A stretch of DNA of 43,708 nucleotides from Actinomycetaceae bacterium (GTDB lineage: Bacteria > Actinomycetota > Actinomycetes > Actinomycetales > Actinomycetaceae): NCBI GenBank assembly GCA_030524055.1, contig JAUNHH010000022.1, positions 1-43,708 on the forward strand, in the 5' to 3' direction. Below are positions 1-43,708 of this stretch, one piece after another. How positions within the stretch are numbered: the first letter of the stretch is position 1; each line of letters begins with the position of its first letter. A model generated the notes under the pieces. The model did no database searches, had not been told where the DNA came from, and was given only the letters and a program-made list of their open reading frames with translations. A program made the translations under genes and the position numbers.

Positions 1-131
1 CCAGCGGGTCCCGGTCTTCACCCATCCCCCCCAAAAAACAGACAAACACCACCACTCTTTTATCCTGCGCCCACACTCATGCTGGGAGTCCGGCAGGAAA
101 CAGACAATGACCGTCTTTAAACCCTGCGCCA

Positions 132-1145
132 CTAAGGCAAAAATGCCTGTTCCCACTTTTGGTTCGTGCCCTGATGGCGATATTTTGCTGAGGCTATACG
201 CCATCGCCCATTTTTGCGCACGCATTTAAAACGCCATTCATACTCTTCGCTAACAAGCGTCGGTGCGATCGCCCTTGTATGTACTAGGCATTCGCGAGGA
301 CGGGGTTCTTCTATGCTGACTAATCTGAAAGCAGGTGTATAGCGAGGCGGGTAGCCAACTCTAGACATTTGCGAGTTTCTGTCGCTCGTGAAATGAATTG
401 CGGCAATGGCGGAACCTGCCTTCAGGGACTGCCTTAAATTTGCTAGTGCAAAGTCCTTTCTCGTTTGACTTGTCACCGAAGCGCCGGCCCGTGCTTCATA
501 TTGCGACTCCCAGGTCCATATGGCGGTGATATAGCTATAGACAACTTCAACCGGCGTCGCATCAATAGGGAGCTCATCACCTTCGTGCAATGTCGCAGGG
601 TCCCAGCGCAGTGCGGGCCATTCCATTACCTCGGGGGCCGGTGGTTTCTCTGGGTCCTGCACCCCCAGTGCCTCCAATATTTCCAGGCAACGTTGCGCTT
701 TCCGCTGCTGCGCAAACTCGACAATCCCTTCACCCCGATGGGTTTGCACTGATAAGTCCGCACCGTTGTCTACTAAAAGACCTAGCGCTTGGACATTGTC
801 CTTCATTATTGCCTGGTGCACAGCTCCGAACCCAAAAGAGCTCTCAACAGGAATCCGATTGATATCTGCCCCACGGGCAATGAGAAGCTGAATTAAAGGA
901 AGGTCTCCACGATAGATCGCCCATGTGAGTGATGTGTATCCAAGGGCATGACAACTCGCATTCACGTCAGCACCATGATCGAGTAGGAACTCGGCAACGG
1001 CGTAGTGTCCCTGGATCGTTGCCTCAACAAGGCAAGTTCGACCGGTCCCTTTATGGCGGTACTCGATATCATCACCCCGGTCCAGTCGTTTCCGGACTTT
1101 CTCTATATTGCCAGCTGTTACCGCCCTAAATAAATAATGAGTCAC
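132..1145 (-). CDS. Ankyrin-repeat protein with NTF2-like C-terminal domain
   Basis: The 337-aa product has two parts. Residues about 1-165 hold four to five ankyrin repeats, with the recurring pattern of helix pairs followed by 'LLDHGADVN', 'LLIARGADIN' and 'LLVDNGADLS'. Residues about 190-337 look like an NTF2/SnoaL-type alpha-beta cone ending in a 'WRIASAKYR' strand, the pattern seen in NTF2-fold immunity-type domains. No signal peptide or membrane segment is visible, so it should be cytoplasmic. Translation starts at GTG 1143-1145; a GAGAG stretch just upstream is a weak ribosome site. A palindrome lies 10 bases upstream. The gene stands alone, reading towards the left window edge, with no toxin gene beside it in view. 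A role as an immunity or protein-binding factor is inference from the fold; the partner is unknown. Confidence 0.8.
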   Translation of the reverse strand: MTHYLFRAVTAGNIEKVRKRLDRGDDIEYRHKGTGRTCLVEATIQGHYAVAEFLLDHGADVNASCHALGYTSLTWAIYRGDLPLIQLLIARGADINRIPVESSFGFGAVHQAIMKDNVQALGLLVDNGADLSVQTHRGEGIVEFAQQRKAQRCLEILEALGVQDPEKPPAPEVMEWPALRWDPATLHEGDELPIDATPVEVVYSYITAIWTWESQYEARAGASVTSQTRKDFALANLRQSLKAGSAIAAIHFTSDRNSQMSRVGYPPRYTPAFRLVSIEEPRPRECLVHTRAIAPTLVSEEYEWRFKCVRKNGRWRIASAKYRHQGTNQKWEQAFLP

Positions 1146-1154
1146 TCTCTCACT

Positions 1155-1169
1155 CTATCAAAGTGATAG
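1155..1169. promoter_or_regulatory. Candidate operator palindrome upstream of the ankyrin gene
   Basis: CTATCA-AAG-TGATAG is a perfect 6-bp inverted repeat with a 3-base centre, 10 bases before the GTG start of the minus-strand ankyrin gene and about 100 bases before the plus-strand antitoxin-like gene. It could be a repressor site for either gene. No regulator is known from the sequence. Confidence 0.3.
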
Positions 1170-1268
1170 GGCCCACTTCATCGTCACCTATATGCGCTTG
1201 CTATTCCTTCTTCCAGATGGTCGAATTGTTCTTGTCATCGTAAAGATCGACTTCCAAAGGAGAACACT

Positions 1269-1448
1269 ATGGATCTCGGAAACCTCGCCGGACAGGCTCA
1301 GGACGCCCTCAAGAATGTTGGTACTGAAGAAAACACCGACGCCGTGCTCGACAAGGTTGCTGACGCTGCCAAGTCCGCCACTGGTGGCCGCTTCGACGAG
1401 CAGATTGATGCCGCTCGCGCCGCTGCCGATGAGAAGCTCGGCCAGTGA
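1269..1448 (+). CDS. Small MT0933-type antitoxin-like protein
   Basis: This 59-aa gene is too short for many gene callers. It starts at ATG 1269 behind a good ribosome site, AAAGGAG, about 6 bases upstream, and ends with TGA followed at once by a strong terminator hairpin. The product begins MDLGNLAGQAQDALK and is a charged, Ala-rich, probably helical polypeptide with 'DAVLDKVADAAK' and 'FDEQIDAARAAADEKLG' segments. This is the pattern of the actinobacterial antitoxin family typified by Mycobacterium tuberculosis MT0933/Rv0909 (PF14013-like). No toxin gene is adjacent: an ankyrin gene diverges on the left and rsmI follows on the right. Whether this copy neutralises a toxin elsewhere or has a general stress role cannot be told. 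Confidence 0.75.
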   Translation: MDLGNLAGQAQDALKNVGTEENTDAVLDKVADAAKSATGGRFDEQIDAARAAADEKLGQ

Positions 1449-1460
1449 AATACTGACGTG

Positions 1461-1498
1461 AAAAAGGCCGGAACCCGGAACTCGGGTTCCGGCCTTTT
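1461..1498 (+). terminator. Intrinsic terminator of the antitoxin-like gene
   Basis: The inverted repeat AAGGCCGGAACCCG / CGGGTTCCGGCCTT has a 5-base loop and ends in TTTT, 13 bases after the TGA of the small antitoxin-like gene. The stem is flanked by A and T runs, so it may work in both directions. Confidence 0.9.
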
Positions 1499-1509
1499 AC
1501 ATATACGCG

Positions 1510-1521
1510 CCCCGGCCTCGT
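1510..1521. repeat. Single copy of the ACGAGGSCGGGG 12-mer, before rsmI
   Basis: CCCCGGCCTCGT followed by GAATGAG is an exact reverse-strand copy of the CCGGGG variant. It has no partner arm. It lies between the antitoxin terminator and the rsmI start, so it is not at the 3' end of a gene of its own. Confidence 0.7.
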
Positions 1522-1556
1522 GAATGAGAAAGGGGAAGGAATGAGACAATACGACT

Positions 1557-2414
1557 ATGGAAAACGCCTCTGGGACTATTCTCCGGCGAGGAACACTGTA
1601 TTTAGCGGCCACACCCATTGGCGACACTCGCGACGCCTCAGCGCGCCTTATTGGCGCTCTCCACGAAGCTGACATTATTGCCGCGGAAGACACCCGTAAA
1701 CTCCATAGTTTGCTTGCCCGGCTCGACTGTCAACCGAGTGGGAAAATCCTGAGTTTACATGACCATAATGAAGGCCAGCGTGCCCAAGGTCTGATTCGGG
1801 CCGCTGAAGACGGAGCACGTATTCTGATTGTTTCCGATGCAGGAATGCCCACCGTTTCTGATCCGGGATACCGGGCAGTTACCTTAGCTGTGGAGGCTGG
1901 TATCCCTGTCAGTGCTATTCCCGGGCCCTCGGCACCTTTAGCGGCATTGGCAGTGTCAGGCCTTCCCAGTGATCGTTTTTCTTTTGAGGGCTTCCTGCCG
2001 CGTAAAGACGGCGAAGCGCAGCGTTTTCTTTCCGCATTATCCACCGACACGCATACGCTGATTTTCTTCGAGTCTCCTAAACGCCTACATCACACGCTAG
2101 CGCGAATGGCAGAGGTGTTTGGCACCGATAGGCGCGGCGCCGTCTGCCGGGAACTCACGAAGACCCACGAAGAGATTATCCGCGGGACGCTCGGCGAATT
2201 GGTGGCAACTACCAAAGGTGAAATCCGCGGCGAAATCACCATTGTTATTGAGGGCTTCCGCGGGCAGATCCAGGCAGCAGATTATGTTGACGCAGTACTC
2301 CACTTGGCAGATGAGGGAATGCGTCTAAAAGACGCCGCAAAAGAAGTTGCGCACACTACGGGAGCACGCGCAAATGACCTCTACACCGAGGCGCTTCAAC
2401 GCAAAAACGCGTAG
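1557..2414 (+). CDS. rsmI: 16S rRNA (cytidine-1402-2'-O)-methyltransferase RsmI
   Basis: RsmI uses S-adenosylmethionine to add the 2'-O-methyl group to C1402 in the decoding centre of 16S rRNA. The 285-aa product has the usual length and the family's tetrapyrrole-methylase-fold motifs: 'GTLYLAATPIGD' near the N-terminus, 'AEDTRK', 'SDAGMPTVSDPGY' and 'IPGPSAPLAALAVSGL' in the binding region, then 'FEGFLPRK', 'FFESPKRL' and 'CRELTKTHEE' in the second half. The ATG at 1557 is preceded by a purine-rich GGGGAAGGAATGAG tract, about 15 bases away, so initiation signals are not ideal. In many actinobacteria rsmI sits next to metG; here the two are 11.5 kb apart. The gene converges on the membrane protein at 2449-3090 with only 34 bases between the stops. 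Confidence 0.96.
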   Translation: MENASGTILRRGTLYLAATPIGDTRDASARLIGALHEADIIAAEDTRKLHSLLARLDCQPSGKILSLHDHNEGQRAQGLIRAAEDGARILIVSDAGMPTVSDPGYRAVTLAVEAGIPVSAIPGPSAPLAALAVSGLPSDRFSFEGFLPRKDGEAQRFLSALSTDTHTLIFFESPKRLHHTLARMAEVFGTDRRGAVCRELTKTHEEIIRGTLGELVATTKGEIRGEITIVIEGFRGQIQAADYVDAVLHLADEGMRLKDAAKEVAHTTGARANDLYTEALQRKNA

Positions 2415-2448
2415 TAGGGCATCCTCGCTGTAGCGTTGTCGGTCTGTT

Positions 2449-3090
2449 TTATAGGCTCCTGCGCTCAACAGCGCGAATAATCCAGAAGATCGCTCCAAAC
2501 AGCATAATGAAAAAGCCACCCGTGGCAAGGAACGACGCCCCAATGGTACCTAAGACGCCGCCACCAATCTGCCGGATGGGGTTATTAGTCAACAGAGTTT
2601 GGCCCAGCGCTATCTCTTGATTCCCCGAGATTTGCGTACAGTCAATTGAATATGTTCCCTCCTCGCTGGCAACGAAATTTGTAAAGCTGCGCCAATCACG
2701 ACCGTTAATAGACCGGGCTTCATTGGCGATTCGGGATTGCTTGATGTCTTTACCGCTCGGAGAAGTGATTGTGCACGAAGAAGCGAACTCATGATCCCAT
2801 TCGTCACCCTCAGTAAACAGAGCGTATTGCGTTTCCGCTTTTAACTCGGCACTGAGTGCGTCGCGTGAAGAAAAAGTATCGAGGTGCATTGCGCCTGGAA
2901 AAGTGCTGAATGCTGATCCGAAAGAAAATGCCGCTAAAGCGCAGCCAACAATCATCATTAAAAGGCCAATAATGGTGGTGACAATTGGGGCTTTAAGGCT
3001 TTTTCGCCGTGGTGGGGTGGTGGGAGTCTGCGCCTGAAAATTCTGATAGGTCGGCTGGCCGGGTTGCCCAGCTGGCGGATAGGCGGACAT
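2449..3090 (-). CDS. Two-helix membrane protein with Pro-rich N-terminus, function unknown
   Basis: The 213-aa product starts with about 30 residues rich in Pro, Gln and Thr, followed by RRKS, then a membrane helix (about 33-57, APIVTTIIGLLMMIVGCALA). A polar region of about 100 residues with two cysteines that could form a disulphide (SSCTITS and SIDCTQIS) follows, then a second helix (about 176-203) and a short basic tail. The topology suggests both ends inside and the middle outside the membrane. Similar architectures are common among uncharacterised actinobacterial envelope proteins; no enzymatic motif is seen. It lies 57 bases downstream of the nicotinamidase-like gene on the same strand and may be co-transcribed with it. 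Confidence 0.75.
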   Translation of the reverse strand: MSAYPPAGQPGQPTYQNFQAQTPTTPPRRKSLKAPIVTTIIGLLMMIVGCALAAFSFGSAFSTFPGAMHLDTFSSRDALSAELKAETQYALFTEGDEWDHEFASSCTITSPSGKDIKQSRIANEARSINGRDWRSFTNFVASEEGTYSIDCTQISGNQEIALGQTLLTNNPIRQIGGGVLGTIGASFLATGGFFIMLFGAIFWIIRAVERRSL

Positions 3091-3147
3091 AGTGATGCTC
3101 TTTCTTCTCGGGATCGGCCACGCGCGAGGTGCCCACGGCGCGATATG

Positions 3148-3732
3148 TCAGTGCGATGAAAAAACGTCCCTACTTGAACATAGTTTAACCCCGGCCTCGT
3201 CCATGACTTTCGCAGCGGCAATCCCTAATTCCTCGCTGACGGGCTCGGTGAGGTCCTCAAAAACGCGTACGCTAAGGCCCTGGGATACGCCATCAAGGGC
3301 GGTTTGGGCGACACAATGGGATTGAGCTAACCCCACGATATCTACATGGGTGATGCCGCCATCTTGGAGTACATCGGTTAAAGAACGGCCCTCGTCGTCG
3401 TTTCCCTCAAAGCCAGAGTAGGCGGCACTGTAGTGTCCTTTGCGAATGGCAATATCCGCATTCAAATTGACGAGGGCGGGGTGTAATTCTGCTTCTGCGC
3501 TCCCGGCCTGCCCATGAGGTGGCCAGGTGTCAATAAAGTCAGGGGTGGGGGAGAAGTGGTCGCCTGGATCAATGTGCCAATCCTGGGTGGAAATCACTAG
3601 GCAATACTGCGTTCGATTCGCTTCAACGAAGTCAGCAATGCGCTCAGCACAGGCATTACCGCCCGGAACGGGAAGGGATCCGCCCTCGCAAAAGGTGGGC
3701 TGAACATCGACAACAATGAGGGCTCGGCGCAT
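3148..3732 (-). CDS. pncA: Nicotinamidase / isochorismatase-family hydrolase
   Basis: The 194-aa product matches the cysteine-hydrolase family that converts nicotinamide to nicotinate in the NAD salvage pathway. The catalytic triad is visible as D9 ('VVDVQ'), K98 ('IRKGHYSAAYSGFEG') and C140 ('VGLAQSHCVAQTALDG'). The metal site is visible as D51-W-H53 ('TQDWHIDPGDHFS') and H73 ('WPPHGQAGS'). Nicotinamidases usually have ATDYCV before the cysteine; here it is AQSHCV, so a related amidohydrolase cannot be fully excluded. The protein is cytoplasmic. The gene carries two copies of the window's dispersed 12-mer inside its coding sequence (3189-3200 and 3470-3481). It starts at ATG 3730-3732; a candidate ribosome site, AAGGAG, lies on the opposite-strand reading just upstream. 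Confidence 0.85.
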   Translation of the reverse strand: MRRALIVVDVQPTFCEGGSLPVPGGNACAERIADFVEANRTQYCLVISTQDWHIDPGDHFSPTPDFIDTWPPHGQAGSAEAELHPALVNLNADIAIRKGHYSAAYSGFEGNDDEGRSLTDVLQDGGITHVDIVGLAQSHCVAQTALDGVSQGLSVRVFEDLTEPVSEELGIAAAKVMDEAGVKLCSSRDVFSSH

Positions 3733-4035
3733 CCTTCATACTCCTTATGCGATGGTGCTTACCACAACCGTAGCGCTTTGTCGCTGTCACTGCCTCAGTA
3801 AATGCGAAAAAGAGTGCAATGGAACACATTGCAGTGCTCCACATAAACGGAATACCTGGGAAAACCCTGTATATATGCGGCAAAGAATCTGCTTGATATG
3901 TAAAGTAGCTGATCGGAGGTGTCCACTGTATGAGAAATAAGAGAATAGGGGTTGTGGGCTAGATACTCGCTATGTACCATTTCTCGTACAGGCAGTGATC
4001 TGCAGTTGTAGGTCTAGTCCCGAAAGGTTTGTCGC
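3733..4035. other. 303-base intergenic stretch without a gene
   Basis: This is the divergent gap between the nicotinamidase-like gene and the small membrane protein. It holds a 7-bp inverted repeat, TGCAATG-gaaca-CATTGCA (3815-3833), that could be an operator or short hairpin. AT-rich stretches such as TATATATGC could carry promoter elements. No convincing ORF with a ribosome site was found and no confident -35/-10 pair can be assigned. Confidence 0.5.
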
Positions 4036-4329
4036 GTGGATACGATCCCATCACACGTCGGCACAACAATGACTTCGCTCCCTATCGAATACCAGATTGC
4101 GGGGTGGGTCGGCGTCGTTGCCCAGTTAGTCCTAGTTGCCACTCTTATGTTTGTTGCGCTGCGCTATTTACATCGCCGTAAAAAGCCGTTGCGTTTTGCC
4201 CAGCGGGCTGATGATCAATTCGCAGTTGCGGATGCCCTTGGAGTTGCTTCCTTCTCTATTCCCACGATTGCCCTGGTGGGTCAAGAATCCCCTGTCGGGA
4301 TTGCTGCGCCTAGTCCGCACGCCTCCTAA
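4036..4329 (+). CDS. Small single-span membrane protein, function unknown
   Basis: The 97-aa product has one predicted membrane helix at about residues 23-43 (GWVGVVAQLVLVATLMFVAL), followed by the basic stop-transfer sequence RYLHRRKKPLR. This suggests the N-terminus is outside and a cytoplasmic tail of about 50 residues is inside. No known motif is seen in the tail. The chosen start is GTG 4036 because AAAGG lies 8 bases upstream; ATG 4069 (MTSLPIEYQ) is a possible alternative that would keep the helix. The gene is alone on its strand and ends in front of a strong bidirectional terminator shared with the converging SDR gene. The existence of the protein is likely but not certain. Confidence 0.55.
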   Translation: MDTIPSHVGTTMTSLPIEYQIAGWVGVVAQLVLVATLMFVALRYLHRRKKPLRFAQRADDQFAVADALGVASFSIPTIALVGQESPVGIAAPSPHAS

Positions 4330-4386
4330 TTCTTCCCCATCTGAGGTAGCGGCGCCTACGCCTATCTGGCTAAAGATAGGCCGCTT

Positions 4387-4428
4387 CAGCAGTTCTCAGC
4401 CCGGAATAACCTGGGCTGAGAACTGCTG
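4387..4428. terminator. Bidirectional terminator overlapping the 3' end of the SDR gene
   Basis: A perfect 16-bp inverted repeat, CAGCAGTTCTCAGCCC / GGGCTGAGAACTGCTG, has a 10-base loop and is followed on the plus strand by a T-rich TTGCATTTTGCTTTT stretch. It lies between two converging genes. The minus-strand SDR gene runs through the right arm and stops inside the left arm, so its last ten or so codons are part of the stem. A second small stem, GCCTATC / GATAGGC, sits just to the left. Confidence 0.85.
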
Positions 4429-5457
4429 TTGCATTTTGCTTTTGCCTTCTTGCCAGATGCGCAGAATCTGGTCTTCAATATCGATCTGATCGGCCCGGGC
4501 AAATCCATTGATGGATTCCTGATAGGCAATAAAATCTCGTGCGGCATCCGCAAGAGAGTACTCCCATGTGAAGTCGGGGAAGTCTGTGCGGAAACGTTCC
4601 ACCGAAAAATACAGATGATGCTGGGTAAGGTCGCGGAGCGCAGAAGAAAGAATCTGCGGGTGGTCGAGGGAAAGAATAAAGTCGGTAGGGATATGTTCGA
4701 TCAGTGGTTCAACTCCCACTGCCTCAGCAAAAGCGTGCAGATACTCGTCATAGGTAGTGGGCCCATAATGTCCGCAGGTATAGTCGCGGCCACGCGAAAG
4801 ATCCGATTCGCAAATATGGGCAATCATGAGCCCCGTATTATGTGCCGCGCACACATCTAAAAGGGTGGTCCCATCTCCGGGGGAAAGGATCGGCAAACCT
4901 CGGCGTAAACGAGAGACTAAGTGGCCTCCGCGGTGAATCCCAAAGGCAGTCATAGCAAAGGTCTTCCCCAAGCTATATCCCGGGCGAATAATCGTCAGCG
5001 AAGTGTGGTTATCAGCGCCGAGCGCCTGACGGAAAATCTCTTCGCAGGCCTTTTTATTGATCGCATAGTCCCCTGCGGCTGCATTCCACGGGTGATCTTC
5101 ACGCATAGGCAAATGGCTGAGAGGGTAACCGTACACATCGGCTGTGCTTACGAAAATAAGGCGATCTGGCCGGTGTGCAGATAATGCGCGAATGACGGTA
5201 TGTGCTTGCTGAGGATCGAAACAGGTCGCGTCGATCAGAATATCTGGGCGAAAAGTCGCTAGCGTTTCGCTCAGAAAAATCTCATTATCTCGATCGCCCA
5301 GATAAACCTCTATTTTCCCGTCATATCCGAGGAGGTGATCAGGTCGGCGTTTTACCACCCCAACTACCGCATCGCTGCGCAAAAAATGGCGGATAGTGGA
5401 GTCAGAAATATTTCCTGGACCGCCAAGAAAAAGGACGCGACGAGAAGGAGTGGTCAT
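4396..5457 (-). CDS. NAD(P)-dependent epimerase/dehydratase (extended SDR)
   Basis: The 353-aa product is an extended short-chain dehydrogenase. Its Rossmann fold begins with 'LFLGGPGNIS' (Gly12-Gly13-x-Gly15). The SDR active site is visible as S104/T105 in 'VSTADVYG' and Y131-x3-K135 in 'YAINK'. Such enzymes act on nucleotide-sugars or small carbonyl or hydroxyl substrates; the substrate cannot be read from the sequence. It is the last gene of the sugar operon. The ATG at 5457 overlaps the TAA of the LacI gene by one base (TAATG), so translation is probably coupled. Its place suggests a step in handling the imported sugar or a product of it. The 3' end doubles as half of a terminator stem. 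Confidence 0.85.
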   Translation of the reverse strand: MTTPSRRVLFLGGPGNISDSTIRHFLRSDAVVGVVKRRPDHLLGYDGKIEVYLGDRDNEIFLSETLATFRPDILIDATCFDPQQAHTVIRALSAHRPDRLIFVSTADVYGYPLSHLPMREDHPWNAAAGDYAINKKACEEIFRQALGADNHTSLTIIRPGYSLGKTFAMTAFGIHRGGHLVSRLRRGLPILSPGDGTTLLDVCAAHNTGLMIAHICESDLSRGRDYTCGHYGPTTYDEYLHAFAEAVGVEPLIEHIPTDFILSLDHPQILSSALRDLTQHHLYFSVERFRTDFPDFTWEYSLADAARDFIAYQESINGFARADQIDIEDQILRIWQEGKSKMQQQFSAQVIPG

Positions 5458-6494
5458 TATGATGATTGCCTTTTGATGAGGGTCGGTTGAAGGAGAATAG
5501 GGGTTTCCACTGGCTCACCTTCAAGTTGAGCGAGAAGCATATCTGTAGCGCGCTGGGCGATTTCTTGCCAGGGATTCGTAATAGTGGTCAGAGTTGGCAC
5601 TGATAAAGCGGCAAATTCGGCATTATCAAAACCAACCACTCGAATATCTGCCGGCACCATTCGCTCTGCGTCACGCAAGGCACTTAATGCTGCAACAGCC
5701 ATTCGATCAGAGCCAACAAAAAGACCGTCAATATGCGGGTGGGTACGCAGGATTTTTTGCGTCAGTTCGTGAGCATTGGCTTCTTCGAAAGTGCCATGTT
5801 GGACATCAATAAAGTCAATTCCCTCATGTGCGAGGGCGGAGCGTGCGCCTTCAAGGCGTTCCCTTGAGGAAGCAATATCCATAGGGCCGGTAATCATGGC
5901 GATATTACGTGAGCCACGTTCAATAAGATGTTCTGCGGCCATATAACCGCCAGTGACATTATCTAGGTCAATAAAATGCGTGGACGTGTGCCCAGCTGAG
6001 GCCTGTTTGTCTTCTGATTCTTCTTCAATGGGGCGCCCAAGGAAAACATGAGGCAGGCGCAATTCCTTCATAAGGCCAGGAAGATTATCGCCATCATGAT
6101 GAGAAACAATAATGGCGGCATCAGCTCGACCACTACGCAAGTACTGGTCGAGTTTTTTCCGGTATTCACCATCGCCCATGAGCAGACTCATATGTAGGTC
6201 GGTGGGGGCAAGTTTCTCAGCGATTCCGGAAATAACAGTGGGGAAGAAAGGATCCGCGAAAAGCCGTGTATGGGGTTCAGAAACAATAACGGCAATAGTG
6301 TCTGTGCGTTTGGTGGCCAGCGACCGTGCGACCAGATTCGGGACATAACCCAATTCGCGCACGGCCCGGTCAATAGCAGCTTGAGTAGAGGCTTTAACTT
6401 GCGCGCCTCCGCGCACCGCCCTGGATGCCGTTGCTCGGGACACTCCCGCCGCGCGGGCAACGTCATCTAGGGTCGGTGCGAGAGGTCGGCTCAT
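5457..6494 (-). CDS. LacI-family regulator of the cellobiose-type operon (CelR/CebR-like)
   Basis: The 345-aa product has a LacI helix-turn-helix at about residues 8-30 (TLDDVARAAGVSRATASRAV) and the hinge region 'YVPNLVARSLATKRT'. A periplasmic-binding-protein-like effector domain fills the rest (IAVIVSEPHTRLFADPFF, GLFVGSDRMAVAAL, RVVGFDNAEFA, TTITNP). The start at ATG 6492-6494 is chosen because it forms an ATGA overlap with the stop of the upstream GH1 gene and gives the normal short LacI N-terminus. A longer reading frame to 6536 would add an unusual extension. The CelR/CebR group binds TGGGAGCGCTCCCA-like palindromes and is released by cellobiose. Three such sites are present upstream in this window, so this is probably an autoregulated repressor of its own operon and two neighbours. 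Confidence 0.93.
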   Translation of the reverse strand: MSRPLAPTLDDVARAAGVSRATASRAVRGGAQVKASTQAAIDRAVRELGYVPNLVARSLATKRTDTIAVIVSEPHTRLFADPFFPTVISGIAEKLAPTDLHMSLLMGDGEYRKKLDQYLRSGRADAAIIVSHHDGDNLPGLMKELRLPHVFLGRPIEEESEDKQASAGHTSTHFIDLDNVTGGYMAAEHLIERGSRNIAMITGPMDIASSRERLEGARSALAHEGIDFIDVQHGTFEEANAHELTQKILRTHPHIDGLFVGSDRMAVAALSALRDAERMVPADIRVVGFDNAEFAALSVPTLTTITNPWQEIAQRATDMLLAQLEGEPVETPILLQPTLIKRQSS

Positions 6495-7909
6495 TCCAGC
6501 TCCAGTTGGTGTGTACGTGCCAGGTCCGAATACCACAGGGCGCTGGCCTTAGGAATCCGTTGCTGGGTGTCATAGTCAACTCTGACAATACCGAAACGTT
6601 CGGTGTAACCGAAGCTCCACTCAAAATTGTCGAGGAATGACCAGACAAGGTAGCCGCGAATATCCACTCCATTGTCCATCGCCTTATGCACGGCTTCAAC
6701 ATGATCACGGATATACGCCAGACGATCATTGGTATCGTCAACGAAACCATTCTCATCAGGCTGGTCGCGATAGGCGGCACCATTTTCGGTAATCACAATG
6801 GGAACGCCGGCTTCGCCGGTGTAATCGCGGTGAATCCGCTCTAACATGAGGCGAAGATCCTCGGCATTGACTTCCCAGCCCATTGAGGTGACAGGTAGGT
6901 CACGAGCCACCCCATTGTTATTCTCATTACCTACCATTGGTGAGGCATGAAGATAACCGTGCTCATCCTTGCGAGGTTCGGGAATCTCATCACTCACAGG
7001 CGCTGCCTGGACGCCACCGTTGTAGAAGTTAATTCCCAGGACATCAATAGGAGCGCTAATCAGCTCCATATCGCCCTCGCGAGCGACCTTGCCTAACCCT
7101 GCCTCAGACATAAAGTCCAGGACATCAGCTGGATATTCGCCCTTAAAGATGGGATCCAGGAAGACCCGGATAAAGCCGCCATCAAATTTATGGGCAGCAG
7201 CCACATCAGCCGGATTATTCGGATCAGCGGGGTGCACATGGGTGGTATTGACCGTAATACCCACAGTCAAATCCCGCGGGGCTCCACGCAACGTTTGAAT
7301 GCCTAAACCGTGGGCGAGAAGAAGATGGTGAACAGCATCGACCGCTTCGCTGGGGCTGACATGCCCCGGAGCATGCACACCTGAGGCATAGCCTAGGAAA
7401 GACGAACACCATGCTTCATTGAGCGTCGTCCAAATATCAACACGGTCGCCGAGGGCATCAAGGAGTACCTGAGTGTAGTCAGCGAAACGATAGGAGGTGT
7501 CCCTATTGACCCACCCGCCCTGGTCTTGCAGGGCCTGTGGTAAATCCCAGTGGTACAGGGTCAGCCAGGGGGTGATTTCTGCCTGAAGGAGTTCATCCAC
7601 CAGACGAGAATAGAAATCCACGCCCTTCTGGTTCACTGCTTTCCCGTCAGGGCACACACGTGCCCACGAGGTTGAAAAACGGTAGGCATTGAGATTGAGA
7701 CGCTTCATCAGCGCCACATCTTCAGGCATGCGGTTGTAGTGATCGCACGCTACCTGCCCATTAGAGGCATCAAGAATTCGGCCCGGCTGGTCACAGAACT
7801 CATCCCAAATAGAGCGTCCGCGTCCATCATCTGGGGCCCCGCCCTCGATCTGGAAAGCAGCGGTAGCCGCCCCAAAAAGGAAAGAATCGGGGAATGTCAA
7901 TGTGCTCAT
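6491..7909 (-). CDS. GH1 beta-glucosidase
   Basis: The 472-aa product is a complete glycoside hydrolase family 1 enzyme. The N-terminal signature is 'FPDSFLFGAATAAFQIEGG'. The acid/base is E165 in 'TLNEAW' and the nucleophile is E375 in 'ITENGAAY'. 'LYHWDLPQAL' and the C-terminal 'WSFLDNFEWSFGY' line the sugar site. It has no signal peptide, so it acts in the cytoplasm, most likely splitting cellobiose or short beta-glucosides brought in by the adjacent ABC transporter. Its start overlaps the upstream permease stop (ATGA at 7906-7909) and its stop overlaps the LacI start. The transporter-BglC arrangement is that of the Streptomyces cebEFG-bglC operon. The exact substrate is inference. Confidence 0.95.
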   Translation of the reverse strand: MSTLTFPDSFLFGAATAAFQIEGGAPDDGRGRSIWDEFCDQPGRILDASNGQVACDHYNRMPEDVALMKRLNLNAYRFSTSWARVCPDGKAVNQKGVDFYSRLVDELLQAEITPWLTLYHWDLPQALQDQGGWVNRDTSYRFADYTQVLLDALGDRVDIWTTLNEAWCSSFLGYASGVHAPGHVSPSEAVDAVHHLLLAHGLGIQTLRGAPRDLTVGITVNTTHVHPADPNNPADVAAAHKFDGGFIRVFLDPIFKGEYPADVLDFMSEAGLGKVAREGDMELISAPIDVLGINFYNGGVQAAPVSDEIPEPRKDEHGYLHASPMVGNENNNGVARDLPVTSMGWEVNAEDLRLMLERIHRDYTGEAGVPIVITENGAAYRDQPDENGFVDDTNDRLAYIRDHVEAVHKAMDNGVDIRGYLVWSFLDNFEWSFGYTERFGIVRVDYDTQQRIPKASALWYSDLARTHQLELE

Positions 7910-8868
7910 CCCTTGACAGCTCCTTGCATAACGCCTGCGACCAACTGACGGCCAGCGAAAATAAAGAGAATAATCAGTGGCACCGTTGTAATCACTACGC
8001 CGGACATAATCAGCGAGTAATCCTTAAAGTACCGTCCTTGGAGAAGGGCCAATGCCAAAGGCAATGTTGGATTCTGCGGACCCAAAATAATGTAGGGCCA
8101 GAAGAAGCTTGTCCACGACCCCACGAAGGAGAACAGACCGAGCATAGACATGGCGGGACGGGCAGCGGGCAAACCGACATGCCAGAATGTGCGGAACATT
8201 GAGCAGCCATCAACGCGAGCAGCCTCTACCAACTCGTAAGGAAGGGCCGAACGCAGATATTGGGTCATCCAGAAAACGCCAAATGCGGAGGCTAAACCGG
8301 GGACGATCACCGCTTGAATGGTGCCCACCCACTGCAGCTGCTTCATCACAATAAAGAGTGGAACAATGCTGAGCTGGGCCGGAACTGCCATTGTGCCAAT
8401 AATGAAGAGAAGCAGCGCATTGGAGCCTTTAAAGCGGAGCTTCGCAAAAGCGAAACCAGCCAAGGTGGAAAAGAACATGACTGCCAGTGCGGTAATCGTG
8501 GCAATCAACAGCGAATTCCAGGCTGCGCGCATGACAGGCACATTGGGCTGAGTCAGCAACTTCGACAGATTCTCCCAGAGCTTAGGAAGATCAGGGAAAA
8601 GCAAGGGGAGGGGATTTTGGGCAATTGCTGGCCCCGTTGAGGAGGCAAGCAATACTGCGTAGTAAATCGGGGCTGCTGAGAGCAGAACCGTAATAGTGAG
8701 GAATGCGTAGGTTAACCATCCTGGGCGACGATTGACGCCATAGGACGCGCCGCGGGAGGAATGCATTTCTCCGCGCCGAATGGCTGCGCGACGGGCTGCG
8801 CGGGCTGCCCCTTTTCCAGCCATTTGCTCAATGGCGGGGGCAGACATCTGGGAATCAGAACGGCTCAC
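7906..8868 (-). CDS. Sugar ABC transporter permease, MalG/CebG type
   Basis: The 320-aa product is the second permease of a CUT1-type carbohydrate importer. About 45 basic and Ala-rich residues precede six membrane helices. The loop that contacts the ATPase carries the EAA motif 'ELVEAARVDGCSMFRTFWHVGLPAARP'-type sequence at about residues 210-235. The MalG-type ending 'GRQLVAGVMQGAVKG' is typical of this partner. It overlaps the first permease by four bases (ATGA, 8865-8868) and the GH1 gene by four bases. No ATPase gene is in the operon, which is usual in actinobacteria, where a shared MsiK-type ATPase elsewhere energises such importers. Cellobiose or other beta-glucoside uptake is inferred from the GH1 partner. 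Confidence 0.93.
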   Translation of the reverse strand: MSRSDSQMSAPAIEQMAGKGAARAARRAAIRRGEMHSSRGASYGVNRRPGWLTYAFLTITVLLSAAPIYYAVLLASSTGPAIAQNPLPLLFPDLPKLWENLSKLLTQPNVPVMRAAWNSLLIATITALAVMFFSTLAGFAFAKLRFKGSNALLLFIIGTMAVPAQLSIVPLFIVMKQLQWVGTIQAVIVPGLASAFGVFWMTQYLRSALPYELVEAARVDGCSMFRTFWHVGLPAARPAMSMLGLFSFVGSWTSFFWPYIILGPQNPTLPLALALLQGRYFKDYSLIMSGVVITTVPLIILFIFAGRQLVAGVMQGAVKG

Positions 8869-9947
8869 GATGTCACCTTCTTCGTTGCCTTGGCCTGTGC
8901 TGCTGGGGTCGTTTTTGTTGAGCTCTTCGCAGAAGTAGCTGGTGGCGTGACCCGCTTCTTTTTCTTCTTCTTTGTCGAGGGTTCCTCAGAGGAAATCAGG
9001 CGAACAAGCAGGTAGTTCAGAATCGACAGGACAATAATGATGATGAAAAGAATCCACGCAACGGCAGCGGCGCGCCCGAAGTCTTTCGTATTACCCCAGC
9101 CCATCTGATACAGATACATGGCTGTGGTTTGCCATTGCCTATTGGCGCCACCTTTACCGTCGCCGTCATAGGTTGTTGGCTCATCAAAGATCTGCAAGCC
9201 GCCAATAGTCGAGGTGAGAACCACGAAAATAAGGGTGGGGCGCAGCATCGGAATGGTAATGGAGAAAAAGCGCCGCATCCGACTGGCGCCATCAATAATG
9301 GCAGCTTCATAAAGTTCACGAGGGATTGCCTGCATTGCCGCCAAAATAATGAGGGAGTTATACCCGGTCCACCGGAAGTTCACCATGACAGAAATCGCGA
9401 AGTGAGCAGCTAGGGGGTCAACGTGCCACATAATCGGCGTTCCCCCAAGAAGGGAGAGGACGCCGTTAATCAGGCCAGACTGGTCAGCGAATAACTTCGA
9501 GAAAATGACGGACACTGCAACAGGGGTGACCACGTAGGGGAGAAGAACGCCGAGGCGCCAGAAGGTTTTTGCCCGTAGATTGGCGTCAAGAACAGCAGCA
9601 ATCCACACGGACAAAATAAGCTGAGGCACCGCGGAGAGAACAAAGATAGAGAAGGTATTTCCTAGGGATTGCCAGAAACGTCCCTGTCCCAGAACGTTGA
9701 CAAAGTTCCCCAGGCCAACGAAACCGCCGTTGCCGCTAATCAGGTGCCATTTATGTAGCGAGATAAATGCCGTATAGAGCAGGGGGTAGAGGCCTGTTAG
9801 GGCAAAAATAATAAAGAAGGGGGCGATGTATAGGTAAGGGCTGACCTTAACATCGAGGCGGTCAAGATGGTCGCGGAAAGTGAATTTGGGTTTATATCCG
9901 CGCTGCCGCTGAGGTGGTGCTGATGATTCACGCTCTTGTGGGCTCAT
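8865..9947 (-). CDS. Sugar ABC transporter permease, MalF/CebF type, with Lys-rich tail
   Basis: The 360-aa product is the first membrane subunit of the importer, with six helices and the EAA loop 'ELYEAAIIDGASRMRRF'. Start ATG 9945-9947 is preferred over the upstream in-frame GTG (9962) because GGGAGAGG sits a few bases before it. The last 40 or so residues form an unusual cytoplasmic tail after the sixth helix, with TKKKKKKR followed by a Lys/Thr/Ala-rich stretch ending KATKKVTS. Most MalF-type permeases stop soon after the last helix. The tail could bind lipid headgroups or nucleic acid, or may simply be tolerated. A strong hairpin between this gene and the binding-protein gene may lower its expression relative to that gene. 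Confidence 0.93.
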   Translation of the reverse strand: MSPQERESSAPPQRQRGYKPKFTFRDHLDRLDVKVSPYLYIAPFFIIFALTGLYPLLYTAFISLHKWHLISGNGGFVGLGNFVNVLGQGRFWQSLGNTFSIFVLSAVPQLILSVWIAAVLDANLRAKTFWRLGVLLPYVVTPVAVSVIFSKLFADQSGLINGVLSLLGGTPIMWHVDPLAAHFAISVMVNFRWTGYNSLIILAAMQAIPRELYEAAIIDGASRMRRFFSITIPMLRPTLIFVVLTSTIGGLQIFDEPTTYDGDGKGGANRQWQTTAMYLYQMGWGNTKDFGRAAAVAWILFIIIIVLSILNYLLVRLISSEEPSTKKKKKKRVTPPATSAKSSTKTTPAAQAKATKKVTS

Positions 9948-9967
9948 ATTCCTCTCCCTCACGTGAG

Positions 9968-9997
9968 GCCCGGGGCACCCTGGTGGGTGCCCCGGGC
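9968..9997 (-). terminator. Intra-operon stem-loop between binding protein and permeases
   Basis: GCCCGGGGCACCC-tggt-GGGTGCCCCGGGC is a perfect 13-bp stem with a 4-base loop. It lies between the stop of the binding-protein gene and the start of the first permease. There is no T-run after it, so partial termination or protection of the upstream mRNA end is likely. Such elements commonly make the binding protein more abundant than the membrane subunits. Confidence 0.8.
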
Positions 9998-10042
9998 GAG
10001 GTGGTGTGCTAGATCAGGGGGCGCATAAAACGCCCCAAAGGA

Positions 10043-11347
10043 CTACTCAAATTCGAGGGCCTCAAAGTCTGACAGCGCCTGCTGCCAGGACTCTTCAGCG
10101 CTTTGAGCGCCAGTATCCACACGGTTCAGGGCTTCACCCACGACGTCACGGACAGAGGCGTAGTACTTGCCAGTGTAGGGCTGGACCTTAATTGCCTGAG
10201 CCTGGGACGAGTAGATCTCGCCAGTGGGAGCGTTGTTGAAGAACTCAGATTTTTCGCCAGCAATCTCGGGAGACTTCAGGGCTTCGACCTGGCTGGGGAA
10301 GGTGTCCTTCGCCTTGTAGGCCTTAATCTGCTGTTCGGGAGCGGTCAGCCAATCAGCGAGTTTCTTGGCTTCTTCCTGATGCTGAGACTGGGTGGGGACC
10401 ATCAGGTAGGAACCACCAGAGTTGGAGGCGCCGCCGGGGAAGACAGGGGCGATATCCCAGCCCTTCACGCCCGTGGCCTGTTCTTCAATGTAGCCAGCCA
10501 TCCAGGAGGGGCAGGCAATGGTGGCGAACTTGGGATCACCCTGGAAAGAGGCAGTCCAGTCTTCGCTCCAGGACTGGAGTTTGGCGGACTTGTCGAGGTT
10601 AGCCACGATGGAGTCGTAGACCTTCTTAATCTCGGCATTGTCCTTCAGAGGAATAACAGTGCCATCAGACTTTTCAAAGGCGTTGGGCATCTGGGAGATC
10701 ATGCCCTGGAAGATCGAGCCTGAGGAGTCAAACCAGCCGACATCCTTATTGGCAGCCTTGAATTTCTTGCCAACCTCGAAGTAGTTATTCCAGTCGCCAT
10801 TGAGGAGTTTGGCTACTTCATTGCGGTCAGAGGGAAGGCCCGCAGCCTGGAAAAGGTCGGCGCGGTAGCAGATGGCATTGGGGGCAGAGTCAGTGCCGTA
10901 GCCAAGAAGACGGCCGTTAGGATCGGTTGCCTTCTTGGTCTTCCAATCCAGCCACCGTCCCTTAGTGGAGTCGCTGGTCAGGTCAACCCACTGATCGCTG
11001 TATTCGATCATTTCAGGCATCCAGTCGCCTTCAACAGCCTCAATATCGGCTAGACCAGATCCAGCAGCGAGGTTGGTGGCGAGTTTGGTGCGGGCGTCAA
11101 CGGTATTGGGGGCACGCTCTTCAATAATGTTGATCTCGGGGTGGAGTTCCATGTACTCCTTGTAGAGCTCGGTGTAGCCGAAATCGTTGAAGAGCGAGAC
11201 GCGGATATTGGTCTTGCCGGGAACAGCACCAGAAATCGCTTCGTCGCCAGCGGCAGCGCCCGATTGGGTGGCACTTCCACCAGCGCATGCAGTGAGCGCC
11301 AAGGCGAACACTGCCAGCGAAGCTGTGCTGACTTTCCGCAGGTTCAT
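10043..11347 (-). CDS. Sugar ABC transporter substrate-binding lipoprotein (CebE-like)
   Basis: The 434-aa product is a family-1 solute-binding protein. The N-terminus is a lipoprotein signal peptide with lipobox LTAC (Cys21), followed by a Gly/Ala-rich linker, so it is anchored outside the membrane. Typical features are 'YMELHPEINI', 'DIEAVEGDWMPEM', 'YGTDSAPNAICYRADLF' and 'PVFPGGASNSGGSYLMVP', as in oligosaccharide-binding proteins. Its ATG is preceded by GAAGGAG. It is the first gene of the operon, behind a TTGACA promoter and a LacI-type operator, and is followed by a strong stem-loop. With the two permeases and GH1 enzyme it matches the cellobiose/cello-oligosaccharide CebE role. The bound sugar is inferred from context. 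Confidence 0.93.
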   Translation of the reverse strand: MNLRKVSTASLAVFALALTACAGGSATQSGAAAGDEAISGAVPGKTNIRVSLFNDFGYTELYKEYMELHPEINIIEERAPNTVDARTKLATNLAAGSGLADIEAVEGDWMPEMIEYSDQWVDLTSDSTKGRWLDWKTKKATDPNGRLLGYGTDSAPNAICYRADLFQAAGLPSDRNEVAKLLNGDWNNYFEVGKKFKAANKDVGWFDSSGSIFQGMISQMPNAFEKSDGTVIPLKDNAEIKKVYDSIVANLDKSAKLQSWSEDWTASFQGDPKFATIACPSWMAGYIEEQATGVKGWDIAPVFPGGASNSGGSYLMVPTQSQHQEEAKKLADWLTAPEQQIKAYKAKDTFPSQVEALKSPEIAGEKSEFFNNAPTGEIYSSQAQAIKVQPYTGKYYASVRDVVGEALNRVDTGAQSAEESWQQALSDFEALEFE

Positions 11348-11399
11348 GAGAACTCCTTCGTTCGTCGATCCAGACGCTCAAACCCACGTGAGAGCGGGG

Positions 11400-11413
11400 T
11401 GAGAGCGCTTCCA
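11400..11413. promoter_or_regulatory. LacI/CelR-type operator in front of the sugar operon
   Basis: TGAGAGCGCTTCCA is a near-perfect palindrome around AGCGCT and differs at few positions from the CelR/CebR operator TGGGAGCGCTCCCA. It lies just downstream of the predicted transcription start of the binding-protein operon, where bound repressor would block RNA polymerase. Confidence 0.8.
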
Positions 11414-11427
11414 TTCGGATGGCAAAA

Positions 11428-11455
11428 AGCATACACTGCCGCGTTCTTGTGTCAA
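11428..11455 (-). promoter_or_regulatory. Promoter of the sugar operon
   Basis: Read on the minus strand, TTGACA (11455-11450) and TATGCT (11433-11428) are separated by 16 bases. The -35 is a perfect consensus and the -10 matches four of six. The predicted start, near 11421, is about 75 bases before the binding-protein ATG and directly precedes the operator. Confidence 0.75.
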
Positions 11456-11489
11456 GCTCCATAGGAAAAGCCAGTTTTCGCGCAATAAA

Positions 11490-11525
11490 GCGGAGGCCAT
11501 GACGGGAAAATGTCATGACCTCCGC
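11490..11525 (-). terminator. Terminator of the secreted-protein gene
   Basis: GCGGAGGTCATGAC and GTCATGGCCTCCGC (minus-strand reading) form a 14-bp stem with one mismatch and an 8-base loop, followed by TTTATT. It lies 27 bases after the stop of the secreted-protein gene and upstream of the next promoter. Confidence 0.85.
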
Positions 11526-11551
11526 ACCCGCTGTCAGGTTACGGTTTGGTT

Positions 11552-12499
11552 TCAGTACACCGGCGGTGGATTGTCTCGCAACTCCTCAGGAGTAATTGAG
11601 GCGCCAGGTTCCTGTTTGGCGGTGCTGAGATTCACGAAATGGAATGTGCGCCACTCGTTGGTAATACGCTTGGCGCGCGAGAGACCCACCCCTGGGAAGT
11701 AACCACCCATCTGGTCTTTTTTGGTGGTCGTTTCGGGGTACCAGTCCGCACCAACTTGCATATACCACTCGGCAAGATGGCGATCATCAACCTTCGTGGG
11801 ATCATCCACAATCAGGCGGGCGTCCATTTCCACATGAACAGCCTTCACATCGCCCGTATCAAATGGCGTAGGTGTACCCCAGCCGTGGTAAATGCGAGGC
11901 TTGCCAGTAGATTGGTCAAGATCTGTGAGAGGTAGAACAGCACGATTGCCATTGCCTGTGTCGCGGAAATCGGCTTCGCCAATGGTGTAGGACACGCCCC
12001 AGTCCCAGTTTGCACCACTAACTTCGTAGGGGCCGTAGGAGTCCCATGTATTCGTTGAGGCGCGAAGGATATGGAATTTCAGTGGCCGCATTTCAATACG
12101 GACATTTTTTGCGCGATTATCTGGACCGGGGGTGGCGTGCTGCCAGGTTTGCAACGCATTCCACAGATCGTCATCAAGGAATTGCTGACCTGACTGAGGA
12201 ACCCACTCACGCCAATAGTCAGGAGCATTCGTTCCTCGGGCGATACTGCCCTGCATGACGTGAGGTCCGTGAAGGCGACCCCAGATTTCTGTACCCAATT
12301 GACGGTCATTGCACATGGACATGTCGTCAATCATGGTTTGGACGCGGTCTTCGGAGTCGTATCCGGAGTCATTGGGCGGAAGACCGTAGCAAATGGGGTC
12401 GATCGGTGTGATCTTCGCTTGAGCGGTATCAGGGATGGCGACAATGCCCACTGTAGCTGCGAGGATTCCCGCCCCGAGCATTGAAATGAGGCGCTTCAT
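11552..12499 (-). CDS. Secreted protein of unknown function in the LacI regulon
   Basis: The 315-aa product starts with a signal peptide (MKRLISMLGAGILAATVGIV, cleavage likely after DTAQA near residue 28), so it is exported. The mature part is rich in Trp, Tyr, Asp and Pro, has two cysteines (about C37 and C63) that could form a disulphide, and contains 'VHVEMDARLIVDD' and 'EWYMQVGADWYPE' strands suggestive of a beta-rich, carbohydrate-active or carbohydrate-binding fold. No catalytic motif is recognised. It has its own LacI-type operator and promoter upstream and a terminator downstream. It sits directly before the cellobiose-type operon, so a role in binding or releasing extracellular beta-glucan is a reasonable guess. 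The start ATG 12497-12499 has AGGA six bases upstream. Confidence 0.8.
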   Translation of the reverse strand: MKRLISMLGAGILAATVGIVAIPDTAQAKITPIDPICYGLPPNDSGYDSEDRVQTMIDDMSMCNDRQLGTEIWGRLHGPHVMQGSIARGTNAPDYWREWVPQSGQQFLDDDLWNALQTWQHATPGPDNRAKNVRIEMRPLKFHILRASTNTWDSYGPYEVSGANWDWGVSYTIGEADFRDTGNGNRAVLPLTDLDQSTGKPRIYHGWGTPTPFDTGDVKAVHVEMDARLIVDDPTKVDDRHLAEWYMQVGADWYPETTTKKDQMGGYFPGVGLSRAKRITNEWRTFHFVNLSTAKQEPGASITPEELRDNPPPVY

Positions 12500-12598
12500 A
12501 CTGTTTCCTATCGTCGTTGAAGGTTACTCAGCTGAGTCGCGGCCAGACACGTCACTGTCAGTGGCCTAGGGAACAGTCAACCATGCTTCGCCGCGTTT

Positions 12599-12612
12599 TG
12601 GAAGCGCTTTCA
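12599..12612. promoter_or_regulatory. LacI/CelR-type operator upstream of the secreted-protein gene
   Basis: TGGAAGCGCTTTCA is a palindrome of the same type as the site before the sugar operon (11 of 14 positions shared by eye). It is about 100 bases before the secreted-protein ATG and overlaps the predicted transcription start. Confidence 0.8.
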
Positions 12613-12618
12613 TTGGGG

Positions 12619-12647
12619 AATATCAAAAGAAAAGCTAGGCAGGTCAG
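12619..12647 (-). promoter_or_regulatory. Candidate promoter of the secreted-protein gene
   Basis: On the minus strand CTGACC (12647-12642) and GATATT (12624-12619) are 17 bases apart, each matching four of six consensus positions. The operator begins six bases after the -10, so repressor would cover the start site. Confidence 0.5.
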
Positions 12648-12668
12648 CGCATATTTCGCTCAGAATTG

Positions 12669-12732
12669 ACGAGGCCGGGGCACACCTGAAACCCTCACGG
12701 CGTTTCTGATCAAGTGCGTTCCCCGGCCTCGT
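12669..12732. repeat. Paired 12-mer hairpin after the nucleoside-hydrolase-like gene
   Basis: ACGAGGCCGGGG (12669-12680) and its exact complement CCCCGGCCTCGT (12721-12732) are 40 bases apart. The pair lies 39 bases beyond the stop of the minus-strand nucleoside-hydrolase-like gene. Both arms carry the CC variant, so pairing is kept. It probably ends transcription or protects mRNA. Confidence 0.8.
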
Positions 12733-12770
12733 GAACGAGAAGTGGCGGTGAAGCCGTCAACTGTTCAGGA

Positions 12771-13820
12771 CTAGGAGGCCTGTCCTGTTGCTTGCCAGTG
12801 GGCAAACTCCTGAATCTTCAGGCACATATCCTCCACGATGAGTCGCATATCCAGATCGGTATAGACCCGCATCTGACGGGTGGCGGCCATTGGGCGATAA
12901 TCCCCTGACTCCATAATCCGCGGGGTTGGACGAAGGAGCCACTTCGATGAGGACGTATCCGCCTCAAATACCGTTTGCAAGGCGGTAATCAAAATAAGGG
13001 CATTATCCCCAATGTCATAACCGCCAGTAATAGGGTGATTCCCATCGCGAGAACAGGACTCCAACATATGCTGAATTTCGGAGAACATGTATTTACCCAA
13101 CGGGCCAGTTCCTCCAATGCGAATACGCAATTCTGACTCAGCAATAATGCATTGGCGGTAGGTGCTGCGGGGAACCTGCCAAATAATCAGATCCTCGGTG
13201 TCAAAGCAGACACGCCCAGAATTCACGTCAATCATCAGATTGTATTCGATAGGCATATGTCCAACGGGCGGATCTGCTAAGCCCACCCATTCTGGTCCGC
13301 CTACCCATACTAAGGTGAGTCGGCGCGCGACTTCCGGCTCCAATAAAATCGCTGATGCTAAATCAGTCAGGCCACCGCCTGCAGCGTAATACAGGGGACG
13401 ATCATCCTCTTTTAATGCCTCAGCAATAATGCCCTGAACAGCTGGGGAATCAACCGGTGTGCTTATATCGGGCAGGCCGTGTTCGGCGCCGCGCCAGATT
13501 AGCTCTGTGGATTCACACCCCATTCGCGCAAAGAGGTCGCGGACAATCAACTCCGCATCCGTTGCTGTATGTAGCGAACGAGTGCTGGGGTCATTAGCGC
13601 GAAGGTGGGAGGCAACAATGCCTACAATCTCGACGCTGGGGGAGAGTAAATGGTGAACGAGTTGGTAGAGGTCGTCAGGATCGCCAGCAAAATCGTTATC
13701 GACGATAACGCGCGCGCATGGTGGACATGGCGGAATTTCGCGCCATGGGGTTTGGCCATAATGCCAACGCCGATCCGCAGGAATTCCGTGATCAATATTG
13801 GGCTGAGGAAGCCGAGTCAT
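12771..13820 (-). CDS. Nucleoside-hydrolase-like enzyme
   Basis: The 349-aa product carries an Asp-rich N-terminal calcium-site motif, 'VIVDNDFAGDPDDLYQL', like the DxDxxxDD signature of inosine-uridine nucleoside hydrolases. Downstream, 'LYYAAGGGLTDLASAIL', 'VWVGGPEW' and 'EYNLMIDVNSGRVCF' match the rest of that fold (N-D pair near residue 205). The extra residues between the Asp residues and 'IVGIVASH' resemble the DUF1593-type nucleoside-hydrolase-like proteins found with polysaccharide-degrading genes. It could therefore act on a glycoside other than a nucleoside. No signal peptide is seen. GAAGGAGAGG sits before the ATG. The gene has a LacI-type operator about 65 bases upstream, linking it to beta-glucoside control. 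Confidence 0.8.
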   Translation of the reverse strand: MTRLPQPNIDHGIPADRRWHYGQTPWREIPPCPPCARVIVDNDFAGDPDDLYQLVHHLLSPSVEIVGIVASHLRANDPSTRSLHTATDAELIVRDLFARMGCESTELIWRGAEHGLPDISTPVDSPAVQGIIAEALKEDDRPLYYAAGGGLTDLASAILLEPEVARRLTLVWVGGPEWVGLADPPVGHMPIEYNLMIDVNSGRVCFDTEDLIIWQVPRSTYRQCIIAESELRIRIGGTGPLGKYMFSEIQHMLESCSRDGNHPITGGYDIGDNALILITALQTVFEADTSSSKWLLRPTPRIMESGDYRPMAATRQMRVYTDLDMRLIVEDMCLKIQEFAHWQATGQAS

Positions 13821-13884
13821 TGCCTCTCCTTCACCGTCATTGGGTAGGACTAGTAGCGCAACGATAGCGCTAGTCGAGACTGAA

Positions 13885-13898
13885 TGGAAGCGTTCTCA
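13885..13898. promoter_or_regulatory. LacI/CelR-type operator between the nucleoside-hydrolase-like gene and metG
   Basis: TGGAAGCGTTCTCA matches the other two operators but with GCGTTC in place of GCGCTT at the centre. It lies 65 bases before the nucleoside-hydrolase-like ATG, and about 50 bases before metG on the other strand, which is unlikely to be its target. A second imperfect inverted repeat, GACTAGTAGCGC / GCGCTAGTC, lies to its left. Confidence 0.65.
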
Positions 13899-13932
13899 CC
13901 TGTCGTGGCGACGAACATGGACTATTGGCCCG

Positions 13933-13938
13933 TAGAAT
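13933..13938 (+). promoter_or_regulatory. Candidate -10 element of metG, near-leaderless transcript
   Basis: TAGAAT lies eight bases before the metG ATG. If it is the -10, transcription starts at or within two bases of the start codon, giving a leaderless or nearly leaderless mRNA, which is common in actinobacteria. No clear -35 is seen. The AGGGGG between them could instead serve as a ribosome site from another promoter. Confidence 0.45.
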
Positions 13939-13946
13939 AGGGGGCT

Positions 13947-15788
13947 ATGAGTCGCATCCTCTCCGCCGTTGCCTGGCCCTACGCGAACGGTCCCCGCCAT
14001 ATTGGACATGTCGCAGGATTTGGGGTCCCCTCCGACGTCTTTTCCCGCTATATGCGAATGGCTGGACATGACGTGCTGATGGTGTCAGGAACCGACGAGC
14101 ATGGCACCCCGATTCTGGTGGCAGCAGATAAAGAAGGCGTGACTGCGCGCGAATTAGCGGATCGGAATAACCGTCTCATTGTTGAAGACCTAGTGAATCT
14201 CGGTCTGTCTTATGATCTCTTCACCCGGACAACCGCAGGTAACCACTATGCCGTCACAAGGGCAATGTTTGAAGTGGTCCGCGATAACGGCTATATGTTG
14301 GAACAGGTCACACGATCTGCTATTTCTCCCTCAACGGGGCGGACATTACCTGATCGATATATTGAAGGCACCTGTCCCATCTGTTCTACCCCTGGGGCGC
14401 GCGGAGACCAATGCGATGCCTGCGGCAATCAATTGGACCCCACTGATCTGATTGATCCCCATTCCCGCATTAATGGGGAGACCCCTGAATTCGTTGAATC
14501 AACTCATTATTTCCTGGATTTGCCTGCCCTGGCTGAAGCGCTATCACTGTGGCTTGATGAACGGGAACAATCGGGGACATGGCGACCGAATGTCATTAAC
14601 TTCTCCAAGAATTTCCTCGCTGATATCCGCCCCCGTGCAATGACGCGCGATATTGACTGGGGTATTCCTGTCCCCGGTTGGGAGGATCAGCCAGGAAAGC
14701 GTCTCTATGTCTGGTTTGACGCGGTGATTGGTTATCTTTCGGCCTCGATTGAGTGGGCGCGCCGCAGCGGCGATCCTGAGGCCTGGCGCCAGTGGTGGAA
14801 TGAGCCAGACGCTCTGTCCTACTACTTTATGGGCAAGGACAATATTGTCTTCCACTCCCAAATTTGGCCCGCTGAATTGATTGGCTATAACGGTGCGGGA
14901 TCTCTTGGTGGAAATGTGGGCCCACTCGGTCCATTAAATCTGCCAACAGAAGTGGTCTCCAGCGAATTCCTGACAATGGAAGGAAAGAAGTTCTCTTCTT
15001 CCCATGGAATCGTCATTTATGTCCGCGATTTTCTTTCGCGTTACCAAGCTGATGCCCTGCGTTACTTTATTTGCGCAGCTGGCCCGGAAAGTTCGGATGC
15101 AGATTTCACTTGGGCGGAATTTGTTCGCCGCACCAATGGTGAATTAGTGGCAGGCTGGGGAAATCTCGTTAATCGCACGGCCTCGATGATCCATAAGCGT
15201 TTCGGCGAAATCCCTGCCCCTGGAGCTCTAGAAGAGATCGACCGCGCCTTACTGAACGCCCTTGAAGCTGGCTTTACTGAGGTGGGCGACCTTATTCGTC
15301 ATCACCGTCAAAAGGCTGCCCTTGGCGTGGCAATGCGTTTAGTAGGTGAGGCAAATAAATATATTGCTGACACAGAGCCCTTTAAACTGAAAGCCCCAGA
15401 AGAACAAGAACGCCTCGCCACCATTTTATGGGTGCTGGCACAGGCAGTGGCAGACCTGAATATTATGCTCAGCCCATTTCTGCCCCATGCGGCAAATGCG
15501 GTGAATGCGGTCATGGGAGGCAGCGGGGATATTGCGCCAATGCCACGTATTGATGAAGTGGCCGAACTTGACCCCGATGTTTTGCCCGAGGATTTTGCTG
15601 GGCGCAGCACCTACCCAGTCATTACTGGTGACTATTCCGGATTCCCTGAATGGCAGCGCCACGATGTTAAACCTGGGACGCCCATTGCTAAGCCGCAGCC
15701 TGTCTTTACTAAATTGGATGAGGCCATTGTCGAAGAAGAATTGGCCCGTTATGGGGCCAGTATTCCCGATGATGTGACGGGCGCCTAA
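13947..15788 (+). CDS. metG: Methionyl-tRNA synthetase
   Basis: The enzyme attaches methionine to initiator and elongator tRNA-Met in the cytoplasm. The 613-aa product has the class-I signature HIGH at residues 18-21 ('[10 protein letters not shown]'). It has 'GTDEHGTP' in the active site, a zinc knuckle in the connective domain ('[18 protein letters not shown]', four cysteines) and a KMSKS variant ('GKKFSSSHG'). The alpha-helical anticodon domain fills the C-terminal third. The length fits a MetRS without the extra C-terminal tRNA-binding domain. ATG 13947 gives the standard N-terminus. It is alone on its strand, with a paired 12-mer hairpin nine bases after the stop. Confidence 0.98.
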
Positions 15789-15796
15789 ATCCATTG

Positions 15797-15837
15797 ACGA
15801 GGGCGGGGTAGCGAATTGGATCGCGCCCCGCCCTCGT
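15797..15837. repeat. Paired 12-mer hairpin after metG
   Basis: ACGAGGGCGGGG (15797-15808) and CCCCGCCCTCGT (15826-15837) are exact complements with a 17-base loop, starting nine bases after the metG stop. The tail GAATTC resembles that of the copy after sucD. It probably acts as the metG terminator, though no T-run follows. Confidence 0.85.
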
Positions 15838-15869
15838 GAATTCTCTAAAGACAAAGGAAAAGCAAAACG

Positions 15870-16892
15870 ATGGCACGGAGAAAACGGAAAACTCTGCCGA
15901 AAGACTGGGCTTCTCTCTGCGAATCTTCCTCGGTAGAGGAGCTGAAAACCCTCCTTGAGGATGGTTATGAGCTCTATGCCTACAATGACCGTTTTCAAAA
16001 GCTGACAGCGTGGATGACGCCCTGCACCCCACTTGAGGTCGTGCGATGGCTCATCGAAGAACGCGGTGCAGATATTCAGCATCAGGGAGAATTTGCCGCT
16101 ACCGCTTTAAGTGAAGCGCTAGAAACGGAAAATGAAGAACGGATTCGTGCCCTCATTGATTTGGGTGCAGATCCCACCAGACCTAAAGATCTGGCTATGT
16201 GTGCCCGATTTAAACGCGTAAAAGCTGCCAGGATTCTTCTGGAATCCGGTGCCCATCCCGATCCGGATATGTCTGATTTTAATCGCCCACTATCTGAAGC
16301 CCTTCACCGGACCCCTGATTTTGCGCAGAGCCTGGAACTCGTCGAGGTATTCCTGTCGTATGGGGCAAAAATTCGTCGCGCACAAAAAGACTATTTACTC
16401 GAAGCGGCCCACGATTTTGAGTTCCGACGCCAGAGTTTGTCAGCGGAACGGATTGCCGCTCAAGAACCCGCATTACTGCGCCTTTATGAGATTTTCGATG
16501 TGGAACCAGTGCCTCGCAGGATTATGCATGATGGTGCCAGCGATATTGTCCTGGTTGATGGTGATATTCAAACCCAATATGACGCTTTATGGGAAGCGCT
16601 CATTCCCCCAAGCGGTGAGGCCGCCACCGAACAAGGAGAAGCCATTCGTATTACCGGACAAATCCACGATGAGATTTTCCGTAATGCAGGGGGAAATTGG
16701 TCCCGAATGCATAGAAATATGCTGCGCGAGTATGCCCGAATTGTCTCGTCAGGAAATCCTCTGGATGAGGATGATCTTGAGCGCGTAGATACCTTATGCC
16801 GTGCATTGCCTGATGATGATGAAGCAATATGGCCCCTATCCGAACTTGCCGTGGAATGGGTGCGGCGTAATCCCACACCTATTGCGAGATAA
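15870..16892 (+). CDS. Ankyrin-repeat protein, orphan immunity-like
   Basis: The 340-aa product opens with a basic MARRKRKTLPK stretch, then about four ankyrin repeats over residues 15-190 ('VVRWLIEERGADIQ', 'IRALIDLGADPT', 'AARILLESGAHPD', 'VEVFLSYGAKI'). The last 130 residues form another domain with 'EAIRITGQIHDEIFRNAGGNWSRMH', a Gly-Asn-Trp pattern seen after ankyrin repeats in other uncharacterised bacterial proteins. No signal peptide or membrane helix is present. The gene sits between two hairpin repeats, after metG and before a converging membrane-protein gene, and shares no operon. It differs from the other ankyrin gene (132-1145) in its C-terminal domain. A protein-binding or immunity role is inference. 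Confidence 0.8.
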   Translation: MARRKRKTLPKDWASLCESSSVEELKTLLEDGYELYAYNDRFQKLTAWMTPCTPLEVVRWLIEERGADIQHQGEFAATALSEALETENEERIRALIDLGADPTRPKDLAMCARFKRVKAARILLESGAHPDPDMSDFNRPLSEALHRTPDFAQSLELVEVFLSYGAKIRRAQKDYLLEAAHDFEFRRQSLSAERIAAQEPALLRLYEIFDVEPVPRRIMHDGASDIVLVDGDIQTQYDALWEALIPPSGEAATEQGEAIRITGQIHDEIFRNAGGNWSRMHRNMLREYARIVSSGNPLDEDDLERVDTLCRALPDDDEAIWPLSELAVEWVRRNPTPIAR

Positions 16893-16898
16893 AGCTGC

Positions 16899-16935
16899 GC
16901 CCCGTCCTCGCCAATTTCATCGACGAGGACGGGGC
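16899..16935. repeat. Paired 12-mer hairpin between converging genes
   Basis: GCCCCGTCCTCG (16899-16910) and CGAGGACGGGGC (16924-16935) are exact complements with a 13-base loop. They lie between the ankyrin gene stop and the stop of the converging small membrane protein. Both arms carry the variant base A/T in place of G/C. The orientation is inverted compared with the other pairs, with the GCCCC arm first. Confidence 0.85.
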
Positions 16936-16949
16936 ACTTTCTTTCCAGG

Positions 16950-17324
16950 TTAGGACTTCGGTTCTTTGCCTGTGAATAAGGCTGCCGCGATAAGGCCAAT
17001 ACCTAAAGCGGCGACCAAGGCAATCATCACCAGGGAAATATCCAGCATCCCAGCGAAAGCAAGGACAATGAGGAAAAGCCCGGCAAGGATGACAACGGCT
17101 GCCCACATCAGTTGACCTACCCGTACGCCGCGAGCGGGAGCTTCCGGACGCTCGTCGTAGGGGATATATCCATTGGCAGGTGCCGCAGACGCAGTGCCAG
17201 CAGAATCCGTGGAAGCGGCGGGGCGTTCTTCAGTCGCAACGGCGCTGGCTTCACTGACTTTTGTGGTGTCAAGCGTTTCAGTAACGGGATCGGGGGAGGT
17301 GTGGGGGGAAGTCGGGGTGCTCAT
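16950..17324 (-). CDS. Small two-helix membrane protein in the PspC operon
   Basis: The 124-aa product has an N-terminal region of about 70 residues rich in Ser, Thr, Ala, Pro and Glu, probably disordered, with 'NGYIPYDERPE' at its end. Two membrane helices follow (about 76-96, MWAAVVILAGLFLIVLAFAG, and 99-118), then the tail TGKEPKS. The start ATG 17322-17324 is chosen because AAAGG lies eight bases upstream; a TTG further up would overlap the PspC stop. It begins 11 bases after the PspC-protein stop and is surely co-transcribed. No known domain is recognised. By position it may assist the PspC membrane protein. Confidence 0.7.
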   Translation of the reverse strand: MSTPTSPHTSPDPVTETLDTTKVSEASAVATEERPAASTDSAGTASAAPANGYIPYDERPEAPARGVRVGQLMWAAVVILAGLFLIVLAFAGMLDISLVMIALVAALGIGLIAAALFTGKEPKS

Positions 17325-17335
17325 TGCGATGCCTT

Positions 17336-19213
17336 TCAATTGGACGCTGACTGGGCGGTATTAGGGGAAGACTGTGTTCCCACTGCGGTGCGCGGCCCTG
17401 CGCCACTGGCAGGCTGGTCGCTACTGGGGGTCCGCTGGGCACTGGCAGGTTGATCGCCACTCGGTGCTTGGTTGGCGCTTGCCGGTTGATCAGCGGGGGG
17501 CTGGATATTGCTTTCAGTAACTTCCGCTGAATCCAACCAGCTGGTCACTCGAATAACAATTCCGTCTTTACCCGCATTAACCCGAGCGGGCGACTGGTAG
17601 GTCCGATAGGTGTCCTCACCATTTACCTGTGGTCCCTGAGGTAGCCACGGCCCCACTTCAGATCGATGAGCAACAGAATAGAACTCGATATCGTCGATGC
17701 CATTGTCGAAAATGAGAGTGACATTCTGGTTGGTGCGCGTATGGAGTTCTAAATTATCGAGAGCAACAGGAGAGACCGTAATGGTCTTCTGCAGATCTGC
17801 CGGGGCGGTGGTGAGGTCAAGAATGACCTTATCAACGAAACGTGCTTCGCTGACAGAATCTGCTGTCCAATCGGCGGAAAGGTTACGACTGGTTAAAGCT
17901 TCACCATCAACGCGTATACCCTGGGAATCAACGTAGACACGTGAACCGTCATAGGACAGTCCAGCGCCACCAACTGCTGCAGTGGGGAATGCGAGGAATA
18001 GGCCGAAAATGGACAGGGAAGCCAACCAGCCAGCAGAGCGATCCTGAATAGAAGCCCAAGCAATAGCTGCGCCAGCAATAACTAAAGCTAAACCGCCGCC
18101 AATCAACATGCTACGGAATACGAATTCAGCGCCCCAATTGGGCATGTCAACCTGTGAGGCAGCGATTTCTGATGCCTTCTGGCCGCCATATCGCATAAAG
18201 GCAAATGCGGCTGCAATAACAATGACAATGATGCCCGTAATAATCAGGTTGAAACGGCGCGAGACCTTACGCGGGCGAGTCAGTGTTTGCGGGTTGGACC
18301 AGGGAATATAGGGGGATGCTCCCATTGAGTATGGGGGAGTTGAATAGCTTCCTGACGCAGATGGGTACCCGCCAGTAGGGGCCTGCGCTCCAGCGTGAGA
18401 ATAAGCCCCAGCAGGGTAGGCGCCAGGCTGAGAAGAAGGGGATGAAGGATCAGGACTGGGGGGCGTGGACATGCTCGCTCCAAAAGAAGTAGAGGGGTAA
18501 GGGGAAGACGTCGGCCATTCCTGCGGGGAAGGGGAATACGGTGGATGAGGGGAACGAGGACGCAAGAAATAGGGGATCAGAATGATTCCGAGAAGCACCA
18601 CAATCCCGAGACCAGCAACTATTGAGAAAAAAGGCCCTATCGTTCCAAAGAACATCACTCCTAAAAGCGGGTGGCTGAAGGACCCCAGGCCAAGAATCAA
18701 GAAAATGAGAATACCAAGTTGCCCTGAAGAAAAGCGCCCCTGAGCCAAATCCTCTAAATGGATACGGCCGTCACTATAGTCAGGTAACAGTGCCCAAAGG
18801 ATCGTGTAGACCAAAATAATTGGTGGGAAAAGAATAGTCAGAATCAGCGTAATGCCGCGGACCAGAATCGGATCCCATCCTCCTCGCAATGCGATCCCAG
18901 AACAGACTCCACCAATAATCCCTTCAGCCCCACGCAGCCATCCGCCGCGGCGAATTGAGGAAAAAACGCCAGGATACTGCTGAGAATACGCCGAATGATT
19001 CTCCCAACTGGATTGTCCTGCGCCAAAGGTGGGCTCAGGAGTGTGTCCCGCAGGGAAAGAATGGGGCGACCCTGCAGATGCAGACGAATCTGACGGCGAC
19101 TGTGCCTGAGTGTCACCAGGAGTATGCCCAGGTGTCGAATCAGACGAGGGCGGGCCGCCCATCGTCCGCCAATCCCCCGAATCGGGATTCGTAGGAGTGC
19201 TATTCGTGTCCAT
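17336..19213 (-). CDS. PspC-domain multi-pass membrane protein (EsrI-like)
   Basis: The 625-aa product has a Ser/Pro/Gly-rich N-terminal tail (about 80 residues), then a PspC domain ('RRGGWLRGAEGIIGGVCSGIALRGGWDPILVRGITLILTIL' region, helix 'IILVYTILWALLPD'). Two more helices, a second Pro/Ser/Tyr-rich linker of about 110 residues and three further helices follow. A C-terminal beta-rich 'toastrack'-like domain (VYVDSQGIRVDGEAL, VDKVILDLTT) and a Pro/Ala repeat tail (SGDQPAS, SSDQPAS units) end the protein. It is divergent from a PspC-histidine kinase and its regulator. In Corynebacterium glutamicum the same layout is EsrI-EsrS-EsrR, where the PspC membrane protein restrains the kinase. The start is uncertain: ATG 19213 has only a close GGAG, and an in-frame ATG lies at 19231. 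Confidence 0.82.
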   Translation of the reverse strand: MDTNSTPTNPDSGDWRTMGGPPSSDSTPGHTPGDTQAQSPSDSSASAGSPHSFPAGHTPEPTFGAGQSSWENHSAYSQQYPGVFSSIRRGGWLRGAEGIIGGVCSGIALRGGWDPILVRGITLILTILFPPIILVYTILWALLPDYSDGRIHLEDLAQGRFSSGQLGILIFLILGLGSFSHPLLGVMFFGTIGPFFSIVAGLGIVVLLGIILIPYFLRPRSPHPPYSPSPQEWPTSSPYPSTSFGASMSTPPSPDPSSPSSQPGAYPAGAYSHAGAQAPTGGYPSASGSYSTPPYSMGASPYIPWSNPQTLTRPRKVSRRFNLIITGIIVIVIAAAFAFMRYGGQKASEIAASQVDMPNWGAEFVFRSMLIGGGLALVIAGAAIAWASIQDRSAGWLASLSIFGLFLAFPTAAVGGAGLSYDGSRVYVDSQGIRVDGEALTSRNLSADWTADSVSEARFVDKVILDLTTAPADLQKTITVSPVALDNLELHTRTNQNVTLIFDNGIDDIEFYSVAHRSEVGPWLPQGPQVNGEDTYRTYQSPARVNAGKDGIVIRVTSWLDSAEVTESNIQPPADQPASANQAPSGDQPASAQRTPSSDQPASGAGPRTAVGTQSSPNTAQSASN

Positions 19214-19327
19214 GACTCCACTGTGGCCCATGAGGGGCGCCAGGCGATACTGGGGGATGCCCTGATCCTTCCCTGATTCCGGCCCTGAGTGGTAGGTGAG
19301 TGGCCCAAAAAATGTGAAGATGGGGAG

Positions 19328-20839
19328 GTGACGAACCAACCCCAGTGGGGTCCGCCCCCACCAACGACAGGCCACACAGCAAAGGACACCCAAGATCCTG
19401 CCCAGTCTGGATGGTCAGCACCATGGACGCCACACCGTGTCCCGTCACGGACAATGACCCCGCCCTCGTTAATGGGACACAACCCCACGACTAAGCCTCG
19501 TCTTGACGATCGACCACAACGGCCGCCACTACGACGTGCGACCGCGACCAGCCCAGATATGCCCACACCCTGGGCCGCCGGAGTATGCGCTGGACTTGCC
19601 GTCCACTTAGGGATACGCGTCAAAATCGTGCGGATTCTCTTCGCTCTAGGAGTCTGCATTGTTGGCGCAAGTATTGCCCTCTACCTGTGGCTATGGGTCA
19701 TGGTTCCTAAAGACGACCCCTACACCGTACGGCGCGCCACCCAAGGATATGGCAGCCCGCTGGCACCAGTCCCATCCGATAAACGACGCACCACCGTGCG
19801 TAATCAACTGATTATGGCCGGGCTCAGCCTGATCGTCATCGCCATATTCCTCACCTATTTCTCAACGAATAACGTCCTGCATGGAGCTGAAGACCTCCTC
19901 GGTGGACTCCTGATTGTCATTGGCATCGGCCTAGTCTGGAGCCGAACCGGAGCCGGATTTGATCCGCGCACCTTCGCATTCCAAGCCACTGTCGCCGCCG
20001 GAGTTCTCTGCCTTCTTAGCGGAATCGCCATTCTCTTTCTGATTGGCCAATCACCGATAGCAGCGATTAGCGGTGCAATTGTGGGCGCTGTTCTTGTTAT
20101 CGCATTGGGGGCCGCCCTCTTTCCCCTGTGGCTGCGTACCGCCCGTGAACTCAGCGCCACCCGCGTCCAACAAGTCCGCGACGCCGAACGCGCTGAAATC
20201 GCTGCCCACTTACATGATTCCGTACTCCAAACCCTTACCCTGATCCGCGGTGCCGCCAATGACCCCGCCAGGGTCCGCTCCCTTGCCCTGGCGCAAGAAC
20301 GCGAATTGCGCGCCTGGCTCTACACAGGCAAACAGGAAGCCGCAGAATCAACAGCCGAAGCCATACGCGAAGTTGTTGGGGCAGTCGAAGAAACCCATGG
20401 TGTTCCCGTTGAAGTCGTGACCGTTGGAGATATGCAGCCAGGACCTGCTGAACTTGCCCTCGTCGCAGCTGCTGGCGAAGCAACCAATAACGCTGTCCGC
20501 CACGGGGCACCCCCCATTTCTGTCTATCTAGAAATCTCCGCAAGTAGCGTTGACGCCTACATTAAAGACGCCGGCCCGGGATTTGATATGGACTCCATTC
20601 CCTCCGACCGTCACGGGGTACGCGGGTCCATTATTGGCCGCCTAGAACGCGCAGGCGGCACAGCCGTCTATCGTCGCCTCAGGCCAGGAACAGAGGTCCA
20701 CCTCAAGGTTTCCCGCGAACTTGCGGCTACCAAACCCACCACCATTCCCGCACCGCAAGTCAATGGGAACACCTCCAACCCGCAACCAGAGATTATTAAC
20801 GATATTCCCCCAGGATTCGCACCCCCAGGAGGGGCATAA
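19328..20839 (+). CDS. PspC-domain sensor histidine kinase (EsrS-like)
   Basis: The product (503 aa from GTG 19328) has a disordered Pro/Thr-rich N-terminus and a PspC domain ('PWAAGVCAGLAVHLG', then 'IALYLWLWVMVPKDD'). About four more membrane helices follow, then a NarL/DesK-type kinase core. The phosphorylated histidine is H296 in 'EIAAHLHDSVLQTL'. The ATP-binding half shows the N box 'GEATNNAVRHG' and the G box 'DAGPGFD'. The start is unsure: GTG 19328 gives a natural MTNQPQWG beginning but its GGGGAG touches the codon, while GTG 19289 and ATG 19423 are alternatives. The partner response regulator follows after 93 bases. PspC kinases of this layout sense cell-envelope stress. A 12-mer copy lies in frame at 19458-19469. 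Confidence 0.88.
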   Translation: MTNQPQWGPPPPTTGHTAKDTQDPAQSGWSAPWTPHRVPSRTMTPPSLMGHNPTTKPRLDDRPQRPPLRRATATSPDMPTPWAAGVCAGLAVHLGIRVKIVRILFALGVCIVGASIALYLWLWVMVPKDDPYTVRRATQGYGSPLAPVPSDKRRTTVRNQLIMAGLSLIVIAIFLTYFSTNNVLHGAEDLLGGLLIVIGIGLVWSRTGAGFDPRTFAFQATVAAGVLCLLSGIAILFLIGQSPIAAISGAIVGAVLVIALGAALFPLWLRTARELSATRVQQVRDAERAEIAAHLHDSVLQTLTLIRGAANDPARVRSLALAQERELRAWLYTGKQEAAESTAEAIREVVGAVEETHGVPVEVVTVGDMQPGPAELALVAAAGEATNNAVRHGAPPISVYLEISASSVDAYIKDAGPGFDMDSIPSDRHGVRGSIIGRLERAGGTAVYRRLRPGTEVHLKVSRELAATKPTTIPAPQVNGNTSNPQPEIINDIPPGFAPPGGA

Positions 20840-20932
20840 ACTGGAGCCAGCACGCACTTTCTTCACGCCCAACCGCCACCACGACCGCCCAGGTATTTCC
20901 CCAAACTGCCACCCGAAACTAAAGGAGACATC

Positions 20933-21583
20933 ATGACTATTCGCGTATTCATTATTGACGACCACCCCATGGTGCGCGCAGGGGTACGCGCAGAATTAGA
21001 AGCATCAGGGGCCGATTTAGAAGTCATTGGTGACGCTGCTGATGTCGATTCCGCCATTGCTTCCTGCCATAACCTCACCCCTGATGTTGCCCTTCTTGAC
21101 GTTCACTTGCCTGGTGGAATGGGCGGGGGAGGCGCAGAAGTTGCCTCACGATGCCGAGATATTGAGGGCTTGCGTTTCTTAGCGCTATCTGTTTCTGATG
21201 CGCCAGAAGATGTTGTGTCCGTCATCCGTGCGGGCGCTCGCGGATACGTGACAAAGTCGATTTCAACCCCCGATTTAGTGGAAGCTATTGGGCGTATTGC
21301 CGCCGGAGATGCCGCCTTTTCTCCACGTTTAGCGGGTTTCGTATTGGATGCATTTGGCACAGCAATGGTGGCTGCGGCTGATGATGAACTCGATTTGCTG
21401 TCTGCACGCGAACAGGAAGTGATGCGTTTAATTGCGCGCGGTTTTACCTATAAGGAAGCGGCTGCGGAACTGTTTATTTCCATTAAGACAGTAGAAACTC
21501 ATGTGTCAGCGGTATTGCGCAAATTGCAGTTGTCGAATCGCAATGAGTTAACCCGGTGGGCCGTGCAGCGCCACATTGTGTGA
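20933..21583 (+). CDS. LuxR/NarL-family response regulator (EsrR-like)
   Basis: The 216-aa product has a receiver domain with the acidic pair D9/D10 ('FIIDDHPMV'), phospho-acceptor D56 ('VALLDVHLPGG'), conserved Ser86 and K108 ('GYVTKSI'). Its C-terminal LuxR helix-turn-helix is at about 150-212 ('LSAREQEVMRLIARGFTYKEAAAELFISIKTVETHVSAVLRKL'-type, split by the usual turns). It starts at ATG 20933 behind AAAGGAGA. It is the DNA-binding half of the PspC two-component system and is expected to control envelope-stress genes, probably including the divergent PspC gene. A Gly-rich stretch after D56 (GGMGGGGAE) is longer than usual but in a loop. Confidence 0.95.
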   Translation: MTIRVFIIDDHPMVRAGVRAELEASGADLEVIGDAADVDSAIASCHNLTPDVALLDVHLPGGMGGGGAEVASRCRDIEGLRFLALSVSDAPEDVVSVIRAGARGYVTKSISTPDLVEAIGRIAAGDAAFSPRLAGFVLDAFGTAMVAAADDELDLLSAREQEVMRLIARGFTYKEAAAELFISIKTVETHVSAVLRKLQLSNRNELTRWAVQRHIV

Positions 21584-21600
21584 TTTTGGGGAGGCGACAT

Positions 21601-21612
21601 ACGAGGGCGGGG
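21601..21612. repeat. Single 12-mer after the response regulator
   Basis: ACGAGGGCGGGG starts 18 bases after the response-regulator stop, in the short gap to the converging TetR gene. No full partner arm exists; a shorter GGGCGCG / CGCGCCC pairing reaches into the end of the TetR gene. Confidence 0.7.
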
Positions 21613-21630
21613 CGCGTATTCCCAGGAGTT

Positions 21631-22287
21631 TTACTCCGGATCCGCGCCCGTATCGGTGTTTTTATCTGCGCGTAAACGAGCGAGGAAGTCTTCCACTCGT
21701 CCCACAATATCGACCTGCGGATCCCATAACCACGCCAATTGGAGGCCGTGAACAAGGGCAGTGAATTCTGCGGCGGCTAGCGCAGGGTCGCAATCTGCGC
21801 GTAAATGGCCTGCCTGTTGCTCCTCAACCAGTGAAGCGTGGACCGAGGCGTAAAAACGCTGGTCAAGTCCGCGCATATAGTCATGCGCCGGATGAGATGG
21901 ATCAAGAGCTTCAATACGAAGAGTCGAGTCTAAAGCGATGAGCCCGCGTTCGGTTGTATTGCGCCGCAGAATTTCAGGGGCGGCGTGAAAGATGCTTTTG
22001 CTAAGAATCTGCTCATCGCGCCATGAGGCAGCAATTTCTTCTCGGTAGGTGAGGACGTCTTTTAAAAGGGCCTCTTTTGAACCGAAATGGTGTCGGAGAA
22101 GTGAATGGCTGACGCCAAGGTGGGAAGCGAGCTCCCGTAGAGACAGGGAAGAAAAACCATTGGCGGCAATGACGGCAAAGGTTGCTTCAATGAGTGCTCG
22201 CCTGCGCTTTTCTCCATTGGAATAGGGGGCACGTGTGCGGCGCGCAGGTTTTGAGGATTCGAGTTCGGTGGAATCAGTGCGTGGCAT
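21631..22287 (-). CDS. TetR-family transcriptional regulator
   Basis: The 218-aa product has a basic, disordered N-terminus (about 28 residues), then a TetR helix-turn-helix: 'RRALIEATFAVIAANGFSSLSLRELASHLGVSHSLLRHHFGSKEALL'-type at about 29-75. A helical ligand-binding domain follows. It is divergent from the MFS symporter and GH1 pair, 195 bases apart, so it most likely represses that pair in response to an imported sugar or glycoside. A direct repeat in the gap may be its site. The ligand is unknown. Its stop faces the response-regulator stop, with the single 12-mer between. Confidence 0.92.
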   Translation of the reverse strand: MPRTDSTELESSKPARRTRAPYSNGEKRRRALIEATFAVIAANGFSSLSLRELASHLGVSHSLLRHHFGSKEALLKDVLTYREEIAASWRDEQILSKSIFHAAPEILRRNTTERGLIALDSTLRIEALDPSHPAHDYMRGLDQRFYASVHASLVEEQQAGHLRADCDPALAAAEFTALVHGLQLAWLWDPQVDIVGRVEDFLARLRADKNTDTGADPE

Positions 22288-22331
22288 AGATGTGCTCCCT
22301 TCAGCGCATCCAGGCTACTCGACAGCGAGGG

Positions 22332-22363
22332 CGAAGGTTTATTTGTGCAGGTCGAAGTTTATT
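22332..22363. promoter_or_regulatory. Candidate TetR binding region
   Basis: CGAAGGTTTATT (22332-22343) and CGAAGTTTATT (22353-22363) form a direct repeat 21 bases apart in the gap between the divergent TetR and MFS genes. Most TetR sites are inverted repeats, so this is a weak candidate. TTATCC and TATTCT, 18 bases apart near 22375-22404, may be the symporter promoter. Confidence 0.3.
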
Positions 22364-22482
22364 AGCAGTGAAAATTATCCATAGTGGGCAAACTTGTGTA
22401 TTCTGGTACCGCAGGGTTCGCAGTTGCCCCTGCATGCAGGAATGCGTCAACACTGATGTTGGCTTCACACCCAAGGACTCCC

Positions 22483-23763
22483 ATGGAAACTTCAACCGTT
22501 GCCACCAACGATTCCTCTCAGGACGAGGAATATCGGGAAATCGCCGAAAAATACGGCGACCCTAAACGCACTGTTGCCCTGGTTCTTATTGCTGCAATTG
22601 GTTCCTATGTCATGATGCTGACCTTAGGGACAATGCTCTCGGCCAGGCTCACCGCCATTAACCCCGCCGAGGCTACAGGCATTTATTCAGCAGCCAGTTC
22701 CTGGTCTGCTGCCCTCATGCTTGTGATTATTCCTCTCTTTGGAGCATTTTCGGATCGCACGAGAAGTAGCTGGGGCCGGAGGCGCCCATGGATTGTTATT
22801 GGCTACCTTGTGGCTCTCATCTGCTTCTACATTATTGGCACCAATGACAACTACACGGTCATTATTATCTCCTTCGTTATTGGCGTGGCTTTTGCACAGG
22901 CTGGATTTAATGCCTATGCCGTCATCCCCGTTGAAGGCGTCCCCAATAAAATGCGGGCACGGGTTATGGGCTTTATGGGCTTGTGTGGCGCGTTAGCAAT
23001 GGCAGCGGGGAGCTATTTAGCTGCGGCATTAGTGCCCTATCCGCTGTTGCTTATGACTGCACCTGTTCTGATTGGCATTGTCTTTACCCTGCCCCTCCTC
23101 GTGCTCTATAAAGATCCACAACTACCCGCTGAAGAACTCCCTCAAGGACCCATTTACGAGATCTTCACGAAGCTCATCGTTAACCCAGCAAAGCACCCGA
23201 ACTTTGGTTGGGTCTGGCTATCTCGTTTCCTCGCCGGTGTGGGTATGAGTGCATTCCTTGGATTCTTCTTCCTTTACCTTGCTGTCGGACTAGGAAATGG
23301 TCCAGAAAAAGCCGGCCAAATTGCGGGAACTCTCTCCCTGATTTCGGCACCAATCTCCATTATTTTCTTCACCGGCTCAGGCTGGCTTTCCGATAAATTC
23401 GGCAGCCGTAAACCCTTTGTTGCTTTAGCCTCATTCCTGATGGCCATCGCACTTGTTATTGGTGGCTTTGCCCCAAATCTGTGGATTTTCGGTATTGCCT
23501 GGTGCGTCTTTGCCATTGGTCAAGCCATGTATTTAACGGTGGACCTGGCCCTGTGCGCTGAGGTATTGCCCGATCAGGCTGATACCGGAAAAGATATGGC
23601 GGTCTTTGGGTTAGCGCTGAATCTGCCCAATGTGTTGGTGCCTTTACTTGCCCCAACGTTACTTGGCCCAGAAAGTAAGAATTACATGCTGCTGTGGTGC
23701 GTTGCTGCAGTTGCCTGTGTTCTTGGCGGCCTGATTATGCCCCTTGTCCGTGGCGTGAAATAA
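22483..23763 (+). CDS. MFS / GPH-type sugar or glycoside symporter
   Basis: The 426-aa product has twelve predicted membrane helices. The signature loop between helices 2 and 3 is 'SDRTRSSWGRRRPWIVIG', typical of the glycoside-pentoside-hexuronide and related sugar MFS carriers, and 'SDKFGSRKP' is the matching loop in the second half. ATG 22483 is chosen because AAGGA sits six bases upstream and the product begins with a normal soluble N-terminus; an upstream in-frame ATG (22384) would overlap the promoter region. It lies 25 bases before a GH1 gene, so it probably brings in an aryl- or alkyl-beta-glucoside or disaccharide that the GH1 enzyme splits. The exact substrate is unknown. Confidence 0.9.
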   Translation: METSTVATNDSSQDEEYREIAEKYGDPKRTVALVLIAAIGSYVMMLTLGTMLSARLTAINPAEATGIYSAASSWSAALMLVIIPLFGAFSDRTRSSWGRRRPWIVIGYLVALICFYIIGTNDNYTVIIISFVIGVAFAQAGFNAYAVIPVEGVPNKMRARVMGFMGLCGALAMAAGSYLAAALVPYPLLLMTAPVLIGIVFTLPLLVLYKDPQLPAEELPQGPIYEIFTKLIVNPAKHPNFGWVWLSRFLAGVGMSAFLGFFFLYLAVGLGNGPEKAGQIAGTLSLISAPISIIFFTGSGWLSDKFGSRKPFVALASFLMAIALVIGGFAPNLWIFGIAWCVFAIGQAMYLTVDLALCAEVLPDQADTGKDMAVFGLALNLPNVLVPLLAPTLLGPESKNYMLLWCVAAVACVLGGLIMPLVRGVK

Positions 23764-23788
23764 GACGTGAAATAAGAAAGGAATGCTC

Positions 23789-25036
23789 ATGACTACCTCA
23801 TTTCCCGACGGATTCTTGTGGGGAGTGGCCACCGCTGGCCACCAGGTTGAAGGCAATAATACGAATGCCGATGTGTGGCTCTTTGAGAATGTCGAGGGCA
23901 CGATTTATGCCGAGCCCTCAGGCATTGCTGTTGACCATTGGAATCGCTATAAAGACGATATTGCCCTTTTTGCTTCTTTGGGTCTCAACGCCTACCGCTT
24001 TTCCCTCGAATGGCCGCGCATTGAACCCCGTGAAGGCGAGTTCGACGCTGAGGCGATTGAACATTATCGTGACGTTATCCGTACCTGTCATGAGAATAAT
24101 CTGACCCCCATTGTCACCTATCACCATTTCACATCGCCAGTCTGGCTCCTTGCAAAAGGTGGCTGGGAAAGTGACGAAACCCCAGAACTTTTTGCCCGCT
24201 ATTGCCAGCGGGTCACTGAAGAACTAGGCGAGGACTTTGAGTGGGCATGCACCATGAATGAGCCCAACCTTGCCCTTCTTTTAGCGGAAATGGGTTTTTC
24301 TGAACGCGAGCCCGCCCAGCGTATTGGGATGCCCATGTGGGAATCAGTGGCCCGTGAACTAGGGATTACCGCTGACCGAGTTGCTGGCTTCCAATTAACG
24401 GCCACACCAAAGGCGGTGGAGATTAAGACAGCTGCTCACCGGGCTGCGGTTGTGGCCATTAAGGCAGTAAAACCGGAAATGAAGGTCGGATGGACCCTGG
24501 CAAATACAGAATTCCATGCCATTAATGGGGGAGAGGAAAAAGCAGCCGAATTACGGCAGGCAATCAATATTCCTTTCCTTGAGGTCTCGCGGGATGACGA
24601 CTTTGTTGGAATTCAGACCTATAACCGCACCACCATTGACGCTCATGGGGTCGCTGAGCCGCCAGAAGGTGCCGTGCTGAATAGTCAAGGCGAAGAAATC
24701 TGGGCACCCACTATTGGCGTGACTGTGAAGGAAGCGTGGGATATTGCGGGCGTTCCCGTAATGGTGACTGAAAATGGGCTAGCAACAGATGATGACACTC
24801 AGCGCGTTGATTTCTTGCGGGGTGCTATCGCTTCAGTCAAAGCCAATAGTGACGCAGGCGTCCCCGTCCTTGGGTATATGTGCTGGACAGCAATCGATAA
24901 CTTCGAGTGGATTTTCGGATATCGCCCGAAGATGGGCGTAATTGCCGTCAATCGCGACACGATGGAACGCAGTCCAAAACCCAGTGCCTATGTTTTGGGC
25001 GAGATTGCTCGCTCGAATGGTGCTGAGGGTCTGTAA
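23789..25036 (+). CDS. GH1 beta-glycosidase, second copy
   Basis: The 415-aa product is a GH1 enzyme, shorter than the usual 440-480 aa. 'FPDGFLWGVATAGHQVEG' opens it; E158 in 'TMNEPN' is the acid/base and E328 in 'VTENG' is the nucleophile. 'YMCWTAIDNFEWIFGYRPK' closes the sugar site. It has no signal peptide and acts in the cytoplasm. ATG 23789 is used because AAAGGA lies six bases upstream; the ATG at 23783 directly abuts that site. It is only distantly similar to the GH1 in the LacI operon (6491-7909) and has a different transporter type and regulator, so the two probably serve different glycosides. A paired 12-mer hairpin follows the stop. Confidence 0.93.
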   Translation: MTTSFPDGFLWGVATAGHQVEGNNTNADVWLFENVEGTIYAEPSGIAVDHWNRYKDDIALFASLGLNAYRFSLEWPRIEPREGEFDAEAIEHYRDVIRTCHENNLTPIVTYHHFTSPVWLLAKGGWESDETPELFARYCQRVTEELGEDFEWACTMNEPNLALLLAEMGFSEREPAQRIGMPMWESVARELGITADRVAGFQLTATPKAVEIKTAAHRAAVVAIKAVKPEMKVGWTLANTEFHAINGGEEKAAELRQAINIPFLEVSRDDDFVGIQTYNRTTIDAHGVAEPPEGAVLNSQGEEIWAPTIGVTVKEAWDIAGVPVMVTENGLATDDDTQRVDFLRGAIASVKANSDAGVPVLGYMCWTAIDNFEWIFGYRPKMGVIAVNRDTMERSPKPSAYVLGEIARSNGAEGL

Positions 25037-25050
25037 GTAGTCGTCAATAT

Positions 25051-25087
25051 ACGAGGGCGGGGCGCGTGGCTGTGGCCCCGCCCTCGT
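25051..25087. repeat. Paired 12-mer hairpin after GH1, left edge of the accessory module
   Basis: ACGAGGGCGGGG (25051-25062) and CCCCGCCCTCGT (25076-25087) are exact complements with a 13-base loop, 14 bases after the GH1 stop. It is continuous with the long direct repeat that also follows the 1273-aa gene. Confidence 0.85.
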
Positions 25088-25094
25088 GCATGAG

Positions 25095-25125
25095 GAATGA
25101 GACGCTCAAGACAGGCCGACCCGCC
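25095..25125. repeat. Left copy of the 31-bp direct repeat flanking the 1273-aa gene
   Basis: These 31 bases are identical to 29222-29252, in the same orientation. The similarity extends leftwards through the 12-mer hairpin (about 80-85 bases in all, with a few differences) and fades to the right after about five more bases. The two copies are 4127 bases apart and bracket only the 1273-aa gene. Confidence 0.9.
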
Positions 25126-25231
25126 GATATTGCGAGCAATTTTTCTGCTACTCGGATTGGGCAGAAGCAAAAATACACTACTTTTCATGACGGGTTCGCT
25201 GGTGAATTCAGGTTCGGACTAAAGTGGCGTT

Positions 25232-25270
25232 ATGAGTGATGACGAATTCAAAGGGGCGTTCCAATCATGA
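25232..25270 (+). CDS. Possible 12-codon leader ORF coupled to the 1273-aa gene
   Basis: ATG 25232 opens a reading frame MSDDEFKGAFQS that stops at TGA 25268-25270, overlapping the ATG of the large gene as ATGA. The overlap is typical of translational coupling, and the AAAGGGG inside it could serve the large gene. Its own ribosome site is weak (AAAGTGG). It may be a real leader peptide, a remnant of an upstream gene, or chance. Confidence 0.3.
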   Translation: MSDDEFKGAFQS

Positions 25271-28200
25271 CGCCCTCGGGCTATGTTGATCGCAATAGGT
25301 TGAAGAGCTGGGCCGACGAACGCGCGTCTCAGTCTGAGTTTCCACGTTTAGTACGGCGGCTTCTTCTTGAGACCACTCCCGGCCTTGTGGAACTTGGAAT
25401 GCCTGCGGGCGATGGTGTAGCAGCGGGGGGTTGGGACGGCACTGTTCGCGCTTCTCAAGCGACTGCGTGGGTTCCGGAAGGCTTGTCCGTCTGGGAGTTG
25501 TCTGTCAACGCAAGTCCTAACAAGAAAGCTGATGACGACTACGGCAAACGGAATGAAACACCAGACGGTAGTGCCACTAGCGACTGCACATACGTTGAGG
25601 CAGTCCTACGGCCGTGGAAAGACCGTGAAAAATGGGCAGCGGAGAAACGCAATGAGGAGTTTTGGAGAGATGTTCGTGCTCTAGGACTCGACGATATCGA
25701 AACCTGGCTTGAGGCCGCACCGGTCACATGGGCGTGGCTGTCTGAGGAACTTGGATTAACGCCGCGTGGCCTTCGCACAGGAGAAAAATGGTGGCAGGAT
25801 TGGGCCACACAAACGGATCCAGAAATCACACCGGGAATCGTATTGGCAGGGCGAAGTGAGGTTGCGAAGCTACTTGAACAACGACTCGCAATCCCCGGTA
25901 CAACGACTACGATATCTGGCGCGTCTTTGGAAGAACTCCGTGCCTTTATTGCAGCGGCTGCTGTTGACCGTGATGAGCGAGGGGAAGGGCAGACGCTCGC
26001 TCGCCTTGCATTTGTTGATGAGTTGTCATCCTGGAGGCAGTTGATTGCCTCAGACCAGCCACTGATATTAGTGCCTACAAAGCCTGAGTTGGTACGGGAG
26101 ATTCGCAGAGGAACAAAACATAGCTATTGTGTGCCCGTTCTTGCAGAAGCAAACGCGGACCTCATCGTCCCCGCATTGGATACTCGTGAGTTAGCTACCG
26201 CACTGCAGGATGCAGGGGTTACAGACGACGAGAAAGTCGAAGAACTTAGTCGATTGGGGCGTCGAGGGTTGCCTTTACTTTGGCAACACATTGCCCTGAA
26301 GCCGGAACTCTATCCGCCCGCATGGGCAGATAAACCGGTGTTACGGGACTATCGGTCAATCCTATTAGCTGGTTCATGGAATGAAACTGCTCAAGGTGAC
26401 CGATCGACTATCGAGGAACTGGCTGGTCGTGACTACGAGTCGTTCAGAGGAGTAGCAGCTGAGGTTCTAGATTCCGCTTCCGATCCGCTGGCCATCCGGA
26501 CCGGAGACACTTGGCATCTCGCGTCACCAGTGACTGCCTGGAAATTGTTGGTTTCGACATTGACTCATGACGATCTGCAGCGATTCGAGTCTGTGGCCAA
26601 AAAGGTTCTCATGGAAATTGACCCTGCTGCTGAGTTACCACGCGACCAGCAGTGGGCTGCTCCCATCTATGGAAAGGACAGAAGCTATTCTGCTGATCTT
26701 CGAAAAGGCCTCGCCCAGTCACTAGCGCTTTTAGGCACCTACGGGAACGCGATAGTCGTGTACGGCGAGATGACAGGTGCTGATTTCGCCAACTATCTAG
26801 TCGGAAATCTAATGACATGGGCTATGGATGATAGTTCAACGCATGCCTGGCAATCACTGGACGAAGTCCTGCCCCTGTTGGCCGAGGCAGGGCCAGAGGC
26901 TTTTCTTCAAGCTGTCACCGCATTGGTGAAAGGAAACAATCCGCAGGCGAAGACCCTTTTCGAGGACGGTGAAGATCAATTCAGTGTATTTTTTAACTCT
27001 AGCCTGCATGTCAATCTGTTGTGGGCACTAGAGTGCCTTTCTTGGTGCTCTGATTACTTCGGCCAGGTGGTCGATCTCTTGGCCCGCCTTGACGAGATTG
27101 ATCCCGGGGGCCGAATGTCTAACCGTCCTGCAGAGCTGCTCGCAGCGTTCTTTCGACCGTGGTACCCCGAATCGCCAGTCGGTCCAGATCGGCGAATTGC
27201 TGTTCTTGATAATCTGCGTCGCAGACATCCTGATACCGCCTGGAAAGTGGAGAGCAGTATGCTCCCGGAAGGGAATGCAACTGCGTTGCCGATTGCTGGT
27301 CCAAAATTCCGAGCTTGGAAACCAGATAGGCAACCTGTAACTTATGGCGAGTGCTGGAAGGTAACGAGTGCTGCTGTAGTGCGTTGTATTGAGGATGCAA
27401 GAACGGATCCTGAGCGGTGGGTCGTACTCCTTAAACACATCTCAGAGATGTTGCCGTCGGATCGACAGAAAGTGATTGACGCACTTGCTGAACTGGCCAG
27501 TCAGTCTCTCAGCGAGACTACTTTTCGTGGCACTATTTGGAATCAACTGGTGGAGTTTATTTGTCGTCATCGAGAGTCTCCAAATGCTCCTGACGCATTG
27601 TCTGGTGAAGAGCTAGGCAATCTTGAAGTGTTGGCGCAGCAGTATCAACCAGATGCGGCGTACCAGCGACGAATTCATCTGTTCCAATCATGGACTCCAT
27701 GTATTGGCATTCCTTGGTGGGAACAGCATAAAGCTTATATGTGTGAACTCGGACGTCAGCGCGCTGAGGCAATCAGAGAAATTGAGGCTGAAGGAGGAAT
27801 TGACGCCATCAAGAGACTTGCCCGCGAAGCAACTGTCGGGGGAGCTGTTGGCCTGGCCTTGGCAGTGCTGGGTTCAAGATACGATGCAGAACTTCTTGGA
27901 TGGTTGACAGTTGAGACTGAGCACGTCCTTACCGAAACCGCATTCTCATATTTTTCGAGTCGTTATGCGCAGGAAGGTTTTGAGTTTATTGCGGAACTCG
28001 TTGCGTGTGAAGGCCTTACTGTCGTTCAACGTGCTCGACTCCTTCTAGTTGTGTGCGAGCATCTTCCTGAAGTCTGGAGAATGCTAGACGAAGACGAAGA
28101 ACTTCATGCGCGCTACTGGGCAGAATTTTGCCCCTTCGCAAGAGGAGGAGACATTGACAAGGTAGAGGAAGTGGCTGAGCAACTAATCCGTGTTGGCCGC

Positions 28201-29088
28201 TATGAGGTAGCCCTAAGATTTTTGGGTATTTACTCCCGTCCTGCGAAGTGTGAACCTTATAGGGCGCGAGCGAGGCTTATTGTGCAGGCATTAAGTAGGC
28301 TAATAGAAATGCAACCCTCTTCTGCCTCCGAAGGAAGTCTACGAACACATGATTTCCAGAACCTCTTCGAGTACCTAGAAACCGCACGTAAATATCTTGA
28401 ACCTGGTGAACTCGCTCAACTTGAGTGGTCCTATCTTCCAGTGCTCGGTACTAACCCTAAGGTTCCGGCCCTGTCTGAATATTTGGCCATTGCCCCAGAG
28501 ATCTTCGTTGATCTGGTCTGCGCTGTTTATCGTCCACAGTCGCAATTTGAGAATGGCGAAAACAGTGCTCAGCAGAATGAAGAGCAAAGAGACGGATCTA
28601 GGGTGTTCATCAATGCCTACCGACTACTTCAGGCGTGGGATATACCCCCCGGACTAGTTGACGGTGTGATGAATATGGACTTGCTCAGAACCTGGCTCGA
28701 TAAAACACGTGAACTTCTAGCGGAACGACGTAGGACTGAAAATGGGTTGAAGCATTTTGGGCAGGTGCTCGGACATACGCCATCCGACTCCGATGGAACA
28801 TGGCCAGGTGCTGTAGTGAGAGACCTTCTTGAAGATGAGCAAGATGAGCACATTGAAACTGGGCTGTATCGATACATCGTCAACAATCGTGGCGTGACTA
28901 TCCGTGCCCTAGAAGAAGGTGGTGGCCAAGAAGAAAAACTGGTGGCTCACTACCGAACCCAATCCAAAGTATTAGCTGATATAGCGCCACGAACAGCGGC
29001 TTTATTTCGTCATGTGGTTGCGTCATATGAAAGGGAAGCGCGGTATGAGGAAGACAATGCAGAAGGCTACAGGCGTGGAGTCTACTGA
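25267..29088 (+). CDS. Large protein, nuclease-like N-terminus and helical C-terminus, unknown function
   Basis: The 1273-aa product is not a recognised named family. Residues about 1-180 contain 'GGWDGTV' (D57), 'VPEGLSVWELS' (E77) and 'KKADDDYGKR' (K86/K87), a spacing that recalls PD-(D/E)XK nuclease-like domains, then 'DIETWLEAAPVTWAWLSEELGL'-type sequence (split by a turn). Residues about 190-370 begin 'LAGRSEVAKLLEQRL', like the entry of STAND-type ATPases, with a possible Walker-B-like 'LAFVDELSSW', but no GxxxxGK[ST] P-loop anywhere. The remaining 900 residues are mostly helical, solenoid-like. It uses AGA, ATA and CTA codons freely and has lower GC than its neighbours; bases 28201-28260 hold 26 G/C by eye. 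Start ATG 25267 has AAAGGGG 10 bases upstream. A defence role is inference. Confidence 0.75.
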   Translation: MTPSGYVDRNRLKSWADERASQSEFPRLVRRLLLETTPGLVELGMPAGDGVAAGGWDGTVRASQATAWVPEGLSVWELSVNASPNKKADDDYGKRNETPDGSATSDCTYVEAVLRPWKDREKWAAEKRNEEFWRDVRALGLDDIETWLEAAPVTWAWLSEELGLTPRGLRTGEKWWQDWATQTDPEITPGIVLAGRSEVAKLLEQRLAIPGTTTTISGASLEELRAFIAAAAVDRDERGEGQTLARLAFVDELSSWRQLIASDQPLILVPTKPELVREIRRGTKHSYCVPVLAEANADLIVPALDTRELATALQDAGVTDDEKVEELSRLGRRGLPLLWQHIALKPELYPPAWADKPVLRDYRSILLAGSWNETAQGDRSTIEELAGRDYESFRGVAAEVLDSASDPLAIRTGDTWHLASPVTAWKLLVSTLTHDDLQRFESVAKKVLMEIDPAAELPRDQQWAAPIYGKDRSYSADLRKGLAQSLALLGTYGNAIVVYGEMTGADFANYLVGNLMTWAMDDSSTHAWQSLDEVLPLLAEAGPEAFLQAVTALVKGNNPQAKTLFEDGEDQFSVFFNSSLHVNLLWALECLSWCSDYFGQVVDLLARLDEIDPGGRMSNRPAELLAAFFRPWYPESPVGPDRRIAVLDNLRRRHPDTAWKVESSMLPEGNATALPIAGPKFRAWKPDRQPVTYGECWKVTSAAVVRCIEDARTDPERWVVLLKHISEMLPSDRQKVIDALAELASQSLSETTFRGTIWNQLVEFICRHRESPNAPDALSGEELGNLEVLAQQYQPDAAYQRRIHLFQSWTPCIGIPWWEQHKAYMCELGRQRAEAIREIEAEGGIDAIKRLAREATVGGAVGLALAVLGSRYDAELLGWLTVETEHVLTETAFSYFSSRYAQEGFEFIAELVACEGLTVVQRARLLLVVCEHLPEVWRMLDEDEELHARYWAEFCPFARGGDIDKVEEVAEQLIRVGRYEVALRFLGIYSRPAKCEPYRARARLIVQALSRLIEMQPSSASEGSLRTHDFQNLFEYLETARKYLEPGELAQLEWSYLPVLGTNPKVPALSEYLAIAPEIFVDLVCAVYRPQSQFENGENSAQQNEEQRDGSRVFINAYRLLQAWDIPPGLVDGVMNMDLLRTWLDKTRELLAERRRTENGLKHFGQVLGHTPSDSDGTWPGAVVRDLLEDEQDEHIETGLYRYIVNNRGVTIRALEEGGGQEEKLVAHYRTQSKVLADIAPRTAALFRHVVASYEREARYEEDNAEGYRRGVY

Positions 29089-29179
29089 TCAGTGCCCTGA
29101 TAATGCAGGCGACCGATGCTGATGCATACGCACAAAGAACGAGAGGTGAGTGGAAGAAAAATCGCGATAAGCACTTAGT

Positions 29180-29213
29180 CGAGGGCGGGGCAGCAGGTGT
29201 GGCCCCGCCCTCG
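29180..29213. repeat. Paired 12-mer hairpin after the 1273-aa gene
   Basis: CGAGGGCGGGG (29180-29190) and CCCCGCCCTCG (29203-29213) pair with a 12-base loop, 91 bases after the stop. The sequence on its right continues into the direct repeat. Apart from the loop it is nearly the same as the copy after GH1. Confidence 0.85.
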
Positions 29214-29221
29214 TGAATGAA

Positions 29222-29252
29222 GAATGAGACGCTCAAGACAGGCCGACCCGCC
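29222..29252. repeat. Right copy of the 31-bp direct repeat
   Basis: Identical to 25095-25125. It lies directly in front of the DUF1846 gene's promoter region. Together the two copies look like the scar of insertion or duplication of the 4.1-kb module. Confidence 0.9.
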
Positions 29253-29286
29253 AATTTGGCGACCACAGTGGCGGTGCAGGTAGCTA

Positions 29287-29317
29287 CACTTCCTATGGCA
29301 TATGCATATAGGAAGTG
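29287..29317. promoter_or_regulatory. Palindrome overlapping the ribosome-site region of the DUF1846 gene
   Basis: CACTTCCTAT and ATAGGAAGTG form a perfect 10-bp inverted repeat around the smaller palindrome GCATATGC. The right arm includes AGGAAG, the likely ribosome site of the DUF1846 gene. It could be an operator or an RNA hairpin that hides the ribosome site. Confidence 0.55.
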
Positions 29318-29326
29318 GGGCACGAG

Positions 29327-30817
29327 ATGCATCGCAGTGGATTTGACCGCGAAAAATACCTGGACCTCCAAGCGCAACATATTGCACAGCGGAGAGCTCA
29401 ATTTGGCGGCAAACTCTACTTAGAGTTCGGTGGGAAACTGGTCGATGATATGCACGCCTCCCGAGTGCTCCCTGGATTTTCTCCCGACCTGAAAATCCTT
29501 ATGTTGGCCGAATTAGCCGATGAAGTCGAAATCGTCGTCGTTGTCAATGCCGAAGATTTCGCTCGAAATAAAGTCCGCGCCGATTTTGGTATCCCGTATG
29601 AAGATGACGTCTTGCGGCACGTCGATGCTTTCCGTGACTACGGACTACACGTCGGTTCCGTTGTCATTACTCACTGGCGTGAAGATAATCAGCAGGCTAA
29701 AGCTTTCCGACGTAAACTCCGCAAACTCGGACTGAAAGTATTCCGCCACTATCCGATTGCTGGATATCCCCATGATGTGGCCACGATTGTTTCCGATGAA
29801 GGCTACGGCCGTAATGACTATGTGGAGACCACGCGGGATCTGGTGGTGGTCACAGCACCCGGACCGGGATCAGGAAAAATGGCCACCTGCCTATCCCAGC
29901 TGTACCACGACCATATTCGCGGGATTTCTTCCGGCTATGCCAAATTCGAGACCTTCCCGATTTGGAATCTGCCTTTAGATCACCCCGTCAATATTGCCTA
30001 TGAGGCAGCAACAGCTGACTTAGATGACGTCAATATGATTGACCATTTCCACCTGTCAGCCCATGGGGAACAGGCCGTGAATTACAATCGGGATATTGAG
30101 ATTTTCCCTGTTCTTTCCCGCCTTTTCGAGCAGATTCTTGGCGCCTCGCCTTACCAATCGCCCACCGATATGGGGGTGAATATGGCGGGAATGTGTATTT
30201 CTGATGATGAGGTGTGTCGAGCCGCCTCTCATCAAGAAGTTATTCGCCGCTACTATAAAGCGCGCGTTCAAGAACGCCGTGATGAAATCGAGCCCGTACA
30301 ATCCGAAAAAATTGCGCTCTTAATGGCATCAATGGGGATTGAGCCCGCTGACCGGCCAGTAGTCACCCCGTGTCTGAATCTTGCCAAAGAAACGGGCGCC
30401 CCAGCAGCTGCTATTGAATTAGCAGATGGCCGCATTGAATTAGGGAAAACGTCGGCGCTTCTGGGGGCCTGCTCGGCAATGCTACTGAATGCATTGAAGG
30501 CGGTAGCGGGAATTGACCCGAGTATTGACCTTCTTGCCCGTGAATCTATTGAACCCATCCAGGCATTAAAAACAGGGCAGTTGGGATCAAAGAATCCTCG
30601 TCTACATACGGATGAGGTTCTGATCGCCTTAGCAGTGTCTGCAAATAGGGATGAAAATGCCCACCGTGCCCTTGAATGCCTGGGTGCTTTGCGCGGTTGC
30701 GATGTCCACACCTCCACCATTTTGGGTCCCGTTGACGAGGGCATTTTCCGTTCTCTGGGTATCCAGGTGACGAATGAACCGGTGTACGCCACGAAAGGGC
30801 TCTACCAAAAGCGCTGA
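29327..30817 (+). CDS. DUF1846 family protein
   Basis: The 496-aa product matches the DUF1846 family over its whole length: '[20 protein letters not shown]', '[24 protein letters not shown]', '[19 protein letters not shown]' (a P-loop-like, Gly-rich stretch) and '[16 protein letters not shown]'. Members are cytoplasmic proteins of unknown biochemical role, widespread in Firmicutes and Actinobacteria, with a nucleotide-binding-like fold. ATG 29327 is chosen over GTG 29315 because it starts at the conserved 'GFDREKY' boundary and has AGGAAG upstream. The gene is alone, with a palindrome covering its ribosome-site region, so expression may be controlled at translation. A single 12-mer follows the stop. 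Confidence 0.9.
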
Positions 30818-30843
30818 GGCTTGCGGAGGGTTGAAGCAGGATA

Positions 30844-30855
30844 CCCCGCCCTCGT
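30844..30855. repeat. Single 12-mer after the DUF1846 gene
   Basis: CCCCGCCCTCGT starts 27 bases after the stop. The expected left arm is decayed to GCGGAGGG, so at most an imperfect stem of six or seven pairs can form. Confidence 0.65.
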
Positions 30856-30920
30856 TGATTCTCCGACATCCGCGAAACGCATGCCATAAGGGGTGACGCG
30901 ACCATCCACTACGCTTTCGC

Positions 30921-30926
30921 TATATT
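30921..30926 (+). promoter_or_regulatory. Candidate -10 of the alpha/beta hydrolase gene, leaderless
   Basis: TATATT lies six bases before the ATG at 30933, and no ribosome site is present. This spacing fits a transcript that begins at the start codon. No good -35 is visible. Confidence 0.45.
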
Positions 30927-30932
30927 CATTGA

Positions 30933-32162
30933 ATGGTAACTGTGGATAGTGGAGATATTCTTCGGCCCTGTGCAAGTGCTGAGGGGACTCTTCGGTTGCC
31001 GTGGAAGCGCTGGCGAAAAGGTGACGATATCGCGCGACCCACCTGCTTTTTCCTCACCGGTGGTCCAGGGATCAGCAATCTGCGCTTTACCCCGCCACGG
31101 GCGTGGATTGAAAACATGGATGTGGTGACTTTGGAATATCGCGGGGTTGGGCAATCATCATTGCGCCTCAATGCTCCCTCCCTGAATGCCGCCGTTCTGC
31201 AGCCACTCAGCGCACTGTCCCTTGCTGGCGCGGAAGGGATGCGTCCCTACTTCGCGGCTGGCTTTCAGGAAATGAATGAGCAAGGAATTGTCTTTGAGGA
31301 ATTCGGGCTTAGTGCACTGGCCGATGATATTGAAGCTGCCCGACAAGAGTTGGGCTGCGGAAAAATCTTCCTGATAGCCCACAGTTTTGGCACCCGAATT
31401 GCCCAAGTGGTGCAAACCCGATATCGCGCATCGGTTGCGGGTTCCCTCCTTTTAGGATGCAATTCCCCAGCACATCGAGGACTTATCTGGTTTCCAGGAA
31501 CCACCAATAGTGTGTGGTCGCGCTGGGCAGAATCCGACAGTGCCCAAGAAAAGGGAATAGGGAATGATGTCGCCCAACGGCTTCTTCACGGTTGGGATCG
31601 GCAAGGATATTGGAATCCGGGAGATTCTGCGGCATTAATGATGGCATTTTTCCGCAGTTTCTCTTCAGATGCACAGCTGCCTTTAATGCGCACACTCCTT
31701 GCAGCCGAAAAAGGGAAAAGCCCTGCATGGTTCTTTATGGGACGTAGCTATAGTGCCGTGGCCAGATTAATGTTTAACTGGGCGGACTTTTTCCTCAAAG
31801 GCTACCTAGTGGAAGGCGATCGACGGGCTATTGAATTAGCTGATAGTCAAGGCGAAAATGCGCTTTTTGCTAGTCCATCATCAGTATTCTTTAGTGGCCT
31901 AGAGGAGTTTTACGAGGCCGGGGGGCGTCAAGATGACGCCCACAGCGTGAATTGGTCGAAAACCATTTTGGTGACCGGAGAATTCGATACGAGCACTCCC
32001 ATTGAATTACTTCCAGAACAGGTGCCAACCACTCATCGAATAATCCTGCCGGGCGCCGGTCACGCCCAGTCACTTCAGCAAGCAAAAATACAGGGAGTTC
32101 AGTGGCTCCAGGAGTATTTCGGTCCCGAGTTTATGGGGCAAGCCTCGCTTCGTACACGGTAG
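30933..32162 (+). CDS. Alpha/beta-fold hydrolase, proline-iminopeptidase-like
   Basis: The 409-aa product has the alpha/beta-hydrolase core: oxyanion 'LTGGPGISN', strand 'VVTLEYRGVGQS', nucleophile elbow 'LIAHSFGTR' (Ser near residue 151), acid 'VTGEFDTSTP' and a final histidine in 'LPGAGHAQS'. The GGPG and 'YRGVGQS' patterns match the proline-iminopeptidase/TAP-like group, which removes N-terminal residues from peptides, but lipase or esterase activity is possible. It has no signal peptide. ATG 30933 lacks a ribosome site and probably starts a leaderless message. The pcrA gene follows after 15-27 bases on the same strand and may be co-transcribed. A 12-mer of the CCGGGG type occurs in frame at 31912-31923. 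Confidence 0.85.
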   Translation: MVTVDSGDILRPCASAEGTLRLPWKRWRKGDDIARPTCFFLTGGPGISNLRFTPPRAWIENMDVVTLEYRGVGQSSLRLNAPSLNAAVLQPLSALSLAGAEGMRPYFAAGFQEMNEQGIVFEEFGLSALADDIEAARQELGCGKIFLIAHSFGTRIAQVVQTRYRASVAGSLLLGCNSPAHRGLIWFPGTTNSVWSRWAESDSAQEKGIGNDVAQRLLHGWDRQGYWNPGDSAALMMAFFRSFSSDAQLPLMRTLLAAEKGKSPAWFFMGRSYSAVARLMFNWADFFLKGYLVEGDRRAIELADSQGENALFASPSSVFFSGLEEFYEAGGRQDDAHSVNWSKTILVTGEFDTSTPIELLPEQVPTTHRIILPGAGHAQSLQQAKIQGVQWLQEYFGPEFMGQASLRTR

Positions 32163-32189
32163 GCGCCCCAAAGGGTAGTGTTACACCCG

Positions 32190-34880
32190 ATGGATACCGC
32201 TGCTAGTCACCTTCCCGATTTTGGACCCACCACGTGGGATGCCTCATGGGCTGATGAGGACTATATTCCCCGTGAGATTCCGGCCTTTGATGAGGAATAT
32301 GGCCCCTCAGATGATCTGCCACTCCTTGACGAGTCAGCTTATGGAACGCCCCACGACAATAGCCTGAGCGCGCCCGCTGTTGATCTGAGTGCGAGCACAG
32401 AGGCTGATCACCTACTGACAGGTCTTAATGAACAGCAACTTGCGGCGGTGACCCATAGTGGTAGTCCACTGTTGATTATGGCGGGGGCTGGGTCTGGGAA
32501 AACCCGAGTGCTGACCCACCGTATTGCGTATCTCTTGGAAACTGGGCGGGCTACGTCCGGGCAAATCCTCGCTATTACCTTTACCAATAAGGCCGCCGCA
32601 GAAATGCGTGAACGAGTATCCGCATTAGTCGGCGGGGCGGCAGCGCGTATGTGGGTGTCCACCTTCCACTCTGCCTGCGTGCGGATTCTTCGCAGCGAGT
32701 ACAGGGCGGCTGGGCTGACCTCCACCTTTACTATTTATGACGCGCAGGATTCTCAGCGCCTAATTCAGATGGTCCTCAAAGCGGCAGATGTTGATATTAA
32801 ACGCTTTAGCCCGAAAATGATTGCCGCACGCATATCAGATCTGAAAAATGAGCTGATTACGCCAGAAGAATTTGCAGAGCGGGCAGCGAATGACCCGATT
32901 TCGCGAATCGTGCGGGCAGCATATAGTGACTATGATCGGCGCCTCCGGCAAGCCAATGCCCTCGATTTCGACGACCTCATTATGCGCACTGTGCGTTTGC
33001 TCCAAGATAATCCAGGGGTAGCTGAACATTATCACCGGCGTTTCCGCCATATTCTGGTGGATGAATATCAGGATACGAATCACGCCCAATATATTTTGGT
33101 GCGCGAACTAGTTGGCAGTGGGGTGGATGGAGTAGCGCCCGGAGAACTGACTGTTGTGGGCGATTCCGACCAGTCAATTTATGCCTTCCGAGGTGCAACC
33201 ATCCGCAATATCGAAGAGTTCGAGCGGGACTTTACTGGCGCACGCACTATTTTGCTCGAACAGAATTACCGCTCCACACAAAATATTCTCTCCGCAGCAA
33301 ATGCTGTGATTTCGCGAAATGAAGGGCGACGCCCAAAGAATCTGTGGACAGCGTCAGGTGATGGGTCTCTGATTACTGTTGATGCGGCAGATTCAGACCG
33401 TGACGAAGCCCGTTTTGTTGTGGCTGAGATTGATCGCCTGGCAGACGGTGGCGAAAATTGGGGCGATATAGCGATTTTTTATCGGACCAATTCCCAGTCG
33501 CGTGCAATAGAAGAATTATTAGTCCGGCAGGGCATTCCTTATCGGGTGATTGGTGGCACCCGATTTTATGAACGTAAAGAAATCAAAGACGCCTTAGCCT
33601 ATTTGCAGGCGGTATCTAATCCGGACGACACCGTTGCACTACGCCGTATTCTTAATGTGCCTCGGCGTGGTATTGGCGCTAAAGCAGAAGAGGCGATTGT
33701 TGCCCATTCTGATCGATATGGAATTTCTTTTGGTGCAGCGCTGCGTGATATTTGGGTGGATGCAGGATGCCCACTAGGGGAGGGGGAAGGAATAACAGAC
33801 GAGGCCGGGGCCCAGATTCTTCCCTTGAACGCCGGTGGAGCTGAAGAAGGTGACACCCCGCCCTCGTCGAATTCCGCTTCTGAACGACGCGAAGTTCTGG
33901 GAATAACGGGCCGTGCACGTAACTCTGCGGCAGCCTTTTGGGGTTTACTCGAAGTGTGCCGAACTTTGGATGCTGGGGGCGGTGCTAGCGCCGATATTCT
34001 CGAAGAAATTCTCGACCGTACTGGCTATCTTGCTGAACTGCGTCGTAGTGAAGACCCTCAGGATGCCTCACGAGTAGAAAACCTGGCGGAGTTGCATTCC
34101 GTGGCCAAAGATTTCACCACGAATGCTCCCACGTCGCACTTGGTGGATCTGCTGGAACGTGTGGCGTTGGTGGCTGATTCTGATCAGGTTCCTTCCGAAG
34201 AGGCGCGCAGTGGCCAGGTCACGCTAATGACAGTGCATACTGCGAAGGGGCTGGAGTTTCCGACGGTTTTTGTCACCGGCTTGGAAGACGGGACCTTCCC
34301 GCACCAGCGCTCGTTGGGTGAAGCTGATGAGCTGGCTGAAGAACGTCGCTTGGCTTATGTGGCGATTACTCGCGCGCGTCAGCGTCTGTATTTGACGCGC
34401 GCGGCTGTGCGTAGTGCGTGGGGGGCTCCCCAAGAAATGCCGCCCTCGCGTTTTCTTGATGATATTCCCGGCGAATTGTTGGATATGCGGCGCGCTGCGA
34501 CATCGATGGAACGTAGCCGAGCACGGTGGAATGCCCGCGACGAGTACCGCGACCCGTGGGGTGATGACGATTCCGGTCCGATCTTCGGTGCTGGAGGTGC
34601 AAGGCGCGCCGATGGATCGACCACCTCCGCTTCAGCGAAAGCGGCAGCCGCCTCGCTGGCGCGGACAGTACGGATGGGCAGTGCTGCTGCCGCGCCCGCT
34701 CCAGCGTCGAGTGGGACGGCCCTGGAACTACGCCAAGGAGATCGTGTCCTTCATAAGACTCTTGGCGAGGGAGTTGTTCTTGGGGTGGAAGGCGCTGGTG
34801 CTCGCGCCATTGCCCGCATTGACTTTTCGGGAACAGAAAAGCGTTTACTTGTGCGAATGGCTCCCTTAGAGAAAATATAA
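32190..34880 (+). CDS. pcrA: ATP-dependent DNA helicase PcrA/UvrD
   Basis: The 896-aa product is a superfamily-1A 3'-5' helicase for DNA repair and replication-fork clearance. It has an acidic N-terminal extension of about 75 residues, then 'LNEQQLAAVTHSGSP' (Q motif), Walker A 'AGAGSGKT' (about residues 98-105), motif Ia 'TFTNKAAAEM' and Walker B 'DEYQDTNHAQ'. 'GDSDQSIYAFRGA' (III), 'LEQNYRST' (IV), 'TVHTAKGLEFPTVF' (V) and 'RLAYVAITRARQ' (VI) follow, and the C-terminal Tudor-like domain ends with 'GDRVLHKTLGEGVVLG'. Residues about 525-565 are an extra linker coded partly by a paired 12-mer repeat. The start is unsure: ATG 32190 is far from AAAGGG and GTG 32178 is very close to it. Confidence 0.95.
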   Translation: MDTAASHLPDFGPTTWDASWADEDYIPREIPAFDEEYGPSDDLPLLDESAYGTPHDNSLSAPAVDLSASTEADHLLTGLNEQQLAAVTHSGSPLLIMAGAGSGKTRVLTHRIAYLLETGRATSGQILAITFTNKAAAEMRERVSALVGGAAARMWVSTFHSACVRILRSEYRAAGLTSTFTIYDAQDSQRLIQMVLKAADVDIKRFSPKMIAARISDLKNELITPEEFAERAANDPISRIVRAAYSDYDRRLRQANALDFDDLIMRTVRLLQDNPGVAEHYHRRFRHILVDEYQDTNHAQYILVRELVGSGVDGVAPGELTVVGDSDQSIYAFRGATIRNIEEFERDFTGARTILLEQNYRSTQNILSAANAVISRNEGRRPKNLWTASGDGSLITVDAADSDRDEARFVVAEIDRLADGGENWGDIAIFYRTNSQSRAIEELLVRQGIPYRVIGGTRFYERKEIKDALAYLQAVSNPDDTVALRRILNVPRRGIGAKAEEAIVAHSDRYGISFGAALRDIWVDAGCPLGEGEGITDEAGAQILPLNAGGAEEGDTPPSSNSASERREVLGITGRARNSAAAFWGLLEVCRTLDAGGGASADILEEILDRTGYLAELRRSEDPQDASRVENLAELHSVAKDFTTNAPTSHLVDLLERVALVADSDQVPSEEARSGQVTLMTVHTAKGLEFPTVFVTGLEDGTFPHQRSLGEADELAEERRLAYVAITRARQRLYLTRAAVRSAWGAPQEMPPSRFLDDIPGELLDMRRAATSMERSRARWNARDEYRDPWGDDDSGPIFGAGGARRADGSTTSASAKAAAASLARTVRMGSAAAAPAPASSGTALELRQGDRVLHKTLGEGVVLGVEGAGARAIARIDFSGTEKRLLVRMAPLEKI
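33799..33867. repeat. Paired 12-mer repeat in frame within pcrA
   Basis: ACGAGGCCGGGG (33799-33810) and CCCCGCCCTCGT (33856-33867) are near-complements (one mismatch) 45 bases apart, inside codons about 537-559. It codes DEAGAQ... and ...TPPSS, a polar, Gly/Ala/Pro-rich linker that other PcrA proteins lack at this place, judged from memory of the family. The frame is kept. Confidence 0.75.
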
Positions 34881-34884
34881 ATCG

Positions 34885-34896
34885 ACGAGGGCGGGG
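34885..34896. repeat. Single 12-mer after pcrA
   Basis: ACGAGGGCGGGG begins four bases after the pcrA stop codon, in the 39-base gap to the converging SUKH-like gene. No partner arm is present. Confidence 0.7.
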
Positions 34897-34919
34897 CGCC
34901 TGTATATTCGGAGTTACTC

Positions 34920-35594
34920 CTAGATATATGGGTCAAATTCCTCGCCTCGGCGGGAGCAAGGTGCGTATTTATTAATGAGGTCTTCTGCTTCTTCCGGAGA
35001 GACGAGAATACGATCGCCATGCGGGCTGTCATGAAACTCGCGAGAATAGACCTCTTTGAGGAGATCATAATGTGTGGGCTTTAAATAGGGGCGGTGGGAT
35101 TCTAGTTGGGTAAGAAGGACCCGTCGGAACCCTTCATCATCCTCATCAGGACAGTTCCATGAGCGGTCTGCCTCTAATATCTGCATAAACATCCAATCCT
35201 GCAGATCATTAGCGAGGATTTCGCTATCCCAATCATGTTTGAGACGGACGATAAGTGGGGTGGATGCACCATCAAGATAAGCAAAGACATAGAGGTCGCC
35301 ATTGCCCACGGTAACAAAGGGAATAAAGGCCTGCTTATACTCCGGTTTTAATTCGAAGGCGAACTCACAATCAAAATGATCGGTGAGCATGGAATCAGAG
35401 TCAACTAATTCAACGTCGCTGGAAATTAGGAGGAAGGGTGGGTGTTTAAGGAGGCGGGGAAAGACTTCCTCTGACCAACGAGGTCCCGCTGGCCCCCAAT
35501 CCAGCATTCCATCCGCTGCGAGGCGGTGATAAACCTCTGGCAATGTCACCCCGCGGGTTTGCTCTGCATAGGCAATGTAATCCATCCATGTCAT
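34920..35594 (-). CDS. SMI1/KNR4 (SUKH)-like immunity protein
   Basis: The 224-aa product resembles the SUKH superfamily. 'VTLPEVYHRLAADG' is an N-terminal helical segment, 'FLLISSDVEL' leads into the core, 'FIPFVTVGNGDLYVFAYLD' is the characteristic glycine-containing strand pair, and 'DWMFMQILEAD' follows. Acidic residues are abundant. Such proteins often neutralise secreted or contact-dependent toxins, but some have other roles; no toxin gene is next to it. No signal peptide or membrane helix is present. ATG 35594 is chosen because the sequence upstream lacks family-like character; a GTG at 35657 would add 21 residues and no clear ribosome site supports either. It is divergent from sucC. 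Confidence 0.65.
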   Translation of the reverse strand: MTWMDYIAYAEQTRGVTLPEVYHRLAADGMLDWGPAGPRWSEEVFPRLLKHPPFLLISSDVELVDSDSMLTDHFDCEFAFELKPEYKQAFIPFVTVGNGDLYVFAYLDGASTPLIVRLKHDWDSEILANDLQDWMFMQILEADRSWNCPDEDDEGFRRVLLTQLESHRPYLKPTHYDLLKEVYSREFHDSPHGDRILVSPEEAEDLINKYAPCSRRGEEFDPYI

Positions 35595-35714
35595 AGGCCG
35601 ACTGTAACTGTGTACACCCACATCTGTGGCACTGCTGCGGTCGCAAAGTTGCCACACCCGCCGATCATTCTTGGGACTTGTGGCCCAGGTGGCGCTACAG
35701 TGGAGGCAAGAAAA

Positions 35715-35726
35715 CTCGACGTCGAG
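35715..35726. promoter_or_regulatory. 12-bp palindrome upstream of sucC
   Basis: CTCGACGTCGAG is a perfect palindrome 47 bases before the sucC start, in the divergent gap shared with the SUKH-like gene. TACAGT just upstream could be a -10 element. A regulator cannot be named. Confidence 0.3.
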
Positions 35727-35772
35727 CTCCTTATGCTTGCCGTCCGCACAATCTCCGAGGAAGGGGCAGTAG

Positions 35773-36942
35773 GTGGACCTTTACGAATACCAGGCCCGAG
35801 CAATGTTTGCCGATCATGGGATTCCTGTCCTACCTGGAATTACCGCAACCACCCCAGATGACGCCTTTCAGGCCGCCACTGAACTACTCAAAGCCAGCGA
35901 CCTGCTGGTAGTAAAAGCGCAAGTAAAAACTGGTGGGCGTGGCAAAGCTGGCGGCGTCAAACTGGCCCGCACCCCGCAGGAAGCCCGCGAAAAAGTCGAA
36001 GCTATCCTCGGAATGGATATTAAAGGCCACACTGTCCACACCGTTCTTATTGCTGCTGGTGCTGATATTGCTGAGGAATACTATTTCTCGATTCTCCTTG
36101 ACCGTGCCAACCGCCAATTCTTAGCAATGTGCTCCAAAGAAGGCGGAATGGATATTGAAACCCTCGCAGCTGAACGCCCTGAAGCACTGGCCCGCGTTGG
36201 TTTAGACCCGAATATCGGTATTGACTCCACGGTGGCCGCCACCATCCTCACCCAGGCTGGTTTTGACGCGGAGACACAAGAAAAAATCAGCCCCGTCCTC
36301 GTCAAACTCTGGGAAACATTCCGCGATGAGGATGCCACCTTAGTGGAAGTGAATCCCTTGGTGTCCACTTCTGACGGCGAAATCCTTGCCTTGGACGGGA
36401 AGATTTCGCTGGATGACAACGCCGCATTCCGCCACCCTCACCATGCAGATTTAGTTGACCCGCGAACGGAAGACCCGCGCGAAGCCCTGGCAAAAGCCGC
36501 AGGCTTGAACTATGTGCGCCTAGAAGGCCAGGTAGGCGTGATTGGCAATGGTGCCGGCCTCGTCATGTCCACATTGGATGTTGTCGCACTTGCCGGTCAA
36601 GACTTAGGGGTGAAACCCGCGAATTTCCTTGATATTGGTGGCGGTGCTTCAGCAGAGGTTATGGCAAAAGGCCTCGAAATCATTTTGGGCGATGACCAAG
36701 TGAAATCCGTATTCGTCAATGTCTTCGGCGGAATTACGGCCTGCGACCAGGTGGCGCGCGGAATTGTGGGCGCATTAGAAACCTTGGGAGAATCCGCCAC
36801 TAAACCCCTTATTGTTCGCCTCGACGGAAATGCCGTTGACGAAGGCCGCGAAATCCTCCGCGAAGCTGCCCATCCTTTAGTGCATATGTCCGACACAATG
36901 GATGGTGCTGCTCGCACTGCCGCTGAACTTGCCGCGAAGTAA
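35773..36942 (+). CDS. sucC: Succinyl-CoA synthetase beta subunit
   Basis: With SucD this subunit interconverts succinyl-CoA and succinate while making a nucleoside triphosphate in the citric-acid cycle. The 389-aa product has the ATP-grasp N-terminus '[19 protein letters not shown]', '[15 protein letters not shown]' for nucleotide binding, 'EVNPLV' and '[12 protein letters not shown]' for metal binding, and the CoA-ligase C-terminus 'NFLDIGGGA' and '[15 protein letters not shown]'. The start is GTG 35773, with AAGGGG seven bases upstream. It is followed by sucD after 26 bases in one operon. A 12-mer of the ACGGGG type (reverse strand) lies in frame at 36291-36302. Confidence 0.97.
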
Positions 36943-36968
36943 CGGCTATCCAATTCTGAGGAGAAAAA

Positions 36969-37895
36969 ATGTCAGTTTTTCTTAATGCCGATTCTCGCGT
37001 CATTGTTCAGGGAATGACGGGCTCTGAAGGAACGAAACACACAACCCGTATGTTGTGTGCGGGAACACGCATCGTTGGTGGTGTGAACCCTCGTAAAGCG
37101 GGAACCACTGTGTCTTTTGATGTCGAAGGATATGGGCCAAAGGCGGCAGAGATTCCCACCGGAAGGGTTGATATTCCGGTTTATGGCACGGTTGCCGAAG
37201 CCCGCGAAGCCACCGGTGCAAATGTGTCAGTCCTTTTTGTTCCCCCAGCTCATGCTAAAGGCGCGGCCATTGAAGCAATTGATGCCGGAATAGAAACCAT
37301 TGTGGTGATTACCGAAGGGATTCCCGTTGCTGATTCCACCGCATTTGTTGCCCACGCATTAAAGAAAGGAACCCGCCTTATTGGCCCGAATTGTCCGGGT
37401 ATTATTAGCCCTGGCCAATCAAATGTGGGTATTACTCCGGCTGATATTACAGGGCCGGGTCGAATTGGCTTGGTATCGAAATCTGGCACTTTGACCTATC
37501 AGATGATGTTCGAGTTGCGCGATATTGGCTTTACCACCTGCATTGGTATTGGCGGAGATCCCGTTGTGGGCACCACCCATATTGACGCATTAGCCGCATT
37601 TGAAGCCGACCCTGACACTGACTTAGTGGTGATGATCGGTGAAATTGGTGGTGACGCGGAAGAACGCGCAGCGGCCTGGATTGACGAGAATATGTCCACA
37701 CCAGTGGTTGCCTATGTCGCTGGATTCACTGCCCCAGAAGGCAAAACGATGGGCCATGCTGGCGCCATTGTTTCCGGTTCCTCAGGTACAGCTGCCGCAA
37801 AAGCTGAAGCCCTGGAAGCAGTGGGCGTCAAAGTGGGGCGTACCCCATCGCAAACCGCTCAACTTGCCCGCGAAGCCTTGGCTGCATTCGGCTAG
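36969..37895 (+). CDS. sucD: Succinyl-CoA synthetase alpha subunit
   Basis: The 308-aa product carries the CoA-binding Rossmann fold ('[15 protein letters not shown]', '[10 protein letters not shown]'), '[17 protein letters not shown]' and the phospho-histidine loop '[13 protein letters not shown]', whose histidine carries the phosphate in catalysis. GAGGAG lies six bases before ATG 36969. It pairs with SucC in the cytoplasm. A paired 12-mer hairpin begins 21 bases after its stop and separates the sucCD operon from the membrane-protein gene. Confidence 0.97.
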
Positions 37896-37916
37896 GTCAC
37901 ACGAGTCAGATGAGTG

Positions 37917-37956
37917 ACGAGGGCGGGGCGTGACATAGAGCGCGCTCCGCCCTCGT
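37917..37956. repeat. Paired 12-mer hairpin after sucD
   Basis: ACGAGGGCGGGG (37917-37928) and CTCCGCCCTCGT (37945-37956) pair with one mismatch and a 16-base loop, followed by GAATTCTTTT. The T-run makes this one of the most terminator-like copies. Confidence 0.85.
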
Positions 37957-38083
37957 GAATTCTTTTCCTGTCCTGCTCAACACATGCCAGACAGTCTTAA
38001 GGGCGGCTGCGCTGCAGTACTTTCCGCCAAGGTCACCCCAATTCGGCGCTGCGCTGCCGCGAATTGACTCCAGGTGAGGGACG

Positions 38084-39691
38084 ATGGAGGCGATGACTGA
38101 TCTCCATGACGCCACTGCTGCGCCCGCTGCGCGAACCTCCCTTAAAGGGCGGGCCTCGGGGCGCGGGCACACTCCATCTGAAACCGATACCTCGGGTGTT
38201 TCCACCACGACAACAGTGTCCGATGGGCGCCCCACTATTCGTCTTGCCCTCTCGGATGGGTGGGCTCGGGCCGCGCTGTCCGGTATTGAAGCAGCACTTT
38301 TGGGTTGGGCTCTGGCCGTAATTCCGACTCTCATCGGGTATATCTCGGTCATGAATAACCCGTGGTTATCGGATGCCACATGGAATGACGCTTTAGGGGT
38401 TGCTACTGATGTATGGGCCTCTGTTTTAGGAGCCGCATTATTTACTCCTATGGGAACTATTCACGCCGTTCCCACATTAATGACACTGACAATTATTATT
38501 GCCCAATGGGCTCTTTTAATGCCGACTCGGCGCCATAGTGTGGCCTCAACATGGTGGTCCATCCCCGGTTTTGTTCTGACAGCATTAGGCATTATTTCTG
38601 GCCTCGGATTAACAGCCGACTGGATGACTGCCGCTATTGGTGCCATTGTTATACCCTTTGCCGCCAGCGTCTGGACAGTCATGTCCCGACGCCGAGAATG
38701 GCGCGTGATCCCTAAAGTTCCTGCCTGGGTTCGCCCTGGTTTGTGGGATGGAATTGCCGTTATTTTTACCTGCGCGATGCTCGGATCTGCTGCTGCATTA
38801 ACAGCAGTAATTGTTGGCTGGGAAAGAGTGAGCGGAATTCACGCTCTATTATTAACGGCCTCGCCCGTACAAGATACGCTAGTCATTATTGCCCAATTAT
38901 CTTTTGCCCCCACATTTGCTGCCTGGGCTTTAGCGTGGCTCGCTGGCCCCGGATTTTCTCTCGGCATAGACGCCCCTTTTAATCCGAATACAGCAACATC
39001 CGCCCCTATTCCTACAGTGCCAATATTTGGGGCTGCTCCCGCTGGAACACCGGGAATGGTGGTGATCCTTGCCCTTGTCGCCCTTGGGGTTGTCTGGGGC
39101 GTGTGGGTTGCTCGGCGAAGCGCTGAGGATGACCTGCCTACTGCGGCTGCTCGGTTAACGCTTGCTGCTGTGGTGAGTTGGGTAGGGATCGCCCTGTGGA
39201 TGCATTCTGCTGAACTTGTTTTGGGGATCGGTCGGATGGCACATCTTGGCCCGCAGCCACTACTTGTCGCTACGGCAGTCACCCTGGAAGTCGTTGGGAT
39301 GGGTGCCGTGGTCGCTATTGGCGCACACCCGATTACTCAAGAATGGGTGTCACAAAGGATTGCGGGCTGGCGTACATCCGCATCACAAGCGCGTGAGGAA
39401 CGGGCGCGCATGGCTGCAGCTGGTAAGGAAGACTGGGCAGATGCGGATGCCGTGGCAGGCGAGAGTAACAAAGACCGCCCAATGACCCATCGCGAACGTG
39501 CAATGGCCAGTCGAATGGGACAGGCCGCCAGTCGTGCAGGCCACGCTGCGTCTCGTATGCGCACGTCAATGGCTCGCACGTGGCGTAACGGCGCGGGACC
39601 AGATGACGGGCCCGAAAGCGCAGCGACCCATGTAGTTGGTGGCCACTACGATGAAAAAACAACGGATGATCGATCACAGGAGGTGCCGTGA
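38084..39691 (+). CDS. DUF6350 multi-pass membrane protein
   Basis: The 535-aa product has about 60 disordered residues, then ten or so membrane helices (for example ALLGWALAVIPTLIGYI and WALLMPTRRHS-loop-GFVLTALGIISGLGL). The motif 'ALAWLAGPGFSLGIDAPF' resembles the Gly-rich motif of actinobacterial DUF6350, found between sucD and purN in this phylum. A basic/Ala-rich cytoplasmic tail of about 100 residues (RERAMASRMGQAASRAGH) ends it. Function is unknown; some relatives are annotated as cell-division membrane proteins on weak grounds. ATG 38084 is used, but the ATG at 38093 is possible. Its TGA overlaps the purN GTG by four bases, so translation of purN is coupled to it. Confidence 0.85.
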   Translation: MEAMTDLHDATAAPAARTSLKGRASGRGHTPSETDTSGVSTTTTVSDGRPTIRLALSDGWARAALSGIEAALLGWALAVIPTLIGYISVMNNPWLSDATWNDALGVATDVWASVLGAALFTPMGTIHAVPTLMTLTIIIAQWALLMPTRRHSVASTWWSIPGFVLTALGIISGLGLTADWMTAAIGAIVIPFAASVWTVMSRRREWRVIPKVPAWVRPGLWDGIAVIFTCAMLGSAAALTAVIVGWERVSGIHALLLTASPVQDTLVIIAQLSFAPTFAAWALAWLAGPGFSLGIDAPFNPNTATSAPIPTVPIFGAAPAGTPGMVVILALVALGVVWGVWVARRSAEDDLPTAAARLTLAAVVSWVGIALWMHSAELVLGIGRMAHLGPQPLLVATAVTLEVVGMGAVVAIGAHPITQEWVSQRIAGWRTSASQAREERARMAAAGKEDWADADAVAGESNKDRPMTHRERAMASRMGQAASRAGHAASRMRTSMARTWRNGAGPDDGPESAATHVVGGHYDEKTTDDRSQEVP

Positions 39692-40320
39692 GCAGCGCAT
39701 ATACACCACCTATTCCCGGTGGGCGGATTGTTATTCTCGTGTCCGGAGCGGGCTCCAATATGGTCGATCTCGTGCGCGCAGCGGAGAATCCTGAGTGGGG
39801 TGGCCAGATTGTCGCCGTTGGTGCAGACCGGGAATGCGCCGGAATTGACTGGGCAAAAGATCATGGGTTACCCACATTTATTCACCCACTGAATAAGGGG
39901 GCGAATCGCGATGAATGGGATAGGGAATTGGCCTATATTGTGGGCCAGTATTCTCCCGATCTTGTGGTCTGCGCTGGCTATTTAAAGCTCCTGGGGAGCG
40001 CATTTTTAGAGCGTTTTGGTGGGCGCACTCTTAATACTCATAACTCATTACTCCCTGCATTCCCGGGAACTCATGCTCCCGCTGACGCCATTGAAGCAGG
40101 AGTAAAAGTTGCAGGAGCAACACTGTTTATTGTTGATGCCGGTGTGGATACCGGGGTTATTTTGGCGCAAACAGTAGTCCCCGTCCTCGACGATGACAAT
40201 GCGGATACGCTACTTGACCGCATTAAAGAAGCTGAGCGCGCCCAATTAGTTGCTTCTGTTGGCCGCCTCCTGCGCGAAGGGTGGACCGTCGATGGCAGGC
40301 GCGGCAAAATCGGGAAATAG
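39688..40320 (+). CDS. purN: Phosphoribosylglycinamide formyltransferase
   Basis: PurN transfers a formyl group from 10-formyltetrahydrofolate to GAR in purine synthesis. The 210-aa product has 'VSGAGSNMVDLVRAAENPE' for the phosphate of GAR, 'CAGYLKLLG', the catalytic asparagine-histidine set in 'NTHNSLLPAFPGTHAP' and 'GVDTGVILAQ' with the catalytic Asp. GTG 39688 follows a full AGGAGG, six bases upstream inside the DUF6350 gene, and overlaps its stop as GTGA. A single 12-mer lies 13 bases after its stop. purH follows behind its own riboswitch, so the two purine genes may be partly uncoupled. Confidence 0.96.
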   Translation: MSSAYTPPIPGGRIVILVSGAGSNMVDLVRAAENPEWGGQIVAVGADRECAGIDWAKDHGLPTFIHPLNKGANRDEWDRELAYIVGQYSPDLVVCAGYLKLLGSAFLERFGGRTLNTHNSLLPAFPGTHAPADAIEAGVKVAGATLFIVDAGVDTGVILAQTVVPVLDDDNADTLLDRIKEAERAQLVASVGRLLREGWTVDGRRGKIGK

Positions 40321-40333
40321 CCAATTCTTTTTG

Positions 40334-40345
40334 ACGAGGGCGGGG
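40334..40345. repeat. Single 12-mer after purN
   Basis: ACGAGGGCGGGG begins 13 bases after the purN stop, following TTCTTTTT. A short GGGCGC / GGCGCCC pairing is possible within it but no full second arm exists. Confidence 0.7.
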
Positions 40346-40434
40346 CGCGGCGCCCTATTGTCTCCTCGCTTTCACAGCAGGAGAGGCCCGTGGGTGTCTA
40401 TGTCGAGGAGCGCATAGGAGGGCAGTAGTAGACT

Positions 40435-40516
40435 GGCAGTGGCCGCAACTGGCGAGGGTGGACTACCACCGGGGAGCGGCCGGGTCAGGCCCGCAGTGCG
40501 TCGCCCGCCTGGGCGC
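40435..40516 (+). ncRNA. ZTP (pfl) riboswitch upstream of purH
   Basis: The segment shows the pfl/ZTP hallmarks: P1 GGCCGC (40441-40446) paired with GCGGCC (40476-40481), the internal hairpin GGTGG-acta-CCACC with the conserved CCGGGGAGC on its 3' side, and the hairpin CGCCC-gcct-GGGCG (40502-40515) that contains the hallmark CCGCCTGGGC. This RNA binds the purine intermediate ZMP/ZTP, which builds up when 10-formyltetrahydrofolate is short, and raises expression of purH or folate genes. It sits 34 bases before the purH ATG. Confidence 0.85.
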
Positions 40517-40545
40517 AAGGGCAACGGAATACCCGCCCTTGGAGG
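40516..40545 (+). promoter_or_regulatory. Likely expression platform and ribosome site of purH
   Basis: CAAGGGC (40516-40522) pairs with GCCCTTG (40535-40541), and the last G of the pair is the first base of GGAGG (40541-40545). A stem against the ribosome site, with no T-run, suggests control of translation start rather than of termination. Confidence 0.55.
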
Positions 40546-40549
40546 CATA

Positions 40550-42298
40550 ATGTCCGTCCGCTTGGACAATTTGGAAGCCATTGATATCCGACCCATTCGA
40601 CGCGCCCTTATTTCTGTCTACGACAAAACCGGCCTGATCGATTGTGCGACAGCTTTACACGAAGCCGGCGTAGAAATCGTCTCTACGGGATCAACAGCCA
40701 CGCATATTCACGATGCAGGAATTCCTGTGACACCGGTCGAAAAAGTCACCGGATTCCCCGAAGTCCTTGAAGGCCGAGTGAAAACCCTTCACCCTCATAT
40801 TCACGCCGGTATTCTTGCCGACCAGCGGAAAGCTGACCATCGCGAACAATTAGAAGGCCTGGGGGTTGCTGCTTTCGATGCCGTGATTTGTAATCTCTAC
40901 CCCTTTGAAGAAACGGTGGCATCGGGCGCCTCTTTTGACGCTTGCGTTGAACAGATCGATATTGGCGGGCCATCAATGGTGCGGGCAGCAGCAAAAAATC
41001 ATCCGTCGGTGGCGGTTATTGTTGACCCTGCTCAATATGGGGATCTTATTAAGGCGGCACAGGGCGAAGGCTATTCCCTAGAACAACGTCGCCACTTGGC
41101 GGCCCGCGCATTTGCGACAACCGCCCATTATGATTCCCAAATTGACGCTTGGCTGGCCACACAATTGGCTGGGGGTGATGCGCAGAATACTCCCGACGGG
41201 GGAGCCGATATTCCCACCACCGAATGGGCGCCAGTATTTGAACGCAGCGCAGATCTTCGCTACGGGGAAAATCCTCACCAAAGTGCGGCTGTGTATACCT
41301 CTCACAAGACCACAGCTCCTGCTGATAATGCCACTCCCACTGCTCCAGGTATTGCCCACGCTATTCAACTGTCCGGCAAACCCATGAGTTATAACAATTA
41401 CGTCGATGGGGATGCTGCATTACGTGCAGCCTATGACCATGCCCGTCCCTGCGTGGCCATTATTAAACACGCTAACCCCTGTGGAATTGCCGTTGGGGAT
41501 ACCGTTGCTCAGGCACACCAGCGTGCCCATGCCTGCGATCCGGTATCCGCATTCGGCGGAGTGATTGCCGTGAATCGACCGGTGAGTTGCGAATTAGCCG
41601 AACAAATCCTGCCAATCTTTACCGAGGTAGTGATTGCCCCTGGATATGACGAGGGTGCTGCAGAAATTCTCGCAGGAAAAAAGAATCTTCGGGTTCTTAT
41701 TGTCACCCCACCGACGCGCGGCGACAATGAGTTTAAACAGATTAGCGGCGGCCTTCTTATTCAGCAGCGCGACGATATTACTGCCGACGGGGATTCTCCC
41801 GAGAATTGGACATTAGCGGCTGGACCTGCTGCTGATGAGGCCACGCTGGCTGATTTGGAATTTGCTTGGCGGGCGGTACGTGCCGTGCGTTCTAATGCGA
41901 TTTTGCTGGCAAAAGATGGCGCCTCTATTGGCGTAGGTATGGGCCAGGTTAATCGAGTCGATTCCTGCAAATTGGCAGTCGAACGAGCGAATACTTTGGG
42001 CACTCGCTCAACAGGAGATGCCGCCCAGGCGCCAGCAGGTGCGGCAGGTATTGATTCGGCTGGGGGAGCTCGGGCCGAAGACCTGGTTGCGGACGCCCCG
42101 CCACAGCGTAGCCTCGGTGCTGTGGCTGCATCTGATGCTTTCTTCCCCTTTGCTGACGGCCTTCAAGTGCTAATTGATGCTGGGGTGAAAGCTGTTATTC
42201 AGCCAGGTGGGTCAGTGCGTGATGCGGAATCTATTGCCGCTGCGGAGGCTGCAGGAATCACTATGTATTTCACGGGGGTTCGTCATTTCGCTCACTGA
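40550..42298 (+). CDS. purH: Bifunctional AICAR formyltransferase / IMP cyclohydrolase
   Basis: PurH performs the last two steps to IMP. The 582-aa product has the IMP-cyclohydrolase half first ('[15 protein letters not shown]', '[27 protein letters not shown]', '[15 protein letters not shown]' in parts) and then the formyltransferase half ('[15 protein letters not shown]', '[14 protein letters not shown]', '[13 protein letters not shown]'). ATG 40550 follows GGAGG by four bases; the longer frame from 40439 would run through the riboswitch and is rejected. An extra linker of about 30 Ala/Gly-rich residues (about 520-550) interrupts the usual stretch between 'VERANTLG' and '[12 protein letters not shown]'. 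A paired 12-mer hairpin follows the stop. Confidence 0.97.
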
Positions 42299-42312
42299 GT
42301 CCTAAAGATTTC

Positions 42313-42357
42313 ACGAGGGCGGGGTTGCACTAATAAATAGTGCGGCTCCGCCCTCGT
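42313..42357. repeat. Paired 12-mer hairpin after purH
   Basis: ACGAGGGCGGGG (42313-42324) and CTCCGCCCTCGT (42346-42357) pair with one mismatch. An inner GCACTA-ataaa-TAGTGC stem lies inside, so almost the whole element can fold into one long rod, beginning 15 bases after the purH stop. Confidence 0.88.
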
Positions 42358-42515
42358 GCATTGTTGCCCACCTGTAATCTTTTCTCTCTTGGAGTTGGGT
42401 TTCAGGATTGCTAACGTGAGGACTCCTGCAAAGAAAGTAGGCGGTGACAGCGTTTGTCTTTGGCAGTGAAATGAGGAAGATAAAACGATAGGGACAAGGA
42501 TGGTGACCGCAATCG

Positions 42516-43708
42516 ATGACCGATAAAACGACACAGAAGAAAAAGCCCGTCCCCTTATTATGGTCACCGAAGAAGTGGGTCTGGCCCCTGAAAGATCTGC
42601 CGCACCGGATTCTCGATATGAGTGGTGGTTTGGGTGCGGTCGCTAGGATCTTAACCCGTATTAGTGTCCCATTTGTTGCTGTGACCCTTCCCTTTATTCT
42701 TATCTATAAAGTAGCCCAAGCATTGGTTCCATGGGCGCTTGGGCAGGCTCTCGATACGCTGGTTTCTCATACAGGGCGAAGTTTAGTTTTTGACCTAGGG
42801 ATTCTGGCATTGATGTGCGTAGTAGTTGCTCTAGGCACAGCTTTATCTGAAGTTGCTGAATCCGTCTCTTGGGACCGCACCGAATTAGAAAGTCAACGGT
42901 CCCTGGCCAAAATCATGAGTGAATGGGGCTACCGTCTTCGAGGAAAGATTGCACCGGGGGATATCGTCACTTCCGTTCAGTCAGACGCTGCCACTTTGGG
43001 AGGTTTTGCTGCTTTTGCTGTCACCTCCCTTGGTGAGATTCCGGTAATTCTTTTTGTCACCGTCTTAATGCTGATGACAAATCTACCCTTGGGGCTTGTC
43101 ACCTTATGTGGGGTCATTCTTGTTGTGGCTATTCCTCTTGTGGTCACCCCGCGGCTCGAAAAACGCCAAGAAGAAGTACGTCAAGCAACAGGGGAATTAG
43201 CAACGATTACTACCGATGCTGTGGCAGGACTGCGTGTATTACGTGGTTTAGGTGGAGAAGAATCATTTCTTAAGGCGTATAGGGCCCGTTCTGAAGAAGT
43301 CCGTGAAACAGAAGTACGACTTGCAGGAATTACCTCCGCGGTTTCTTCAGTAAGCCAGGGCGCCCCCATTCTCATCTGTGTGGCAATCATTGCTTATGGC
43401 ACCTCCCTGGTGGCTAATGGCTCTTTAACGATTGGGCAACTTATTGCGTTTTATGCCTGGGCGGCCTTTCTCAGTGGACCTCTTCGGATTGTCGGCAGAG
43501 TGGTAGAAACCTATGTGGAAGCTCGCGTCGGCGCACAACGAATGGCGACTATTTTTGATGCCGGGAAAGTCGCAGAAGCCGAAGAGCAAGAACGTGTGTT
43601 GGCAGCACGTTCTAATAGCGATTGTGATTGGGCGGGCGCATATATTGCTGACTCCCAATCAGGCGTTGTAATTACTCCCGGGAAACTCACTGCATTAGTT
43701 GCACCCAC
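42516..43708 (+). CDS. ABC exporter, N-terminal transmembrane part (cut by window end)
   Basis: The frame stays open to the window edge (397 codons). The product starts MTDKTTQKKKPVPLLWSPKK, then has about six membrane helices typical of a type-IV ABC exporter (VPFVAVTLPFILIYKVAQAL, then two hairpins). The coupling region is 'TGELATITTDAVAGLRVLRGLGGEESFLKAYRARSEEVR'-type, seen in MsbA/CydC-like half-transporters. Near residue 390 'GVVITPGKLTALVAPT' begins the ATPase domain, whose Walker A should follow just beyond the edge. Substrate (lipid, peptide or drug) is unknown. ATG 42516 is chosen with GGTGA nine bases upstream; an overlapping 8-codon ORF starts at 42500. Confidence 0.85.
   Translation, partial: MTDKTTQKKKPVPLLWSPKKWVWPLKDLPHRILDMSGGLGAVARILTRISVPFVAVTLPFILIYKVAQALVPWALGQALDTLVSHTGRSLVFDLGILALMCVVVALGTALSEVAESVSWDRTELESQRSLAKIMSEWGYRLRGKIAPGDIVTSVQSDAATLGGFAAFAVTSLGEIPVILFVTVLMLMTNLPLGLVTLCGVILVVAIPLVVTPRLEKRQEEVRQATGELATITTDAVAGLRVLRGLGGEESFLKAYRARSEEVRETEVRLAGITSAVSSVSQGAPILICVAIIAYGTSLVANGSLTIGQLIAFYAWAAFLSGPLRIVGRVVETYVEARVGAQRMATIFDAGKVAEAEEQERVLAARSNSDCDWAGAYIADSQSGVVITPGKLTALVAP

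Follow-up and report, generated by a model that had tools for sequence, protein, structure and literature searches.

The window analysed here, a 43,708-nt stretch of contig JAUNHH010000022.1 from an Actinomycetaceae bacterium (assembly GCA_030524055.1), contains a 12-mer, ACGAGGGCGGGG, that recurs on both strands, after the stops of genes as well as inside them (gene names within the window are by-eye readings of ORF translations). We find 14 exact matches, in comparison with none in each of 100 dinucleotide shuffles, together with six copies of the variant ACGAGGCCGGGG (at 1510, 3189, 12669, 12721, 31912 and 33799) and two of ACGAGGACGGGG (at 16923 and 36291), which reproduces the counts of the original prediction; its placements inside genes (pncA twice, a kinase, a hydrolase, pcrA and sucC) also agree with the translated ORFs. 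With position 7 left free and at most one mismatch tolerated, the window holds 30 sites versus 0.82 expected. The sites and pairs are as follows (fold energies are predictions).

1510..1521, minus strand: single variant ACGAGGCCGGGG, intergenic, upstream of 1557-2414
3189..3200, minus strand: variant ACGAGGCCGGGG in a pncA-like gene (3148-3732, minus strand), coding ..DEAG..
3470..3481, plus strand: exact copy, antisense in the same pncA-like gene (3148-3732, minus strand), ..HPALV..
12669..12732: inverted ACGAGGCCGGGG pair (12669 plus, 12721 minus), intergenic hairpin, -36.2 kcal/mol, z -4.8
15797..15837: inverted exact pair starting 9 nt after the metG stop, hairpin -37.4 kcal/mol, z -6.5
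16900..16934: inverted pair of GCGAGGACGGGG (minus) and ACGAGGACGGGG (plus) in the opposite arrangement, after the stop of ORF 15870-16892, fold -26.7 kcal/mol, z -4.5
19458..19469, minus strand: exact single copy in a sensor-kinase-like ORF (19289-20839, plus strand, start uncertain), close to its 5' end
21601..21612, plus strand: exact single copy between the convergent ORFs 20933-21583 (plus) and 21631-22287 (minus)
25051..25087: inverted exact pair, 15 nt after the stop of 23783-25036, hairpin -32.8 kcal/mol, z -5.3
29179..29214: inverted pair of TCGAGGGCGGGG (plus) and an exact copy (minus), after 25267-29088, hairpin -30.5 kcal/mol, z -4.6
30844..30855, minus strand: exact single copy, past the end of ORF 29315-30817
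31912..31923, plus strand: variant ACGAGGCCGGGG in an alpha/beta-hydrolase-like gene (30933-32162, plus strand)
33799..33867: variant at 33799 (plus) and exact copy at 33856 (minus), 45 nt apart, in a pcrA/uvrD-like gene, 32178-34880, plus strand
34885..34896, plus strand: exact single copy in a convergent gap, 5 nt after the pcrA-like stop
36291..36302, minus strand: variant ACGAGGACGGGG, antisense in sucC (35773-36942, plus strand), coding ..SPVLV..
37917..37956: inverted pair of an exact copy (plus) and ACGAGGGCGGAG (minus), after the sucD-like stop, hairpin -36.9 kcal/mol, z -7.8
40334..40345, plus strand: exact single copy, past the end of the purN-like gene
42313..42357: inverted pair of an exact copy (plus) and ACGAGGGCGGAG (minus), after the purH-like stop, 21-bp stem, -41.1 kcal/mol, z -9.2

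Ten of these sites or pairs (starting at 15797, 16900, 21601, 25051, 29179, 30844, 34885, 37917, 40334 and 42313) begin 5-91 nt beyond the stop of a forward ORF, in line with the earlier observation that many copies lie just after stop codons. RNA folding of seven of the eight window pairs, those listed above with a fold energy, gave energies of -26.7 to -41.1 kcal/mol, each of which beat all 200 of its 200 shuffles.

Abundance and placement in the genome

Over the 3.03 Mb of the studied genome (G000) the word occurs 1,001 times, 500 forward and 501 reverse, whereas the reversed word, used as a control, occurs 0 + 1 times. Its number is consequently far from random and it is not confined to the region, two of the three outcomes that the original prediction had named as telling against it. 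From 108 copies we derived the consensus ATtgACGAGG(G/A/C)CGGGGC, in which position 7 is degenerate and CGAGG is nearly invariant, and to which an upstream AT (A at position -4 in 69%, T at -3 in 67%) and a downstream C (72%) also belong. Because the sub-words of the motif are as enriched as the motif, an order k-2 Markov expectation masks it, and expected counts come from low-order and codon-preserving nulls instead. AT-rich 8-mers (CAATATCG and others) are enriched about 6-fold; the four inspected by eye, at up to 14 places each, do not regularly adjoin the motif.

Placement was assessed in a 393-kb sample of this genome containing 175 strong sites. Density is 2.04/kb in gaps versus 0.29/kb in genes, a 7-fold difference, and reaches 5.68/kb in convergent gaps. 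Between genes, 69 sites were found against 0.18 expected. By their arrangement and predicted hairpins, the inverted pairs at gene ends can be regarded as potential terminators. It could be argued that the word is nothing other than a terminator element, its pairs being intrinsic terminators and its single copies halves or decay products of these, and such an explanation would lead one to expect hairpins where they are seen, downstream of stop codons and between convergent genes, the seven folded in the window among them. However, 104 of the 175 strong sites lie within genes, and the sample contains merely 22 close pairs, 16 of which are both inverted and wholly intergenic. Moreover, 105 in-gene sites were counted versus 2.8 in codon-shuffled genes, and we consider a role in termination only to be highly improbable.

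The even division between strands bears on another possibility, namely a recombination or segregation signal of the Chi or KOPS type, read by a helicase-nuclease or a translocase. The word is short, frequent, non-palindromic (it differs from its complement) and also present inside genes, as such a signal might be; furthermore, contig C3 shows a mild imbalance over 240 kb (60 plus and 42 minus strong sites), and some 20-kb stretches of congeners are lopsided for CGAGG[GCA]CG (7/22 in L142, 13/3 in L183), while others use both strands. Yet signals of this type are strongly oriented along a chromosome arm, whereas the in-gene sites are divided into 52 sense and 52 antisense, and all sites of the sample into 94 plus and 81 minus. 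No strong bias was found in these counts by strand, as the original prediction (not polar) would have it, and an oriented signal of this kind seems very unlikely, if marginally less so than a terminator word. A reading of strong polarity in a one-contig congener genome was dropped, as stretch L189 of that genome has four reverse sites in 300-320 kb.

Many dispersed copies might also be left by transposition of a mobile or REP-like repeat, and one local duplication is apparent in the window, where most of a 24-nt flank is common to the sites at 25076 and 29203. The conserved part of the 108 copies is nevertheless confined to -4..+12, with no flank conservation outside it, in contrast to REP/BIME repeats, whose units are palindromic, lie outside genes and measure some 20-40 nt, and a majority of the strong sites are in genes, as given above. 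There the motif has preferred reading frames: a single frame accounts for 37 of 52 sense sites, and likewise a single frame for 33 of 52 antisense sites. Additionally, three copies in the two genes SucC and PncA show no indel in the motif relative to solved protein chains (the copies at 3189..3200 and 3470..3481 against a solved PncA chain, and that at 36291..36302 against two solved SucC chains), which makes a mobile repeat unlikely; it is the least credible of the explanations weighed here.

Related words and uptake genes across the family

Congeners carry different words around the same core, so that the count in relatives that the original prediction called for yields dialect words rather than one shared 12-mer. 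In 9 of 34 congeners ACGAGGCCGGGG is present in 254-426 copies, and these nine hold only 3-10 copies of ACGAGGGCGGGG. Of 12 genomes from the genus put through an unguided scan with a codon-preserving null, 11 had a CGAGG word as their top 8-mer; the congener G017 shows a weak excess only. Other genera carry CGAGGNCG or CGACGNCG, and among ten further family genomes CGA[GC]GNCG ranked first in eight, five of them clearly (4-11 fold in genes), two at about 2-fold and one weakly. The CGACG words of G079, G087 and G081 (4-11 fold in genes) are probable dialects. A family-wide reading extended to high-G+C genomes was rejected, as G093, G129 and Georgenia carry CGACGNCG at only about 2-fold excess in their genes and are not counted as dialects. 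The ACGAGGCC dialect occurs in oral Schaalia, and ACGAGGGC is another.

Across four close species, the conservation of dialect words (0.71) was not clearly higher than that of control words (0.49 +/- 0.18, from the 105 of 150 sampled controls with sufficient sites). In ten congener samples, the words showed a 3-8 fold excess in genes, compared with 16-fold in the studied genome, the words having been chosen on the same samples in which they were scored. The excess in gaps rests on 1-5 sites in each of these samples, and in five of the ten (G007, G014, G015, G016 and G030) sites are sparser in gaps than in genes. The preference for gaps is thus evident in the studied genome, but does not extend to half of the congener samples. 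Taken as sequence patterns, these words appear to form dialects with a conserved inner core within the family.

A search for com genes, also suggested at the outset, found a comEA-comEC operon and dprA in the studied genome, along with two Tad/Flp-type clusters that contain both of its strong T2SSE matches. ComEC is present in 150 of 151 family genomes, and, within the genus, DprA in 34 of 35 genomes and T2SSE-type ATPases in 35 of 35; given that ComEC and T2SSE are near-universal whether enrichment is strong or weak, the machinery does not discriminate between the two. Known uptake sequences work with a type IVa pilus and a minor-pilin receptor (ComP, or the predicted PpdA/ComN). The type IVa marker PilM was detected in 0 of 151 family genomes and in 9 of 14 control genomes, so that one would not expect such a pilus with a ComP-type receptor here. 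The gene content would point to a Tad/Flp pilus as the apparatus, in contrast to Neisseria and Haemophilus with their type IVa pili. One congener, G032, has comEA, comEC, dprA and the seen part of one tad cluster, all apparently intact, and no motif excess (9 versus 9.7 sites in genes, 0 versus 0.4 in gaps). Loss of a second tad cluster was rejected as the cause of this motif loss, since G016 and G024 are likewise without a second strong ATPase match, yet keep a motif.

The genome of G032, with competence genes and without the word, would also be compatible with a highly iterated motif like HIP1, kept by an intracellular DNA-binding, methylation or mismatch-repair process with no role in uptake. 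HIP1 of cyanobacteria is a palindromic octamer, extremely overrepresented in one clade, and the actinobacterial motif resembles it in the extreme excess of one short word in a clade, in its very high copy number on both strands, in genes and gaps, and in its variants between related species. Unlike HIP1, however, the word is non-palindromic, changes between species and, in the studied genome, favours convergent gaps, where it forms hairpin pairs at gene ends. Its spacing is also more even than chance (CV 0.728 versus 0.927 +/- 0.076, with 1 of 2,000 simulations as even). Moreover, relatives vary at the flanks round a fixed core, as in the DUS and USS described in PMC12616744. A HIP1-like motif thus appears unlikely to us, albeit less remote than the other alternatives considered.

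A candidate uptake sequence

In our view the motif quite probably serves its actinobacterial host as a DNA uptake sequence (DUS), and it is from its sequence properties that we infer uptake itself. The uptake-sequence-like behaviour originally proposed is borne out by most of the sequence-level properties tested, which include copy number, both orientations, hairpin pairs at gene ends with single copies in genes, even spacing, dialects and the gene set; the misfits are G032, with the genes and without the motif, and the congener samples, half of which lack the preference for gaps.

Two sources (PMC6370729, PMC12616744) describe the DUS of Neisseriaceae as 10-12 bp words with the core GCCGTCTGAA, present in hundreds to thousands of copies, with dialects (AT-, AG-, TG-DUS and others) that keep a fixed inner core family-wide and with inverted pairs said to act as terminators. 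The actinobacterial motif is similar in length, copy number, inverted pairs, dialects with a fixed core and a 5' AT, but differs in its unrelated sequence and phylum, its monoderm host and the missing PilM, the likeness being one of sequence organisation. The USS of Pasteurellaceae (AAGTGCGGT / ACAAGCGGT), as outlined in PMC12616744, is built on a 9-mer core that varies by dialect, and its copies are dispersed and also form inverted repeats. These features are shared by the motif, whereas the AT-rich 3' part of USS is absent from the actinobacterial logo and the machinery differs. A parallel in machinery is offered by Micrococcus luteus, in which, according to PMC4322843 and PMC6370729, transformation requires tad genes, spread over two islands, and comEA/comEC homologues are present; the studied genome is alike in having comEA, comEC and two tad clusters. 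The term "uptake sequence" is absent from the M. luteus transformation paper (PMC4322843).

A potential mechanism under the uptake-sequence reading is that a cell-surface DNA-binding component, for which a minor Tad pilin or ComEA would be the most plausible candidate, would prefer DNA that bears the word, and that DNA from kin would then enter via the Flp pilus, ComEA and ComEC and recombine. Candidate receptors would be the small proteins of the Tad clusters (L251:8284-8700, 8678-9223 and 9220-9678; L252:5094-5531 and 5528-5902) and the ectodomain of ComEA. As word-bearing alleles would be imported more often than word-less ones, such biased transformation (drive) may let the word accumulate at any position where the sequence can bear it, and intergenic inverted pairs could have been reused as hairpin transcription terminators. 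Drift in the specificity of the receptor, which the whole genome would follow, may then give rise to dialects. More broadly, it is reasonably likely that the Actinomycetaceae, independently of Neisseriaceae and Pasteurellaceae, evolved a code for self and non-self DNA, with a CGA[G/C]GNCG core and species dialects, that is read by a Tad/Flp pilus.

To our knowledge, uptake sequences have so far come from two Gram-negative families only. Among the matches listed in the open-access literature, none reports an uptake sequence in Actinomycetota by title, and the three listed papers that contain the 12-mer or its complement concern, by title or start of the abstract, humans or other eukaryotes. If our reading is true, a Gram-positive phylum would for the first time be seen to have an uptake-sequence system, and such a system would for the first time be linked to a Tad/Flp pilus; the dialects would define gene-exchange partners among species from the mouth and from animals. 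Uptake specificity would then have arisen independently a third time, in monoderm bacteria and with a different pilus, so that its evolution could be approached by comparison, to ask whether it reflects drive, a filter for kin or a side effect of how the receptor binds. The species with dialects would provide a ready set for a receptor search. Furthermore, Schaalia and Actinomyces are predicted to be naturally transformable, and the dialects predict which DNA they would accept; as these genera are actinobacterial hosts of Saccharibacteria, such transformability would aid the genetics of those hosts.

Abundance, consensus and placement of the motif

The dispersed 12-mer ACGAGGGCGGGG is present in the window in 14 exact copies, as against none in 100 shuffles, with six further copies bearing C and two bearing A at position 7, and our exact search thus reproduces the counts of the original prediction. 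Allowing at most one mismatch yields 30 sites, compared with 0.82 expected. Across G000, the genome that holds the window (3,034,260 bases, 47 contigs), we find 500 forward and 501 reverse copies, against 0 forward and 1 reverse for the word read backwards, and 1,584 occurrences of ACGAGGSCGG against 25; both the abundance and the two-directional occurrence proposed originally are therefore borne out genome-wide. A logo built from the 108 exact copies in a 373 kb sample of G000 (12% of its sequence) reads A69 T67 t47 g43 - ACGAGGGCGGGG - C72 over positions -4 to +12, with no conservation of the flanks outside these positions. The motif admits single substitutions at position 7 (A in 23 and C in 16 copies, versus G in 108) and at position 11 (A in 16), and hardly at all in the CGAGG portion. 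The top listed 9- and 12-mers of the sample are fragments or variants of the motif. Separately, certain AT-rich 8-mers, among them CAATATCG and CAATAATG, reach about 6-fold over dinucleotide expectation (L111-L130 plus the window), perhaps owing to codon context.

Strong sites (ACGAGG[GAC]CGG[AG]G) number 175 in 393 kb of G000, with 104 in genes (ORFs called mechanically, with a minimum of 100 codons), 69 between genes and 2 across a gene edge. Intragenic sites divide into 52 sense and 52 antisense; one reading frame holds 37 of the former, one frame likewise 33 of the latter, and the peptides encoded are often D-E-G-G or P-A-L-V. Counting overlapping ORFs separately, 105 sites lie in genes versus 2.8 after codon shuffling, and the 69 in gaps compare with 0.18 in shuffled gaps. 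Site densities are 0.29/kb in genes, 2.04/kb in gaps and 5.68/kb in gaps between convergent genes.

Within the same 393 kb, 22 pairs of sites lie less than 90 bases apart, of which 16 are inverted and wholly intergenic (+ then - in 12, - then + in 4). Seven of the eight close pairs in the window were folded, leaving out the one inside pcrA (window genes are named by eye from translated ORFs unless a search is cited), and gave -26.7 to -41.1 kcal/mol, with none of 200 shuffles as stable for each. With pairs collapsed, the coefficient of variation of inter-site gaps is 0.728, against 0.927 +/- 0.076 under random placement that keeps the gene/gap preference (1 of 2,000 simulations was equally even). 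On 240 kb of one contig strand counts are mildly imbalanced, at 60/42 for strong sites and 36/28 for the exact word. Among the ORFs neighbouring pairs are one of 1,273 aa (25267-29088), between two motif pairs, and one of two putative ankyrin-repeat ORFs judged by eye (132-1145 and 15870-16892), the latter lying between two inverted pairs.

How the copies arose can be addressed on a small scale. Against solved homologues, the one copy in SucC and the two in PncA show no indels within the motif, and the flanks of the 108 copies do not match one another, apart from a single case of local duplication at sites 25076 and 29203. From these three indel-free copies and the unmatched flanks, the comparison suggests substitution in place, which fits better with conversion by incoming homologous DNA than with transposition. 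The duplication concerns pairs 25076-25112 and 29203-29239, which stand behind different genes, share most of a 24-nt outer flank (GTCTTGAGCGTCTCATTC...) and, judged by sequence, are a locally duplicated terminator-like element.

Dialects in the genus and family

The exact word is frequent in five of the 34 congeners (G013 190, G015 157, G014 135, G017 108, G007 93), with 0-41 copies in the remaining 29 and 0-14 in 22 genomes from other families of the order. A sister word, ACGAGGCCGGGG, abounds in nine congeners (G023 426, G011 418, G022 391, G019 375, G012 363, G034 355, G028 330, G010 267, G025 254; reversed controls 0-2), which carry just 3-10 copies of ACGAGGGCGGGG. The split between these dialects is incomplete, since G000 has 167 and G013 185 copies of ACGAGGCCGGGG. 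In an unguided 8-mer scan of 12 genomes from the genus (samples of 40-373 kb, proteins and codon usage preserved in the null, CRISPR-like arrays masked), the top-ranked word contains CGAGG in 11, all but G017; in G015 it is CGAGGTCG. Candidate CRISPR arrays in G028 (L147-L150) and G009 (L143-L146) have repeat words in common and dominate unmasked k-mer counts.

Among ten further genomes (one from each of nine other genera, plus the congener G032), CGA[GC]GNCG ranks first in eight, with G127 and G032 as exceptions and G066 weak. Using words chosen from the two scans, 19 of 21 sets show an excess in both genes and gaps; G032 (counts below) and the Brachybacterium control (genes 1.5-fold, gaps 2 vs 4.4) do not. 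High-G+C G093, G129 and Georgenia show only about 2-fold excess in genes, and we dropped their dialect status on these grounds. Gap counts outside G000 are small (1-5 sites per congener sample), and the marked preference for gaps seen in G000 does not hold throughout, because only five motif-bearing congener samples out of ten (G013, G034, G009, G028, G024) have a higher site density in gaps than in genes.

The MetG of the window finds its best matches in Actinomycetaceae, at 85-87% identity, in a search that may leave out its own record. Some database names require caution. MetG in records titled Sanguibacter keddieii 250_SKED (L037), Xylanimonas cellulosilytica 352_XCEL (L041) and Trueperella pyogenes 331_TPYO (L032) is 85-87% like that of the window. 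The first two names look wrong, because these records align to Schaalia sp. ORNL0103 over 21 kb (90% and 95%) and are among four pooled together as carriers of the ACGAGGCC dialect; for 331_TPYO the doubt comes from MetG alone.

Competence genes and the proposed uptake role

The com genes that the original prediction proposed to look for are present in G000, alongside two Tad/Flp-type clusters:

L171:8585-11064, comEA, with SLBB and helix-hairpin-helix, directly adjoining comEC
L252:5094-10323, first Tad/Flp-type cluster; profile matches to ATPase, DUF4244 small pilin-like protein and Tad (PF13400) protein
L251:5096-9678, second Tad/Flp-type cluster; profile matches to ATPase, TadE and Tad (PF13400) proteins

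TadB, TadC, TadZ and TadF were named by eye and gene order, and three of ten proteins in the profile search had no Pfam match. ComEC (PF03772) occurs in 150 of 151 family genomes, and DprA (PF02481) in 34 of 35 genomes of the genus, the exception being 70% complete. The machinery cannot discriminate between explanations, because ComEC is near-universal in the family. Among congeners (G000-G034) the comEC frame spans 508 to 908 aa, and its terminal domain or read-in may differ; in G014, two dprA matches of identical score 3 kb apart (C1:82407-86055) represent a tandem duplication or an assembly artefact.

G032 is counter-evidence to an uptake role: comEA, comEC and dprA are all kept there, together with one tad cluster in at least its opening genes, yet it has no motif excess (9 vs 9.7 in genes, 0 vs 0.4 in gaps). 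Loss of specificity, or reliance on a different word, could account for this. The strongest 10-mer in 102 kb of this genome (L231-L234, L035) is the palindrome CTGCATGCAG (8 vs 0.2), with no CGAGG excess.

Use of both strands and even spacing are known traits of uptake sequences. On the basis of enrichment, hairpin pairs, dialects around a fixed core, both strands and even spacing, we take the motif as an uptake sequence, inferring uptake from enrichment. PMC12616744 describes enrichment, hairpin pairs and fixed-core dialects for the DUS of Neisseriaceae and USS of Pasteurellaceae, and gives selection of DNA by such words as known only from these two families; no actinobacterial uptake sequence appeared among the listed, mostly open-access, matches of our literature search. 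PilM, the sole type IVa pilus gene searched, was found in 0 of 151 family genomes, versus 9 of 14 control genomes. According to PMC4322843 and PMC6370729, M. luteus has comEA/comEC homologues and its transformation requires tad genes located on two islands, an arrangement that G000 resembles. The motif would work in the manner of DUS, while standing apart from the type-IVa-pilus-linked DUS and USS families rather than belonging to them.
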